Assembly: GCF_022458985.1 (NCBI RefSeq)
Contig: NC_061772.1
Coordinates: 12,390,001 to 12,454,000, forward strand
Origin: Mugil cephalus
Taxonomy: Eukaryota; Chordata; Actinopteri; Mugiliformes; Mugilidae
Direction: 5' to 3'
Length of the DNA: 64,000 bases
The stretch's first letter is position 1. Every line of letters begins with the position of its first letter. Position numbers and translations under genes: made by a program. The notes below the pieces were generated by a model. The model worked only from the letters and a program-made list of their open reading frames with translations, did not search any database and was not told the origin of the DNA. Below are positions 1-64,000 of the stretch, piece by piece.

Positions 1-3000
1 TTGCTGCTGCAAGGCTCGTAGGGTTAGTACATACCCAGGAAGGGCTCAAAGAGGATTCAGACAAAACATCATTAATCGTATAGCTACGGCGGTCTTTTGA
101 TCACCTTCAGATTGAACAGCTTTGTTATGAACTCCACTGCAACATCAAAAAAAAAAAAAAACACCCACTCACACACCTTAAGCGGTTATACTGATAAACC
201 ATCAACTGGAATACTTGGTGACTACGGCTTCCCATGTGACTTAAGTTTCTTTTCAGCAGTGCTGACGGCATTCAATAATCAAAGGTGCAGAAGTTTCCAA
301 GAAGTTTTCAGGGGGCTTTTATTATTCACTAGGGATTAGAATTCTCTCCCAGAGTAATATTATGGGCCATGAATATGAGGTGTGAAAAATAATGCTACTC
401 TATACAGACTCCTCTGGGCACATCGTGCCGGGTTAAAGGCAGATATTTAGGTTGTCTTCTGTAGTGTTTCCTCAGCCTGTGCTGCCTCTATTCATCATGT
501 GCTGTAGCAGTAGTATCTCTGTCAGGGTTTTATTGACTGTAAAATTGTGATTCAGTACATCTGCCTTTGAAAGTATTCTTGTGGTTGTTTTAAAGGAAGC
601 ATAATCAGTTTCCCTCCAGGAAACAACAACAAAAGTATTAAGTTGGGGTTTTTGTAATGTTGCCATAGTTCTGTTGATCTGTCTGATTCTTTTGGGTTCA
701 CATTGTAATTGTTGGTCTCTTCGCTGCCATGGTGTCTTGGAAAGTGGGAGGGAACGGCCTGTTAAACGGTTCTTTAAATTGGTTGAATATATATTTTCAT
801 TAAGTTTTCATTTAATGCTTCAATTACAAAATGAACATACATACCTTTATATCATAAAATAAACACTTTTTTTCATCTGGTATATTCTCATCAGTCTGCT
901 CTGCTGCAGTCGTCCTCGTGATCCCTTTTGTGTTGATCCATGTTTACGTTGCGGTTTACAATGTTTGTTTTTTTGTTTTTTTTTACTAAGATGAAACATA
1001 TAACTGGGTGCCCTTGCCGTCGCCCATCCACTCTGTGGCAGATTGTGCCAGTGGGAATTCAGAAAGTCATCAGGTTCATGGATGAACAATCTGACAAGAG
1101 TGAAAAATGTGTACATCATTAGTGTCTTACACTGACAGCCTCAATTAACAATTAACAAAGCAAATGAAAACCACTGAGGAATATATGAATGCATGAATAA
1201 TACATCAGAGCCACCCTTGCTAACATTTATTATTATTACATTATTCTGCTGTGCGTGTGTCAGGGGTAATTAGACTGATATAAAGTTTAGGTAGATATTT
1301 TAGGAACAGACTAGCTACGTATATACAGTCTTTTTTTTTGTAATTGGATTCCAACACTTAATTTGCTTGTCCCTACAAAATACCAATTCTTGAAATGTAC
1401 GTGTTCACTCGTGTCCTCTGTCTGTATCCTGTACTCATGCATACTCATGCTCAGAGAGGTATTTAGATAGGCATCATTTTAATAGATGTAAAGCCATTGT
1501 TATTCTCGTCCGGTAGCTCATATACCCGCCATCGTTCCAAAATGATGCATGATGCTAGCTCTTTGAAGTACACGTCAAGATTGGGATGTTGTGTTGTCAT
1601 GAATGCGAATGTCTTTGAGAGAAATACGCTGGCTGATGGCTGATTCTGTAACCAAGTCATAAAAACTGATAAAAGTAATAAAGTAATAATAATATGTAAC
1701 TTTAATTAATAATTCATCTTGGTTAGCAGATATATTGCACCTGCACAGTGTGCTGCACAGTAATGTTGCTGTCCTAACATGTCCCTCAGCCTCTGTGTCT
1801 GATTCAAACTTTTAGGCAAATCGATTTGAGGCTCTTTTTTCAGTGTCCGTGCTTCTTTTAACGATAACTTACAGTCGATTAGCTGGACTTCAGAAGCAAA
1901 GATGTGTTACTACTGTTCTATTCTGATAATGAAAAATACTGTTCAGCCATTAAAAGAGACGGTGAGTTTACTTCCACGTAGAAGAACCGTGACATAAATT
2001 TACTTCACATTTAATGGTGGTTAGATAGATGCCATACTAAATTGATACAGAAACCCCTTTACTTTAACCTTTAGCTGCACATTATTCTGTTTCAAGTGGT
2101 ATGTAGGAGGCTCCACTATACTGTTTATATTATTTAGTTAATGCTTGGATAGTGTGTGTGGAATTCAAAGACATATAGCATTTCTACTCTTTCCCTGCCA
2201 GTGTTGTGTCATCTTTTGTCAGTGGAAATACCAGAGTGATCTCTGGTACTTAAAGATTTGTGTAACAGTGTATGTCTTGCATTGTATACACCATGTCAGG
2301 CCTAACGTTGACTAGAAAGTGGCTTTGTGTTTTTGCTGAGTTTGTCATTTCCTGGAAAACCTTTAAAAAGGCCGGCGACTCATCCTGCACCAGTGGGCGT
2401 ATACTAATGCTGCATCCACTCAAAGACAATTTTTTTACCATCTGGAAGGCTTCAGATGGAGCCTTGGATTTGTGTGGTGCATGGTTTTGTAGGTCGGGCT
2501 GGTTGGCCTCTGTGTTTTTACAAAAAAGAAACAAACGTACTCGCGAAAATTACGCTCTTGAGGGAACTTTAAAACTCAAGATTGACTATGATTAATTTCA
2601 GATACAGATGGGTCACACAAGCAGGTAAATCAGCCCATAAACCATAAAAGACTTAAGGGCTACTGTAACAACAGCTTTTCAGGTTTTTAATCACGGGTTT
2701 ATTCACTGCGCCACAAGGGAATTTTTTTAATGGCCTTTGTGCACCGTTTCCAGTTTTAGTAATGGATTATTAATGTGAAAAAGACCCTTAAATTTGTCCG
2801 TAGCCCATTAAATGACCCCCGACTGATTGAATTAAATTACTCACTTCAAACATTAAAGGCACACTGGTTCATTTTGTAAATTAAATTAAACTGAGAAGAA
2901 AATCCAGAGGTAATCAGTTTTTCTTTTATGATGTGTCAAAGACCTTGAGGCGTCAAATAATAAGTAGTGTAACTCCAACATAAAGTGGCCGCAAACCAAC

Positions 3001-5346
3001 TACGAACTGATCCCACTGAAAATATTGTCTGTTTCCCAAGTTTGCTGTAACTTATTGCTCTGTTGTCCTGAATCTACTATAAACACTTAACTGAGCCACA
3101 ATGTTACACCATGACACGTGTCTCTTTATTATAATGAACATTATAACTTATTTGTCATTTATTGCACTACTCTGGCATTAGAAAATATGACTTGGTGAAC
3201 TTAATCTGAGCTCAAAAGTAGCCCTACACCTGTAACTATGGTTAAAATCTTTGATCCTGAGCTAATTTGTTGACATCAATACAAGCACCAAGACCGAGTC
3301 CATGTCGGTGCCCTGCTGTTTTCCCTCCACACATCTTGACACTTAATTCCTGCCAAAGGAATATGGCAAAACTGCTAATTTCTGATCCGGTCTGGAAGAA
3401 GCGATTATCAAACAGGATGTCCGCCCTACAGGGGAACCACCTCAGAGTGAGGAATAGATGCAAAGGAAAAGTTGGGAGAAGATGTGCTGCTTGGAAAAAT
3501 GTTTCAAACTGAAGAGCTACTTTTCAAGGTGTGTGTGTGTTGACTGTGGAGGAGTAGCAGTCGGGTATGCATCTGTATCGGCGACGGATAAGAAGCAACA
3601 TTTAGTGACAATTCAGACTGATGGTGCTGCAGCACTCTGGTGGTGAAGGTAGTGGCCAAATACCACGGGTCAGATGGTAAACAAGAAAGAAGACAAGAAC
3701 AGATGCCTAAGAGACAAGGATATTATTCCCCATCTCTGTTTTAGATTAGATCTTTTATTCTCTCATTCCCATTCATTGCTGAAAGTGATTATTAAGTGGA
3801 GGTCGACGGTAGAGAGGAAGGAAATTTTAATTATAACTAGAGATCTGAGGAAGGTAATAGGAAGGACAGAGACATAAAATAGAGTGAGATATAAATCACG
3901 GGAACAAAGAACAGGGTGAAAGGTCATGTGTAGGTTGATAGAGTTGATAGAGAATGAAAGATGGCCAAGCTATTTGGTCATCTTTGACGTGAGTTCACTA
4001 TCTCTGATTATATTCAGTAGCCTTCTTCTTTTTTTTTTCTTTTTTTTCACAATGGAGTGGCAAGACAATGTAATTTCAAAATTGTCATCAAACGTGTCCT
4101 GTAATTGATCATCAAAAATATGACAATTACTTTGTAACAATTGGAGAATAGGTGTGCACTAGTTGCATGTATTTTGTAGATTAACAACCTGGTTTGCTTA
4201 CCATGAACTCTAACTTGAATAATTTTATTAACAGGAGTCTAGTAGTTATAGCCCATATTACTGATGTTATACAGACATGAGCACCTACCTACAATCTATT
4301 TATTATTGGTGCAAGTGTACTTTATATGTATGATCCTGGTACACAACTGCAGTTAACAGCATCAGCAATGCAATATGAATAACAAAAAAAAAAAAAATCA
4401 TGTACACAAGGGTCTCTTCTTGCAACAGATATTTTGTCATTTTTACAATAATTTATGTCTAGCCTCTAGCTGTCCAAAAAAACCCACACATTTTGGATTA
4501 CCATGACGTGGATGACTGAGAACCTTCACAGACAGCATCTAGTTATCCTTTAATTGTCTATAGAAAGTTCACAGGATAACTTCTCGTTCTTCCCTGCCTA
4601 AAAGAAGAAAGTATCACCTTGAAATCAAAATCGCAGTCACATAAGTGCTGTTATTGGACATTAAAACATCAAGGCACACATTTTCTATTATTAAAGTAAT
4701 ACATCAAAATGCCTACTACTCAGAGAAGGTGTTATGAGGATTTAACATAATTTGGTCTGTGAGTTTTTGTTGTTGCTGTGAATATAACATTTTATATTAT
4801 ATAAAGCGTAGTTCATATTACACTGCTTTGCTATCCATAGTTAGAGGGGATTCTAGAGGCTTCTTGGACACTGGACAAAGGTTTTTACTGGACTGACTTA
4901 AGTTAACTGTCAGTGATAAAACTAATTAATGTGATGCTGGTGCAAGTTGTTTTATTCAAATGTCTCCATTGTAGTTAAGGATAGACTAATAAAAATCCTT
5001 CCTGCATTTCACAAATAAATTCACTGATATGAATCAAGTTGTAATTCAAAGACTCAGATTTGGGGAAAATGTTCATTTCTTTTGTTGTTGTTTTATTTAT
5101 TCAGAAGTTGTTCATTAACAAGAAAGATTCCATTAATTTGAATTAATTTCCTTATCATCAGAGACATTATCATCCAGTTCAACATTTGGATGATATTATT
5201 TCTGTTTAAGAGAAATACTAATTTTAAGTGGTGTATGTTAAACTGCATTTGTGTAGTGCAAGACTTGAAAGCTTGATAGGCAACAGACTGATCCTTCCAA
5301 AGATTTCAATAATTAATGCCAAGGATTGGTGCTGCTCCAAGAGTGA
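1..5346. other. Intergenic, no gene recognised
   Basis: This AT-rich stretch has only short open frames on both strands (up to about 107 codons) with no recognisable protein family, no convincing splice-linked exons and no CpG-rich promoter. Part of it could be the 3' untranslated region of a gene lying to the left of the window, but nothing in the sequence proves that. Low-complexity T and A runs occur near 4030 and 4382. Confidence 0.6.
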
Positions 5347-6205
5347 ATACATTTATGCATAGAATTGGCTGCAGGGGAGTTATTGACAACAAGAAAAATA
5401 TAAAATTAATCCAAGACTCATCTTTAACCCTTCACCAAAAATATGATATATATATAGTTAGTTGACAACGTTTCATCAACCAAAATTTGTTATTAAGTGA
5501 ATGTGTCAAAGGAGCATGGTCTGAAGAATATCTCATTTCTATTAAACCAGCAATGGGAGGTTTCAACGTAATTTCATGATCCACATGTCAGTGTTGTGAG
5601 AACCAGTGTTCACGAGTCCCATTTAATGGATCCACCACGGAAATGGAAGCGTCAGACACGTTTGCTGGTACAACAGCCCCTCAGAGACTTATAGGTGTGT
5701 TTTGCTATTGTTGTTGTTTGTTCAAACAAGTCCCTTACATTAAGTTTAAAACTGTGTCCTTCCCCAGTAAACAGCACAGGTAACAGACAATTGCATGACT
5801 GAATTGCACAAATACAAACAAAACAAACCATCAGAGTTTGCGTATGAATTTTGAAATAAATTCAGTTTACAAACAAACTCAACATTTAAAAAAATTCAAC
5901 CTCTGAAAAACAACCTCAAAAAGAGCCAGTCTCAACATCCGGGTAACCAAGGAGAAGCAATTGAACCCTGCCTCAATTCATCCAACGTCCAGCTAATCAC
6001 GTTACGCTCTAGTGATCATGATACCCAGATGTTGAGACCAACTCTTTTTGAGGTTGTATTTTTGAGGTTGTATTTCAGACCCTGAATTTGTGAGGTTGAA
6101 TTTTCATATTTCATATTTTTGGTGAAGGGTTAAATATCAGTAATGAATTCATTTTAGATTTTTTCTTGTTGTCAATAACTCCCCCGGAGCTGATGCCATG
6201 CATAA
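5347..6205. repeat. Inverted repeat, arms about 100 bp, enclosing a smaller inverted-repeat element
   Basis: The left arm (about 5347-5450) and right arm (about 6108-6205) are inverted copies. Both carry the marker GGGGAGTTATTGACAACAAG-type sequence on the outside and a CTTCACCAAAAATATGA-type sequence on the inside, read on opposite strands. The arms are diverged but collinear over about 75-100 bases. This looks like the two ends of an old non-autonomous DNA element. The element at 5855-6105 lies inside it and fills most of the interior, which implies one insertion into another. No family name is assigned. Confidence 0.6.
5855..6105. mobile_element. Short non-autonomous DNA element (MITE-like) with internal inverted repeats
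   Basis: The left half contains AACCTCAAAAAGAGCCAGTC followed by a CTCAACATC motif. The right half contains the reverse complement, GATGTTGAGACC then CTCTTTTTGAGGTTGT, so the piece of about 250 bp can fold on itself. Its outer roughly 120 bases also match, in inverted orientation, the sequence at about 8690-8852. It is therefore probably a deletion derivative of, or shares ends with, a larger element family. It has no coding capacity. Confidence 0.6.
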
Positions 6206-6280
6206 AACTTCCATACTTATTTTCCAAGTTGTGACCAGTACACAGTATTTTTAGTACTTTATATAGTGTTTGTGATTCAC

Positions 6281-6345
6281 CAGACAACCAAGCACAGTGG
6301 TGGGAGCATCATGTTGAGGGGAAGCTTCTCAGCGGCAAATCCTCT
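6281..6345 (+). mobile_element. Tc1-like transposase scrap
   Basis: One frame reads HSGGSIMLRGSFSAANP. This resembles the conserved 'GGSIMLWGCFSA' stretch around the second catalytic aspartate region of Tc1/mariner-type transposases. Only about 20 codons are recognisable, with no inverted repeats attributable to it, so it is a dead fragment. The call rests on the motif alone. Confidence 0.6.
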
Positions 6346-6392
6346 GTTCTGGGGATAATTTACAAAAAAATTGCAGAAGGACATCACTATAG

Positions 6393-6543
6393 AAATGAAT
6401 GGTTTGACAGAAACAGGTTTTCACTAAATCTGAGCAAGACAAAAGTAATGCTGTTTGGCAATAGTAAACTGAATACACAGGTAATTATAAAGATAGATGG
6501 GCTGGAAATAGAAAAAGTTATAAAAGTTAACTTAATAAAGTTA
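6393..6543 (+). mobile_element. LINE reverse-transcriptase 3' fragment
   Basis: An open frame reads EWFDRNRFSLNLSKTKVMLF and continues GNSKLNTQ..IKIDGLEIEKV. This is the stretch after the catalytic motif of many non-LTR reverse transcriptases ('W..N.LSLN..KTK.M.FG', then 'I.I.G..IE.V'). The fragment covers about 50 residues and stops shortly afterwards. It is probably from a Jockey/CR1/L2-type or RTE-type LINE; the clade cannot be fixed from this length. Confidence 0.6.
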
Positions 6544-7154
6544 TAAATAAAGCAAAGAAGATTTGGGATCAGAAGTCACCTCACACTCTTTACTGTTGAG
6601 TCAGGTGACGACCCAGAGAGTTTTGAAGAGAGACCTGATCCAAACCTGAGCCAGACGCCCGACATGACAGACGTCGGGCCTCTGCATTGCAGGACAAATC
6701 TAGACACGAGGACATAAGAGGTAAGAGTTTTATCCTCAGACTGTGTAACAGAACATGCTGCGTAATGGTCTCTAAAGTAACGGTCTCATGCATATTTATT
6801 CCTATTTTTAGTTCTGTGTTTTAGTAACAATATGTGTCGACCTGAAGCTCAGCATGCTCATCTGTGTTGCAGCTACAGCAATACAGAGGATGGCTCATAC
6901 TGAGGGTAAGACAGCTACAGGGAGAGGTAAACACTAGTGGGAACTGCACAGTAAAAAGAGTTGAGCAGGAACTTCAATTATCAGAGCTGTGAATTAGAGA
7001 AAGTCTGGCTAACTAGGGAATGAACTGTCTGAGCGATCCTGCTATGCTGATTGGTTGTAAGCTGGTCACATGTTCCATGGGTGCCATGTTTGAAACATCT
7101 AACCCATAGAGAAGTGGCAATAATAGAGAGTAAAGTTGGATTAATAGTTAAAAT

Positions 7155-7295
7155 ATGCCACAGTGCTTAGTCTACGACTGCAGCAAAGGATCAGGAAAAC
7201 ACTGGGGAAAAACAGAGAAAATCATGGGAGCAAAAGATTAAAAGGAAGAACTGGATGTCAACTGATTTCTCCCTATTATGTGATATTAATGTCAA
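7155..7295 (+). pseudogene. Broken THAP-type zinc-finger fragment
   Basis: From an ATG the frame reads MPQCLVYDCSKGSGKHWGK. This fits the start of a THAP domain (M-P-x-C-x-x-x-x-C). After a frame change, EQKIKRKNWMSTDFSLLCD follows, matching the typical 'IKRKDW.PT..S.LCSEHF' core of the domain. The C2CH signature is incomplete and the reading frame is not continuous, so no functional finger is encoded. THAP domains are DNA-binding modules found in vertebrate THAP genes and in P-element-type transposases. Its position between the inverted arms at 5855 and 8852 favours a transposon origin. Confidence 0.5.
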
Positions 7296-8860
7296 TGCTT
7301 GTTGACGTTTGTTAAGATTTTATACAGAAAAAATAAGTCATACCATCATTAATGTGTAACATTAACACCGCTTTACAAAAGAATTCAAGAAAGTTTGAAG
7401 TTAACCAAGCCTTATGTTACCCTTATGCTGCCTAGTTTTCTAGACTAAGTCATATATACTGTGAAACCCTATGTGCATTTATGTCAATATAGATGACCAA
7501 ATTTAATTGACACATAACTTTGCCTCAGTTACTACTAAGTTAGTAGTGGCTAGATATTAATAATGATAATACTAAATAACAGTAAGAACAGTTTAATTTT
7601 CACTACTTCTGAGTATATATTTTTGAGTCATTTCAGACTTTTAACAGCGATGGATGAACACGGGAGACTGAGGAGAAGGTAAACACAGCTCCATGACTGA
7701 TGAGGTGATTGGGCTACATAGCATTTTTACAGGCTCATTCATCTTCCCTCCAATGTATCTAACATGGCGCCCATGGTTTGAGTTGGCCAGACTCTCTGAT
7801 ATACGGATCTGATCTGATCATGCATTTAGCCCCCCCTATTGACCAGAATCAGACATTGCATTCTTGGAAGGCCTGACTGTTTTCATGTTTTTCTTTTTTA
7901 CACCTTGGATCCTACTGCAGATTATCACTTTACTCCGGACGTCTACGTATGCAAGCGTCACAGTAATTTGATGCCTTCACTGACCACCTGACTAAGTAGG
8001 ACTGATCCTGTCCCTGTGGGAAAGACTGCAACTGAAATTCTCAGATTCATTTTTTGTCATGAAGCTACTTCATTCAGTGTGATAACCTGGATTAAAACAA
8101 TCCACATATACATTTTAGTAATGTAATATCTAATAGATTTCTATTACACATTTAAATAATAGAAGTGTATAATAAAATTAGTAAAAATGTTATATACATA
8201 AAGTCAAGTTACATGTAAATAATAAACCACTCAGTACTTACTGCTGTAATAGCTCTGCAAAGGTCCCTCTGTGAGACTTTATGTTGATCATACATGGTGG
8301 TGAAGGCTCTATTAGAGTCCAGAAGAGCATGATGTTGTCATAGGATGCAAATCTACGTGATAATCAGACACATTATCATTTAATGTTCTGCTTTAGGTCT
8401 GTCAAGGTTCTCAGTCGTATATATCCAATAAAAGCGTTCTACCAGGTTCTACAAGGCCTGGACAGACCAGCTTAATGAGAGGACTGGTGGCTACAGACTG
8501 GTTTGTTACTTGTAGCTGTTTGTCAGCTTCCTGCCATCACTAACCTACAGCAACCATTATGTTAACGCTGTCACAGTTTAGCTAGCTAGTTACTAATGCA
8601 GTTTCCACGAACACCAACTCATTAAAAGTTGAGTGTAGATACAATTCAGTTAATTCGGTTAATGTGCAACGTGTGGAGTCACATCTATAACGCAACAGAG
8701 TGTAACGTGACTGGCCTGGACGTTAGATGAAGTAAGGCAGGGATCGATCGATTGCTTCTCCTTGGTTACCTGTATGTTGAGACTGGCTCTTTTTGAGGTT
8801 GTGTTTTTGAGGTTGGATATTTAAGGTTGAATTTTTTTGTAAACTGAATTTATTTAGAAA

Positions 8861-8902
8861 CTACTACTACTACTACTACTACTACTAATAATAATAATAA
8901 TA
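8861..8902. repeat. CTA/ATA trinucleotide microsatellite
   Basis: About nine CTA/ACT triplets followed by five AAT/ATA triplets directly abut the right arm of the inverted-repeat pair. Confidence 0.95.
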
Positions 8903-9119
8903 TCACAAAAAAAAAAAGATAAATAATATTGTCAAACCTTTACTCTAGGGAGTGGGTAGAAGCGTAGGGTCACCGTAAAAAAAATAAAAAAATAAAAATA
9001 AAATGACATATGAGTAAAGCTTAACACGTGTTAGAAAAAGAAACACGTTAGCTGTATTTTATTTTATTGTATTTTATTTGTGTTTTTATTTACTTTGTCT
9101 GTAAATTGACCACGAGACG

Positions 9120-9334
9120 TCGTTGTTACTCTCTCTCCCTCTCTCTCTCTCTTTCCACGCGCCGGGCTTGGCAGCCTGCCGCGAGGTCACGTGACACATA
9201 TGTCAGGGGCCAGCATGGCGGACATTCATGTGGAGCCTCGAAACAAACCGCACCGATTGTCCAGCTAACCCCGCCGCGAGGAACACCGATACCACGCGCG
9301 TAGCCGGGCCGCCGGTGCCCGAACTGACCGCAGA
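9120..9334 (+). promoter_or_regulatory. styx: styx promoter and 5' UTR
   Basis: This is a GC- and CpG-rich block just upstream of the styx start codon. It follows a CT-repeat (about 9130-9152). It contains a perfect palindrome GTCACGTGAC (9186-9195), an E-box of the USF/TFE3 class, and CAGCATGGCGGACAT at about 9211-9225, which fits the YY1-type motif often placed just downstream of vertebrate housekeeping starts. There is no TATA box. The transcription start is inferred to lie around 9200-9230. Confidence 0.6.
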
Positions 9335-12300
9335 ATGGACGAGGACAACAAACCCCAGTTCCCGTCTCTGCCCGCAGCCAGGGAGGACCTTCTGGTGAGA
9401 GAGCACAGTAGCCACGGCCACCGAGTCAGTCCGACAAGCTAACCCGAGCTAGCCTCCGCTCCCGTCTTATTTTCCTCAGCGGGAAGTTACGCTCGTCTTC
9501 AGGGCTCGTAGCATGTTAACGTGGAAATGTTGAACAGCCTCGCGTCTTTCTTTTACCGCGTCCGTGTCAGTGTTTCCCTACCAGCGCAGCGCATAGTAGC
9601 TAACTAACACTAGCCACGTATGTGCACAAGGTAAACGAGCATACACCCCACCCCTGTCTCACTAAAACCTTGCATTTTCATTCCCATTTTTACAGGACTG
9701 GTCTTATCCAATGAGACGAGAAATGCAGGTATGTACGTCTGTGTAGAGGAGGTTAACCTGGTTTATTCTAGTCGGTATTCACCATGACACATTTAACATT
9801 TTCATCAAATTCCCCACGCTACTGGTGGCAACTGGAGGTTGGAAACCCTTAACATGCATTACAGGTTTTAAGAAATGCACACACTCACTGGCCAGTTCAT
9901 TGGGAACAGTAGTCAAATCATGATGCATAGCAGTAAAACTAATAAACCCCTCCTCATGACTTGTAAGGTCAAGTTTATGTTGAGACGAGGAGGATGGAGT
10001 TTGCGGTGCTGCTGAACTGGATTGTTTCTGTTATTTATGAACTGACTGAAATTGAGTCAAAATAAAAGAAGCATGTGTGGGAACAACACGGTAGCAATAG
10101 TACTACAAACCACAGCCTTCAAAATGAAAGTGCAGCTGAATCAACAGCTCTCTGATATTTCAATCCAGTGCTGATTTATGAAGCCAAGACTTAGTGCACG
10201 ACTGTTTTAGTAGAATGCATTCGTTTTCACTGGTGTACCTAATGAACTGGTAAATGAGTGTATACTGACTCAGAGAACTTTAATGCACAAGTGTTCTGCC
10301 CACGGACATTCACAGATCATGCTTTTTTGTCTTTAACACACTGCTGCACGTCTACTGACACGTGATAAATGCACGAAGATGTTAATTTGGTCGTGCTCTT
10401 GTATCTTTCTGTTCAGGAGATATTGCCAGGACTGTTTTTAGGTCCCTACTCTGCTGCAATGAAAAGCAAGGTAACTCTTATAGAATGTAACTAACAACAA
10501 CAACAACAAAAAATACATTTCACATTTATTTATGGCTTATCACGCTTCTTCTTTTCTTTTCCTTCTCCCAGCTGCCAATTCTTGAGAGACAGGGCATAAC
10601 GCATATTGTGTGTGTCCGGCAAAACATTGAAGCCAATTTTATTAAACCTAATTTCCCTCATACATTTAGGTAAGTAGGAAAGCCCCGGGTTGCATTTCAT
10701 GCGACACACTTTCTGCACTACTTATTTCGTTTGACAATGACACTTAATTTCATGACTTTCTTGCAGATACCTTGTGTTAGATATTGCTGACAATCCAATG
10801 GAAAACATAATCCGCTTTTTTCCTATGGTGAGTGGCCCTTATGCTCCTTTCTTGCCAAGCTTTTCACTCACTGCAAGATGTGCCGTTCATTTCGTTCTGT
10901 TTCATTCTCCTCCGGACAGACTAAAGAATTTATCGATAGCTGCTTAGCAACAGAGGGTAAGGATGAGTGCAGTTCCCCTTTGTCACGCTCAGAATGTCGA
11001 GTTTGTTATCAATAATCTCTTCTCTTGCTCCGTTAGGAAAGGTACTGGTTCACGGTAATGCAGGGATATCAAGAAGGTGAGGCTTGTTTTTTTGTTTTAT
11101 TTTTTTTTAATGAGATCATATTCGGTTTCACTTCCTGCATTGAATGTCATTATGTAATGTATCAACACCGCTGCCACAGCAGTGAAGACACAAACTCCTA
11201 CATTCAGTAAAAACAAGACCGTTTGAAGCTGCGTGGTCACTGATGCTCATTTTGTTACCACAGCAACTCATGCAGATAGGCTGGTGCATCTGGACACAAG
11301 ACAAGACAGTCCAGGCAAAATATCTGCTTTGAGAAACAAAAGTGATTCGCTTTAAGTCTTAGCACAGCTTTAGAGAACCACGTGAGAATATTCGACGCAG
11401 AGGTGGAATAAAAGGAAGCTGTTACACGGACGGATGCATTCTCACATTGCTAACCTGAGTAACCTTACCTCGCTGCGTCTGCTCTGTTTGTTGTCTTTTA
11501 GTGCTGCCTTAGTGATTGCATACCTTATGGAAACATTTGGGATTAAATACAGGTGAGTTTATATTTCCTCAAAGCAGATGATTGTTTTGTGTTTGAACTT
11601 GGTAGAAGAAGATTAAAGTGTGATTGCTGACGGAGCAAACTGGCGTTATCATGGAGAATGTTTTACTTTCAGTGACCGCTACATGAGCGTGTTGTTTCTA
11701 CTCTCTGCGAAAATACACAAAACCACATTAGAGCCTATGCGTGAGAAAGCTTGGAATCTAGATAGTTTCGCACGTCTGGCCCCATGTTTTGAAGACTTGA
11801 ACAATGTTTTCATTGAGCAGCCGTAGCTCTTCTTTTACGGCGTTTCTCCAACACTTTATCAGGCTTTCAGATATGTCACGGTGCATCTGGATACAGTTTT
11901 GCATATGTTTCACCACACCGTTATGAACAATTGTGGAAGTGTTTCATTATCTTAATCCCAAGTGTGTAAAGTGGCATATTTGTATTCACACCATTAGGTG
12001 TAGTAGTAAAAGCAAATGTGTGCTAATGGAACAGTCCTGCCATCATGCTTTGTTATAATGTTCAGTTTGAGATAAACCTGCTTAAGAAGTGTAACGTAGA
12101 ATAATTATGTGTCCGTTATATGTATGTATCTTACTGTTTGTAGTAGTTTCAGAGGCTCTAAACGTAACCTCTCGTTCTCTCTACAGGGATGCATTCAGCC
12201 ACGTCCAGGAGAGGAGGTTTTGTATCAACCCCAATGCAGGCTTCGTGCATCAGCTGCAGGTGAGACCCAAACAAGAGATGCCTTAGGACTAATCAACACT

Positions 12301-14279
12301 TGTTCACTCTATAAACATACATGTATAAGTCACTGCAATGAATGAGTGAACTACAGATATGTGAGTCAGCCCTGTCTCCTGGTAAGGTTGTGATAGGTCT
12401 GAATCAATAACAGCTGCAGTGATATGAATCGGCCTCTCGTACTCTAGATTTATAGAGAAAGCATTTGTAAGGGATTCTGACTGTATCATGTAGGCAGTCA
12501 TGTACAGAGAGGTGAAGCTTTCACTGTGGATACAGGATGTGTTGTGAAACAGGCTCACTCCGCCCCTGGTGTGACTTGGCAGAAATGTTTTCCTCATCTG
12601 TTGTGTATCTATACCATAGAGATGGGATAAACATGTGTTCATGCTCATCGTAAGGCACATGGATCAGAGTTTTAATTGTGGTGAATATTTTTGCTTTTAA
12701 AACGATTTGTGCAATAATTTCTTACCTACTGCTGGTGGCTAAGCTAGTTAGCAGCTGACCACTGGTCTGCTGGTCGGTTCTCCAGTTGGACTGGGCCTCT
12801 AAGGGAGTTTTGCCTCAGATCATGGCACAAGGGATCGTAACATCTCGTCCTGTGTATTAATATACACGCTTTGTTGGATACCTCTTGAAAATGAAATTTG
12901 AATGTATTAACTTTAGGCTGTAGTTGTAAAGACCATTTTCACTGCAGACATTTTGAACTGTTGAACTGGCTTTTGAGCCTGTTGAGTCATGGCCATAGAT
13001 TTTATAAAACATGGACGAAGCCTCCCCACTTCCCTCGAGTGGTCAAACTGATGCTTGATTCCCACTTTGTCGATGACCAACACTTCCGCAAACCTTGCTT
13101 GTGTACGCTTTACAGAGAGGTTGTGACCTCTAAGACGCAGACATCATGATGTAACATCCTGGTTCTATAGTGTTGAATAAAAGAAACTAAAGTAAAAAGT
13201 CAGAAGAGTGGACTCTTAACCACGCATCTACCTAAAATATCAGAAACCACCCTTAAAAGACAATTGTATTTCATATGTACTTCAGTGTTTTAGTTCATCC
13301 CATTCACTAACAAGGAGGAGGTGGAGCTTATGACTTATACTGCAGCCAACCACCAGGGGGAGCTCCACTCGCTTTGGCTTCACTTTCTGTTATCCATGGT
13401 CATAGTTTACTGGGAAGCTTAATGGAACCGAGCCATCATTAATACTCCTTATTTTCCCAACTCTGACGAGTTAAAATGCCTGCAGTGAAAAGGGTCTGTG
13501 ATTCATAGAATAAGTCGGGTGTGACACCACGTACGATCATTCTGTCAGCCATCTCAGTGTTACTGGTGACATTCCAACAGCTGTGATGAGTAATATGTGG
13601 TTTGTGTACGTGGTCATTTGTTTTCCTAGGACTATGAAGCAATCTACCTGGCCAGATTGACTATTAAGATGATGTCACCGATGCAGTTGGGCAGGCCGTT
13701 CTCGCTACAAGCTGGGATGACAGGTTTGTACATAAAGCATATGTTATAAAATGTTGTGTTGCTAAATTCAGTCCAGTTTAACAACCCCACAAACTACGTC
13801 CTCCAAAATGATCATACAGTTGAATTATTATCAGCTTTCTGTTGCAGTTTCAACATAAACACTCACTGAGGAGGATTTAACGCAAGACTGTGATATTAGA
13901 ATGCATTTATTTACACCATTACACTTGAGTACCAATCAAGGGACCAAGTCACGGGATACTTGACGTTTCTTTTCACCACCACTTAGAAATGACAACAGTG
14001 AGCGCTTTTAAGTCATGCAGCTTTAAAGCCATGCTCGTTTCCAGGTGATTTCAGGATGTGAGAAGCTATTTAATGCTGACAGTTATTAAAAGGTTAAAAA
14101 TTTAATTTTCGTTCTCGTGATTGGAAACTCCAGTCCCAGCGTAATGCTGTGTCAATGAGTGCTGTATGTTCAGTTCTGTTTTTCATCGTCACATGTCTTC
14201 AGCAGGAAGCCGTAAACGCAGCCTGGAGGAGGATGAAGATTTTGGAGCGATGCAGGTCACGGCAGCACAGAATCTATGA
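9335..14279 (+). CDS. styx: Serine/threonine/tyrosine-interacting protein (pseudophosphatase STYX)
   Basis: Eleven coding exons join in frame to 224 codons: 9335-9394, 9696-9728, 10417-10470, 10572-10669, 10767-10827, 10920-10956, 11037-11076, 11502-11552, 12187-12259, 13630-13723 and 14206-14279. All have GT-AG borders. The protein has the dual-specificity phosphatase fold. The active-site loop reads HGNAGISRS (residues 120-128) where catalytic members have HCxxGxxRS, so the nucleophilic cysteine is replaced by glycine. This is the defining STYX trait. STYX is known to bind phospho-MAP-kinase and to compete for FBXW7 substrates; here that role is inferred from identity. Length matches the human protein (223 residues). 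The start codon follows a CpG-rich promoter and encodes the family N-terminus MDEDNKPQFPSL. The last intron (13724-14205) and intron 9 (12260-13629) hold no further gene. Confidence 0.96.
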
Positions 14280-14770
14280 GCTTTGCAGATACTTAGCCGT
14301 GTGGCACAGTGCACTCATTTTTACATTTTTAATGGGATTAAAAATGTAAATATTTGAACTTTTTCTAAGGGGAAGGGATGGGGGTGGGAGGGAGAACCAC
14401 TCGTGTCTGAGACATGGAGTACTGATGGGAGTCGGGCAAATTTGATAACTTTTTTTTTTTTTCCTTGAGCTGTATGCACTGATGGGAGATTTTTTGCAGT
14501 TTTATAGTATTTAAAGCATTATGCATTTGCAGCGGGACAGTATTGCAATAATGCACTTTCAATACTTGAATTTGTGTAGACGAACAGAAGGGGGAAGTTG
14601 GCAAAAGGGAAAGAAGCCAGGATGTCGCCGAGTGGAAGACACTACCAGAGGAATAGCTACGACTTCATTTTGGTAGTAATAGGATTATTTACTAATATCA
14701 GATGTAATGTGGGGATGTAAGGAATGGAAAAATAACTCACTGCTTAATAAAAAAAAGAAAGTCCTGTACA
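14280..14770 (+). promoter_or_regulatory. styx: styx 3' UTR with polyadenylation signal
   Basis: The region after the styx stop has no coding potential. AATAAA at 14746-14751 is the first good polyadenylation signal. Cleavage would fall about 10-25 bases later, leaving under 200 bp before the 3' UTR of the convergent gnpnat1 gene. Confidence 0.6.
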
Positions 14771-14949
14771 GCTGTCTATAAATCATTTATACCGCGCTTC
14801 AGAACTTCACATTTCTTTCCAGTATTTAAATTTCATATTTGTCATAACTATTAACAGAAATCAACACGTTTACATGTGTCCACATATACTTTTTTCAGTA
14901 AAACTTCTTTGTTGTGCAACTTTAAATCCATCAAAACACAGTAGATCAT

Positions 14950-15845
14950 AGAATATGTTTTATTTGCGCTGACATTCGGAAATAAATTACAGTTAAATAT
15001 GTTCCCCCATTCTCCAGAGTAAAAGCATAATTAGAAAACTTAACTACAAAAGCTTAAATAAGACTAAATTTACAAAAATTTGTATTCGCTTCCCAATAAA
15101 AAAATGCTAAACCCAGCGGTCAACTAAATACAAAACTTCAAAAGCATCAATTCCTTAATGCTACGTGTCTTTTTTTGTCTTTGTTGCTATTCACTGGAAA
15201 TATTACAGATAACAGTCTTGGGTCATGATGCTTAATGTATTTGTCATACTGAAAACGTGGTTTCGGTATTCCAGCAACACATAACTGAAAAAGGCCTTCT
15301 AGGACAGTGTACACTTTGTGTAGTTCAAGAGGAAAGGGGTCCTTTTCTTTGGTGACAGAAACCGGTCCGATAAGCTTGAATCTCAACGTATTGTAAATTC
15401 TTCCAGCGTATTTGCTTGTGGCCTTTAATATGACTTCATTTGATACCTTCTTGATTTCCAACACGCCCGGAAGTTAAAGTTAAAGTGATAGTACCACATG
15501 TAATTTGTAGTTTGTCAGAACGCAGCAAATGACTTGTTAGCGATGAAGTAAGAGAAAGAAAAATCACAGTAACTGACATTTCCTTCTTAGGATGGATCAG
15601 AAAATGACAGACGTCCACCTTGGAGAGGTAGCCATGGTAACCAAAGGGACGGAGGAGTATGATAGACTGAGCTTCCTTGTACGTTTATGTGTAGGATGAG
15701 AGTGAAGGAATGAGTTGGCTGTGGTACAAACTCATCCTCAGGCCTCTCTTAATTGTCAAGGAGCTCATTTCCAGTTCTAATGTCCGTGTGCGTGTAAAAG
15801 ATAATGGTCCTCGCCCCAGAACTTGGGCTGCTGCTGCTGTCGTCC
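14950..15845 (-). other. gnpnat1: Probable gnpnat1 3' UTR
   Basis: This lies downstream of the gnpnat1 stop on the minus strand. A minus-strand AAATAAAAC at about 14957-14965 could be its polyadenylation signal. The stretch contains the unidentified 105-codon open frame described separately. The extent of the UTR is inferred from the absence of another gene. Confidence 0.45.
15147..15464 (-). other. Unidentified 105-codon open frame without an ATG
   Basis: This is an open frame on the minus strand with protein-like composition. It has a KATSKYAGRIYNTLRFKL segment, then KEKDPFPLELHKVYTVLEGL, then a basic end, KDKKRHVALRN. It begins at a GTG and has no internal methionine, so if real it would need an upstream exon. 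I do not recognise the family. It lies inside the probable gnpnat1 3' UTR, on the same strand. An ACTTCCGG (ETS-type) motif lies just upstream at about 15468-15475 on the minus strand. It may be chance, a decayed exon or a short unannotated gene. Confidence 0.25.
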
Positions 15846-17876
15846 TCAGTCAAAGAATCGACACTGCATGTAAGTCTCGTCTGAGGCGTTGTAGCCGAAC
15901 TTCTGGTAGAAAGCCACATTTTTGGGAGCACACTCCAGTGTGATTTTATAGCAATTCAGCTTTTTGCTGAGGAGAGTAAGAGTTGAGACTAACCTATAAG
16001 GAGAAAGAAGAAGAAGAAAAGAGAAATCATTTCCTGAAATCATTAATTAGCCATAACATTATGACCACCTGCCTAATATTGTTTAGTCCCCCTTTTGCCC
16101 TGACAGTAGGCCCTAGACTTCTGAGGCTGTGCTGTATTATCTGGCACCAAGGTATTAGCAGCCCTTCCTTGAAGTGGATCCTACATTTATCTGACATTTT
16201 TGTCCAAAAGATGCTCAATTGTATTAAGATCTGGGATAAACTGGAGGCCAAGTCAACACCTTGAATTTGGCGTTGCGTTCTTTAAACTATCGTTGAACCA
16301 TTCTAGCTTTGTGGCACAACACATTTTCTTGGTGAAAGAGGCCGCTACCACCAGGAAATACTGTCTCCGTGAACAAGTGTACGTGGTCTGCAGCAACGTC
16401 ACGTGAATGGCCGGGATCGCACCAGCTTGCCTTCCCCTCATAGTGCATCCCGGTGCCATGTGCTCCCGAGGCATGCGACACGGTCTGGTTCTGATGCTCA
16501 CATTCCTGTGGTAGGCGCTTTCAGCAGTGAGCTAGGGTCAGCACGGGCACCCTGACCGGTCTGCAGCTACGCAGCACCGTACAAAACCAACTGATGCACT
16601 GCGTGTTTCAGCACTTTGCTCGCAACACCATGACCCTGTCGCTGGTTCATTACTTTTCCTTCTACTGCTTTGGAGATGCTCCGAGCTGAATGTTCACTTT
16701 CTGCCTAACATATCCCTCCAGAGGCAGGTGATAACAAGATAATCAGTGTTGCTCTTCTAATAATGTTATGGCTGATTTGTGTGAGCCCACGAATCAAGTT
16801 CTAAATATAATAATCAAGCCTAAACCAAATGCCGTCATGTCGGGCCAACACGGGCCCTACTTACAGCTTCCCCAGCTGCTTCCCTCTGCACACATCACTC
16901 ACGACTACTTCCTCCACCCGGCCTCTCTGTAAACAAAACGAAACAAAGACAGCGTTCATTTCGGTCACTTCCAAGATCAATAAATATGCACCTCTGCTCT
17001 GCAACGTGAAGTGACCTTTGCTAAAGAAGTAAAAGATGTAAATTTCAATTATGGCCATAAACTTGGTTAATGATCAACAAACTTGATATTAACGAGTAAC
17101 TCCTTTACAGGATAGGAGGCAACATGCAGCAGTGTTCAGTCTTAAATGCACACAAACTGAATGTGAGGTGTAGCATATACCTTGGCACAGGAGTGGATGA
17201 ATTTGTGTTCTGTGATTAATGTGGCCGTGGCTACAATCTGTCCCAGATTTGTGTCCTCCACCACCACCACGTAGTAATCTCCCGTTTTCTTCATGTGCTC
17301 AAAATTCTCTGGAAGTCAACAAGTGTTTTTGTTTTTAAAATGTAGGTAAGAATTTATTTCACTGGTTTTTGTGTACTGAGGTTTTATTTTCTCATCTAAA
17401 ATTTATAATCTGAAGTGCAGCTTAAACACAAAATAAAATAAACAGATTCTAAATCGGCTCTTAGGTGAAACGAGCACTGATCGTGACTTACTCGCAAACT
17501 GCTCCGGTGTGACATCGCCCGTCTGTGTGAGCTGGGATAGAACCTTGAAGAATCCTGGAATAAAAAAAAAAAACAAACAACGAGAGGAGTTGGTGAAAAC
17601 GACTTGATTTCATTCATTCATTTCAGCTCTTCCATAGTGGATATTAAGGAACAACAAACACACTACATATTGAAGTGTCTTCGTATATACAATAGGCTTC
17701 GGTGTATGCTATCCAGACTCACCTCTGTTGAAGTCTGCAGTACAGAGTGGCCTCAGCACCAGGCCGTCCCCTGGGTTGGATGGGGAGATTGGGGGGGAGA
17801 AGGAGACAGTGTTACGACTCCAGTCTACCTCCTGAAGCAGCGAGGGCTCAAAAAGAGGAGTCTCGTCCAGCAGCAT
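15846..17876 (-). CDS. gnpnat1: Glucosamine 6-phosphate N-acetyltransferase
   Basis: Five coding exons (minus strand, 5' to 3': 17723-17876, 17492-17554, 17181-17308, 16865-16926, 15846-15993) join in frame to 184 residues, the same length as the human enzyme. The protein starts [20 protein letters not shown]. It contains the GNAT-fold core with [18 protein letters not shown] and the acetyl-CoA pyrophosphate loop RGKQLGKL. It ends with the family's [18 protein letters not shown] segment. It transfers acetyl from acetyl-CoA to glucosamine 6-phosphate in the hexosamine pathway to UDP-GlcNAc. A non-coding first exon ends at 18882 (donor GTAAGT) and splices to an acceptor at 17888. The gene is convergent with styx, an adjacency also known in human. 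A Tc1-like relic occupies most of the last intron. Confidence 0.96.
16047..16775 (-). mobile_element. Degenerate Tc1-like DNA transposon with terminal inverted repeats
   Basis: The ends are TTAGCCATAACATTAT (left) and ATAATGTTATGGCTGA (right), inverse to each other. The minus strand encodes recognisable but broken pieces of a Tc1-type transposase: EHMAPGCTM, then [20 protein letters not shown], then [14 protein letters not shown] and [11 protein letters not shown], in the family order. At about 0.73 kb it is less than half the length expected for an intact copy. Several frame changes and internal deletions are present. It sits wholly inside the last gnpnat1 intron (15994-16864), which has little other sequence. 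Confidence 0.85.
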
Positions 17877-17896
17877 TCCACAATCTGACTGGGAAA

Positions 17897-17919
17897 TACA
17901 CACACACACACACACACAC
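17897..17919. repeat. AC dinucleotide microsatellite
   Basis: About eleven AC units lie immediately upstream of the splice acceptor of the first coding gnpnat1 exon. Length variation could affect the pyrimidine tract spacing on the minus strand. Confidence 0.9.
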
Positions 17920-18881
17920 TGGTGTAAATCCACACACCCAGAAAATATATGTGTGCCAAATACTTAAAAGGATAATCTTTTTTATTTTTTTAAATGCGGT
18001 GTCCATGCAGCCAGTTACCTTGTTCATACAGTCAGCCTGGATGTTAAATAATGTTTGTTCAGAACCACTCTGAGAACTTTGACCGGACAAATATAACTTC
18101 TTAAAAAGGTTTCATTACTGAACAGCTATGAATCAGCGGTTGAAAAACCAGCTGGCACACACTGTGCACGGGCGCACCCTCTTACAAATAAGAACATACA
18201 AACTGTCCTATGACGTGACACCATTTTCAGCATTTATGCAGGATTTTCTTTCCAGGAAAGGCCCGGGATCAGTCCAGGATGTGTAATTTGAGAGAAGCCC
18301 ATCCCACACAAGCATAAGTACAGGTACATAAGGACTACCACTACCACAGCTGCTACTGGTGGCTCTGACACACGAACTTTCTGAATTTGGCTTCAATTAT
18401 CATTTTTACAACATGAACTAATGGGTTACGCGCGGCCTACGTCTCGTTTCCATGGCAGCAAGGCACAATAACACGTCACTGATGTGGTCGTTTCCTGATC
18501 GGTGAGCCACGTAAATCAGTATACAACCGTGTGAACAGACTTATTAAGTCTTAATAACTTATGAATGACCAAAAAGGAAAAGATTTCCCCGCTTTTGCCT
18601 TTGACCAAACTGTTCATGTTAACTAAACCAAATAATGACACAGTGTCCCCGGTGTTAAACCAGCCAACGTAGCCTTAGCGAAAACTAACGAAGCGCGTGA
18701 CTGCTAACTAACTAGCAAAGCGGTGACATATTTAAAGAGTCGGATCCCTCTCGTATGTCCTGTCATCTACACGAGGCCACCGTCGGCAAACCCACCCAGT
18801 CCAGCTAGCGTCGCAGCTGTAACTTCACACTTCATAATAGTGCCCATTCTTAACATTTGACTTCCTAGTAGTAGCCACTTA

Positions 18882-19110
18882 CCAGCATACCTGACCACGG
18901 ACAGATGATTCAGCCGACTCTACTCCCAGGTGACGTACAATGCCATCCGGGCAGTTCTACTCGTTTTGAATGAAGCGGAGATACATCCTCCAGGTGAACA
19001 CAGTGGGTGTATTTCGGTTTTTCGGCCGCTGTTTCCGCCGGGCCTCTGACGTGGCAGGGAAGCCGAGGCTAATTGGCGCAGCCCAGTGACGTCACTACCA
19101 CGCGTATGAC
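18882..19110 (-). promoter_or_regulatory. gnpnat1: gnpnat1 promoter and non-coding first exon
   Basis: A splice donor (GTAAGT on the minus strand) ends a non-coding exon at 18882. Upstream, the sequence becomes GC-rich and holds a perfect cyclic-AMP response palindrome TGACGTCA (19087-19094). A reverse CCAAT box (ATTGG) lies at about 19071, and there is a further CpG-rich stretch. There is no TATA box. The transcription start is inferred near 18960-19030. Confidence 0.6.
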
Positions 19111-19199
19111 TCCAGCCCAAGTCGATGCTCGACTGTGCTCGAGCCTGGTGTGAACAAACTATTTCATAATAATTTACATGACTATAATAAACATTTCCA

Positions 19200-21378
19200 T
19201 TCGACATGATTTATTAATAATTTATTAGACTAATCCACTCAAATGTCCACTTTATTAGACACGGGCCCCCTACACATGAGACAGCTCACAGTCCTTACTC
19301 CCTTTTCTCAGGAGTGTAGTCTCGTCATAAGCAGGTTTATCATCGAAAACATCGGCAAAGCCAAAGCTAAGATTTGTGTTAGTCTCGTGAAAGATTCAGT
19401 ATTGTCAAGCAAAGGATGGACACCATTTTTTTTGTTAAAATCTGTAGAAGCTCTGTTTATTGAGTCTTCTGTAACATATTTTACAAAAACTAGATTTACA
19501 GAAATTATCCACATCTGAACCATTCTTGATTTAGGCACAAAAATACAGGAAAGCTCAGTCCAAAAACGAAAAACAAAAAAAGTATTTCAGTTTTGATTAA
19601 ATAAGTAATGTTTCTGAAAGGTAACCCATGAATAAAAAAATATATCATGGATTTTTGAAGTTGCTAAATAACTGAATGACCAACAAAAATGAAAACTGTC
19701 CAGTTTTTTTGTTTTGATTTTTACACGTTGACTAGCTTAAACCTAGAACCTAAATCCTATATTAAACCTTGTTACTACACACCCAAACAGTGTTTGAGCA
19801 ATGGAAATTAAAACACAATGAAAATCAGAACACTTCAATTTTTAGTGGAAGTTTGTGGGCTACTCTTTGGGATAAAGTGGAAGGAAACAAAAGCACTTGT
19901 CTACTTTTCATGCACATCTCACCTCAAACTGCCCTTTGAACTGCAATGATGGAAATCATTGCGTCCTTTGATATGTCTCAACCAGCTACAGGTTCAGTTG
20001 AATTTGACAGTCCCCAAAAATAATTGCGTGGGCCAGGTCATGTAGAACAGTTCAACCTCAAACAGATGATTGTGTTTACTGCTGGTATGACTTTTCAATT
20101 AGTTCTCATCCGTGTGAGAGGCAGTGCAAATGAAAATAATCATAAAAATGTCTGTAAAGATTGCAGAAGATCTAAAAGTATTAAGTCAAAGTCAACTGGT
20201 TGTTGGTGTTAAGTTTCAAAAATATTTTGCGGCGCACGCAAGACGGTTCAGCTTTTCTACTGAAAGAAAAAGGACTTCACCAATAAAACTGGTGACTCTT
20301 GAATGAGTAGCAAATCATCTTCAAAACACAACAGCAACTCCAGCTGCTGCAGACTTGACTACTTCTACATAATATTAAAAAGCAGAAAGAGAGGACCATA
20401 CTCTAGGGGGGAAACATGATTTTAACTGCCTTATTAGCAGAGGGTAACTTAAAGACACAAAGGACAACACCCATTGTACTTGTACAAAATGTAATATAAC
20501 CCCCTTTGCTGCTTACGCATCTCAAGGGACCTGTACTGGAAAACAAAGACTGACGTGCCCATTTTCCCCCTTCGCTGAATTACTAAATGCAAACTGTTCG
20601 CAATGGTTGATATTACACACTAAATACAGAACAACCCACACGGGTCAAAAACACTTTGTTTGCAGCATTATGTTGATAGAAACATTCATATTTGACAGAA
20701 AGGCTGAACAATACTAAAGTGACATTCTCTTACTCCGAGGTAAGAAATAAAAACGTGTTGTTATTTTGCCTACACTTAATTCACAGTTGAAACTCATAAA
20801 GTAACACATAGATACATCAGATGAGTTTCTCCACCCAGAACACGAGTTCTCCACCATGAGCAAAAACAGTGAAAACACATCTGGTAAAACGAAAACAAAG
20901 ACCCATTTAGAAGCTCGATCTAGCAATGACACCTTCCAGCTCTTTGCTTGACAAAACACTCCGTTGTAATCGTCTCCTGGATGCAAAGCATGCTCATTTT
21001 TCACAGCCAGTTCAAATCAAGAGAGACTGCGACTGTCTACAGAAGCTGGTGGTTGCAATATGTGGCACGTGGATAAAGGGCAGTGCAACCTTGCGTTACG
21101 TGACTTGCACCCATCAATTTTATATAATGCTCCAAATACTGGAATCAGTTACACAGAGGCCGTTTACAATAGTCTCACCTTTTTTCTTTTTCTTTCTTTT
21201 TTTTTTTTTTAGGTAGCCCAAAACAGTCCAAAGGCCATGTTTGCAATGCTATTTAGTTATAGTTTTGAATAGGTGATGACCACTGACTACGCCGAATAGG
21301 GGAAGGATGAAACAGTTCTGTCAGCGCCTCTTGCGAGGATGACGACGGGCGACTTTGATGCTGAAGTCAATCTGTAAA
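19200..21378 (-). other. amfr: Probable amfr 3' UTR
   Basis: This is the roughly 2.2 kb on the minus strand after the amfr stop codon and before the gnpnat1 promoter. It has no recognisable coding exon. Minus-strand AATAAA signals (TTTATT on the plus strand) occur at 19456-19461, 19251-19256, 19221-19226 and 19210-19215. The cluster near 19.2 kb marks the likely end. Part of the region could be plain intergenic DNA. Confidence 0.5.
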
Positions 21379-24300
21379 TCAGGGTGAAGGGTCTTGTTGG
21401 GTTTGCATGCGTCTCTCTGCAGCTGCTGCCATGGTACTACGTCTCAGCACAGTCAAGTCCAAATCTGGGAGCATGTCTTCCTCCAGTCCGGGTAAATCAT
21501 CATCCTGTTCCTCTGGACTCTTATTCAGGAATTTCCTATGAGGAGAGGAGTGAGAATTAGGGTAAAGCAGGCAACAAGAAATCAGTACAGTTTGTGCAAA
21601 AAAAAAAAAAATAATTTTAATTCGATTTCATCTTTGCTTGAGTATGAAAAAATGCATATTTTCACCTTTTTCCTGTGAAGCAGAAAGCTAATTTGTACCA
21701 ACCTGCGTGCTTCCTGGATCATTTCTTCTTTCCTCTGCTTTAACATCTTCTGCCTCTCCTCGGCTGATTTGGAGAAGCGGCCTCCTCTGACCTCCATGTT
21801 GTCCAGCTCACTGAGGCCCTGATCAGCTGCTCCACTGGGCCCTGCCTGTTCATCTGATGAAGGGTTGACCTGCAGAGGGCCACGCTCTATAGCCTAAGGA
21901 AGGACCACAAGGATTCAGCAGTCTGATAGATTTGTTCACGCAATCAGAAGAGAATTTGTGTCATCAAAATGAGAGGTTTTACAGGGATCACTGGAAAAAC
22001 GACAGAGCAAAACAGTTGTCTTACCTGTGTTGGGAAAGGCACCTGAATGCGTCCCTCGAGGATATTGTCAGTGGTGACTTCCACAGAGCGGGTTAACTGC
22101 AGGTCCTGCATTACCAAGTAGGACGGCACCTGAGGGAACATTTCCTGAATCTGATGGGCCTGGTGACCCGAAGGTACATTAAACACAAAGAGAGGAGAGG
22201 AGAAATGAGAAAAACACAAAAAACACAAGATTAACAGACCTGGGACCTAAACATACGCTATGAAATCTGTTGGTTAAATATTTATATATCAGGGATAATT
22301 AATTTAAGTTATTCAATAAAAAAAGATTTCTGTGTGTCATCTCTCAACAAGCCTTTAAAGAACTAAAAGAATTTAATCAGACTGTACACATGAACTCACC
22401 ATGGCCATTAGCTGGGAGTTGTTGGCCTGAGCGATGCCCAAGATATTAGTAGTGTGCATTACTTCCACTGAGAAACTGGGCAGCCAACTGGCAATACGAG
22501 ACCCTGTGAGAACAATGTATGAGTGTGACATCAGTGTTGGGTCACTCCACAACCAGACTGATCCTTGAATTTCTGTGTGACAGATTTACCATCAAAGTGG
22601 AAGAAGTGGTTGATGTGAGGTCTAGCATCTGGAGCAGCTCCAACTGGGCCGATGTTCTCTTCCAAACCTCCACTCTGCTGTTGGCTTCTCGCCTGGGCCC
22701 CGTCCCCGTTAATGTTCAGGGATGTACGACACGTGGGACACGACGTGTCCTGCTCCAGCCAAGAGCGCAGACATGAGCTGGAACGAAAAGCCACTAGTGT
22801 TATTTAGACACTAACAAAAACTTTACATCCATCTTGGGGCTCATGAAAAATCTTCAGAAGCTCACACCAAGACTGGACCAGAGCATCTTACTGAACATGT
22901 GAATCTCTACCACACTGCTCCCTCAAACTGCAAATTTTAGGTTTACAAATACTAATATCGATTAATGTCACAGACTCTGTATCGAGTCCGATCGAGGCCT
23001 CTTTTTCTTTAAATGTGCAAATCAGATCAGATCAGGTTGAGGACATATGTCAGATTTAAAGGAAACACAAAAGATCATAAGACAAAACCAAATGCTAAAA
23101 GTGTTTGCTGTCTGGAAGTACCTTACAGATCTGAAAAGATATTTCTGTTTTATAGTGCAGGTCTAAGGAGAATTGTACTTGTTGAAACAGTGTGAAAGTT
23201 AAGCCACACACCACACAGCTATTTATGAAGACCGATAGAAATTTGTGAGCTTGTTATTTATTCAGGTAAGAAAGATAAACCTTTTCTAAGGTAAGGAATC
23301 ACAGTAATGCATAGGGGCAAGTTATTCGTTACTTGTGGAAGAGATGACCGCAGGGTAGTTTCCGTGCCGTCAACATAGTATCCCAGCAGATGGCACAGTC
23401 ATCATCATTGGCTGCCAGCTCCTCGGCAGTGGCGACAGAAAATCTGCACAAAGTTCACAGCATACGTATAAATACTGACAAAACGGGTAACGATCAGTGA
23501 GAAATGCAAAGAAATACAGAACCACAAAAAAAGTAATGCAAATCAGGAAAACAATCCAGGCAACGCATCATCACCTGGCCTCCATGTTGTTGATAACGCG
23601 AAGGTAGTTCTTGTGTCGTCGGACGCGCCGCTGGACCTCATGGAAAAGATACCGCAACTGCATGAAGATGACCAAGCTCGCCATGGACAGCCAGATGTTA
23701 CCAAAAAGCTAATGAGAGAAATACAGATAAGAAAAGGCGGAAAATTAGATGAGCTGGAAAAAAAAGACAGGGACAAACTACAATGTTGAGAACATGACAG
23801 GCCTCTTACCAGCATATGAATATGGTGCATAAGGTCCAAAAAGAGCATGGCCAGCTCCATTATGAAGTCCGTGTAGTAGACATACGTTCCCTTACTTTCC
23901 CAAGTCCCTGGATGGTTCAAATCCCACAGATGGATGGAGTACCTGCAGGACGCGACAGAGCTCTTTCAGGTCATGACAGACGTCAAACAGACGGAGCAGA
24001 GGCTGGAGATCGGCAACAAACACAACAGCTATAACTGTGCTCCGAGTATATTGGGTACAAGCAGGCAAGAGGCAGGACTGCTGTCGGTATCATGGGATAG
24101 TCATAATCAAACTATGAACAAACAAGCTGCCATAACTTTTCTGACCTTCACATCAAAGCAGTAAAATTAATCTAATATTAAAAAAAGGAATTAACATGAA
24201 ACACTTTTTTTGTTTTGTCACGACCAACGTTTTTGTGCTGTTGCACGGCTGCAACTGACAACAGACTAGTTGCTATTGTAACTACTTTGACCGATCAGAC

Positions 24301-27300
24301 TTGGTAAGAGCTCTTGTATAATACTAACCAGCCTCTCTGGGACAAAGAGGCCTTTCACACTAGTGCTAATGGAAGCAGAGGAAAACAAGTAGTGTTGCTA
24401 AGATTAGCCCCCGATTCCAAATTTGCACAGGCTATGTCATCCATACTGCTGCAGAGCGGACTCTACATGGGTAATGAGGCTTTAAACCGACTTACCGCAT
24501 GATGACATGTCCAGTGCGCACGGTCACCAGCAAACACTGGAGGGAAAAATAAATATGAAAACGATGCAACTCTCGTTAGTTAGAGAAAAGAACAGGCAAT
24601 GTAACAAAAAAAACATCAGCTCATAAAACTGAACACACAACATCACGGTGCTAGAACTGATACACCTGAATTAACCTCATCCTCATCCAAGTTTTACAAA
24701 AGACAGACACAGCCCTGTCACAGTGTGACCACTTTGCTTACTCATACGCGAGGAATTTTAAAGTTGGCAGTCTAGCCCGAAGACAAATTCATGTGTCTAA
24801 AGAAAAGCTCGAACGATACAAAGACTCCAGGTCCTCACCTCTGCTGCCATAAAGGAGAGCGTGTGCATGCCATGAGAAGCTCCCAGCAGACCACAGACCA
24901 CAGCCAGGCCACAGCAGTCCAGCAGCAGGGAGACCAGCAGACAAAGCACCCGAACATGGCTATTCATCGGTGTGGAGGGCGAGAAGGACAGCTGCGGGGA
25001 AGAACGTACGATTTATGAGTACGCCGTGTTTCTCTAGAAGTTTTCTCTTTTGAGACACTGGGTGTGATGCTGGGCTGCGCGAATAAACATTGACTGGCAA
25101 CATGCTGTATTTAATATAAATTCTGCAGATACTATTGCACATTCAGCAAAAAAACCTCCTTGAACTTTCTTCAAATTTCACACACTCATAGAAATCAATA
25201 AACTTGTACACATCTATGCAATGAACAATACTTAAAACTGTAAATTTACAGTATTAAAGAAGGTATCGAATACAGTTAATGAAAATCACAACAGCTGAGG
25301 TGCAAGGCATGAAACAGCTTTCTTCAATTCTATACCACAGGTTTACCATAATATTTCCCCCATAACACTGACAACATGCCGAAGTGTGTCTTCTGCAGCA
25401 GGTTTACCTACTTACACAGTCACAGTGAAACAGGAAGGAAGACAGCTGGAGAAACACAACTGACAAACTTCGATCTAACATTGATAAAAGCATTTATACA
25501 TTCAAAGCTGCAATGCAGGGACATGGTCTTCACAGCTACACGCATAAGACAGTCATGAGTGGCACAAGACATTCACACGGAGAAACTTGTCCATTTTGTT
25601 AGTGCAGTGCGGAAATCCCACTAAACATCTGAAATGAATCCCTCTTTTAAACATCCCTGCTTGCAAGGAGACTATTAAATTTGATATTTTGTTTTCCCCA
25701 ACATGCTGAGCACAATCTGATACAGGCGCATGTCAATGTAGTGACTGAAACTGTATCAGTACAACGACCTATTAATAGATCCCGAGCAGAAAAGAGTACA
25801 GTTACACCCGGACCACTGGGAGACATTTGGCACACCTTTTGAAAGTGTGTAAGTCTGTTGATCAGGTGCCATCCAGTGCTAGGCTTTACCTTGAATTCAG
25901 TGTCGGTCCTCATGGGTAAATACTCAGATACAGATATTGTGGGTTTATTAGAGGTGTAGACTCATTGTGTTGAGGGCTGGTTGATTAATCGAATTTCAAT
26001 CGCGATTTCAATTTTGGCTTCTCACGCTCACAGAAACACTGTAATCGGAGAAAAACGATTAATGTGCCGCGCGGCGTGTGTGCAAGTTCCTGCGCTGTAA
26101 AAGCACCGTGAACGCACCTCTGCCGCGCGCAGCTGCAGCAAGCGTGTGATGTGTGTGGATCAATTGTGGAACGAGCGATTGACAACATGTCAGAAAGCCA
26201 GCCTGAGCCTTTAGAAGGAAAGAAGGGTAGGACAACTTCAGGCATTTGGAGACATTTTGGATTCAAATTGTCCGACGTGGAGCAGAAGGAGATTGTGTGC
26301 AAAGTTCGTTGCGCCGTCGTCGAAGGAGCAAAAGACCCAAAAAAAGCGAATCAACTTCAGCACAGTCCTCCATTGAGGACACTCTTTACAAGGCCACTGC
26401 GTATCCAACCGGGTCCGGAGATAACAGAGGCTGTGACATTTATGATATAAAAAGTTATTTTTAAAGTTGAGTTTTGGTGGTTCAATAAATACTTTCTTTA
26501 AAATCAATGAATAATCGTGTTTATTAATCGTGATTTCAATATCAATCAAAATAATCGTGATTATTATTTTTTCCATAATCCGCCCTCCCTAATTGTGTTT
26601 GCCGTGTAACCTGTATTGGAACAAGTTTTATCTAGGGGCATTTAAGCCAATATATCAGCCAGTTATTATTGTTTTCACAATTAGTACACACAAACATGCT
26701 GACACACACACACAACAAACAAGATGTACACTTGGCCATATCTACACATTTACTTTAACACATCTGCCTGCACCCCTGCAAACGCTTGCATAGCGCACAC
26801 TGACAGGCCTTGATCTACACCACAATGTCAGTGAGGCAGTTTGTTCACGGTTGCTTCATTTTCATGTTTAACTGTACAAAATATCACAGCAAAAAGTTTG
26901 TCATCGGTGTACATTTCTGCCAATAACCTCTCGACCTTGTTATTTGCGTCATGCCGCAGAGTTTTACAATCACACCAAAAGGAACTGAAATGTCATTTTA
27001 TCTATGACTTGCATCTATGCGAGAGTGGTAATGTGGTAAGAATATTGGTACACAGTTTCTAACTGACATTTCTAAAGTAACGTGTGCATCCTGGCTCTAT
27101 AGAAACAAAAACAAATAGGTATAAAGTAGGATCACATAACAAAAGAGTCCTCTAACATGACACATCAATATTCTTTGAGGCCAGACTGGCTTAAGAAGTG
27201 GCCTTAAGCTTTGTGACTATCAATTAAAATGAAACTACTCGACAATGGCTATCTTTTACATACATGTATGGAGTCAATCCATTGTGGCCCATGAAATATT

Positions 27301-27791
27301 TCAGACCTTGACAATGGTTAAACATCTGGCATATTATATCATCATCTTAGCTAATCTCAGTTGAATTTATTTGATTAAGATTATGAACTCAAGACTGATT
27401 AGAGTAGATTTGGACTGATAACACGTGACAGTCTCAGAAATTAAAAGTCATCGAGTTCGCGGCCTACCCACTGATTGACCAAAAACCAACGATAGCGCAG
27501 CAGAAAACGTAAAAAAGTAAAGTGCCATTTAAAATACTTACATATTCAAAACGGTCTTTGCAGAGCTGAACCATGAGATGGAGAAAGACCAGGGCAGAGA
27601 ACCACAAGCACCACATGACTACCTCCTCCACTGTCTGCACGTTCAGTACGCCAAAGATGAAAATGAACTTGTAGAAGATGAAGTTCCAAAATTTATCTTT
27701 CAGGTGCTGTGAAATAAACACAAAGCAAATCAGATGCCGCCCTCCTGGCTGGTCTACACTTAGTACAAGATGAGAATATTTTATAGAATTT

Positions 27792-27844
<53 letters not shown>

Positions 27845-28355
27845 ATTTTATAGTACCATTCAAGAATTTCAACATTTCATCTGTGCTACAAACACAGACT
27901 CACCTGCTTCTCACTGACTCTTAGCGGGCCAAACACCACATACTGAATCATTTTTGCAATTAACATCAAAGAGCAGCAGAAAGTGTTCACCAATACCTAT
28001 GAGAGGGCAAATAAAGGAACGTGACCATGAGTATTTGTAAGAACTTCATCGTTTCATCAAACAAAGTCAAAGCCAAAGTCCAAAAGTGGATGACACTCAC
28101 CCAAACAAAAAGACTGTCAGTGACAAGGTACCACAGGACAGTGGTTGCTAATTCTGTGTTACTAATATCACTGTTCAGATGGTCCAGATCCATTTCAGAT
28201 GGAGCTGGTGTTTCTTCTGGTTCCAAGGCACTAAACCCTGGATCAGTGACAGTGGTGTAGGCACTGAAGATGCTGCCAGCAAGCAAAGCCACACTCAGGG
28301 CTGTGTAGGTCTGCAGGCTGGGCCAAGGAAACCTCTCCAAAAACAGCAGAGGCAT
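21379..28355 (-). CDS. amfr: Autocrine motility factor receptor (gp78), ER-membrane RING E3 ubiquitin ligase
   Basis: Thirteen coding exons join in frame to 619 residues (human 643). Minus strand, 5' to 3': 28101-28355, 27904-27996, 27542-27706, 24839-24991, 24496-24536, 23810-23942, 23575-23708, 23333-23443, 22590-22777, 22400-22503, 22025-22159, 21703-21893, 21379-21535. Hydrophobic segments fill roughly residues 15-320, fitting a multispanning ER protein. The RING finger starts CAIC at 341-344, includes CGHLFH and ends CPTC at 375-378. A CUE ubiquitin-binding domain follows at about 460-500 ([20 protein letters not shown]). The UBE2G2-binding helix ([20 protein letters not shown]) lies near 550-575. 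A C-terminal p97/VCP-interacting motif, [12 protein letters not shown], is at 599-610. It acts in ER-associated degradation. All functional modules look intact. A 5' UTR intron separates exon 28101-28410 from a first exon near 29.45 kb. Confidence 0.97.
25972..26591 (+). mobile_element. Non-autonomous hAT transposon with BED-finger remnant and intact target duplication
   Basis: The 620-bp element begins GAGGGCTGGTTGATTAAT and ends with the inverse of TAGGGAGGGCGGATTAT. It is flanked by a perfect 8-bp duplication ATTGTGTT (25964-25971 and 26592-26599), the hAT signature. Inside, a plus-strand frame from an ATG at 26187 reads [14 protein letters not shown] then [20 protein letters not shown] and IVCKV. 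This is the start of a BED-type zinc finger as found in hAT transposases and ZBED genes. Soon after, the similarity moves to another frame ([16 protein letters not shown]) and the rest of the transposase is missing. It lies in amfr intron 3 (24992-27541), antisense to amfr. Confidence 0.88.
27792..27845. repeat. CTAT tetranucleotide microsatellite
   Basis: About thirteen uninterrupted CTAT units lie in amfr intron 2 (27707-27903), close to the exons on both sides. It is likely length-polymorphic. Confidence 0.97.
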
Positions 28356-29447
28356 TGCGATGGTTATGATCCACTACCTCAACTTGTAAAAATGGTGTCA
28401 GTCCAAAGACCTGTGAAGAAAGGTAGAAGGGGCAGGTTAGCAGAAATTAGCTAAACTAATGCGTAATTAATAGTAATGCGCAGAGCTATGCAAGGACCCT
28501 CCACCGATGCGGGACATTTATACTACTCGTCAGTCTGTCTCACTGTAATGGCAACCAAATGCTAGACAGCACTGTGTCTTTTTTGTCAGTCGGATTAATT
28601 TTAGTTTGTATTTCCTGCTTCGCTTTCAACAATTGAGGCTGAAACTTTTGGCAGAATTCGTAAGAGTCATACAAAAGTCTGTGTTTCCAAACCTTCTCAG
28701 TTAATCTTACCAATTCCTCATCTATCCAAAACAATCAATTAAAAAAATTGGAAGACTGAGAAGCCAATGGAAATACCGAAGCGGAAATATGCAACAATCA
28801 AGCAGACTAATCACAGCTTTTGCTCTGCTTCTGCAGCTGTAGGTACATTTCTGCGGTGGTGCACGTCAGCTACGCAGCGAGGTCCGTGTTAACGCAAGTG
28901 CCTCTGCGTCACTTGACCGTAGAAGCATAAACTGGACATTAAAAAAAAGCACAACGACACTAGCACACAACCGTGGTTATTGAATCCAAACGCGTCTCGT
29001 ACGAGTTAGTAATGAGACTGACGTTTCCAGTTGGGACACAACATTATATTGCCAGTTTTCAACAAGTTCGACGAAAAATGGTAGCCGTACACGTTAGCAT
29101 ACGTACTGTCAATGCTAACTTCCCTGTAGCTCAACACAGTTGAGGGAGTTAAAAATGAGTCCTGTACTCAAGAATCTTTGGCGGAGTATAATAATATTCA
29201 TTTGGATCAGCTACAGAAAAAGAACCACGTGCCTCCCAGATCAAACTGGTTAACAATGCCATTGAGCAATCCCAAGGCTAGGTAGGGTAGAGTAGGGCCA
29301 AGGCTAAATAATGTGAGTAGTTCACGCCCCTAACATTAGTTATTTACCTGCCAACGTTACCTAATACTAGCTTCGTTGACAGCTAATATTAGCTGCGTGT
29401 GTTACCACTGTTACAGCACCGTCAACCAGCCTCAAAGTATCACTTAC

Positions 29448-29600
29448 AGTTAGCCGCAAATTTTGTCTAAAACGATATCCGGCGTCCCTTCTGTTGTGTT
29501 TGGCGCAGTTCTTTAGCGCTGCTGCACTGAGGACATCGTAGTTGACAACACCGCCATGTTTATTTCACCGAGTAGGCGAGTAGACTGAGCATCATAACCA
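29448..29600 (-). promoter_or_regulatory. amfr: amfr promoter and non-coding first exon
   Basis: On the minus strand a donor GTAAGTG begins at 29447, so a non-coding exon ends at 29448. It pairs with an acceptor whose exon starts at 28410. AACATGGCGGTGTTG at about 29547-29561 (minus strand) matches a YY1-type initiator element, placing the start near 29.55 kb. The region has CpG and ACGTCA-like motifs but no TATA box. Confidence 0.55.
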
Positions 29601-30302
29601 CGTCATCGCGACAACTTTAAAGACGTAGTGATCAAAAATATCCCTTCACTTCGCCAGCTCCGTTCAATTCAAATAATAAAATACGTAATAATGTAATACT
29701 TGTAAAAAAAAATTATAATTATAAGATACATCACTCTGTTTTCTCATATTTAGTCTGTCGGGTGACTGAGCTGAGAAGATGTTTCCAGAACAATCGAGGA
29801 AAAAGCTTTGTTGTTGTGTTTAAAACAGAGGCCTTATTTTTGATGAGCTTCTGCAGACATTGGTCTAATGTACACATGATGTGCAGGTTCAGTTCAGTCT
29901 TCATTTAATTAATAAAAACAAATAAATTCCCATTCCCATATTGCCACATAAATTATGAAGTTACAGCTAACTTGTCACTTCTATTTCAGATAATTTTAAC
30001 AGAAGGAAACGCTTTACTTAATATATGAAAAAGATGAGTGCCTGCAAAAAGATGATGTGGTGAAAGCAAGAGATAAAGGAACAAAGACACATATAACCAG
30101 TTCACCCACAATTCCATAGGCTGGAGGGCGCCGAGAGGCATGTGTCCCGAGATATGAAATAAACAATCAATTCATTAAACAAAAAGTTCACAGAAACACA
30201 AATTATGTTCAACACCGTGCCCACTGACAGAAAGGCATAAAAAAAAAATAGTGGCAAGAACACTTTGTTCTAGTTCTTTTAAAACAGGTTTCACAGATAG
30301 GA
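29601..30302. other. Intergenic, nothing recognised
   Basis: This AT-rich spacer between the amfr promoter and the receptor array has no coding frame of note and no recognised repeat. Confidence 0.6.
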
Positions 30303-30957
30303 GATAGGAGTTTAGAATGAGTCAAGCCTGCAGGTTATTTTAAACAACAGGGGTCATAGTAAAATGAACTCCCGTCCATATAGATGACACCTTAAAGCGT
30401 AACTAGTTCATAGAGGTAACAGACTGACAAATCCAATGGCAACACTTTATGGGTGTTAATAGAATAACAAGGAGTCTGACTATTATGTCTGACTATTATT
30501 TGGCTTAAATAACATTATCTTAGTTCTGCTTACATTTAAAAGTAGTTTTGAGTCAGTGAGAGTGTGCTGCAATAGGTTAAAAAAATTACTGAGTCATCAA
30601 ATGTCGTTGACATAAAATATAAAGATAATAGACGCCAAGGGCAAAAAACATGGGAAATGATGGTGTAAATCAAACACACAGATGAAGAGCAGTTAAAAAA
30701 CAACTTAATTATGAAATACAAGTGCTGTGTGCAATGGAATCTGAGTTGGATATGGATATGTCCTGTAAATCACATGAGTGATGCTCAAATGATCTAACGG
30801 TCAGTTTATGTGGAACTTGTGGTTAATGCATGAATCAGTCTTGTGAAGAAATCCTGTCCCTGTGCAGTGTATAAATAAAGGGAAGTGAAGCCTTGCTTCT
30901 ACAGTATTTTGTTTTGTTCATCATTCAGACACCACTGTGAGCACCTCCCATCGCAGC
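30303..30957 (+). repeat. Compacted copy of array flanking sequence upstream of receptor 1
   Basis: Bases from about 30340 to 30650 match the 3' flank of receptors 2 and 3 (about 41660-41946 and 46135-46420). Bases from about 30655 to 30750 match about 43777-43866. From about 30755 to the ATG they match the proximal promoter at 44836-45040. The same three blocks are further apart in the units of receptors 3 and 4, so about 1 kb has been lost between the second and third blocks here. Confidence 0.75.
30870..30878 (+). promoter_or_regulatory. TATA box of receptor 1
   Basis: TATAAATAA lies 88 bases before the ATG, in the context GTGCAGTG-TATAAATAA-AGGG. Receptors 2-4 have the same box at exactly the same distance (40476, 44953, 48375). 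A start near 30900 is inferred, giving a 5' UTR of about 60 bases. Confidence 0.75.
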
Positions 30958-31980
30958 ATGAACAATACAACTGAGCCCTCTCCTTCAGTGGCCCCTGAGG
31001 AGTTTGTTGGTGAGGTAGCAGTGGCTTGTGTGATCCTTGGCTTGTCCTTCCTGGTTGGAGCTCCGGGGAACCTGCTGGTGATCTGGACTATCCTGAGACA
31101 CGTCAAGCAACGCTCTCATACTGTGGTACTGATCCTGCACCTGGCTGCTGCAGACCTGCTGGTCCTCATCACATTGCCTATTTGGATATACTCCCTGGCG
31201 GACACATGGGTGTTTGGAGTTGCGCTGTGCAAGACTCTGGGGTATGTCATCAACGCCTGCATGTACAGCAGCATCTTCTTCATCACCCTTATGAGTGTGG
31301 AGCGCTATCTAGCCATCTGTCGTCCATTTGTGATGATGCGCTGGAAGACCAAGAGCACTGTGAACAGATGTCTTTTACTTTTTTGGCTCCTTGCTTTCCT
31401 TCTTGGGATGCCTGCATTGTCCGGTACTACTGGTGAAACAAATGGAACTGAGCAGTGTCTATATAGGGAGTACACCTCTAAGACCCAAGAAATTATGTTT
31501 TTATGCATGGAGATTTTGGTGGGCTTTGTAATCCCTTTCACTGTTCTTAGTGTCTGTTATTCTCTAGTAGCTGTGCAGCTCAAGAAAATGAGGTTCAACT
31601 CAAAACAGAAATCTATGGTTCTTATTCACGCTGTGGTGATTGCTTTCACAGTGTGCTGGTTGCCTTACCACATTATCAACATTATTAATCTGGATTGCCG
31701 CCTGGGATCGGACATAGGACATGAATGTTTACCACAGAGTGTTACCCTTGGCTCTGGAGCCCTGGCTTTTATCAGCAGTTCAGTGAATCCTGTGTTATAC
31801 GCCTTCCTTTCAAGAAGCTTCCGAGGGAATATGGAGGACTCAAAGCTAGTCAGGCTGTTCCGGGAAGTAACCGCTCAAACAAACAAACTCATGGACCTGT
31901 CAGCACAACAGGCGACTAACCAGGGGACAGCACATACACAGCAAGAGTTAGTGTGTATTCACACCAGGAATGTCCGATAG
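30958..31980 (+). CDS. Leukotriene B4 receptor-like GPCR, array copy 1
   Basis: Single coding exon, 340 residues. The ATG at 30958 is chosen because the upstream in-frame extension has no methionine. Class A GPCR marks: an N-glycosylation site in MNNTTEP, TM1 GNLLVIW, TM2 AAADLLVLITLPIW, a disulphide cysteine at the TM3 start (ALCK), SVERYLAICRPF at the TM3 end, TM6 FTVCWLPYH, TM7 SSVNPVLYAF and helix 8 SRSFRGNM. The overall pattern is closest to the LTB4R family of chemoattractant receptors, which couple Gi to leukocyte migration. The second extracellular loop is of the TTGETNGTEQCLYREYT type shared with copies 4 and 5. The third loop (LDCRLGSDIGHECLPQS) resembles copies 2 and 3. The C-terminus differs from other copies, ending LVCIHTRNVR, because the 3' end is joined to unrelated sequence. 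Confidence 0.85.
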   Translation: MNNTTEPSPSVAPEEFVGEVAVACVILGLSFLVGAPGNLLVIWTILRHVKQRSHTVVLILHLAAADLLVLITLPIWIYSLADTWVFGVALCKTLGYVINACMYSSIFFITLMSVERYLAICRPFVMMRWKTKSTVNRCLLLFWLLAFLLGMPALSGTTGETNGTEQCLYREYTSKTQEIMFLCMEILVGFVIPFTVLSVCYSLVAVQLKKMRFNSKQKSMVLIHAVVIAFTVCWLPYHIINIINLDCRLGSDIGHECLPQSVTLGSGALAFISSSVNPVLYAFLSRSFRGNMEDSKLVRLFREVTAQTNKLMDLSAQQATNQGTAHTQQELVCIHTRNVR

Positions 31981-32679
31981 TTCACTTGCTTTGGTCCAGA
32001 CCTTTTAAAAAAAACTTGGTTCGCTTTGTATTCACATTGCATTTTTTGACAAGCGGACCAACATTGTGAACAAACCCACATGTGTCCCATAGCTGCTCAA
32101 TCAGGGCCGTATGCAGGGCCCAAAAAATACTGAGGTCATGAGTCAGAACTTCTAAGCGGTTACAGGGGCATGCTCCCCTGGAAAGTGTTTTAATTCCATT
32201 ATTCAAATCTGTCCATTTTCAGAGTCTTAAGGAGCAAAAACATCATCATTATGACTTTTGATTGACCTTTCTTTTGTTTGTTATCAGAGAATATCACCCT
32301 CATCCTAATGATTTGCAAATGAATCCCATTTTAAAACTGGAGAATGAATTCAGCCTTTTTGTCCCTATCCTGTTTTCCCTTTAGTGAAGAATAAAAACAC
32401 ACACAGTCAAAATACTAAACTGACAATATGCCATTTAAATTATTTGTATTCAGATGTGTCAGAAATCTTAAAAAACCTTGAGGGCGGTGCAGAGCTTTTG
32501 AATATTTGAGGTAAAAATGGGGCATATTATTATTTTGAAAACCAGATGTTTCATTTTGTTTCTGCGCAAGACTTCCTGTCTCGCACACTCTGCTCTGTGC
32601 TGTGTTTCTGCGTTGTGCTCCGGCATCTGGTGTCTACCAGATATGTTCGGCCATAGACATAATAAAGAGTTACTGGAAA
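31981..32679. other. Spacer after receptor 1, no gene recognised
   Basis: This sequence does not match the 3' flank of the other receptors, so the array homology breaks at or just before the receptor 1 stop. No protein family was recognised. A short inverted match of about 40 bases around the marker CAGATATGTTCGGCC (about 32638) recurs at about 38185 on the other strand. Confidence 0.5.
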
Positions 32680-35112
32680 ATAACTGTGTTGGCTTTATTT
32701 GTGTTCTTTGTCGAAATATATAAGGAGTGGCAGAGACAGATCAGTTTGGAAATACCTTCCACTTTACATGAAGTGGTTCTACCAGAAATAGTAAGATCTC
32801 TGGTTAACCAATAACTTAGTGATTTCTTCATATCAATAATACGGTAAGCAATATTAGTATCTTCTCTTCTAATTAAGACTTTTGATATCATCAGTCCTAA
32901 ATATTTAACTTCAGATGCAACTCTAATAGAAGCAATAGAGGAGTCAGAGCTTGTATGAATAGGGAGCAGTTCACATTTTTTGATATTAAGAGATAGGACA
33001 GAAGCTTTGGAAAAAACTAAGATAATGCTGAGAGTTTTTTCTACCATTGATTTATCTTTTAAAAAGATGGCTGTATCATCCGCAAATTGACTTATTCTAA
33101 ATTCCTTGTTAAGGATTGTTATTCCTTGTATGACACTGGAATTATTTTAAAAGTAATGTTAATAATTGTGTTGCAAGTATAAAAAGCTTTGGGGAAATGG
33201 GACATCCTTGTCGAATACCACGTGACACCATAAATCTAGGAGTCATTCCTGGGTTCAGAGAGACCGTGCTAATGATGTCAGTGTAAAGCATTTTAATGAT
33301 GTCACAGAATTTACTTCCAAAGCCCAGAAAATGTATGCTGTTTTTGTTTTCAACAAAAAGGGATGTTCAATTGTATCAAAAGCCTTGAAAAAATCTAAAA
33401 ACAATACATAACTGTCAGTTGCAATAAACTCTCCATAATCTAGCAGGTCAAGAGTCAATCTAGTATGATTGCGTATGTTTCTACCCTTCACAAAGGCTGA
33501 TCGGCTCTCATCAACTAATTTTGATAACCCCATGTCTAATCTATTGGAATATACATGAGTTAACAACTTGTAATCATTACACAGCAAGGTTATCAGCCTC
33601 CAATTATCTAGCAGCAGGTTATCCTTATTGGGCTTTGGGATCAAGGTGATAATACCCCGTTTCATGGTAGGGGACAGATGACCATTCCAGAAATGTATAT
33701 TAAATTCCACTGTTAACTCATCATGTCCTGGCGACTTTCCTTTTGACATCAGTCCAATTGCAACATCTAATTCTTCTATTCTAGGCTCCTCCTCCATACA
33801 TTGTCTAAAATGTTCATCAATTATTTTGTTACAATCCCTCATTTTATCAAAAAAAGTTTGTCAATCAACAAGTGAAAATTTTGATGTATGTAACTTGTTA
33901 TAAAAAATATCTTATTTCCTCATTGACTTCATCTTGGTTGTCAGTGCTAGTATTATTAATAAGTAGCCTATTAATTCATTTATTTATTTTTTAATTTTTC
34001 AAGGCTGAAGAAGTAGGAAGTATTTTTTTTTTTTATATTGTCCAGTTGATTTTGCAGATTATTTAATTCGACTTGTTCTTCTAAAGGTAGGTCTGTTTTT
34101 TGACACAAAGTATTCACAACACTAATAAGATCTTGTTGTTGTTTTTTCCTAACTTCAGATATGTATTTACTTGTTTTAATGGCAACTTATTTAATTTTAA
34201 ATGTAAACCACTCCCATTTACTCAAGGATGACATTTCTAATTGATTAATTTCTGGTTTCATTGCAGAACTCCTCATTGTCAAGGAGGCTACTATTGAATT
34301 TCCATAAAGAGTTAAATATGGGCTCAATCCCACCCAGTCGGACGGATTGAAACAGCGCAATGACCAGTTATTGGTGATACTGATATGTCACATTTTAATA
34401 CCCCATTTATTAGGATGATAGATATTAACCAAAAGTCTAAACGTGGGTCACTTTCCAACTCTCTATCAGCCTACTCAGAGAAGAACACAGTTGTTTGTTC
34501 TGTGCTCTTCTGTTGAGCCATATATACAGATTAAGACAAAATTAGCGGCATAGTACTCAATCGCCAACATTAACCAATGTCCATGGATGTCACTTGTGCG
34601 GTTAATTATATTTCCAGAAAATCTGTTGAACAGGATCATTACTCTAGCTGAGTGTGAAGTCCCATAACCGAAGGAAACATGGTCTCCCCATTGCTCTTTC
34701 CAAAAATTGGTATCCGCCTCCACTGAATGAGTCTATTACTTTTTTGCTCCTTACACAAAAGACAAGATGCCTTATGCTTTACATTGTTTTTTTAATCCCC
34801 TAGTATTTAAAGAAAGAAAAGATAACATTCACTTAATAAACAGGTGTGTGTGAAGAACATGATGCGCAGGAATGAGTAAAATGGGATCCACACGACTGTT
34901 GTCATGAGGGCATAACCTTCTTTCAGGAAAGCTCTCTTCCCCTTCTTCCTTGCCTCCTGGACCAGTGGTCACAGCTTGGAACAAGCCTTCCTATCTTCCT
35001 TAGAGAAGTCCTCTCTAAAACGAATATGCATTTCCCTACACACTTGTGCTTCTTTCGATCTTTTCCAAACTTCTTCCCGAACGGTTCTCATCCCGAATTG
35101 AGTTTTTCTCGC
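32680..35112 (-). mobile_element. L1/Tx1-like LINE, 3' segment (end of ORF1, endonuclease, reverse transcriptase)
   Basis: Read on the minus strand, the order is that of a LINE. About 35110-34860 is the ORF1 C-terminal domain (TVREEVWKRSKEAQVCREMH, then HIRFREDFSKEDRKA and ARKKGKRAFLKEGYAL). 34723-34475 is AP-type endonuclease (FWKEQWGDHVSFGYGTSHSA). About 34230-33960 is linker with LNNLQNQLDNI. 33842-33255 is reverse transcriptase (GKSPGHDELTVEF and FLDFFKAFDTIEHP). 33047-32670 is the RT thumb (VKYLGLMIS, YWLTRDLTISGRTTSCKVEG). There are several stops and frame shifts. The C-terminal end of ORF2 and the 3' UTR are missing, so the element was cut after insertion. Confidence 0.85.
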
Positions 35113-37410
35113 CATCTGAGTGAAAAAAAGCACAATTCAGAATTAGTTATTTTTCTCATACTCTGTAAAGATTACTTTAAACTAAAGGCTGACAGGCTTT
35201 GATAACACTCATGGTTCTTAAAGATTTAAGAAATTCACCCCAAGGACACAATGGCAGGACATAAAAAATGTTTCTCACCTGCATCACAATCACGCCACAG
35301 CTAGTTCCATCCCTCTGTATTGTGTGAGCAATAGCAGCAGGCTTCCAGGGTATGTTTAACCAATCCCTTCTTCCCATTAGATTGAATCGTGTTCTGAAAT
35401 AATTACTGTCACAAAATATGTGCACTGTTACTGTTTGTAAGCATGTCAAATATATATTTATTTTCTCTATGTTATTATTTGGAATAATTTATTAGGTTAT
35501 AAAAAGTGTTTGTCAGAGTGCTGCAATCAAGGGCACTGCTAGAAACTATTACATTCATTTTTTTCACAGGGGTGTTTTACTCACAACAAACTTCCAGTGG
35601 CTGCGATGCACATTCACACATCCGACAATGCCATCGTAGTGGTTGAAGTTCACCTATAATATGAGATATTAATCTTAAGTTTTGCAGTAACCATTATTAG
35701 TCTGTTTTCATAAATTTACCAATGGGGCTGATACAGCCATTATTTTATTGAGTTTAGTCGTACTTATATTTCTTAAACTTTGTCTTAAAACTTGCTGGGT
35801 TTCTCCAAACAGAATAACACCCATAATGAAGGAGTCTAGCAGGTACAGTTGATTTGAACCCGTCTTCTTCAGAATGATGTGAATGTAGAAATCTATTGTC
35901 TGAAATACAAAAATCCAATTACAAAAAAACTAAAAATTGTTGTTTACATTATGAGAAGTTACTTTAATGGGACGTGTAATGGAATTAATATTTGTTTACC
36001 TCACCATTAAGGAGACTGTGAGGTCTCGGTGAGAGGAAATCTATGTGTCGTGGACAGATAGACAAATTGTCATATGATTTCATGGCTGCAACGACAATCT
36101 CTGTTTCTCTCCTATTCCACAGTATGTTTATCTACAGTAGTTTATAAAAGAAAAGAAAATACTTATTACATATTTTCATATGCACCAAATAAATTGAAGG
36201 GGAGAAGAGATCAAAATAATACATTGGCCAGTAGGTGTCTACTTGAGCTCTGACAGTGATTTATCACATACCTCCGAACGTAGTGTATCAGCACTGGTTT
36301 GAAGTGTGGTGGCATCTCCCTCTGCAGCCTTTTCCAGGGTTTCATCAGGAATGACAGATGATTTCAAGACATTGCTCAGCAGACCCGATTCACTATTGTG
36401 AACATTTCCTTGTATGAGCCCTTCCTTTTAATTCACTTTTATCTTCTCAGTTGTAGCCTTAGGAGCTGGCTTTCTGTTGCCCTTTCTTGAATTCTGTCAG
36501 GGTTGGAGGAAGGGTCTATGGCCTTGTTTGAGTTTATTGCTCCATTTTTATGATCATCACTTTTGACACAGCCTTTGCTCTTCTTTTTCACCTTCCTCTG
36601 TTTAGGGACTGGCATCGTGTCTGGAGCAGTGTAGTATTTGGACTGCCCAACTTCCACTTCTGGCTGATCCTTTTTGGCCCATTTTTCCTCTAACAGCTTT
36701 ATATCCATGAATGTCTGAGGCTTTGTAATGAGACGATCTGGCAAGTTGTGTTTCATTATGCTCAATATATTTATACTGTAGGGTTCTGTACATGGTTCGG
36801 ATGAGGGTCCCAGGTCGCAGTTGTTTTTTTTTTTTTTTCCTTAAGATGTGGTGTTTTACTATTCCAAACCATTGTTCGACATGACAATTTGTCTCCCTTG
36901 TTTTTTCAGTCCTTTCCTCTACCAACTCTTCATCTTTATCTTTCTGATCAACACACTCATCACTGAAGTCCTATCAGTTATCAGTCCACCTTTTATAAAC
37001 TGTACATTTGTGCTGAGGATTTTCCCATCCTGAGGAGACATGCCCTAAAGTTTGCATCTCTGTTTGGGACAATGTTCTGCTGTGAACAGTTCTTTTCAAA
37101 ACTGACTCTTGCAAAGACTCGGTTCTGCTCAATACTGACTGACTCAAACTTTGAAAACCAGCTTTGAGTAGCATCATCACTGCCAGCTGACATCGGACGC
37201 CTCGCCAAAGAGAAACAGTTCCAGCCCTCGCATTGGGTGAGTCTGACATGCGTAGAAATGCAGCAATCATGAGACTTGGTAACACAGTGGTTATAGACTT
37301 TTTTCTGTCTTTTTTTGCATCCCTAGGTATGTGTTCATAATTGTATGGCCCTTGGAGGACCTGATAAAAATTGAAATGGCCCTTGGTATGAAAAAGATTC
37401 CCCACCTCTG
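35112..37410 (-). mobile_element. DNA transposon relic with DDE-like and multi-exon Ulp1 (C48) protease coding sequence, inserted in the LINE
   Basis: It interrupts LINE ORF1. The minus-strand left end, CAGAGGTGGGGAATC (37410 downward), is a hAT-style CAG terminus. Downstream, a frame at about 36900-36765 reads NCHVEQWFGIVKHHIL, like the last acidic block of a DDE transposase. Then come exons with good GT-AG borders. One ends near 36272 (TSADTLRSE). The next, about 36000-36130, reads RRETEIVVAAMKSYDNLSIC. Another is about 35720-35893. The exon 35585-35653 holds NVHRSHWKFV, with the Ulp1 catalytic histidine. The exon 35279-35393 holds QRDGTSCGVIVMQ, with the catalytic cysteine. The exon expected to bear the aspartate was not found and the phase does not match across that gap. 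KDZ-type transposons carry such proteases, but the family is not certain. The 35.1-kb end is not clearly defined. Confidence 0.6.
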
Positions 37411-38000
37411 ACCTAGACGGTGGACTGTGTCCACAGCATCTCACAGCCTATCCACGGACATCGGCATGACTCGTGTAAGTATTCCAATGACTGTTTCTCT
37501 TGTGTTTTCTCCACCCTTTTCTGGTAGACCAGTTAGTCTCAGGTTCCATCTCCTCGTATATCGAGACTAATCCTTAGCTGCGTTCGTAAGTTCACTGTGT
37601 TCCAGTTGAAACTCGTCCATCTTTTTTTTTTTTTTTTTAGCAGAAAAACTTCTTGTTTGTTGTCTCTTGTCGCCATAGCATTAGCTTCCATGCGCTTGTC
37701 AAAGCTTTTTTATAGTTCAGTCTGTTCATCCATGGTTCCGGTCAGAGCCTGTATTGCGTGGAGAATGGTGTCGCTGATGACCACTTCCTCCCCGTTGTTA
37801 TCTTTCCCCTTCATCTTCTTAGGGTTTGGGCTGTTAATTGGAGTATGAGTTGGATAACGAAACTACTTTTTGTGGAAGATCTCTCGCCCGCCTCTATGCC
37901 CGTGATGTCACTGTCATCACAGAGACGTGGAAGGCAGATAAATTGAAACTATGGTCGGACATATTAGCATCCACGTCTTTCTCAAAAACTTCAAATAAAC
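37411..38000 (-). mobile_element. L1/Tx1-like LINE, 5' segment (ORF1 start, coiled coil and RRM)
   Basis: A minus-strand ATG at 37962 begins MSDHSFNLSAFH. Decayed coding follows: SDTILHAIQALTGTMDEQ, then KRMEANAMATRDNKQEVFLL (coiled-coil part), then RRWNLRLTGLPEKGGENTRE and DAVDTVHRL (the RRM-type core of L1 ORF1). The segment stops at 37411, exactly where the inserted DNA element begins. The sequence expected next (RTVREEVWKRS) appears at about 35.1 kb, so this and the 32.68-35.11 kb piece are one LINE split by an insertion. Confidence 0.75.
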
Positions 38001-38722
38001 TTGAAAAATTACCTAAAACTTTCGTGAAGTAGTACACAGAGTTAAATATTAATGGGGTTAGCGGCTTGTTGCAAAAACAAATACTATTTAGGCCAAAACA
38101 AACTTTTTTAAACAGAGCCTGCAATAATGCTGCTTTTCACTCCCATCTCGGATCCTCCCCCCATAGATATACATCTATGCTATGGGCCGAACATATCTTG
38201 CAGGCAGAACACATCTGGGACACATTTATAACAGGTTCAAGATCATAAATTGAGAAATCAAGACTGAATAAACGTTTCATTTTCAATCGAAGACGTCGCT
38301 AACATATCAATCGAAAAATGACTGTTGAACCGATGGAAATTGATGACCGTTACTGACGAAGTTAACCAAAATTAAACATTGAATCAATGTTTCCTTGCTA
38401 TCTGAGTAGAGTAGTACGCTGGGCTGCAATAAAAAATATTCCCACATGAAAATGATTTTTTTTTCTCACTCGTCTACTCTCCACCTGCATGTACTGACTC
38501 ACTAATATAGGGATAACATTCTTGGTGTCCGACTTGTGTGTGGTAGTTATCATGGAGACAGTGCCTGTTGTTGATGTAGTGCAGCACGTATGCCCAAACT
38601 CTCAAGCTACTGATTTCAAATCTTCAAATATAAAATCACCTGACGGTTTTGTGGGAGACCAAGATCATCGTCCTGCAGTCATTTTCACTGCATTTACACT
38701 ATTTTAAAATTGATGGATTGAT
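38001..38722. other. Spacer between two LINE 5' copies
   Basis: No gene was recognised. It may include decayed LINE 5' UTR sequence because it lies upstream of ORF1 on the minus strand. Confidence 0.4.
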
Positions 38723-38934
38723 CGTTGTTATTTTTCCCCTTCATCTTCTTGGGGTTTGGGCTGTTAATTGTATGAGTATGAGTTGGATAACGAAACTACT
38801 TTTTGTGGAAGATCTCTCGCCTGCCTCTATGCCCGTGATGTCACTGTCATCACATAACTCGTGGAAGGCAGATAAATTGTAGCTATGGTCGGACATATTA
38901 GCATCCACGTCTTTCTCAAAAACCTCAAATAAAC
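38723..38934 (-). mobile_element. Second copy of the LINE ORF1 start (direct repeat of 37794-38000)
   Basis: About 210 bases repeat 37794-38000 with only a few differences. On the minus strand the frame reads MSDHSYNLSAFHELCDDSD and ITGIEAGERSSTKSSFVIQL, longer open than the other copy. It stops at the same internal point (GTTGTTA), so it is a truncated second copy or a local duplication. Confidence 0.7.
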
Positions 38935-38986
38935 AGTGCATTTTTTTCTGTGCCTACGTTGACCCATGGCTTATTCTTGGTATAAA

Positions 38987-39026
38987 ACAGAAATGAATGA
39001 ATGAATGAATGAATGAATGAATGAAA
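38987..39026. repeat. GAAT/ATGA tetranucleotide microsatellite
   Basis: About nine GAAT units lie in the spacer before the first 3.4-kb array unit. Confidence 0.95.
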
Positions 39027-40475
39027 TGACTGATGACCGATCACAACATTTTTTGGAACTTTTTTGTTCATGCTATAGCAGTTAGCATCGATCACACGTT
39101 TTTGTTTTTTTTCTTGTTTTTGCGGACAAAACTGTTGCTTGTTTTTCCTTTGGACACCTGCGGCGAATGGATTAAGTTCGTTTAACTTCAAGGCCGCCGT
39201 TAGTTGATGGATTTATTTGCATTTAATTACATTGTTTATGACACTGAATTTAATTTGTCAAAAATGCTGATCTGAATAAACCTGAAGGTGTGAAACCCCA
39301 GCACAGCAGCAATCTGTGCTGATTTATTCTTTATAATTTACATTGAAATGATGGTGTAAATCAAACACACAGATGAAGAGCAATTAAAAAACAAACAGAG
39401 TTGGAAGAGGAAATGACACAATTACTGTAAATCACAGTCATCACAGGACTTCACACACTCTAAGGCAGGGTACAGCCTGGATCTCAAGGACGTAGAACTG
39501 AAAGTGAAAGCATATTGTCAGCCTGGTAGCTTTTAATCCATAGAAAGATGAATGTAATAATGCACTGGTCTTCATATCAGAATCAATCAATAAATAGAAT
39601 TATCAAACAAATGAACAATGTGGAGTCATTTTGGCGACTTGGGAATGTTTAGGGACTGTAATCATTAATTATTCATATGGTCACCACCCATTCAACTGCT
39701 GGAGATGACAAAGTCCATAGTTAAGTGGTGTGGGAGCCTTTAGTCATAAATGTTAGTGAGAGAAGAATGAGGTCATGTCAGTTGGACTATCGTTGTAGAT
39801 AGTGTCGAGATTTTTTGTTTTATTTTTCCAAGAAACCTAATTGTTCGTTTGCCAACCACAAGGTGTTAGTGTTAGCTGTCTGTGTCTGTTGGAAAAACAA
39901 TGTTATATCATGTTTTTATGAAAGTACAAAAGGTGATTCAATATATCGACATAAGAGTAAGTACATTTCCTTCATTTGGTTTAGTTGTTTATTTTAATAG
40001 TGTGAAGGGAACTCACAAATGGAGAATTTCATTGCTCAGTGTAACCTTTGCCGTGTATATGACAGTAAACTTGAATGTGAATCTTGAATCCTTCTGATTT
40101 TGATAGTGAAAACTCATATTGACTAATTGATTGTGTACTTATTTACTTGACTCAGCTGGAGGGAATCTGACACTGACACTGATTTAGATTTATATAATAA
40201 CTACGAAAGATCCTTTTGTTCACCATGCAATAATATGTGTGCCTGGCTTGTTCTCCAATAGAAATGGGTAATATAGTTTCTCACCAAGTCATGGACAAAA
40301 CTGTATTCTCTTAACATTGTGAGCTTATTATCATGTCATCATTAACACAGTTGGAACTATGATATGTCCTTTAAATCACATGAGTGAAGCTCAAATGATC
40401 TAATGGTCAGTTTATGTGGAACTCGTGGTTCATGCATGGATCAGTCTTGTGAAGAAACCCTGTCCCTGTGCAGTG

Positions 40476-40484
40476 TATAAATAA
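40476..40484 (+). promoter_or_regulatory. TATA box of receptor 2
   Basis: TATAAATAA lies 88 bases before the ATG, as in receptors 1, 3 and 4. Confidence 0.75.
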
Positions 40485-40563
40485 AGGGAAGTGAAGCCTT
40501 GTTTCTACAGCATTTTGTTTTGTTCATCATTCAGGCACCACTGTGAGCACATACGATCGCAGC

Positions 40564-41583
40564 ATGAACAATATAACTGAGCCCTCTCCTTCAGTGGCCC
40601 CTGAGGAGTCTGTTGGTGAGGTAGCAGTGGCTTGTGTGATCCTTGGCTTGTCCTTCCTGGTTGGAGCGCCGGGGAACCTGCTGGTGATCTGGACTATCCT
40701 GAGACACGTCAAGCAACGCTCTCATACTGTGGTACTGATCCTGCACCTGGCTGCTGCAGACCTGCTGGTCCTCATCACATTGCCTATTTGGATATACTCC
40801 CTGGCGGACACATGGGTGTTTGGAGTAGCACTGTGCAAGATTTTGGCATATGTCATCAATGCCTGCATGTACAGCAGCATCTTCTTCATCACCCTTATGA
40901 GTGTGGAGCGCTATGTAGCCATCTGTCGTCCATTTGTGATGATGCGCTGGAAGTCCAACAGCACCATGAACAGATGTCTTGTACTTTTTTGGCTCCTTGC
41001 TTTCCTTCTTGGAGTGCCTGCATTGGAGAGTCGTACTGTTGATGAACGTAACGAAACTAAGCGGTGTCATTATAAGGACTGCACCTCTAACAATCAAGGA
41101 ATTATTAACCTATGTCTTCAGGTTTTGGTGGGCTTTGTAATCCCTTTCACTGTTCTTAGTGTCTGTTACTCTCTAGTAGCTGTGCAGCTCAAGAAAATGA
41201 GGTTCAACTCAAAACAGAAATCTATGGTTCTTATTCACGCTGTGGTGATTGCTTTTACAGTGTGCTGGTTGCCTTTCCACATTATCAACATTATTAATCT
41301 GGTTTGCTGCCTGCATTCGGACATAGGACATGAATGTGTACCTCAGAGTGTTGTCCTTGGCTCTGGAGCCCTGGCTTTCATCAGCAGTTCAGTGAATCCT
41401 GTGTTATACGCCTTCCTTTCAAGAAGCTTCCAAGGGAATATGAAGGACTCAAGGCTAGTCAGGCTGTTCAGGGAAGTAACCACTCAAACAAACAAACTCA
41501 TGGACCTGGCAGCACAACAGGAGACTGGCCAGGGGACAACAATTACAAAGGAGGAGTTGCTGTGTGACTCCCTATGTAAATAA
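40564..41583 (+). CDS. Leukotriene B4 receptor-like GPCR, array copy 2
   Basis: Single coding exon, 339 residues, ending LLCDSLCK. The seven-helix marks are as in copy 1: GNLLVIW, AAADLLVL, SVERYVAICRPF, FTVCWLPFH and SSVNPVLYAF. The second extracellular loop is of a different type from copy 1, ESRTVDERNETKRCHYKDCT, with an N-glycosylation site (NET) and strongly basic character. This type is shared with copy 3. The third loop reads LVCCLHSDIGHECVPQS. TM3 begins ILAYVINACMYSS. The third intracellular loop KKMRFNSKQKS matches copy 1 but the helix 8 tail (FQGNMKDSRL) matches copy 3, so the copy is mosaic. It is probably functional: all family motifs are present and the frame is intact. Confidence 0.85.
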   Translation: MNNITEPSPSVAPEESVGEVAVACVILGLSFLVGAPGNLLVIWTILRHVKQRSHTVVLILHLAAADLLVLITLPIWIYSLADTWVFGVALCKILAYVINACMYSSIFFITLMSVERYVAICRPFVMMRWKSNSTMNRCLVLFWLLAFLLGVPALESRTVDERNETKRCHYKDCTSNNQGIINLCLQVLVGFVIPFTVLSVCYSLVAVQLKKMRFNSKQKSMVLIHAVVIAFTVCWLPFHIINIINLVCCLHSDIGHECVPQSVVLGSGALAFISSSVNPVLYAFLSRSFQGNMKDSRLVRLFREVTTQTNKLMDLAAQQETGQGTTITKEELLCDSLCK

Positions 41584-42008
41584 TACTCTGAATCTTTGAA
41601 ACTGTGATGCCTAAGAAAATGTGTTTTATGCAGTTAATACATGGTTGCAACAATAAGGATCATAGTAAAACGAACTCCTTTTTCCAGCATCAGTCCATAT
41701 AGATGACACCTTGAGGCGTAACTAGTTCATAGAGCTAACAGACTGACAAATCCAATGGCAACACTTTATGGGTGTTAATAGAACAACAAGGAGCCTGACT
41801 ATTATTTGGCTCAAATAACATTATCTTAGTTCTGCTTACATTTAAAAGTAGTTTTTGGTCAGTGAGAGTGTGCTGCAATAGGTCAAAACCATCGAGTCAT
41901 CAAATGTCATTGACATAAAATATGAAGATAATAGACAGCAAAATAGTCCCTCAGGTAACTACCTTTTCGTGACCAGCTCAATTGGACATGTTTCACACAT
42001 TTGTTTAA

Positions 42009-43041
42009 CCCTTGTATGGTATTCGGGTCAAATTGACCCATTTCAGATTTTTACAAAAAGAAAAATGGTACAAGTATACATTTTTCTACCTGAAACTCAA
42101 TGGCCTTAGCTTATTTTCTGTGATAAACATTTATAAACAAACAAACAAACAAACAAAAAAATAGCACACATGCTACTATACCCCACACATTTACATCCTT
42201 CATATGGTCTTCAGGTCAATTTGACCCGCATACACAGAGACAGACAGGTGGTACCAGTGGGTGGACCGGCTTCCCTGTCTTTATAACCCTGGGCCCAATG
42301 TAACTGTGGACGAAAGGCTTGTGGGGATTAGAGGCCACTGCCCTTTCAGGCAGTATATGCCCTCAAAACCAGCAAGGTATTGCATCAGAATCTGGGCTGC
42401 CTGTGATGCTGTTTCATCTTATGCGTGGAACATGCAAATTTATACAGGGAAGGCGTAAGGAGGAGCTGCTGAAAGAAACCAGGGGACACAAGTGGTGCTA
42501 GATATGTCACAAGGCTTCAGTGGCCACAACGTTACCTGTGACAATTTTTTCACATTGTACAGCCTGGGACAGGAGCTTTTTGAAAGAAAGCTGATAATGG
42601 TTAGAACAGTTTGGAAAAATAGGACGGAGCTTCCACCTTAGGTTCAAACTATGAAGAAAAGGCCAGTCCATTCCTCCAACTTCATGTTCACAGCCAACAC
42701 TGCCCTGGTATCTTACAAACCAAAAAAAGGAAAAAAAATGTGGTGCTCATGAGCACTCTACACAGGGACGTAGCCTGAGGTCATACTTGACTACAATGCT
42801 TACCTTATGACAAAAATAGTAGTCACGCTTCCATTGTTAATTGTGTTCTAGTAGAGACTGATTGCAATCATTAAACATGTATGTTATTTCAATTGTTTGA
42901 AATTGAGATAAAGACAATATATGTTAATGGTTTATGAAGTAAAATTTTATATTAGAATTGTTTTTAACATCCCAAATGTGTCCCGGGTAAATTTGACCCG
43001 AGGGATACCAGAGGGTCCTAAAGGTGAAGACCATACAAGGG
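42009..43041 (+). mobile_element. piggyBac-type transposon relic
   Basis: The 1,033-bp element has inverted ends CCCTTGTATGGT / ACCATACAAGGG and is flanked by TTAA on both sides (42005-42008, 43042-43045), the piggyBac signature. Subterminal repeats of GGGTCAAATTGACC type occur near both ends. The plus strand carries a decayed transposase core: 42261-42458 reads DRLPCLYNPGPNVTVDERLV then RGHCPFRQYMPSKPARY and IWAACDAVSSYAWNMQIYTG. Further pieces follow in other frames (SGHNVTCDNFFTLYSLGQEL, KNVVLMSTLHRD). The 5' half of the gene is gone and there are frame shifts. The matching place in unit B (46482-46485) has a single TTAA and no element, so it is an empty site. Confidence 0.95.
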
Positions 43042-44952
43042 TTAAATAACTATGTGGACGGCTAGTCACTTCGCAACATTGCTTGATAAACTAGCCAACA
43101 ATCATAAGTGCAAAAAACATGGTAGTAGACATTATTCATCACTGTACGTCATCCATTGGTTGAACTCATTTTATTAGTAATGTTACATCAACTCATCAGA
43201 CCACTTCACTTATCCACATTAAGTAATGTGACAAATAAACAGTAAATTCTTATAGTAGTAAAACTGTGGTGGGAAGTGGCCTGTGTTCATTTTAGAAATT
43301 AACAGATTATTCTGAGCTGTATAAATCTGTTCTTTTGGTGAACTCTGTAAATCTTAACCACCATGAAACTGTGTCTACTTCAGGTTTTAGTTCCTCTCCT
43401 CCTCTCAGAGCTTCCAAAGGGGTAGACTGAGCATCGGCATCAGTCAAAACAACAGACATGGTTTAAGTTGCTGAGGGTTTAGGTAATCATGTGAACTTTA
43501 ACCCATACTTCAAAGTACAGCTAACGACAGAGAAAAAGCAAATGTGTTTTGAATTATTGAATATTTGATCTTAATGGATATGACTACCTTATTTGCATTT
43601 ATCTACATACATTTTCTGTGGTGTTAGTTGATGGATTTATTTGCATTTAATTACATTGTTTATGACACTGAATTTAATTTGTCAAAAATGCTGATCTGAA
43701 TATATCTGAAGGTGTGAAACCCCAGCACAGCAGCAATCTGTGCTGATTTATTCTTTATAATTTACATTGAAATGATGGTGTAAATCAAACACACAGTTGA
43801 AGAGCAATTTAAAAAACAACTTAATTATGAAATACAAGTGCTGTGTGCAATGGAATCCGAGTTGGAAGAGGAAATGACACAATTACTGTAAATCACAGTC
43901 ATCACAGGACTTCACACACTCTAAGGCAGGGTACAGCCTGGATCTCAAGGACGTAGAACTGAAAGTGAAAGCATATTGTACTCCTGGTAACTTTTAATCC
44001 ATAGAAAGATGAATGTAATAATGCACTGGTCTTCATATCAGAATCAATCAATAAAAAGAATTATCAAACAAATGAACAATGTGGAGTCATTTTGACAACT
44101 TGGGAATGTTTAGGGACTGTAATCATTAATTATTCATATGGTCACCACCCATTCAACTGCTGACAAAGACCATAGTAAAGAGGTGTGGAAGTGCGGGAAC
44201 AAATTCCCTGTAAATGTTACTAAGAGAAGAATGAGGAGATGATTCTGACGTCCCTTTCAGGTCAGTTGGACTTTCGCAGTAGATAGTGTCAAGAGATTTC
44301 TTTTTTGTTTTCCAAGAAACCTAATTGTTTGTTTGCCAACCACAAGGTGTTAGTGTTAGCAGTCTGTTGGAAAAACAATTTTATATCATATTTTTATGAG
44401 AGTACAAAAGGTGATTCAACATATCGACATAAGAGTAAGTATATGTCCTTCATTTTAGTTTAGTTGTTTGTTTTAATAGTGTGAAGGGAACTCGCAAATG
44501 AAGAATTTCATTGCTCAGTGTAACCTTTGCCGTGTATATGACAGTAAACTTGTGAATCTTGAATCTTACTGATTTTGATAGTGAAAACTCATATTGACTA
44601 ATTGATTGTGTACTTATTTACTTGACTCAGGTGGAGGGAATCTGACATTGACACTGATTTAGATTTACATAAAACAACTACGAAAGATCCTTTTGTTCAC
44701 CATGCAATACTATGTGTGCCTGGGTTGTTCTCCAATAGAAATGGGTAATATAGTTTCTGACCAAGTCATGGACAAAACTGTATTCTTTTAATATTATGAG
44801 CATATTATCAAATCATCATTAACACAGTTGGAACTATGATATGTCCTTTAAATCACATGAGTGAAGCTCAAATGACCTAATGGTCAGTTTATGTGGAACT
44901 TGTGGTTCATGCATGGATCAGTCTTGTGAAGAAACCCTGTCCCTGTGCAGTG

Positions 44953-44961
44953 TATAAATAA
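44953..44961 (+). promoter_or_regulatory. TATA box of receptor 3
   Basis: TATAAATAA lies 88 bases before the ATG, in the same context as in copies 1, 2 and 4. Confidence 0.75.
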
Positions 44962-45040
44962 AGGGAAGTAAAGCCTTGTTTCTACAGCATTTTGTTTTGT
45001 TCATCATTCAGGCACCACTGTGAGCACATACGATCGCAGC

Positions 45041-46009
45041 ATGAACAATATAACTGAGCCCTCTCCTTCAGTAGCCCCTGAGGAGTCTGTTGGTGAGGTA
45101 GCAGTGGCTTGTGTGATCCTTGGCTTGTCCTTCCTGGTTGGAGCTCCGGGGAACCTGCTGGTGATCTGGACTATCCTGAGACACGTCAAGCAACGCTCTC
45201 ATACTGTGGTACTGATCCTGCACCTGGCTGCTGCAGACCTGCTGGTCCTCATCACATTGCCTATTTGGATATACTCCCTGGCGGACACATGGGTGTTTGG
45301 AGTTGCACTGTGCAAGACTTTGGGGTATGTCATCAACGCCTGCATGTACAGCAGCATCTTCTTCATCACCCTTATGAGTGTGGAGCGCTATGTAGCCATC
45401 TGTCGTCCATTTGTGATGATGCGCTGGAAGACCAACAGCACCATGACCAGATGTCTTGTACTTTTATGGCTCCTTGCTTTCGTTCTTGGGATGCCTGCGC
45501 TGGAGATTCGTACTGTTGATGAACATAACGAAACTAAGCGGTGTCATTATGAGGGCTGCACCGCTAAGAAAAAAGGAATTATTAACCTATGTCTTCAGGT
45601 TTTGGTGGGCTTTGTAATCCCTTTCACTGTTCTTAGTGTCTGTTACTCTCTAATAGCTGTGCAGCTCAAGAAAATGAGTTACAACTCAAAACAGAAATCT
45701 ATGGTTCTTATTCACGCTGTGGTGATTGCTTTCACAGTGTGCTGGTTGCCTTTCCACATTATCAACATTATTAATCTGATCTGCTGCCAGCGATCGGACA
45801 TAGGACATGAATGTGTACCACAGAGTGTTATCCTGAGCTCTGGAGCCCTGGCTTTCATCAGCAGTTCAGTGAATCCTGTGTTATACGCCTTCCTTTCAAG
45901 AAGCTTCCAAGGGAATATGAAGGACTCAAGGCTAGTCAGGCTGTTCAGGGAAGTAACCACTCAAACAAACAAACTCATGGACCTGGCAGTACAACAGCAG
46001 ACTGGCTAG
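45041..46009 (+). CDS. Leukotriene B4 receptor-like GPCR, array copy 3, shortened tail
   Basis: Single coding exon, 322 residues. It is close to copy 2 through all seven helices; loop 2 reads EIRTVDEHNETKRCHYEGCT and loop 3 LICCQRSDIGHECVPQS. A TAG stop follows QQQTG where copy 2 has CAG. In the same frame beyond it, the sequence still reads the tail ELLCDSLCK up to the ancestral stop at about 46057. About 16 cytoplasmic C-terminal residues are thus lost by one base change. The seven-helix core is intact, so the receptor may well work. Tail serines and threonines that bear on arrestin binding and internalisation may be reduced. Confidence 0.85.
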   Translation: MNNITEPSPSVAPEESVGEVAVACVILGLSFLVGAPGNLLVIWTILRHVKQRSHTVVLILHLAAADLLVLITLPIWIYSLADTWVFGVALCKTLGYVINACMYSSIFFITLMSVERYVAICRPFVMMRWKTNSTMTRCLVLLWLLAFVLGMPALEIRTVDEHNETKRCHYEGCTAKKKGIINLCLQVLVGFVIPFTVLSVCYSLIAVQLKKMSYNSKQKSMVLIHAVVIAFTVCWLPFHIINIINLICCQRSDIGHECVPQSVILSSGALAFISSSVNPVLYAFLSRSFQGNMKDSRLVRLFREVTTQTNKLMDLAVQQQTG

Positions 46010-48374
46010 GGGGCAGCAGTTACAAAGGAAGAGTTGCTGTGTGACTCCCTATGTAAATAATACTCTGAATCTTTGAAACTGTGATGCCTAAGAAAATGTG
46101 TTATATGCAGTTAATTCATGGTTGCAACAATAAGGATCATAGTAAAACGAACTCCTTTTTCCAGCATCAGTCCATATAGATGACACCTTGAGGCGTAACT
46201 AGTTCATAGAGCTAACAGACTGACAAATCCAATGGCAACACTTTATGGGTGTTAATAGAACAACAAGGAGCCTGACTATTATTTTGCTCAAATAACATTA
46301 TCTTAGTTCTGCTTACATTTAAAAGTAGTTTCTGGTCAGTGAGAGTGTGCTGCAATAGGTCAAAACCATCGAGTCATCAAATGACATTGACATAAAATAT
46401 GAAGATAATAGACAGCAAAATAGTCCCTCAGGTAACTACCTTTTCGTGACCAGCTCAATTGGACATGTTTCACACATTTGTTTAAATAACTATGTGGACG
46501 GCTAGTCACTTCGCAACATTGCTTGATAAACTAGTCAACAATCATAAGTGCAAAAAACATGGTAGTAGACATTATTCATCACTGTACGTCATCCATTGGT
46601 TGAACTCATTTTATTAGTAATGTTACATCAAGTCATCAGACCACTTCACTTATCCACATTAAGTAATGTGACATATAAACAGTAAATTCTTATAGTAGTA
46701 AAACTGTGGTGGGAAGTGGCCTGTGTTCATTTTAGAAATTAACAGATTATTCTGAGCTGTATAAATGTGTTCTTTTGGTGAACTCTGTAAATCTTAACCA
46801 CCATGAAACTGCGTCTACTTCGGGTTTTAGTTCCTCTCCTCCTCTCAGAGCTTCCAAAGGGGTAGACTGAGCATCGGCATCAGTCAAAACAACAGACATG
46901 GTTTAAGCTGCTGAGGGTTTAGGTAATCATGTGAACTTTAACCCATACTTCAAAGTACAGCTAACGACAGAGAAAAAGCAAATGTGTTTTGAATTATTGA
47001 ATATTTGATCTTAATGGATATGACTACCTTATTTGCATTTATCTACATACATTTCCTGTGGTGTTAGTTGATGGATTTATTTGTATTTAATTACATTGTT
47101 TATGACACTGAATTTAATTTGTCAAAAATGCTGATCTGAATAAACCTGAAGGTGTGAAACCCCAGCACAGCAGCAATCTGTGCTGATTTATTCTTTATAA
47201 TTTACATTGAAATGATGGTGTAAATCAAACACACAAATGAAGAGCAATTAAAAAATAATTTAATTATGAAATACAAGTGCTGTGTGCAATGGAATCCGAG
47301 TTGGAAGAGGAAATGACACAATTACTGTAAATCACAGGACTCCACACAGCCTGCTTTCTCAAGGATGTAGAACTGAAAGTGAAAGCATATTGTACTCCTG
47401 GTAGCTTTTAATCCATAGAAAGATGAATGTAATGATGCACTGGTCTTCATATCAGAATCAATCAATAAAAGGAATTATCAAACAAATGAACAATGTGGAG
47501 TCATTTTGACAACTTGGGAATGTTTAGGAATTGTAATCATTAATTATTCATATGGTCACCACCCATTCAATTGCTGACAAAGACCATAGTAAAGAGGTGT
47601 GGGAGTACAGGAACAAATTCCCTGTAAATGTTACTAAGAGAAGAATGATGAGATGATTCTGACGTCCCTTTCAGGTCAGTTGGACTTTCGCAGTAGATAG
47701 TGTCAAGAGATTTTTTTGTTTTCCAAGAAACCTAATTGTTCGTTTGCCAACCACAAGGTGTTAGTGTTAGCTGTCAGTGTCTGTTGGAAAAACAATTTTA
47801 TATCATATTTTTATGAGAGTAGAAAAGGTGATTCAATATATCGTCATAAGAGTAAGTATATGTCCTTCATTTTAGTTTAGTTGTTTATTTTAATAGTGTG
47901 AAGGGAACTCGCAAATGAAGAATTTCATTGCTCAGTGTAACCTTTGCCGTGTATATGACAGTAAACTTGTGAATCTTGAATCTTTCTGATTTTGATAGTG
48001 AAAGCTCATATTGACTAATTGATTGTGTACTTATTTACTTGACTCAGGGGGAGGGAATCTGACACTGACACTGATTTAGATTTATGTAAAATAACTACGA
48101 AAGATCCTTTTGTTCACCATGCAATACTATGTGTGCCTGGCTTGTTCTCCAATAGAAATGGGTAATATAGTTTCTGACCAAGTCATGGACAAAACTCTAT
48201 TCTCTTAACATTGTGAGCTTATTATCATGTCATGTCATCATTAACACAGTTGGAACTATGATATGTCTTTTAAATAACATGAATGAAGCTCAAATGATCT
48301 AATGGTCAGTTTATGTGGAACTTGTGGTTAATGCATGAATCAGTCTTGTGAAGAAACACTGTCCCTGTGCAGTG

Positions 48375-48383
48375 TATAAATAA
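48375..48383 (+). promoter_or_regulatory. TATA box of receptor 4
   Basis: TATAAATAA lies 88 bases before the ATG. The start region downstream (GCATTGCTCCGACACC) differs slightly from copies 1-3. Confidence 0.75.
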
Positions 48384-48462
48384 AGGGAAGTGAAGCATTG
48401 CTCCGACACCATTTTGTTTTGTTCATCATTCAGGCACCACTGTGAGCACATACGATCGCAGC

Positions 48463-49476
48463 ATGAACAATATAACTGAGCCCTCTCCTTCAGTGGCCCC
48501 TGAGGAGTCTGTTGGTGAGGTAGCAGTGGCTTGTGTGATCCTTGGCTTGTCCTTCCTGGTTGGAGCTCCGGGGAACCTGCTGGTGATCTGGACTATACTG
48601 AGACACGTCAAGCAACGCTCTCATACTGTGGTACTGATCCTGCACCTGGCTGCTGCAGACCTGCTGGTCCTCATCACATTGCCCATTTGGATATACTCCC
48701 TGGTGGACACATGGGTGTTTGGAGTAGCACTGTGCAAGATTTTGTGGTATGTCATCAACGCCTGCATGTACAGCAGCATCTTCTTCATCACCCTTATGAG
48801 TGTGGAGCGCTATCTAGCCATCTGTCGTCCATTTGTGATGATGCGCTGGAAGACCAAGAGCACTGTGAACAGATTTCTTGTACTTTTTTGGCTTCTTGCT
48901 TTCCTTCTTGGGGTGCCTGCATTGTTGACCGGTACTACTGATGAAACAAATGGAACTGAGCAGTGTCTATATAGGGAGTACACCTCTAAGACCCAAGAAA
49001 TTCTGTTTTTATGCATGGAGACTTTGGTGGGCTTTGTAATCCCTTTCACTGTTCTTAGTGTCTGTTACTCTCTAATAGCTGTGCAGCTCAAGAAAATGAG
49101 TTACAACTCAAAACAGAAATCTATGGTTCTTATTCACGCTGTGGTGATTGCTTTCACAGTGTGCTGGTTGCCTTACCACATTATCAACATTATTAATCTG
49201 GTTTGCGACCTGCTATCAGGCGAAGAACATGGATGTGTACCACAGATTGTTAGCCTTGGCTCTGGAGCCCTGACTTTTATCAGCAGTTCAGTGAATCCTG
49301 TGTTATACGCCTTCCTTTCAAGAAGCTTCCGAGGGAATATGGAGGACTCAAAGCTAGTCAGGCTGTTCAGGGAAGTAACCACTCAAACAAACAAACTCAT
49401 GGACCTGTCAGCACAACAGGAGACTGACCAGGGGGCAGCACATACACAGCAAGAGATACTGTCTGATTCTCTGTGA
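48463..49476 (+). CDS. Leukotriene B4 receptor-like GPCR, array copy 4
   Basis: Single coding exon, 337 residues, ending EILSDSL. The N-terminus (MNNITEPSPSVAPEES) is identical to copies 2 and 3. From TM2-TM3 onward it follows copy 5: LVDTWVFGVALCKILWYVIN, loop 2 LTGTTDETNGTEQCLYREYT and loop 3 LVCDLLSGEEHGCVPQI. The third intracellular loop KKMSYNSKQKS matches copy 3 instead. It is therefore the clearest mosaic of the array. All class A motifs are present (GNLLVIW, ERYLAICRPF, CWLPYH, NPVLY), so it is likely functional. Confidence 0.85.
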   Translation: MNNITEPSPSVAPEESVGEVAVACVILGLSFLVGAPGNLLVIWTILRHVKQRSHTVVLILHLAAADLLVLITLPIWIYSLVDTWVFGVALCKILWYVINACMYSSIFFITLMSVERYLAICRPFVMMRWKTKSTVNRFLVLFWLLAFLLGVPALLTGTTDETNGTEQCLYREYTSKTQEILFLCMETLVGFVIPFTVLSVCYSLIAVQLKKMSYNSKQKSMVLIHAVVIAFTVCWLPYHIINIINLVCDLLSGEEHGCVPQIVSLGSGALTFISSSVNPVLYAFLSRSFRGNMEDSKLVRLFREVTTQTNKLMDLSAQQETDQGAAHTQQEILSDSL

Positions 49477-50369
49477 AAATGATACTGAAAACGTGAATCT
49501 TTGAAACTGTGAAGCTTAAGGAAATGTGTTTTATGCAGTTTCATAAAGAGACTTATGTGTGATACGATATGGCTGTATTACTTACATATGTTATACGCAC
49601 ACATTGTTTATTCACATTAACACAATCTTGTGAAACCATAATTTTGTGTGTTTTGTTCCCTTTTTTATTTTTTTTAATGAATTATACATTATATTATATT
49701 ATGACCCCTTTTCTCTTTTTATGTTTGTATAATGTGCAATAATGATTAAATGTGTGAATGTGTGATGAAATGAAAGTCCTCTGAATCATTGTTTTTGAAC
49801 ACTGTTTCATGGAAACACAGACACTTTTTGCTTTCACTTATTGTTTACACATTAAGGATCATTAAAATATCCCCTTTTGTGGATTAAAAAAAAATAAATC
49901 AGGTCCTCTTTTCACCTGCGACCCCTGAGTGAAATAAGTCAGTGAAATTCGTGATTGTTAAAGTGATGCTTTTGTTTTTTAATTCATCGTTCCAAAGAAA
50001 CAAGTAGATAAATCGGAACACATCGTAAATAAATAATTATCTCCTGGTTGAAAATCCCATTACAACACTTTTCTTCTTGAACTATCTAACTGAGTATAGT
50101 AACCATTATAATTATGACAGTAGATTGTGCCAATTTCTTTCAAAAATGCTTCTGTTACTCTTTTATAAGTGAAGACATTTTTTTATGAATTTCTGGGGTG
50201 TAAATTGACTTATGTCTCACTGAATGAGTCACTTCACTGTGTCTCAAACAGCCCTGGGAGGAAACCCTGTTCCTGTGCAGTCTATACTTAAAGGGAAGTG
50301 AGGACTTACTATACAGCAATTTGTTTTTCTTTTCATGCAGACACCCCAGTCAGCACATACCCTTCTAGC
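49477..50369 (+). repeat. Intergenic block, near-identical to 51390-52278
   Basis: The spacer between receptors 4 and 5 and the spacer between receptors 5 and 6 match almost base for base, with small indels (for example ACATTAAGG against ACAAGG near 49850/51763). It contains the 3' UTR of the preceding gene and the proximal promoter of the next. The promoter is TATACTTAAAGGG in place of TATAAATAAAGGG, followed by a possible acceptor CATGCAG before ACACCCCAG. No gene lies inside. Confidence 0.92.
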
Positions 50370-51389
50370 ATGAACCGCTCAACTGAGCTCTATTTTCCAA
50401 AGGAAATGGCCCCCGAGGAGTCTGTTGGTGAGGTAGCAGTGGCTTGTGTGATCCTGATCTTGTCCTTCCTGGTTGGAGCTCCGGGGAACCTGCTGGTGAT
50501 CTGGACTATCCTGAGACACGTCAAGCAACGCTCTCATACTGTGGTACTGATCCTGCACCTGGCTGCTGCAGACCTGCTGGTCCTCATCACATTGCCTATT
50601 TGGATATACTCCCTGGTGGACACATGGGTGTTTGGAGAAGCACTGTGCAAGATTTTGTGGTATGTCATCTACGCCTGCATGTACAGCAGCATCTTCTTCA
50701 TCACCCTTATGAGTGTGGAGCGCTATCTAGCCATCTGTCGTCCATTTGTGATGATGCGCTGGAAGACCAAGAGCACTGTGAACAGATTTCTTGTACTTTT
50801 TTGGCTTCTTGCTTTCCTTCTTGGGGTGCCTGCATTGTTGACCGGTACTACTGGTGAAACAAATGGAACTGAGCAGTGTCTATATAGGGAGGACACCTCT
50901 AAGACCCAAGAAATTCTGTTTTTATGCATGGAGACTTTGGTGGGCTTTGTAATCCCTTTCACTGTTCTTAGTGTCTGTTACTCTCTAATAGCTGTGCAGC
51001 TCAAGAAAATGAGGTTCAAGTCAAAACAGAAATCTATGGTTCTTATTCACGCTGTGGTGATTGCTTTCACAGTGTGCTGGTTGCCTTACCACATTATCAA
51101 CATTATTAATCTGGTTTGCGACCTGCTATCAGGCGAAGAACATGGATGTGTACCACAGATTGTTAGCCTTGGCTCTGGAGCCCTGACTTTTATCAGCAGT
51201 TCAGTGAATCCTGTGTTATACGCCTTCCTTTCAAGAAGCTTCCGAGGGAATATGGAGGACTCAAAGCTAGTCAGGCTGTTCAGGGAAGTAACCACTCAAA
51301 CAAACAAACTCATGGAGCTGTCAGCACAACAGGAGACTGACCAGGGGGCAGCACAGTCACAGCAAGAGATACTGTCTGATTCTCTGTGA
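50370..51389 (+). CDS. Leukotriene B4 receptor-like GPCR, array copy 5
   Basis: Single coding exon, 339 residues. It starts MNRSTELYFPKEMAPEESVG; a second in-frame ATG follows at 50406, and the first is chosen because the same N-terminus is kept in copy 6. The body is nearly identical to copy 4, including loop 2 (LTGTTGETNGTEQCLYREDT) and loop 3 (CDLLSGEEHGCVPQI). It differs at the third intracellular loop (KKMRFKSKQKS) and at FGEALCKILWYVIYACMYSS. All helix motifs are intact. Its promoter is of the weaker TATACTTAAA type shared with copy 6. Confidence 0.85.
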   Translation: MNRSTELYFPKEMAPEESVGEVAVACVILILSFLVGAPGNLLVIWTILRHVKQRSHTVVLILHLAAADLLVLITLPIWIYSLVDTWVFGEALCKILWYVIYACMYSSIFFITLMSVERYLAICRPFVMMRWKTKSTVNRFLVLFWLLAFLLGVPALLTGTTGETNGTEQCLYREDTSKTQEILFLCMETLVGFVIPFTVLSVCYSLIAVQLKKMRFKSKQKSMVLIHAVVIAFTVCWLPYHIINIINLVCDLLSGEEHGCVPQIVSLGSGALTFISSSVNPVLYAFLSRSFRGNMEDSKLVRLFREVTTQTNKLMELSAQQETDQGAAQSQQEILSDSL

Positions 51390-52278
51390 AAATGATACTG
51401 AAAACGTGAATCTTTGAAACTGTGAAGCTTAAGGAAATGTGTTTTATGCAGTTTCATAAAGAGACTTATGTGTGATACGATATGGCTGTATTACTTACAT
51501 ATGTTATACGCACACATTGTTTATTCACATTAACACAATCTAGTGAAACTATAATTTTGTGTGTTTTGTTCCCTTTTTTATTTTTTTTAATGAATTATAC
51601 ATTATATTATATTATGACCCCTTTTCTCTTTTTATGTTTGTATAATGTGCAATAATGATTAAATGTGTGAATGTGTGATGAAATGAAAGTCCTCTGAATC
51701 ATTGTTTTTGAACACTGTTTCATGGAAACACAGACACTTTTTGCTTTCACTTATTGTTTACACAAGGATCATTAAAATATCCCCTTTTGTGGATTAAAAA
51801 AAATAAATCAGGTCCTCTTTTCACCTGCGACCCCTGAGTGAAATAAGTCAGTGAAATTCGTGATTGTTAAAGTGATGCTTTTGTTTTTTAATTCATCGTT
51901 CCAAAGAAACAAGTAGATAAATCGGAACACATCGTAAATAAATAATTATCTCCTGGTTGAAAATCCCATTACAACACTTTTCTTCTTGAACTATCTAACT
52001 GAGTATAGTAACCATTATAATTATGACAGTAGATTGTGCCAATTTCTTTCAAAAATGCTTCTGTTACTCTTTTATAAGTGAAGACATTTTTTTATGAATT
52101 TCTGGGGTGTAAATTGACTTATGTCTCACTGAATGAGTCACTTCACTGTGTCTCAAAAAGCCCTGGGAGGAAACCCTGTTCCTGTGTAGTCTATACTTAA
52201 AGGGAAGTGAAGACTTACTATACAGCAATTTGTTTTTCTTTTCATGCAGACACCCCAGTCAGCACATACCCTTCTAGC
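51390..52278 (+). repeat. Second copy of the 0.9-kb intergenic block
   Basis: This direct repeat of 49477-50369 lies between receptors 5 and 6. The repeat continues into receptor 6 to about 52420 and, on the left, back through receptor 5 relative to receptor 4. The offset is 1,909-1,913 bp. Confidence 0.92.
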
Positions 52279-53364
52279 ATGAACCGCTCAACTGAGCTCT
52301 ATTTTCCAAAGGAAATGGCCCCTGAGGAGTCTGTTGGTGAGATAGCAGTGGCTTGTGTGATCCTGGGCTTGTCCTTCCTGGTTGGCACTCCGGGGAACCT
52401 GCTGGTGATCTGGACTATCCTGAGACATGTCAAACAGCGCTCTCACACTGTGGTGCTGATTCTACACCTGGCTGTTGCAGACCTGCTGGTCCTCATCACC
52501 TTGCCTATTTGGATCTACTCTCTTGCGCACTCCTGGGTCTTTGGGGAGGCCTCCTGCAAAGCCATGGTGTTTGTGATCTACGCCTGTATGTACAGCAGCG
52601 TTTTCCTCATCACTGTTATGAGCGTGGAGCGCTTTGTGGCCGTGCGCTATCCCTTCGCCTCGGCTAACTGGAAGAGAGAACGAGCTCTGAATAAAGTACT
52701 GCTGGTTCTGTGGACTGCGGCGTTCTTGTTCAGCATACCCGTGATCCCAACCCAGGTTGTTCAGGAGGATGAAGGTGAGGAGCATTGCCTGTACCGCCTG
52801 TATACTTCTGTCACCCAGGAACTGGTGTGTGTCCTGCTGGAGACGCTCGTAGGCTACATAATACCCTTCTCCGTCCTCGTGGTCTGCTATGGCTGCCTGT
52901 GTAGCCGGATCACTCAGATGTCCTTCAAGTCCAAACGCAAGTCCACTATCTTGATTACCAGCATAGTGATTGTGTTTGCCATTTGTTGGACACCTCACCA
53001 CGTAGGAAATATCCTCTCGCTCATCATCCTGGCCATTCAAGACTCCTCCAGCGATACAGCGCACACACTGGAGAGTGTCAGGAGCACCATGACTTTCATC
53101 GCCGGGGCCATGGTTTTCATCAGCAGCACGGTTAACCCCATTCTCTACATTTTCGCGGCTCGTTCCTTCAGGAACTCCCTGCGTGACACCGGCATGCAGA
53201 AGCTCTTCCGCCACATCTCCAGCACCTCCCCAGGTGAGGGAAACAGAGAGGTGTCCTTTGTGTCCAAGAGGCAGAGCAATCAGACCAGCAGCTCTCACTG
53301 TGTATCTGAGTCAAAAGACCAAATTAATATATTAATAAACATGTGTGAGAACAATCCACTGTGA
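52279..53364 (+). CDS. Divergent leukotriene B4 receptor-like GPCR, array copy 6
   Basis: Single coding exon, 361 residues. The first roughly 45-50 residues are nearly identical to copy 5. Synonymous changes then become frequent from about 52425 and protein identity falls beyond TM2. It has LAVADLLVL, FGEASCKAMVFVIYACMYSS, SVERFVAVRYPF (ERF in place of ERY), loop 2 QVVQEDEGEEHCLYRLYT (acidic, no glycosylation site), TM6 FAICWTPHHVGN, and TM7 SSTVNPILYIF. The longer serine-rich tail includes SKRQSNQTSSSHCVSES and ends NMCENNPL. It is the only copy with an independent body and probably represents the older receptor next to which the others expanded. It is intact. Confidence 0.85.
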   Translation: MNRSTELYFPKEMAPEESVGEIAVACVILGLSFLVGTPGNLLVIWTILRHVKQRSHTVVLILHLAVADLLVLITLPIWIYSLAHSWVFGEASCKAMVFVIYACMYSSVFLITVMSVERFVAVRYPFASANWKRERALNKVLLVLWTAAFLFSIPVIPTQVVQEDEGEEHCLYRLYTSVTQELVCVLLETLVGYIIPFSVLVVCYGCLCSRITQMSFKSKRKSTILITSIVIVFAICWTPHHVGNILSLIILAIQDSSSDTAHTLESVRSTMTFIAGAMVFISSTVNPILYIFAARSFRNSLRDTGMQKLFRHISSTSPGEGNREVSFVSKRQSNQTSSSHCVSESKDQINILINMCENNPL

Positions 53365-56300
53365 CACTGAAATTGTTTAGTGTAGTGTTTGTGTAGATAT
53401 ACTTGTGTGTACTGTTTTCATTTTGTATTCATCTTATTTTTCTTGTTTCTCGTGTGTAATTCTTGTACACCTTTGTAAATGATCCATTTAACATGTTTTA
53501 TTAAATTGTGAATATATATTTATAAGAATATTACACTCATAGCTTTCCCCATATTGATGAATCTAAGGCTTTTAATATATACCAATCTCGCTGTGTTTTT
53601 CTGTATTGTGGAACTGTAACATTTCGGGAACAAAAATGACTAAATGAATAAAACTTAGTTTTCCCTGCGTTGGCAGATTCAATAACAATTGTCCTGGTAA
53701 CCTAGCACAGAGAGTCATGTTCTCAACTTCCTCTCACTGAAAAGATTGCCAAATAAAAAACTGCATGTTTCCTTTGCTGAGCAACAAAAAGAGGAATCAT
53801 GTCTTAAACTTTCTCACAGTCTCATAAACCTCAAAGTCACCAGTGTCCACTTATTATCTGATGTTTTAAAATGCATAAATGTGCTTGACATACCTGTTTG
53901 ATACATTAATTTTTTCTGTTACCATGACTACAAAGAACCTATTTTCACAACCAACCAGTAGATGGCAGTGACAGCTGCCTCTGACGTTTGACTCTCTTGC
54001 TGCTGATGGAGCATTGACCTAATTTCAGTGTGGTGTCATAATAAAGATCTTTACTTTAAGTTTCAGTCATATGTATTTATTTTATTTTATTTTATTTTAT
54101 TTTATTTTATTTTATTTTATTTTACTTTTCGTGTGAATGGTCATAATGAGGATCTGTGATGCAATGCTGCCTTGCTGCATGGTTTTAATTTGTTGAAGTG
54201 GCAGGAACCATGCTTTTCCGATTCTTTTTGTACATTTCATCACATTTCATCATTTGTCACATCTGTTAATATGAAGCAACTACTGGATGCAGTTCAATAT
54301 TACGACACTATGAAATGACCTGTGTTCCAGCAAAGAGAAAAGAAATAGGATTGCTCGATAAAATCACAACTGTGACAAATAAAAAAGGTTAACGATACGA
54401 CAGTTCAGTTATTAACAGTAATTTGTCTCACCCACTAAAACAGACTTGCTGAATTGTTTTTTAGAGAATTACAAGTGGTAGAGGCTAAGAAATAAGGAAC
54501 AACTGACACTTCAGCTGATAGACTTTCCTGTTGGAAAAATGTTGTAAAAAATTTAAACTTGGCATTTGAAAGAACGCACAGTTCCTCATTTCAAAAGATC
54601 CTTGCAAATTAGTGGGTGAGGATCGTTTTAACGTGACAGTGGAAAATTAGACAGCACAGGGCGTGACAAGGATGAGATCACACAGGACAGCATAGCTGAT
54701 TCTGAAACATGCCACTCATTTTCTTGCAGAATGAGGAAGTGGCAAGTGCATGTGGCAACATCAGCGGTCGTGTGTGCCTAGACCATGAGCATTACCTTTC
54801 CTAATAACTGTATGCATGAAGTATAAGTAAGGCCTGTTTTAGCCTATGAAGGTGAAAATACTGTAATCATACACGATAACGTTCATATGCTGTGACACAC
54901 TGACATCACAGCATAGTCATCACATTCCTCGTGGTAATGTCACGCTATAAGCAATTACAGGCATCTGTGTTCTGAGTCCTGTGTACTGTGTATTGTATCT
55001 TTTAAATGTTACCCAACACATACCCAAAGTACAGCAGCTGCCAACTGGTGCAACTGAGACAGACATCTTTGATATCCACGATGGAAGCAAGTCATTTTGT
55101 GGGTGCAGCGGTGGTCGCTTAATCACCCAATTACACCTGCTGAATGAAGTACTTCACAGACCGTGTGAAGCAGTGTGACATCACGAATATCTCTGCTGTT
55201 GTTGCAGCGGAGTGTCATTCTGCATCTAGGTTTCAGCTCAGGTGTTTCCCAGTGTGCCTCTAAGTAATCAGACTGGTTTGGCTGGAAACAGCGATCCCAT
55301 CGACTGTAAGGAAGGAAACGAGACACAAGAAATTCCTCCTGAGATTGGCAGAGTTAATTCAATGAAGGGAAATGAACAGGTAAAAATGGCCTCAGTGCAT
55401 TCTGATAGCCTGGCCCAATAACAAACAAACAAAAAAACATATGAAGAGAATTAAAGATCAATAAAGATCAGCAGTTGAAAACATGTCATTTATTTACATT
55501 GCTGGCTACCGTTTCTCTGGATGTGTTTGTGTTTGTTTTACTTTCATTTCCCCCTTTTTTCTGTCCGTCTGGTGCTGTAAAGTCTTGTAAACTTTACATA
55601 ACCACATACATAACGCAAATCTATAAAATCATTTAGAAAGAAATTGTTACTTGAGGGAATATGTAGTAAAGCACATCAAGTAATGTACATCACATGAGGG
55701 AAAGTGACAATTTTCCTCAGATAAAATCAGCTTACAAGTAGCAAAATGTTATTTTAAAATAACTGCAAGCTCAAAATGTGTCTGCAAGCTCCTATAAAAT
55801 GAACGATCATACCCTCAATGTGCCCTCAAAGATCCCATAAGTCCCATCAAGTGTATGTTTTTTATTTGCTTGTTTGTTTTTCACTCAGTAAATGAAGCAG
55901 TAATTGTATACAGGTCAACCAGTGAACAATTAAACAGTTAAATCAGGTGTGTGAACATTTGGGCTAATTCATTTACAGCATTAACAGAGGAGAAGAGCAC
56001 ATAATAATCATCTGATGAGTTCTGCAGACTCATTTGGAGATGAATGTTGTGTGTGGACATATGTGTTTTGAGTGCCAACATAATTCTGTTAAAGAAATAC
56101 AATGACAAATACACGTCCTTACCCTAATTAAAAACACTGACTCAGCATATACTGTATGTTCTCAGTGCAATATAATTGTTCTGGCATGTATTTCAAAGTT
56201 GGAATACTACTGTTTAATGCAAACTTATTTAACGCAAACTATATTTACTGGAAGCCAACATACCTTTACAAAACACAGTCTCTTTGACATTATTCAAAAG

Positions 56301-56399
56301 TTTGTTTATGTCAATGACTGTTACCATTTCCCCCTCCACTGTCACACAACAGCAGGCTGCAGGGCTGTGTTCTGACTGTGCCTCATGTAGGTTCCTCTC
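53365..56399. other. Intergenic between receptor array and esrp2
   Basis: The first few hundred bases are the receptor 6 3' UTR, with ATTAAA-like and AATAAA signals (for example AATGAATAAAAC near 53645). The remainder is AT-rich and no protein family or named repeat was recognised. Confidence 0.55.
54073..54124. repeat. TTTTA pentanucleotide microsatellite
   Basis: About ten TTTTA units in a row lie downstream of receptor 6. Confidence 0.95.
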
Positions 56400-56888
56400 A
56401 GCCCCGTCTTGTTAGAATACTTCCTGATTCAACAGAGCCAACCAGCCAATGAGGTCGCTGCAGTCGGGGCAGCGTCCCGCCCTCACCTTTCCAAACCAGC
56501 CAATAGACGACGCCGCTGTGCCTCTCCTCGAGCGGAGGCCGAGCCACACAGGTAACTCCGGAAAAAAAAATAGAAAGGAGAGGAAAAAAAAATCCTCGCT
56601 TGTTATGGAGTTCGAGTGAAAGAAACGCGGATTTCCACCCTTCTTTACCAGTTAAACCAGTATCTCTGGATAGAACACACTCAAGTACAGCAACAGGTAG
56701 AGTCTCTGACCGCAAACTCTTCCGTGGCTCCTCTGAAAATAATCTCCCCCTTTTTTCTCTCTCCGTTTATCTCAATTGAGTTTCCAGCCCTTTTGTTCGC
56801 TCTCCTTATCACTTGGAAAAGGTGAACCCTCGTGTTATTTTTATTTTAATCTTTGCTTTAATTGTAGTTTTTACCCTTGTGGTCCCTG
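56400..56888 (+). promoter_or_regulatory. esrp2: esrp2 promoter and 5' UTR
   Basis: The region contains two CCAAT boxes (AGCCAATGAG at about 56443-56452 and AGCCAATAGA at about 56499-56508). Between and after them is GC-rich, CpG-containing sequence, followed by a purine-rich A/G tract near 56570-56590. No TATA box is seen. The start of transcription is inferred between about 56530 and 56620. Confidence 0.5.
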
Positions 56889-59800
56889 ATGGCTTCGCAC
56901 AGTGATACTCTGGTGGTGTTCTTTGGGGCAACAGCTGGTGCAAATGGGGGTAAACTGGGTTCGGATGAGAGGGAAATAATTCTCTTGGTGTGGCAAATTG
57001 TGGATCTACATGAGAAAAAGGTACGGACCTTTCTGACCCCCTTCGTTCGTTGTACGGTTTCTTATGTAGCCAGAGTGTTTGTGGCTTAATGTCTACCTGT
57101 AGCGGAACAGTATGTTTGACATTTAAACCAACACGGTGTGCTCTCTGGAGCTTTTCTCTAACGCCAGCTAACGTCGTTAGCTCACCTTTTAACAGGTGTG
57201 CGGCCAAAATTTAACAAGCAGGTGAGAGGTGTCATTTCACCTGGTGGAGAAAAACGCACTTTTTTGGTTTAGCATGTCAGCTTCTCGATATAAACAACAC
57301 TTTTATTGACAATTATGCAACTACATTGTCAATTGTTTGACTTTTTTTTATTTTAAGAATAAATTTCCTGTATATTCCTGGGGGCTAACGCCTGCCATTT
57401 GCACTGTATTCTGCAACATGAAACGCTAAATCCTTTCACAGGTCGGGAAGCTTCACAAATGTCTCGTCAAGCCGGACACTTTGGAGCTGACGGAGCAGTG
57501 TAAAGAGGAGACAGGACTGACTCTGGATGAAATCATTAAAGCTGAGCCCCTGGACAAAGTTCTCCAACAGGTGAGTCTCACTGGTCACTTTGGCTGCGAA
57601 TCATTTTATGTATATTTATGTGTTAAATGAAAACCACAACCGCTCTCAGCTGTCGCCAACACTGGGAGAAACCCACAAGCTTATTAAAGCCGAGAAAACT
57701 TTCCTCTGACAGTTTTTGCCCAGAGCGGGATGTGACACGACAAGCCTCGCTGAGTATTAAGCTGTAAGCTAACGTGAGGAGGAGCCTCAAGTTTCCCACA
57801 TGACCTTTTAGAAAAATGGTCTTCCACCTGGTTGAGATGTGTCATTGGCTCGGCCCTGACAGTTAAACTGCGCTGACAGTTTGTAGCCGCTCAGGATCGA
57901 GGATGGGCAGAGCCGGGGGTGTCTGGAGATAAGCAGTCGCAGGTCTGGTCTTGTCTCGGGCCTGATGGGTTGCGCAGACATCTGGATGGCGGAATGTTTA
58001 CCTGGGACCGCACCTCTGTTTTAGGCTGCAGGACAGACGGGAGGGCAGGCCTCCAGCTATTGGGCCTCATCTCCAGCAGCAGGTTGCGGCGCTTGTTTAT
58101 GACCAGGATGTGAATTTGTTTTCTTGGTCCTCCCTGTCAGGAGGTGTGCTTATGTGGTCAAACGTGTTTTTCTGCTACCCTTGAGCTGCAAGAGTGTTTG
58201 AATGCGCTGTGCGCACCTCCAGTGTTGTGTAGGTGTTGATGTTAGTGCAATGTTACTGAATGTAATGCGTGCACTAACAAGTTTTTTTTTTGGGAAACCC
58301 AGTTACTGGTTTGTTGTCTTGAAGTTATTCCTGGGCCTTTATAGCAGTGATGCTTTAGAGGATATTATACTTGTGTGCATGAAATACAAATGTCCAAATT
58401 CCATGCGAGTTGAGTCTAGATTTTCACGTCGTTTGGATCTCATACATACAGAATCGAGGAAGACTACAGCTTCAGCCCCTCTAGGTTAGGTTGTGTGCTG
58501 AACCTTTAAATATTAACCTCAGCAATCAGTTGGTTCTTTTCATACCTTTACTTTCTCTCACTATTGGACACACTTTTCTCTGTTGATACAAGGAAGGAAA
58601 GAAAATGCAAATTCTTCACGAGAGTTTGAAGCGATTTATTGAGCTGTAGTTCGGAGGCATGTGACTCATACTTGTTTATTTTAGATGAGGTGGCCGATTC
58701 CGACTTGCTCAGCCATCGAGGGGAAACGAGCAGCCGCCCTCCCATTGGTGGGCTCGATGTATTGACCCGTGTGGTCTGAGCCCCCAAGGACGTCTGTTGC
58801 CTTTCTTTAGTGAAAGATTTATTAAGGCAGAGGAGGCTGGAGAGATTATCAGGGCTGCTCAACACACAACTTACATGCAGTGCAACACTTTATACATCAT
58901 ACTTAGACCTGTGTGTGCTTTTGAATGTTTACGTATTGGGTTCATCTGTGAAAGTGCATCTCTTTCCATTCTTGTCACCATGGCAATTTTACTGACATGT
59001 TTTGAACTCTTTGTCCAATTATAAAATACTGTAAATGACCCAATTTTAATTTGTAAAATTTCTATCAGTACATTTTAAGATCCACTGAAAAAAAACATTA
59101 ACAGATTGATGTGTAAAACTGCATTGACAACATCCTAGCATCAGGAAAGATGGGTTACGACTGTAGCTTTGACAACTTTATCATGTCACAGTTCCACATG
59201 GCACATCTGCAGTTCATTGTGCACAGCAGACTGATGGATTGTGGTTTATCTGTTGTCAGGCTGTTACTGGCTGCACGGGCTCTGCTTTAGTCTGGGACAT
59301 TGACAGCATGTTGCAGCATGTGATGTGAGACTCAACTTTACACACATTGTTGTGAAAACCTGGATTCATGTCCCCACTAGGTAAAGAGTTTTAGATCATA
59401 GTCTGAAATGCTGACTGCCGGATTTGGTTACTTATGTTTGTTGCCGATTTAGAAAGGCAGCCATGTTTTGACGCGGCTCAGATGATATATCGCATCAAAG
59501 AGGGTTTTACGTGATTTGGATTTGAGTAGTTCAGTGAAAAGATGAATAAAGATAAAACTCACACATTTGTGGCAGGCCAAATCTGTGATGATACTTTTAC
59601 TCATCATCACAGCTCTGCTGGGTGTGTCTAAAGATTCCTGGGCTCAACTCCAGTAGTTGTTGCAAAATACAATATTTCTCCCATTATTTTTGCCTGGCCA
59701 CAAATGGTGCAACGCTCAGTGTCACAAAATGCACTGTGTGTGAAGTGTGTGTTTAAATAGTTGCCCACGGCGACTGCCCTGACACTCCCTACTGCTCTTA

Positions 59801-62800
59801 TCGGAGTTTGTTTCAGCCACCACCACCACCACCCCACCTCAGCTCTTCATACAAACAGTCCAGCTACACCGGAGAGCCAACTCAGATAGGACCACGTTCA
59901 AAGGCCATTCCTCCCCCTCTTTGGAAATGCCTCTCAGAGGGAGAACAAGGCTAAAAGTTCCACCAGGAATAGGTGTGTTCTGTAATAATTTTGGGAGAAA
60001 CAAACGTTGATGTTTAAATTGAACTAAGTTGTGTTACTCTGGTAGTGAAGTGGTGTTGCACGGAAATTGTAACATGGGTCAAGATACTTTAAGTTGGTAA
60101 TGAGTAGCAGAGCCAAGTGTGCCAGCGCCAGCGGCCTGATAAGGAGGTTTGTTTCGTGAATCAAGAGCGTCATCTTGTTTTATTGCAAAACGTACAGTAG
60201 ATAAAATGTTGTATTTCATAAATGGCACAGGCACAGTCCGTTCTCCTAAAGCCACCGCTAGAGTACGTCCACTGAAAATGAAATAAATCTCATTTAATGT
60301 GAAGGCACTAGTCTTTTTTTTTTTTTCTTTCTGTGGTCATTTTGTGACGTTGGCTCAGTGGACCGTTGTATGTTATCAGTATGAGATTTGTCTTGTCTTT
60401 AGCTTGTTTGCTTAATTCAATTGTGCTTCTTGACACTGTGGAGAAAGGCGCAGGGTGTGTCTTTACCTCTTCAATAACATTTGCTTTTCTCCCTGTAATC
60501 CGGCTTTAGTAATGCGCCAAGGTGGAGCTGCATGCTCAGCTATGAGCAAACATTTGTCCTGTTGTCACTGTAAACATGAAATTGTACAGTATGACTGAGC
60601 TTAAAATGTGCCGCTAAGTTAATCTACGAAACTCCAAGTGTTATAGTTTGGAATTTTTGTGTTTACTGTTGGACATTAAAAGCTTCAGATAATGAGCTTG
60701 ATGCATGCAAACCCTTGAGTGTCAAATAAACAATAAGCTTATTTATGAAGAAATTAAGTCATGGACTTTACGTTGCGCAATATATTTCTAACCTTATGTT
60801 TACAGGTAATTATGCGTGTAATGATTAACGCTTTGGCCAAAGATATTTTTTATCCTAATGAAAAATGAATACCAGAAATGGATTTTGATAATTGTTGCAC
60901 CTTTCAGTGTTCATGCGCCCTTTTAAAAGTTAAGATTTGCTTAGCTGAACACGATTATATCATCTGACCAATGTTTTTAGTTTGATCTATTTGTGCACTG
61001 AGTTTATTGGGTGGCGGATGTCACCAGTTGTTGTTTCTGTGGTGATGTTGTTGTCGGTTAAATACCCCCATACCTACTGTATCAAATCACCAGGTAAATG
61101 CTGCGGTTTCCCTTATTCAGTAGCTCTGGTTCTATAAAAAGTGTCCGCACAGTCTTGTTTTCCCCAGTGTAGAATTTGTGTTGTTGGAGGTGATTTGTGC
61201 TGTAAATGCATTTTGGAGCATCTCACCACTGACTTGTTGAGTGTTAAGAAGTTCTATGTAACTAGTTTTAATGGTAATAACAAGGCTGTTTTTCTCTTTA
61301 GTGTTCATTTTTAGTGACTCTTCAGTGTTTTTCTCCAGACATCCTAACCCCCCCTTAATCTAACCCTGGAGCATTTGTTCCCCTGTTAGTAGCTGGGGTT
61401 GCTAAATAGCCCTGCTTTTCTCTCTGACTGTTAAGGAGCGTGCCCTAACACGCACCTCTAATGCTCTCTCACTGTTTGAAGGTCTGTCATACGTAGCCAG
61501 TGGCCATGTGAAACAATGTCACTGAGTTTAAGGTGATCCCACATCCAGGAGATCTGACTGCTCTTATGGAGATGACTTTCGTTGTTCTGGGTAGTAACAA
61601 TGTAAACAAGCAATATTCTGAAGTGACTAATATCACAAGCATTGTTGTCTCTGTCATGTTGCCCAGAGAATAATTATAACCTGAATTGATTCATCTGATG
61701 ACCAGTGTTGGACACCTGGGCTGTGGCATCAACATGAGACACTGTAGATGTTACATCTTGGTCAAGTTTATATAATTACATTTTACGCTATTTACTCATC
61801 ATTATTCAAGAAAATCAGTACCCAGTAAAATGATATTTTTCATCATAATTTACTGTGCCAAGCACTGTAAATAAATGTGAGTGGATATTGTACTTCACCA
61901 GAGGATTTCAGTGGTGTCACTGTGCTGCTCTCAGTCTACTTGATATTAAACAGAGAGTTGGCCGTCAGATGCTGCCAACAACAAGTTGACACAACACAAA
62001 AAAGTAAGGCTCATTAAATGTGGTGCTTAAACTAAACACTTATATGTGGGAGGTAATGGTATTTGGGACGGAGTGCAGTATACAACGTTTAGTTTAGGTG
62101 AAGTGGAGACAGGTTGGACTTGTATGGGCTGTTTTTACCTTTTTGTCTTGCTGCAACTGTTGGTTGTGCAAAGAGAAAACTGTGATCTTGTGATTAGCGG
62201 TGTGATCATTCCTGTCCTTCATGTGCTCCCTCCCTCACTAGGCAAACACGAAAACCTGTTAGACAACCCTCATTCTTAATGAGAAACCAACAGGGAAATG
62301 TCAAATACAATACAACCTTCACTTTTCTACCTTTAGACAGTGGGATTCTCATATTTGCTTTGTGGATGTTCTGTCTGAGCCATATCTGACCTTTATAGTA
62401 TCCTGTTGAATACAAGTTGATTAAAGTAATCAAAAAAAAAATAATTTAGTTTATTTCATATGTTTTGTTTTCAGTTCTGCATTCCTGGAGTAGATTTCAA
62501 AAGCTTAACTTGTCTCTTTTTATACCGTCCCCCCCTTTTCTTCTGTGTCACTGTAGTTCCAGCAGTCGGTGTCATCAGAAGTAAAATGTCTCGGCAGGAA
62601 CTCTTACACACTGTGCGTGAACAGTCCCCATATCATTCGACAGGCCCTCCACCCCGAAGCTTCCAAAAAGGTAATCATTTTCCTCAGTCTTCTTTCCCCT
62701 CCCCAACTCCAGGCACGTGTCTGGGCAGGTACATGCCCATACATTTCTGATTCAAGAGGAAAAAAAGGAAAATGTTTGAGAAAGCTTTTTGTAACTTTGA

Positions 62801-63703
62801 CGTACATGCTATTTCACCTGACCCCGTGCTTTTTGTTTTTCTTGCTCTCCAGAACCTCGTCCTACCTGAATGTTTCTTTTCATTTGTGGACATCAGAAAG
62901 GAGTTTCACAGATGCTGCCCAAATGCCGGCACTGTGCAGAAGCTCACACTCGCCTCCATGTTGGAGCGTATCCTTTGCTAGTCTGACCACTACAATGGGA
63001 CAGTATTAAAATCTGTAACTGCAGGTTATATACACAAATTTAAAATGAGAAGCACAAAGTTATTACAACAGAAAACGTGGACTTGTCAAAATAACAGTGA
63101 AAACTGGTCAGCTTCCTTAACCGCGTGTGAAGATGTTGGTCTTCCTGCTGTGTCAGAGCAGCTGATGGGGGCGAGGGAGGTGGGGAGCATGGTGCAACTC
63201 ACCCTCAGCATCCTGGCTGAGCCTTACAGTAAGTAACTACCAGACTTTGCTCTTTAAATGATCTGATGGTGAACATGAACAAGCTTAGTAGCTGACGGTA
63301 ACGTTTGTGCACAAAAAAGCAGAAACGTACGTGCTCCGTTGGCCTGGAAGCCATGACAGTCGATATTATCATGTGTGTTATGAAGCAGCAGAACTTATTA
63401 GATGTTATTATCAGAAGTTACCGATCTGCGGGCAGGAGTGTGATGACTCCAGACATGTTTCAGTGCAGATAAATTGAAATGTTCCAGCTTAATTGTGACA
63501 GCCCCCTCTGGCTTTACCCCCTTAATAACAGCCAAGTACTGTATATGGGAGGTATAGATTACAGGAATGCAGAGCGCTCTAGACTGACACCACAACTTCA
63601 ACGATCCACATTCAGTAATACAGTTCTATATTATATATTTTTTCTTAGATCACAAGTTCTCCTGTGTTGAAACAGTGAAGTACAAGTTTGACTCCGGCAC
63701 ATG
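56889..63703 (+). CDS. esrp2: Epithelial splicing regulatory protein, N-terminal exons (partial)
   Basis: Six exons join in frame: 56889-57020, 57442-57570, 62557-62670, 62853-62967, 63112-63228 and 63649-63703; the gene continues beyond the window. The protein starts [20 protein letters not shown]. It runs through [57 protein letters not shown] and the segment ending KYKFDSGTC. This is the N-terminal exonuclease-fold domain that precedes three RRMs in ESRP proteins; the RRMs are off the window. FGATAGA, LLVWQ and [11 protein letters not shown] favour ESRP2 over ESRP1. ESRPs bind GU-rich RNA and enforce epithelial splice patterns. The exon 4 donor (C|GTATCC) is weak; the join to CTTCCTTAACC at 63112 is chosen by frame. 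Confidence 0.9.
57571..62556 (+). other. esrp2: esrp2 intron 2, about 5 kb
   Basis: This long second intron holds no recognised gene or named repeat. GC-rich sequence persists to about 58140, next to the promoter. A run of CCA triplets lies near 59820. The open frames inside show no family resemblance. Confidence 0.7.
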
Positions 63704-64000
63704 GTATGTACAACTTTTACACTATTCATTTATTTTAGTCTGTGTTTGTGTTTTTTCTTGCCACACCTGTTAGCCAGTAGCTAACCCTGTTCAGACCTAA
63801 GGCTCTCAGCATTGATTACAGCAACAAGGAAACCACAAGTGTGTTATTAAAGCTGTCCAACTTTGCCATCAAGCGCTTACCTGGATATCCAGTAGCAAAG
63901 CACCAAATCATGCAGTTCTCAGACAGCCAAAAGCCTATCGCCTTGACAACCCTCTGACATTTAATCATGGGAGTGTGTTACTGTGTTAAGCACTCACTGT

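Follow-up and report, generated by a model that had tools for sequence, protein, structure and literature searches.

The window analysed in the present study, a 64-kb stretch of Mugil cephalus DNA containing no N, carries six single-exon class A GPCR genes, all on the + strand, between 30958 and 53364. These genes are copy 1 (30958-31980, 340 aa), copy 2 (40564-41583, 339 aa), copy 3 (45041-46009, 322 aa), copy 4 (48463-49476, 337 aa), copy 5 (50370-51389, 339 aa), and the divergent copy 6 (52279-53364, 361 aa). In a whole-genome search, all six exceeded the cut-off of Pfam 7tm_1 (188.6 bits for copy 1), and the class A landmarks C91 and C167 (the cysteines of TM3 and loop 2), R116 (E/DR), W234 (W6.48), and N277-P278 with Y281 (NPxxY) are invariant among them, the E/DR motif being ERY in copies 1-5 and ERF in copy 6. 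Based on 7tm_1 and these residues, the six copies are assigned to the class A (rhodopsin-type) GPCRs. An earlier note on this DNA described six intact single-exon genes on one strand, which agrees with the six open reading frames except that a stop trims the C-terminal tail of copy 3, leaving 17 residues fewer than in copy 2.

No further array copies above 42% identity were found in the whole-genome search, and no gene fragments besides the six copies were detected at E 0.01 within the 64-kb window. A search for RNA families returned none at the gathering score, NCBIfam gave no matches for the three of six copies that were searched, and four of the six frames of the 53.4-64 kb portion showed no Pfam match at E 0.01. 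The predicted structure of copy 1 (mean pLDDT 40.7) was too poor for use.

Repeats on the + strand link the copies to one another. Older tandem blocks lie within 39199-49540, pairing 39199-42008 with 43623-46485 (93.1%) and 43042-46112 with 46482-49540 (93.2%). A further direct repeat, 48338-50732 and 50246-52641, is 94.9% identical, spans 48338-52641, and ends inside copy 6. The array probably descends from two ancient adjacent genes, one of the copy 6 type and one of the copy 1-5 type, that multiplied by tandem duplication, and it would then have been reshaped by recombination.

Uneven divergence along the copies

Copies 1-4 are alike up to TM3 and diverged in TM4, extracellular loop 2, TM5, and extracellular loop 3. 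The near-constancy from the N-terminus to TM2 and in TM6-TM7 that was claimed previously holds for copies 1-4, but the first 13 codons of copies 5 and 6 are unlike those of copies 1-4, and copies 5 and 6 differ from each other after base 360 at 318 of 649 aligned bases. The loop types and the letters of the third intracellular loop were as described, but none of the copies contains TETNGTEQCLYRE as quoted there; the second extracellular loop reads TTGETNGTEQCLYRE in copies 1 and 5 and TTDETNGTEQCLYRE in copy 4.

Regarding the groupings of these loops, which the earlier note considered to be discordant, the loop 2 split (1,4,5 / 2,3) and the loop 3 split (1,2,3 / 4,5) are compatible and both are present in the tree (1,(2,3),(4,5)), and the idea that these two loops disagree on relationships was rejected. 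This tree was best or tied best in four of the six segments and also fits the whole alignment. Only the intracellular-loop-3 segment conflicts with it, weakly, the conflict being carried by 3 of 44 four-copy informative sites (p-AU 0.017, p-SH 0.16, and p-KH 0.11 for the main tree in that segment). The array and the hybrid described below stand above chance; the case for conflicting trees within copies 1-4 is weak.

A recombination scan of copies 1-4, a kind of check proposed previously for the six copies, gave mixed results, being significant by PHI (p 0.012) and by the runs test on all sites (p 0.0002), but not by the runs test on the six silent sites alone (p 0.34). The longest common run was significant for copies 1/4 (p 0.0008) and 1/3 (p 0.002), with p values of 0.07-0.53 in the other four pairs. 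Silent differences among copies 1-4 ranged between 0-3 of 57 in some segments and 11-12 of approximately 50 in others (p 5e-5 to 0.011 for the four cross pairs), and silent divergence was not uneven within pairs 1/4 and 2/3 (p 1 and 0.67). Gene conversion, by which the 5' stretch to TM3 would have been kept alike while later segments diverged, is the likely, though not proven, cause of this pattern.

An account by selection alone, with one history for all segments, purifying selection on the 5' half and TM6-TM7, relaxed or positively selected loops, and no conversion in copies 1-4, appears unlikely to us. The single tree for four segments and the whole alignment, the silent-site runs test, and the dN/dS values, which for several pairs are approximately 1 in loops 2 and 3 and far lower in TM1-ECL1 and TM3-ICL2, are consistent with it. 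However, since silent sites should not track protein constraint, their several-fold differences by segment in the cross pairs and in copies 4/6 (p 2e-5) count against this account, as do the PHI and all-site runs results, and the junction in copy 5 would be left unexplained. Positive selection in loops 2 and 3 was itself unsupported, the rates not being significantly different (six pairs, smallest p 0.19); the dN/dS analysis per segment, also proposed previously, showed that loops 2 and 3 together were not significantly above 1 in the six pairs. Single-loop dN/dS reached 4.4 (copies 1/4, loop 3), a value that rests on one silent difference.

A separate event concerns the 5' end of the array genes. 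The silent divergence of copy 6 from copies 1-5 was 0.36-0.44 from TM1 to ECL1 and at least 1.2 or saturated beyond, and the unevenness along copies 4/6 was that given above. Silent divergence thereby shows an older exchange between copy 6 and copies 1-5 over the 5' end, which would have made the region from approximately 120 bases 5' of the ATG through TM2 common to all copies. GC3 in copies 1-5 was 0.64-0.67 before codon 136 and 0.43-0.46 after it, and the corresponding values in copy 6 were 0.67 and 0.69, a pattern that suggests a copy 6-like gene as the donor. The high GC3 at codons 91-120, where copy 6 has already diverged far from copies 1-5, is as consistent with GC-biased conversion as with donation.

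Relation to BLT1 and BLT2

The label of leukotriene B4 receptor-like, as used in the earlier note, is correct in the sense of best similarity only. For copies 1 and 6, BLT1 is the best solved relative, and copies 1-5 share 92-100 identical residues of 263-264 aligned with it, which is near the 38% reported between zebrafish Blt1 and the human receptor (PMC4349892). Three other genes of this genome, which bear introns, group with human BLT1 with a support of 99/97 for the four, and their chromosome arrangement resembles that of the three zebrafish BLTs (PMC4349892). The array lies outside this 4-row BLT clade in the best tree (99/97 in the 32-row tree and 98/96 in an 18-row tree that used 18 of the 32 rows). 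The 32-row tree drew on L015-L033 and L035-L038, 23 loci of which all but L025 (22 in total) yielded a frame of 280 aa or longer; L034 was omitted as it lies within L060. Topology tests in the 18-row tree rejected the joining of the array with Blt1 (p-AU 0.016) but did not reject its joining with the Blt2-type pair (p-AU 0.064).

In BLT1, the mutation of arginine 4.64 or 7.35 nearly abolishes activity (PMC8894450). R7.35 is present in none of the six array copies and R4.64 in two, and both are present in all four BLTs examined; H3.29 is also absent from all six, as it is from two of the four BLTs. Several core pocket residues, namely M3.36, Y3.37, G5.46, W6.48, H6.52, and F7.43, are kept in all six copies. 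The array genes are probably not BLT1 or BLT2, and the lost arginines argue against LTB4 being bound in the manner of BLT1, which we regard as unlikely. That the array genes instead encode genuine BLT1 or BLT2 receptors responding to LTB4 or 12-HHT is, in our judgment, improbable: the similarity to BLT1, the retained core residues, and the p-AU for the Blt2-type pair are compatible with this idea, but the placement of three other genes of this genome with human BLT1, their zebrafish-like arrangement, the missing contacts (H3.29 with the reservation given), and the rejected joining with Blt1 stand against it. The array thus resembles human BLT1 (PMC8894450) and zebrafish Blt1, Blt2a, and Blt2b (PMC4349892) in being class A, in its best solved relative, and in part of the pocket, and differs in forming a separate clade in the best tree, in having a single exon versus the split frames of the BLTs of this genome, and in the loss of R7.35 from six and of R4.64 from four of six copies. 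Because the three BLT1-grouping genes elsewhere in this genome retain contacts to the ligand that are missing from the array, the label "leukotriene B4 receptor-like" in fish genomes needs to be treated with caution and not be taken as function.

Among known receptors, the orphans GPR190A and GPR190B are described in a passage of PMC6504862 as lying near the LTB4Rs and as occurring in fishes, GPR190B with internal duplications; the same passage is silent on recombination. The present array also stands beside the BLTs in the tree and may be the published orphan GPR190. If it corresponds to GPR190B, copies differing at a few pocket positions would be a useful set for finding the ligand of the orphan.

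Variable columns among copies 1-5 are located mostly in the outer helix halves (26 of 103, versus 7 of 101 in the inner halves, p 0.0005). This placement was absent from the earlier note, as were the hybrid copy 5 and the common 5' end of copy 6. The note had attributed to the extracellular loops a role in shaping the pocket entrance; residues at the entrance do vary between copies, but changes were not significantly concentrated at BLT1 contacts, either when TM7 was aligned ungapped (5 of 16, p 0.094) or when the gap set by the aligner was kept (4 of 16, p 0.23). Different copies may recognize different ligands, and we infer that the core and inner face would be constant, probably with Gi coupling similar to that of BLT1, while the outer pocket surfaces would differ.

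Copy 5 and recombination within the array

The spacer between copies 4 and 5 (49477-50369) is repeated between copies 5 and 6 (51390-52278), and these spacers differ at 5 of 889 aligned bases, the DNA upstream of copy 5 thus being of the copy 6 type. The body of copy 5 shows 15 mismatches in 957 bases to copy 4, while its first 63 bases show 12 mismatches in 57 and a 6-base gap to the same gene. At sites distinguishing copies 4 and 6, copy 5 reads as copy 6 at 388 of 390 upstream and at all 11 within its first 40 bases, and as copy 4 at 604 of 614 after a switch within codons 13-22, the end of the unbroken copy 6-type run and the first copy 4-type site delimiting 50406-50433. Copy 5 accordingly has a different parent on each side of one junction in homologous sequence, with the spacer repeated on both sides.

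Because of this junction, the flanking spacers, and the repeat ending inside copy 6, copy 5 is read as an unequal-crossover hybrid of copies 4 and 6, the event being deduced from the observed pattern. A crossover between copies 4 and 6 in codons 13-22 would have placed the upstream region and N-terminus of copy 6 on the seven-helix body of copy 4, and would have left the copy 4-to-copy 6 spacer on each side of the product; the copy 4 pocket would then be controlled by the upstream region of copy 6. Isolated copy 6-type sites past the switch (columns 87, 269, 301, and 651) indicate that a single crossover is insufficient to explain every site. Unequal crossing over, as proposed in the earlier note, and homogenization are supported by this junction and by the uneven silent divergence, but not by the comparison of loops 2 and 3.

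The 0.56% difference between the spacers falls in the range of allelic difference, as expected if a false haplotype duplication or misjoined repeat lay behind copy 5 and some of the mosaic pattern, but such an assembly artefact is highly improbable given 24 contigs for 634.8 Mb, a window free of N, an open frame across a junction that joins two different genes inside the coding sequence, private bases of copy 5 found in no other copy (e.g., columns 45, 88, 89, and 523), and the expectation that simply duplicating a haplotype would yield a second copy of one gene instead of a hybrid.

We are fairly confident in the overall reading of a tandem array clade beside BLT1/BLT2 that grew by duplication and was reshaped by recombination. 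In the CYP11B1/CYP11B2 chimera, the control region of one gene is placed on the body of the other. PMC8750845 attributes the chimera to unequal crossing over between similar genes. That pair encodes enzymes and its chimera is a human disease allele, whereas the present hybrid is a receptor gene of an assembled genome. For the neighbouring chemoattractant GPCR genes CCR2 and CCR5, a passage of PMC2880985 describes fast-evolving extracellular parts and conversion that affects chiefly the transmembrane regions; the array differs from what is described there in having six copies, among them a hybrid whose upstream region has been exchanged. The passages of PMC10790086 and PMC9059464 had nothing bearing on recombination in LTB4R-like arrays.

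At the level of single bases, the array illustrates how one step can give a tandem receptor gene an upstream region and a ligand pocket that were not combined before. A more speculative extension, which we consider rather doubtful, is that a copy 6-like 5' module (upstream region and N-terminus, to TM2 or TM3) moved at least twice onto other bodies, to the ancestor of copies 1-5 and then to copy 5, such that pocket and expression would recombine independently in a set of orphan receptors that have lost their tuning to LTB4. On the + strand 5' of copy 1, a stretch at 30343-30633 resembles the 3' flanks of copies 2 and 3 (83-84%), possibly as the trace of a lost copy.

Origin of copy 5

Copies 1 to 6 are seven-helix receptor reading frames called on the forward strand at 30958-31980, 40564-41583, 45041-46009, 48463-49476, 50370-51389, and 52279-53364, respectively, and all six exceeded the Pfam 7tm_1 cut-off in a whole-genome profile search. 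Copy 5 is, as judged from its sequence, a hybrid of copies 4 and 6. From codon 22 onward, it differs from copy 4 at 15 of 957 bases, while over its first 63 bases, the two differ at 12 of 57 aligned bases and by a 6-base gap. Among the sites at which copies 4 and 6 differ, copy 5 carries the copy 6 state at 388/390 upstream and at 11/11 in the first 40 coding bases, after which it carries the copy 4 state at 604/614, a count raised past base 300 by the strong overall divergence of copy 6. The spacers flanking copy 5 differ at only 5 of 889 aligned bases, with 4 additional gap letters, and the direct repeat at 48338-50732 and 50246-52641 ends inside copy 6.

Exactly the pattern of copy 5 is expected if copies 4 and 6 underwent a single unequal crossover within codons 13-22. 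Bases common to copies 5 and 6 alone on the 3' side of the crossover occur at four isolated columns (87, 269, 301, and 651), which oppose a wholly simple history and require a small further exchange or convergence. The resulting gene would place the pocket of copy 4 under the upstream control of copy 6.

Conversion between the neighboring chemoattractant receptors CCR2 and CCR5 is known (PMC2880985), and the array is probably of the chemoattractant type as well. A case for mosaicism has also been made for rhodopsin-type GPCRs in general (PMC2684142). Since conversion is known from CCR2/CCR5 and a literature search of open-licence papers found no report of recombination in LTB4R-like arrays, the array is therefore a new and unusually clear case of recombination between receptor neighbors.

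Probable exchange among the other copies

Gene conversion or unequal crossing over had been proposed in the earlier note because the loops grouped the copies discordantly. The loop sequences were as described there, apart from small slips, on inspection; the discordance between extracellular loops 2 and 3 dissolved, because the splits 2,3 | 1,4,5 and 4,5 | 1,2,3 can both sit on one tree. Each of the 15 trees possible for copies 1-5 was tested in six segments, the borders of which were chosen after inspecting the alignment. The tree (1,(2,3),(4,5)) was the best for TM1-ICL2, TM4-TM5, TM7-tail, and the whole alignment, and tied with two others as the best for the ECL3 segment; the N-terminal segment rejected none of the 15. 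Another tree was preferred only from the end of TM5 through TM6 (main tree p-AU 0.017, p-SH 0.16, p-KH 0.11), where the conflict comes from 3 of the 44 sites informative across four copies.

Among tests for recombination, PHI was significant (p 0.012 for copies 1-4; p 0.025 for copies 1-5), while the runs test gave p 0.0002 on all 44 sites and p 0.34 on the 6 silent sites. The longest shared runs were significant in 2/6 pairs, and in the upstream regions of copies 2, 3, and 4, the sites were clustered by which copy is the odd one out (56 sites, p 0.0014). With loops 2 and 3 pooled, no significant difference between silent and replacement rates was seen in 6 pairs (lowest p 0.19). The tree conflict among copies 1-4 is weak. 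Across the four pairs joining copies 1 and 4 with copies 2 and 3, silent differences number 0-3/57 in TM1-ECL1 versus 11-12 of about 50 in TM4-TM5 (p 5e-5 to 0.011), and no such unevenness was found within pairs 1/4 and 2/3 (p 1 and 0.67); the 5' half of copies 1-4 has likely been homogenized.

Silent divergence between copy 6 and copies 1-5 is 0.36-0.44 in TM1-ECL1 and 1.2-1.8 in TM3-ICL2, and is mostly saturated thereafter; for copies 4 and 6, 19/57 silent sites differ versus about 40/54 (p 2e-5). Upstream of the ATG, between about -120 and -50, copy 6 is 22-26% different from copies 1-4; in the following 75 bases, first codons included, the difference is 29-31%, and beyond about -120, it is about half or more, which amounts to no alignment. 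In copies 1-5, GC3 falls from 0.64-0.67 across codons 1-135 to 0.43-0.46 across codons 136-300 (p 0.0001 to 0.002); in copy 6, the two values are 0.67 and 0.69 (p 0.8). The simplest reading is that, in an older exchange, the ancestor of copies 1-5 received its 5' end from a copy 6-like donor. Alternatively, GC-biased conversion may have acted in a recombination-prone 5' end; this also agrees with the elevated GC3 of codons 91-120, a stretch in which copy 6 has already diverged widely from the others.

Leukotriene B4 receptors and the ligand pocket

Human BLT1 (7vkt), a leukotriene B4 receptor, was the top solved relative of copies 1 and 6, the two copies searched. Elsewhere, the genome carries three further BLT candidates, of which two are separated by about 7 kb on contig 1 and the third is on contig 7; the homology of each is broken into three parts, as introns would do. 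This layout resembles that of zebrafish, in which blt1 and blt2a share one chromosome and blt2b lies on another (PMC4349892). In a 32-row tree, for which BLT exons were joined by eye, with extra uncertainty, the candidate L060 grouped with human BLT1 (90/78), L059 with L061 (100/99), and all four together (99/97), while the six array copies formed their own clade (98/99). With 18 of these rows, joining the array to Blt1 was rejected (p-AU 0.016), and joining it to the Blt2-type pair was not rejected (p-AU 0.064). On the sequence after codon 136 only, the array stayed together with copy 6 outermost (98/98).

The single-exon receptor L015 (G000:C21:12056499-12057320), on a long branch, joined the array in the 18-row tree (82/89), and the 32-row tree did not resolve its placement. 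Outside contig 3, it is possibly the closest relative that the array has. GPR190 has been named as an orphan group near LTB4Rs with fish duplications (PMC6504862); the array may belong to it, and L015 is possibly the counterpart of the other GPR190 type.

The BLT1 mutants R156(4.64)A, R267(7.35)A, and H94(3.29)A are reported to have lost nearly all activity (PMC8894450). R4.64, E5.42, Y6.51, and R7.35 are present in all four BLTs examined and H3.29 in two. With TM7 aligned gap-free, where automatic alignment puts a 3-residue gap, R7.35 is substituted in every array copy (T, V, I, S, S, T), as is H3.29 (G, A, G, W, W, V); R4.64 is substituted in 4/6, Y6.51 in 3/6, and E5.42 in 2/6, and M3.36, Y3.37, G5.46, W6.48, H6.52, and F7.43 are retained in 6/6. 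With approximate helix borders and halves, variable columns among copies 1-5 number 26/103 in outer versus 7/101 in inner helix halves (p 0.0005); 5/16 BLT1 contact positions vary (p 0.094). The array has open receptor cores with constant inner and variable outer halves, and one hybrid gene. Its members probably couple to Gi, and their ligands are probably lipids or other small molecules, not LTB4 in the BLT1 mode.

Genomic setting

The genome comprises 634.8 Mb in 24 contigs, with the window on contig 3. Copy 2 as a whole-genome query listed 119 matches, the array copies at 55-100% identity; among the best, scored candidates of these, none outside the array exceeded 42%. The sequence at 30343-30633, upstream of copy 1, is 83-84% similar to the DNA flanking copies 2 and 3 on their 3' side, and a further gene copy may once have stood there and been lost. 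Copies 1 and 2 are separated by a longer spacer, which contains broken reverse-transcriptase pieces (RVT_1) of a LINE-like retroelement on the reverse strand (32673-33860) and a direct repeat of ~210 bases (37793-38000 and 38723-38934, 93.9% identical). G2BR and CUE domain pieces upstream of the array on the reverse strand (21582-22246, with more to about 28370) are consistent with an AMFR/gp78-like gene, both being domains of AMFR/gp78. Within 130 bases 5' of each ATG is a TATA-like sequence, GTATAAATAAAGG in copies 1-4 and CTATACTTAAAGG in copies 5 and 6, followed before the ATG by a sequence similar to a 3' splice site. Clustered 7tm_1 matches mark other probable tandem receptor arrays at C21:17788460-17868848, C17:14335318-14376946, C11:12555549-12573715, C8:13714616-13723171, and C7:12194373-12202837 (contig:positions).
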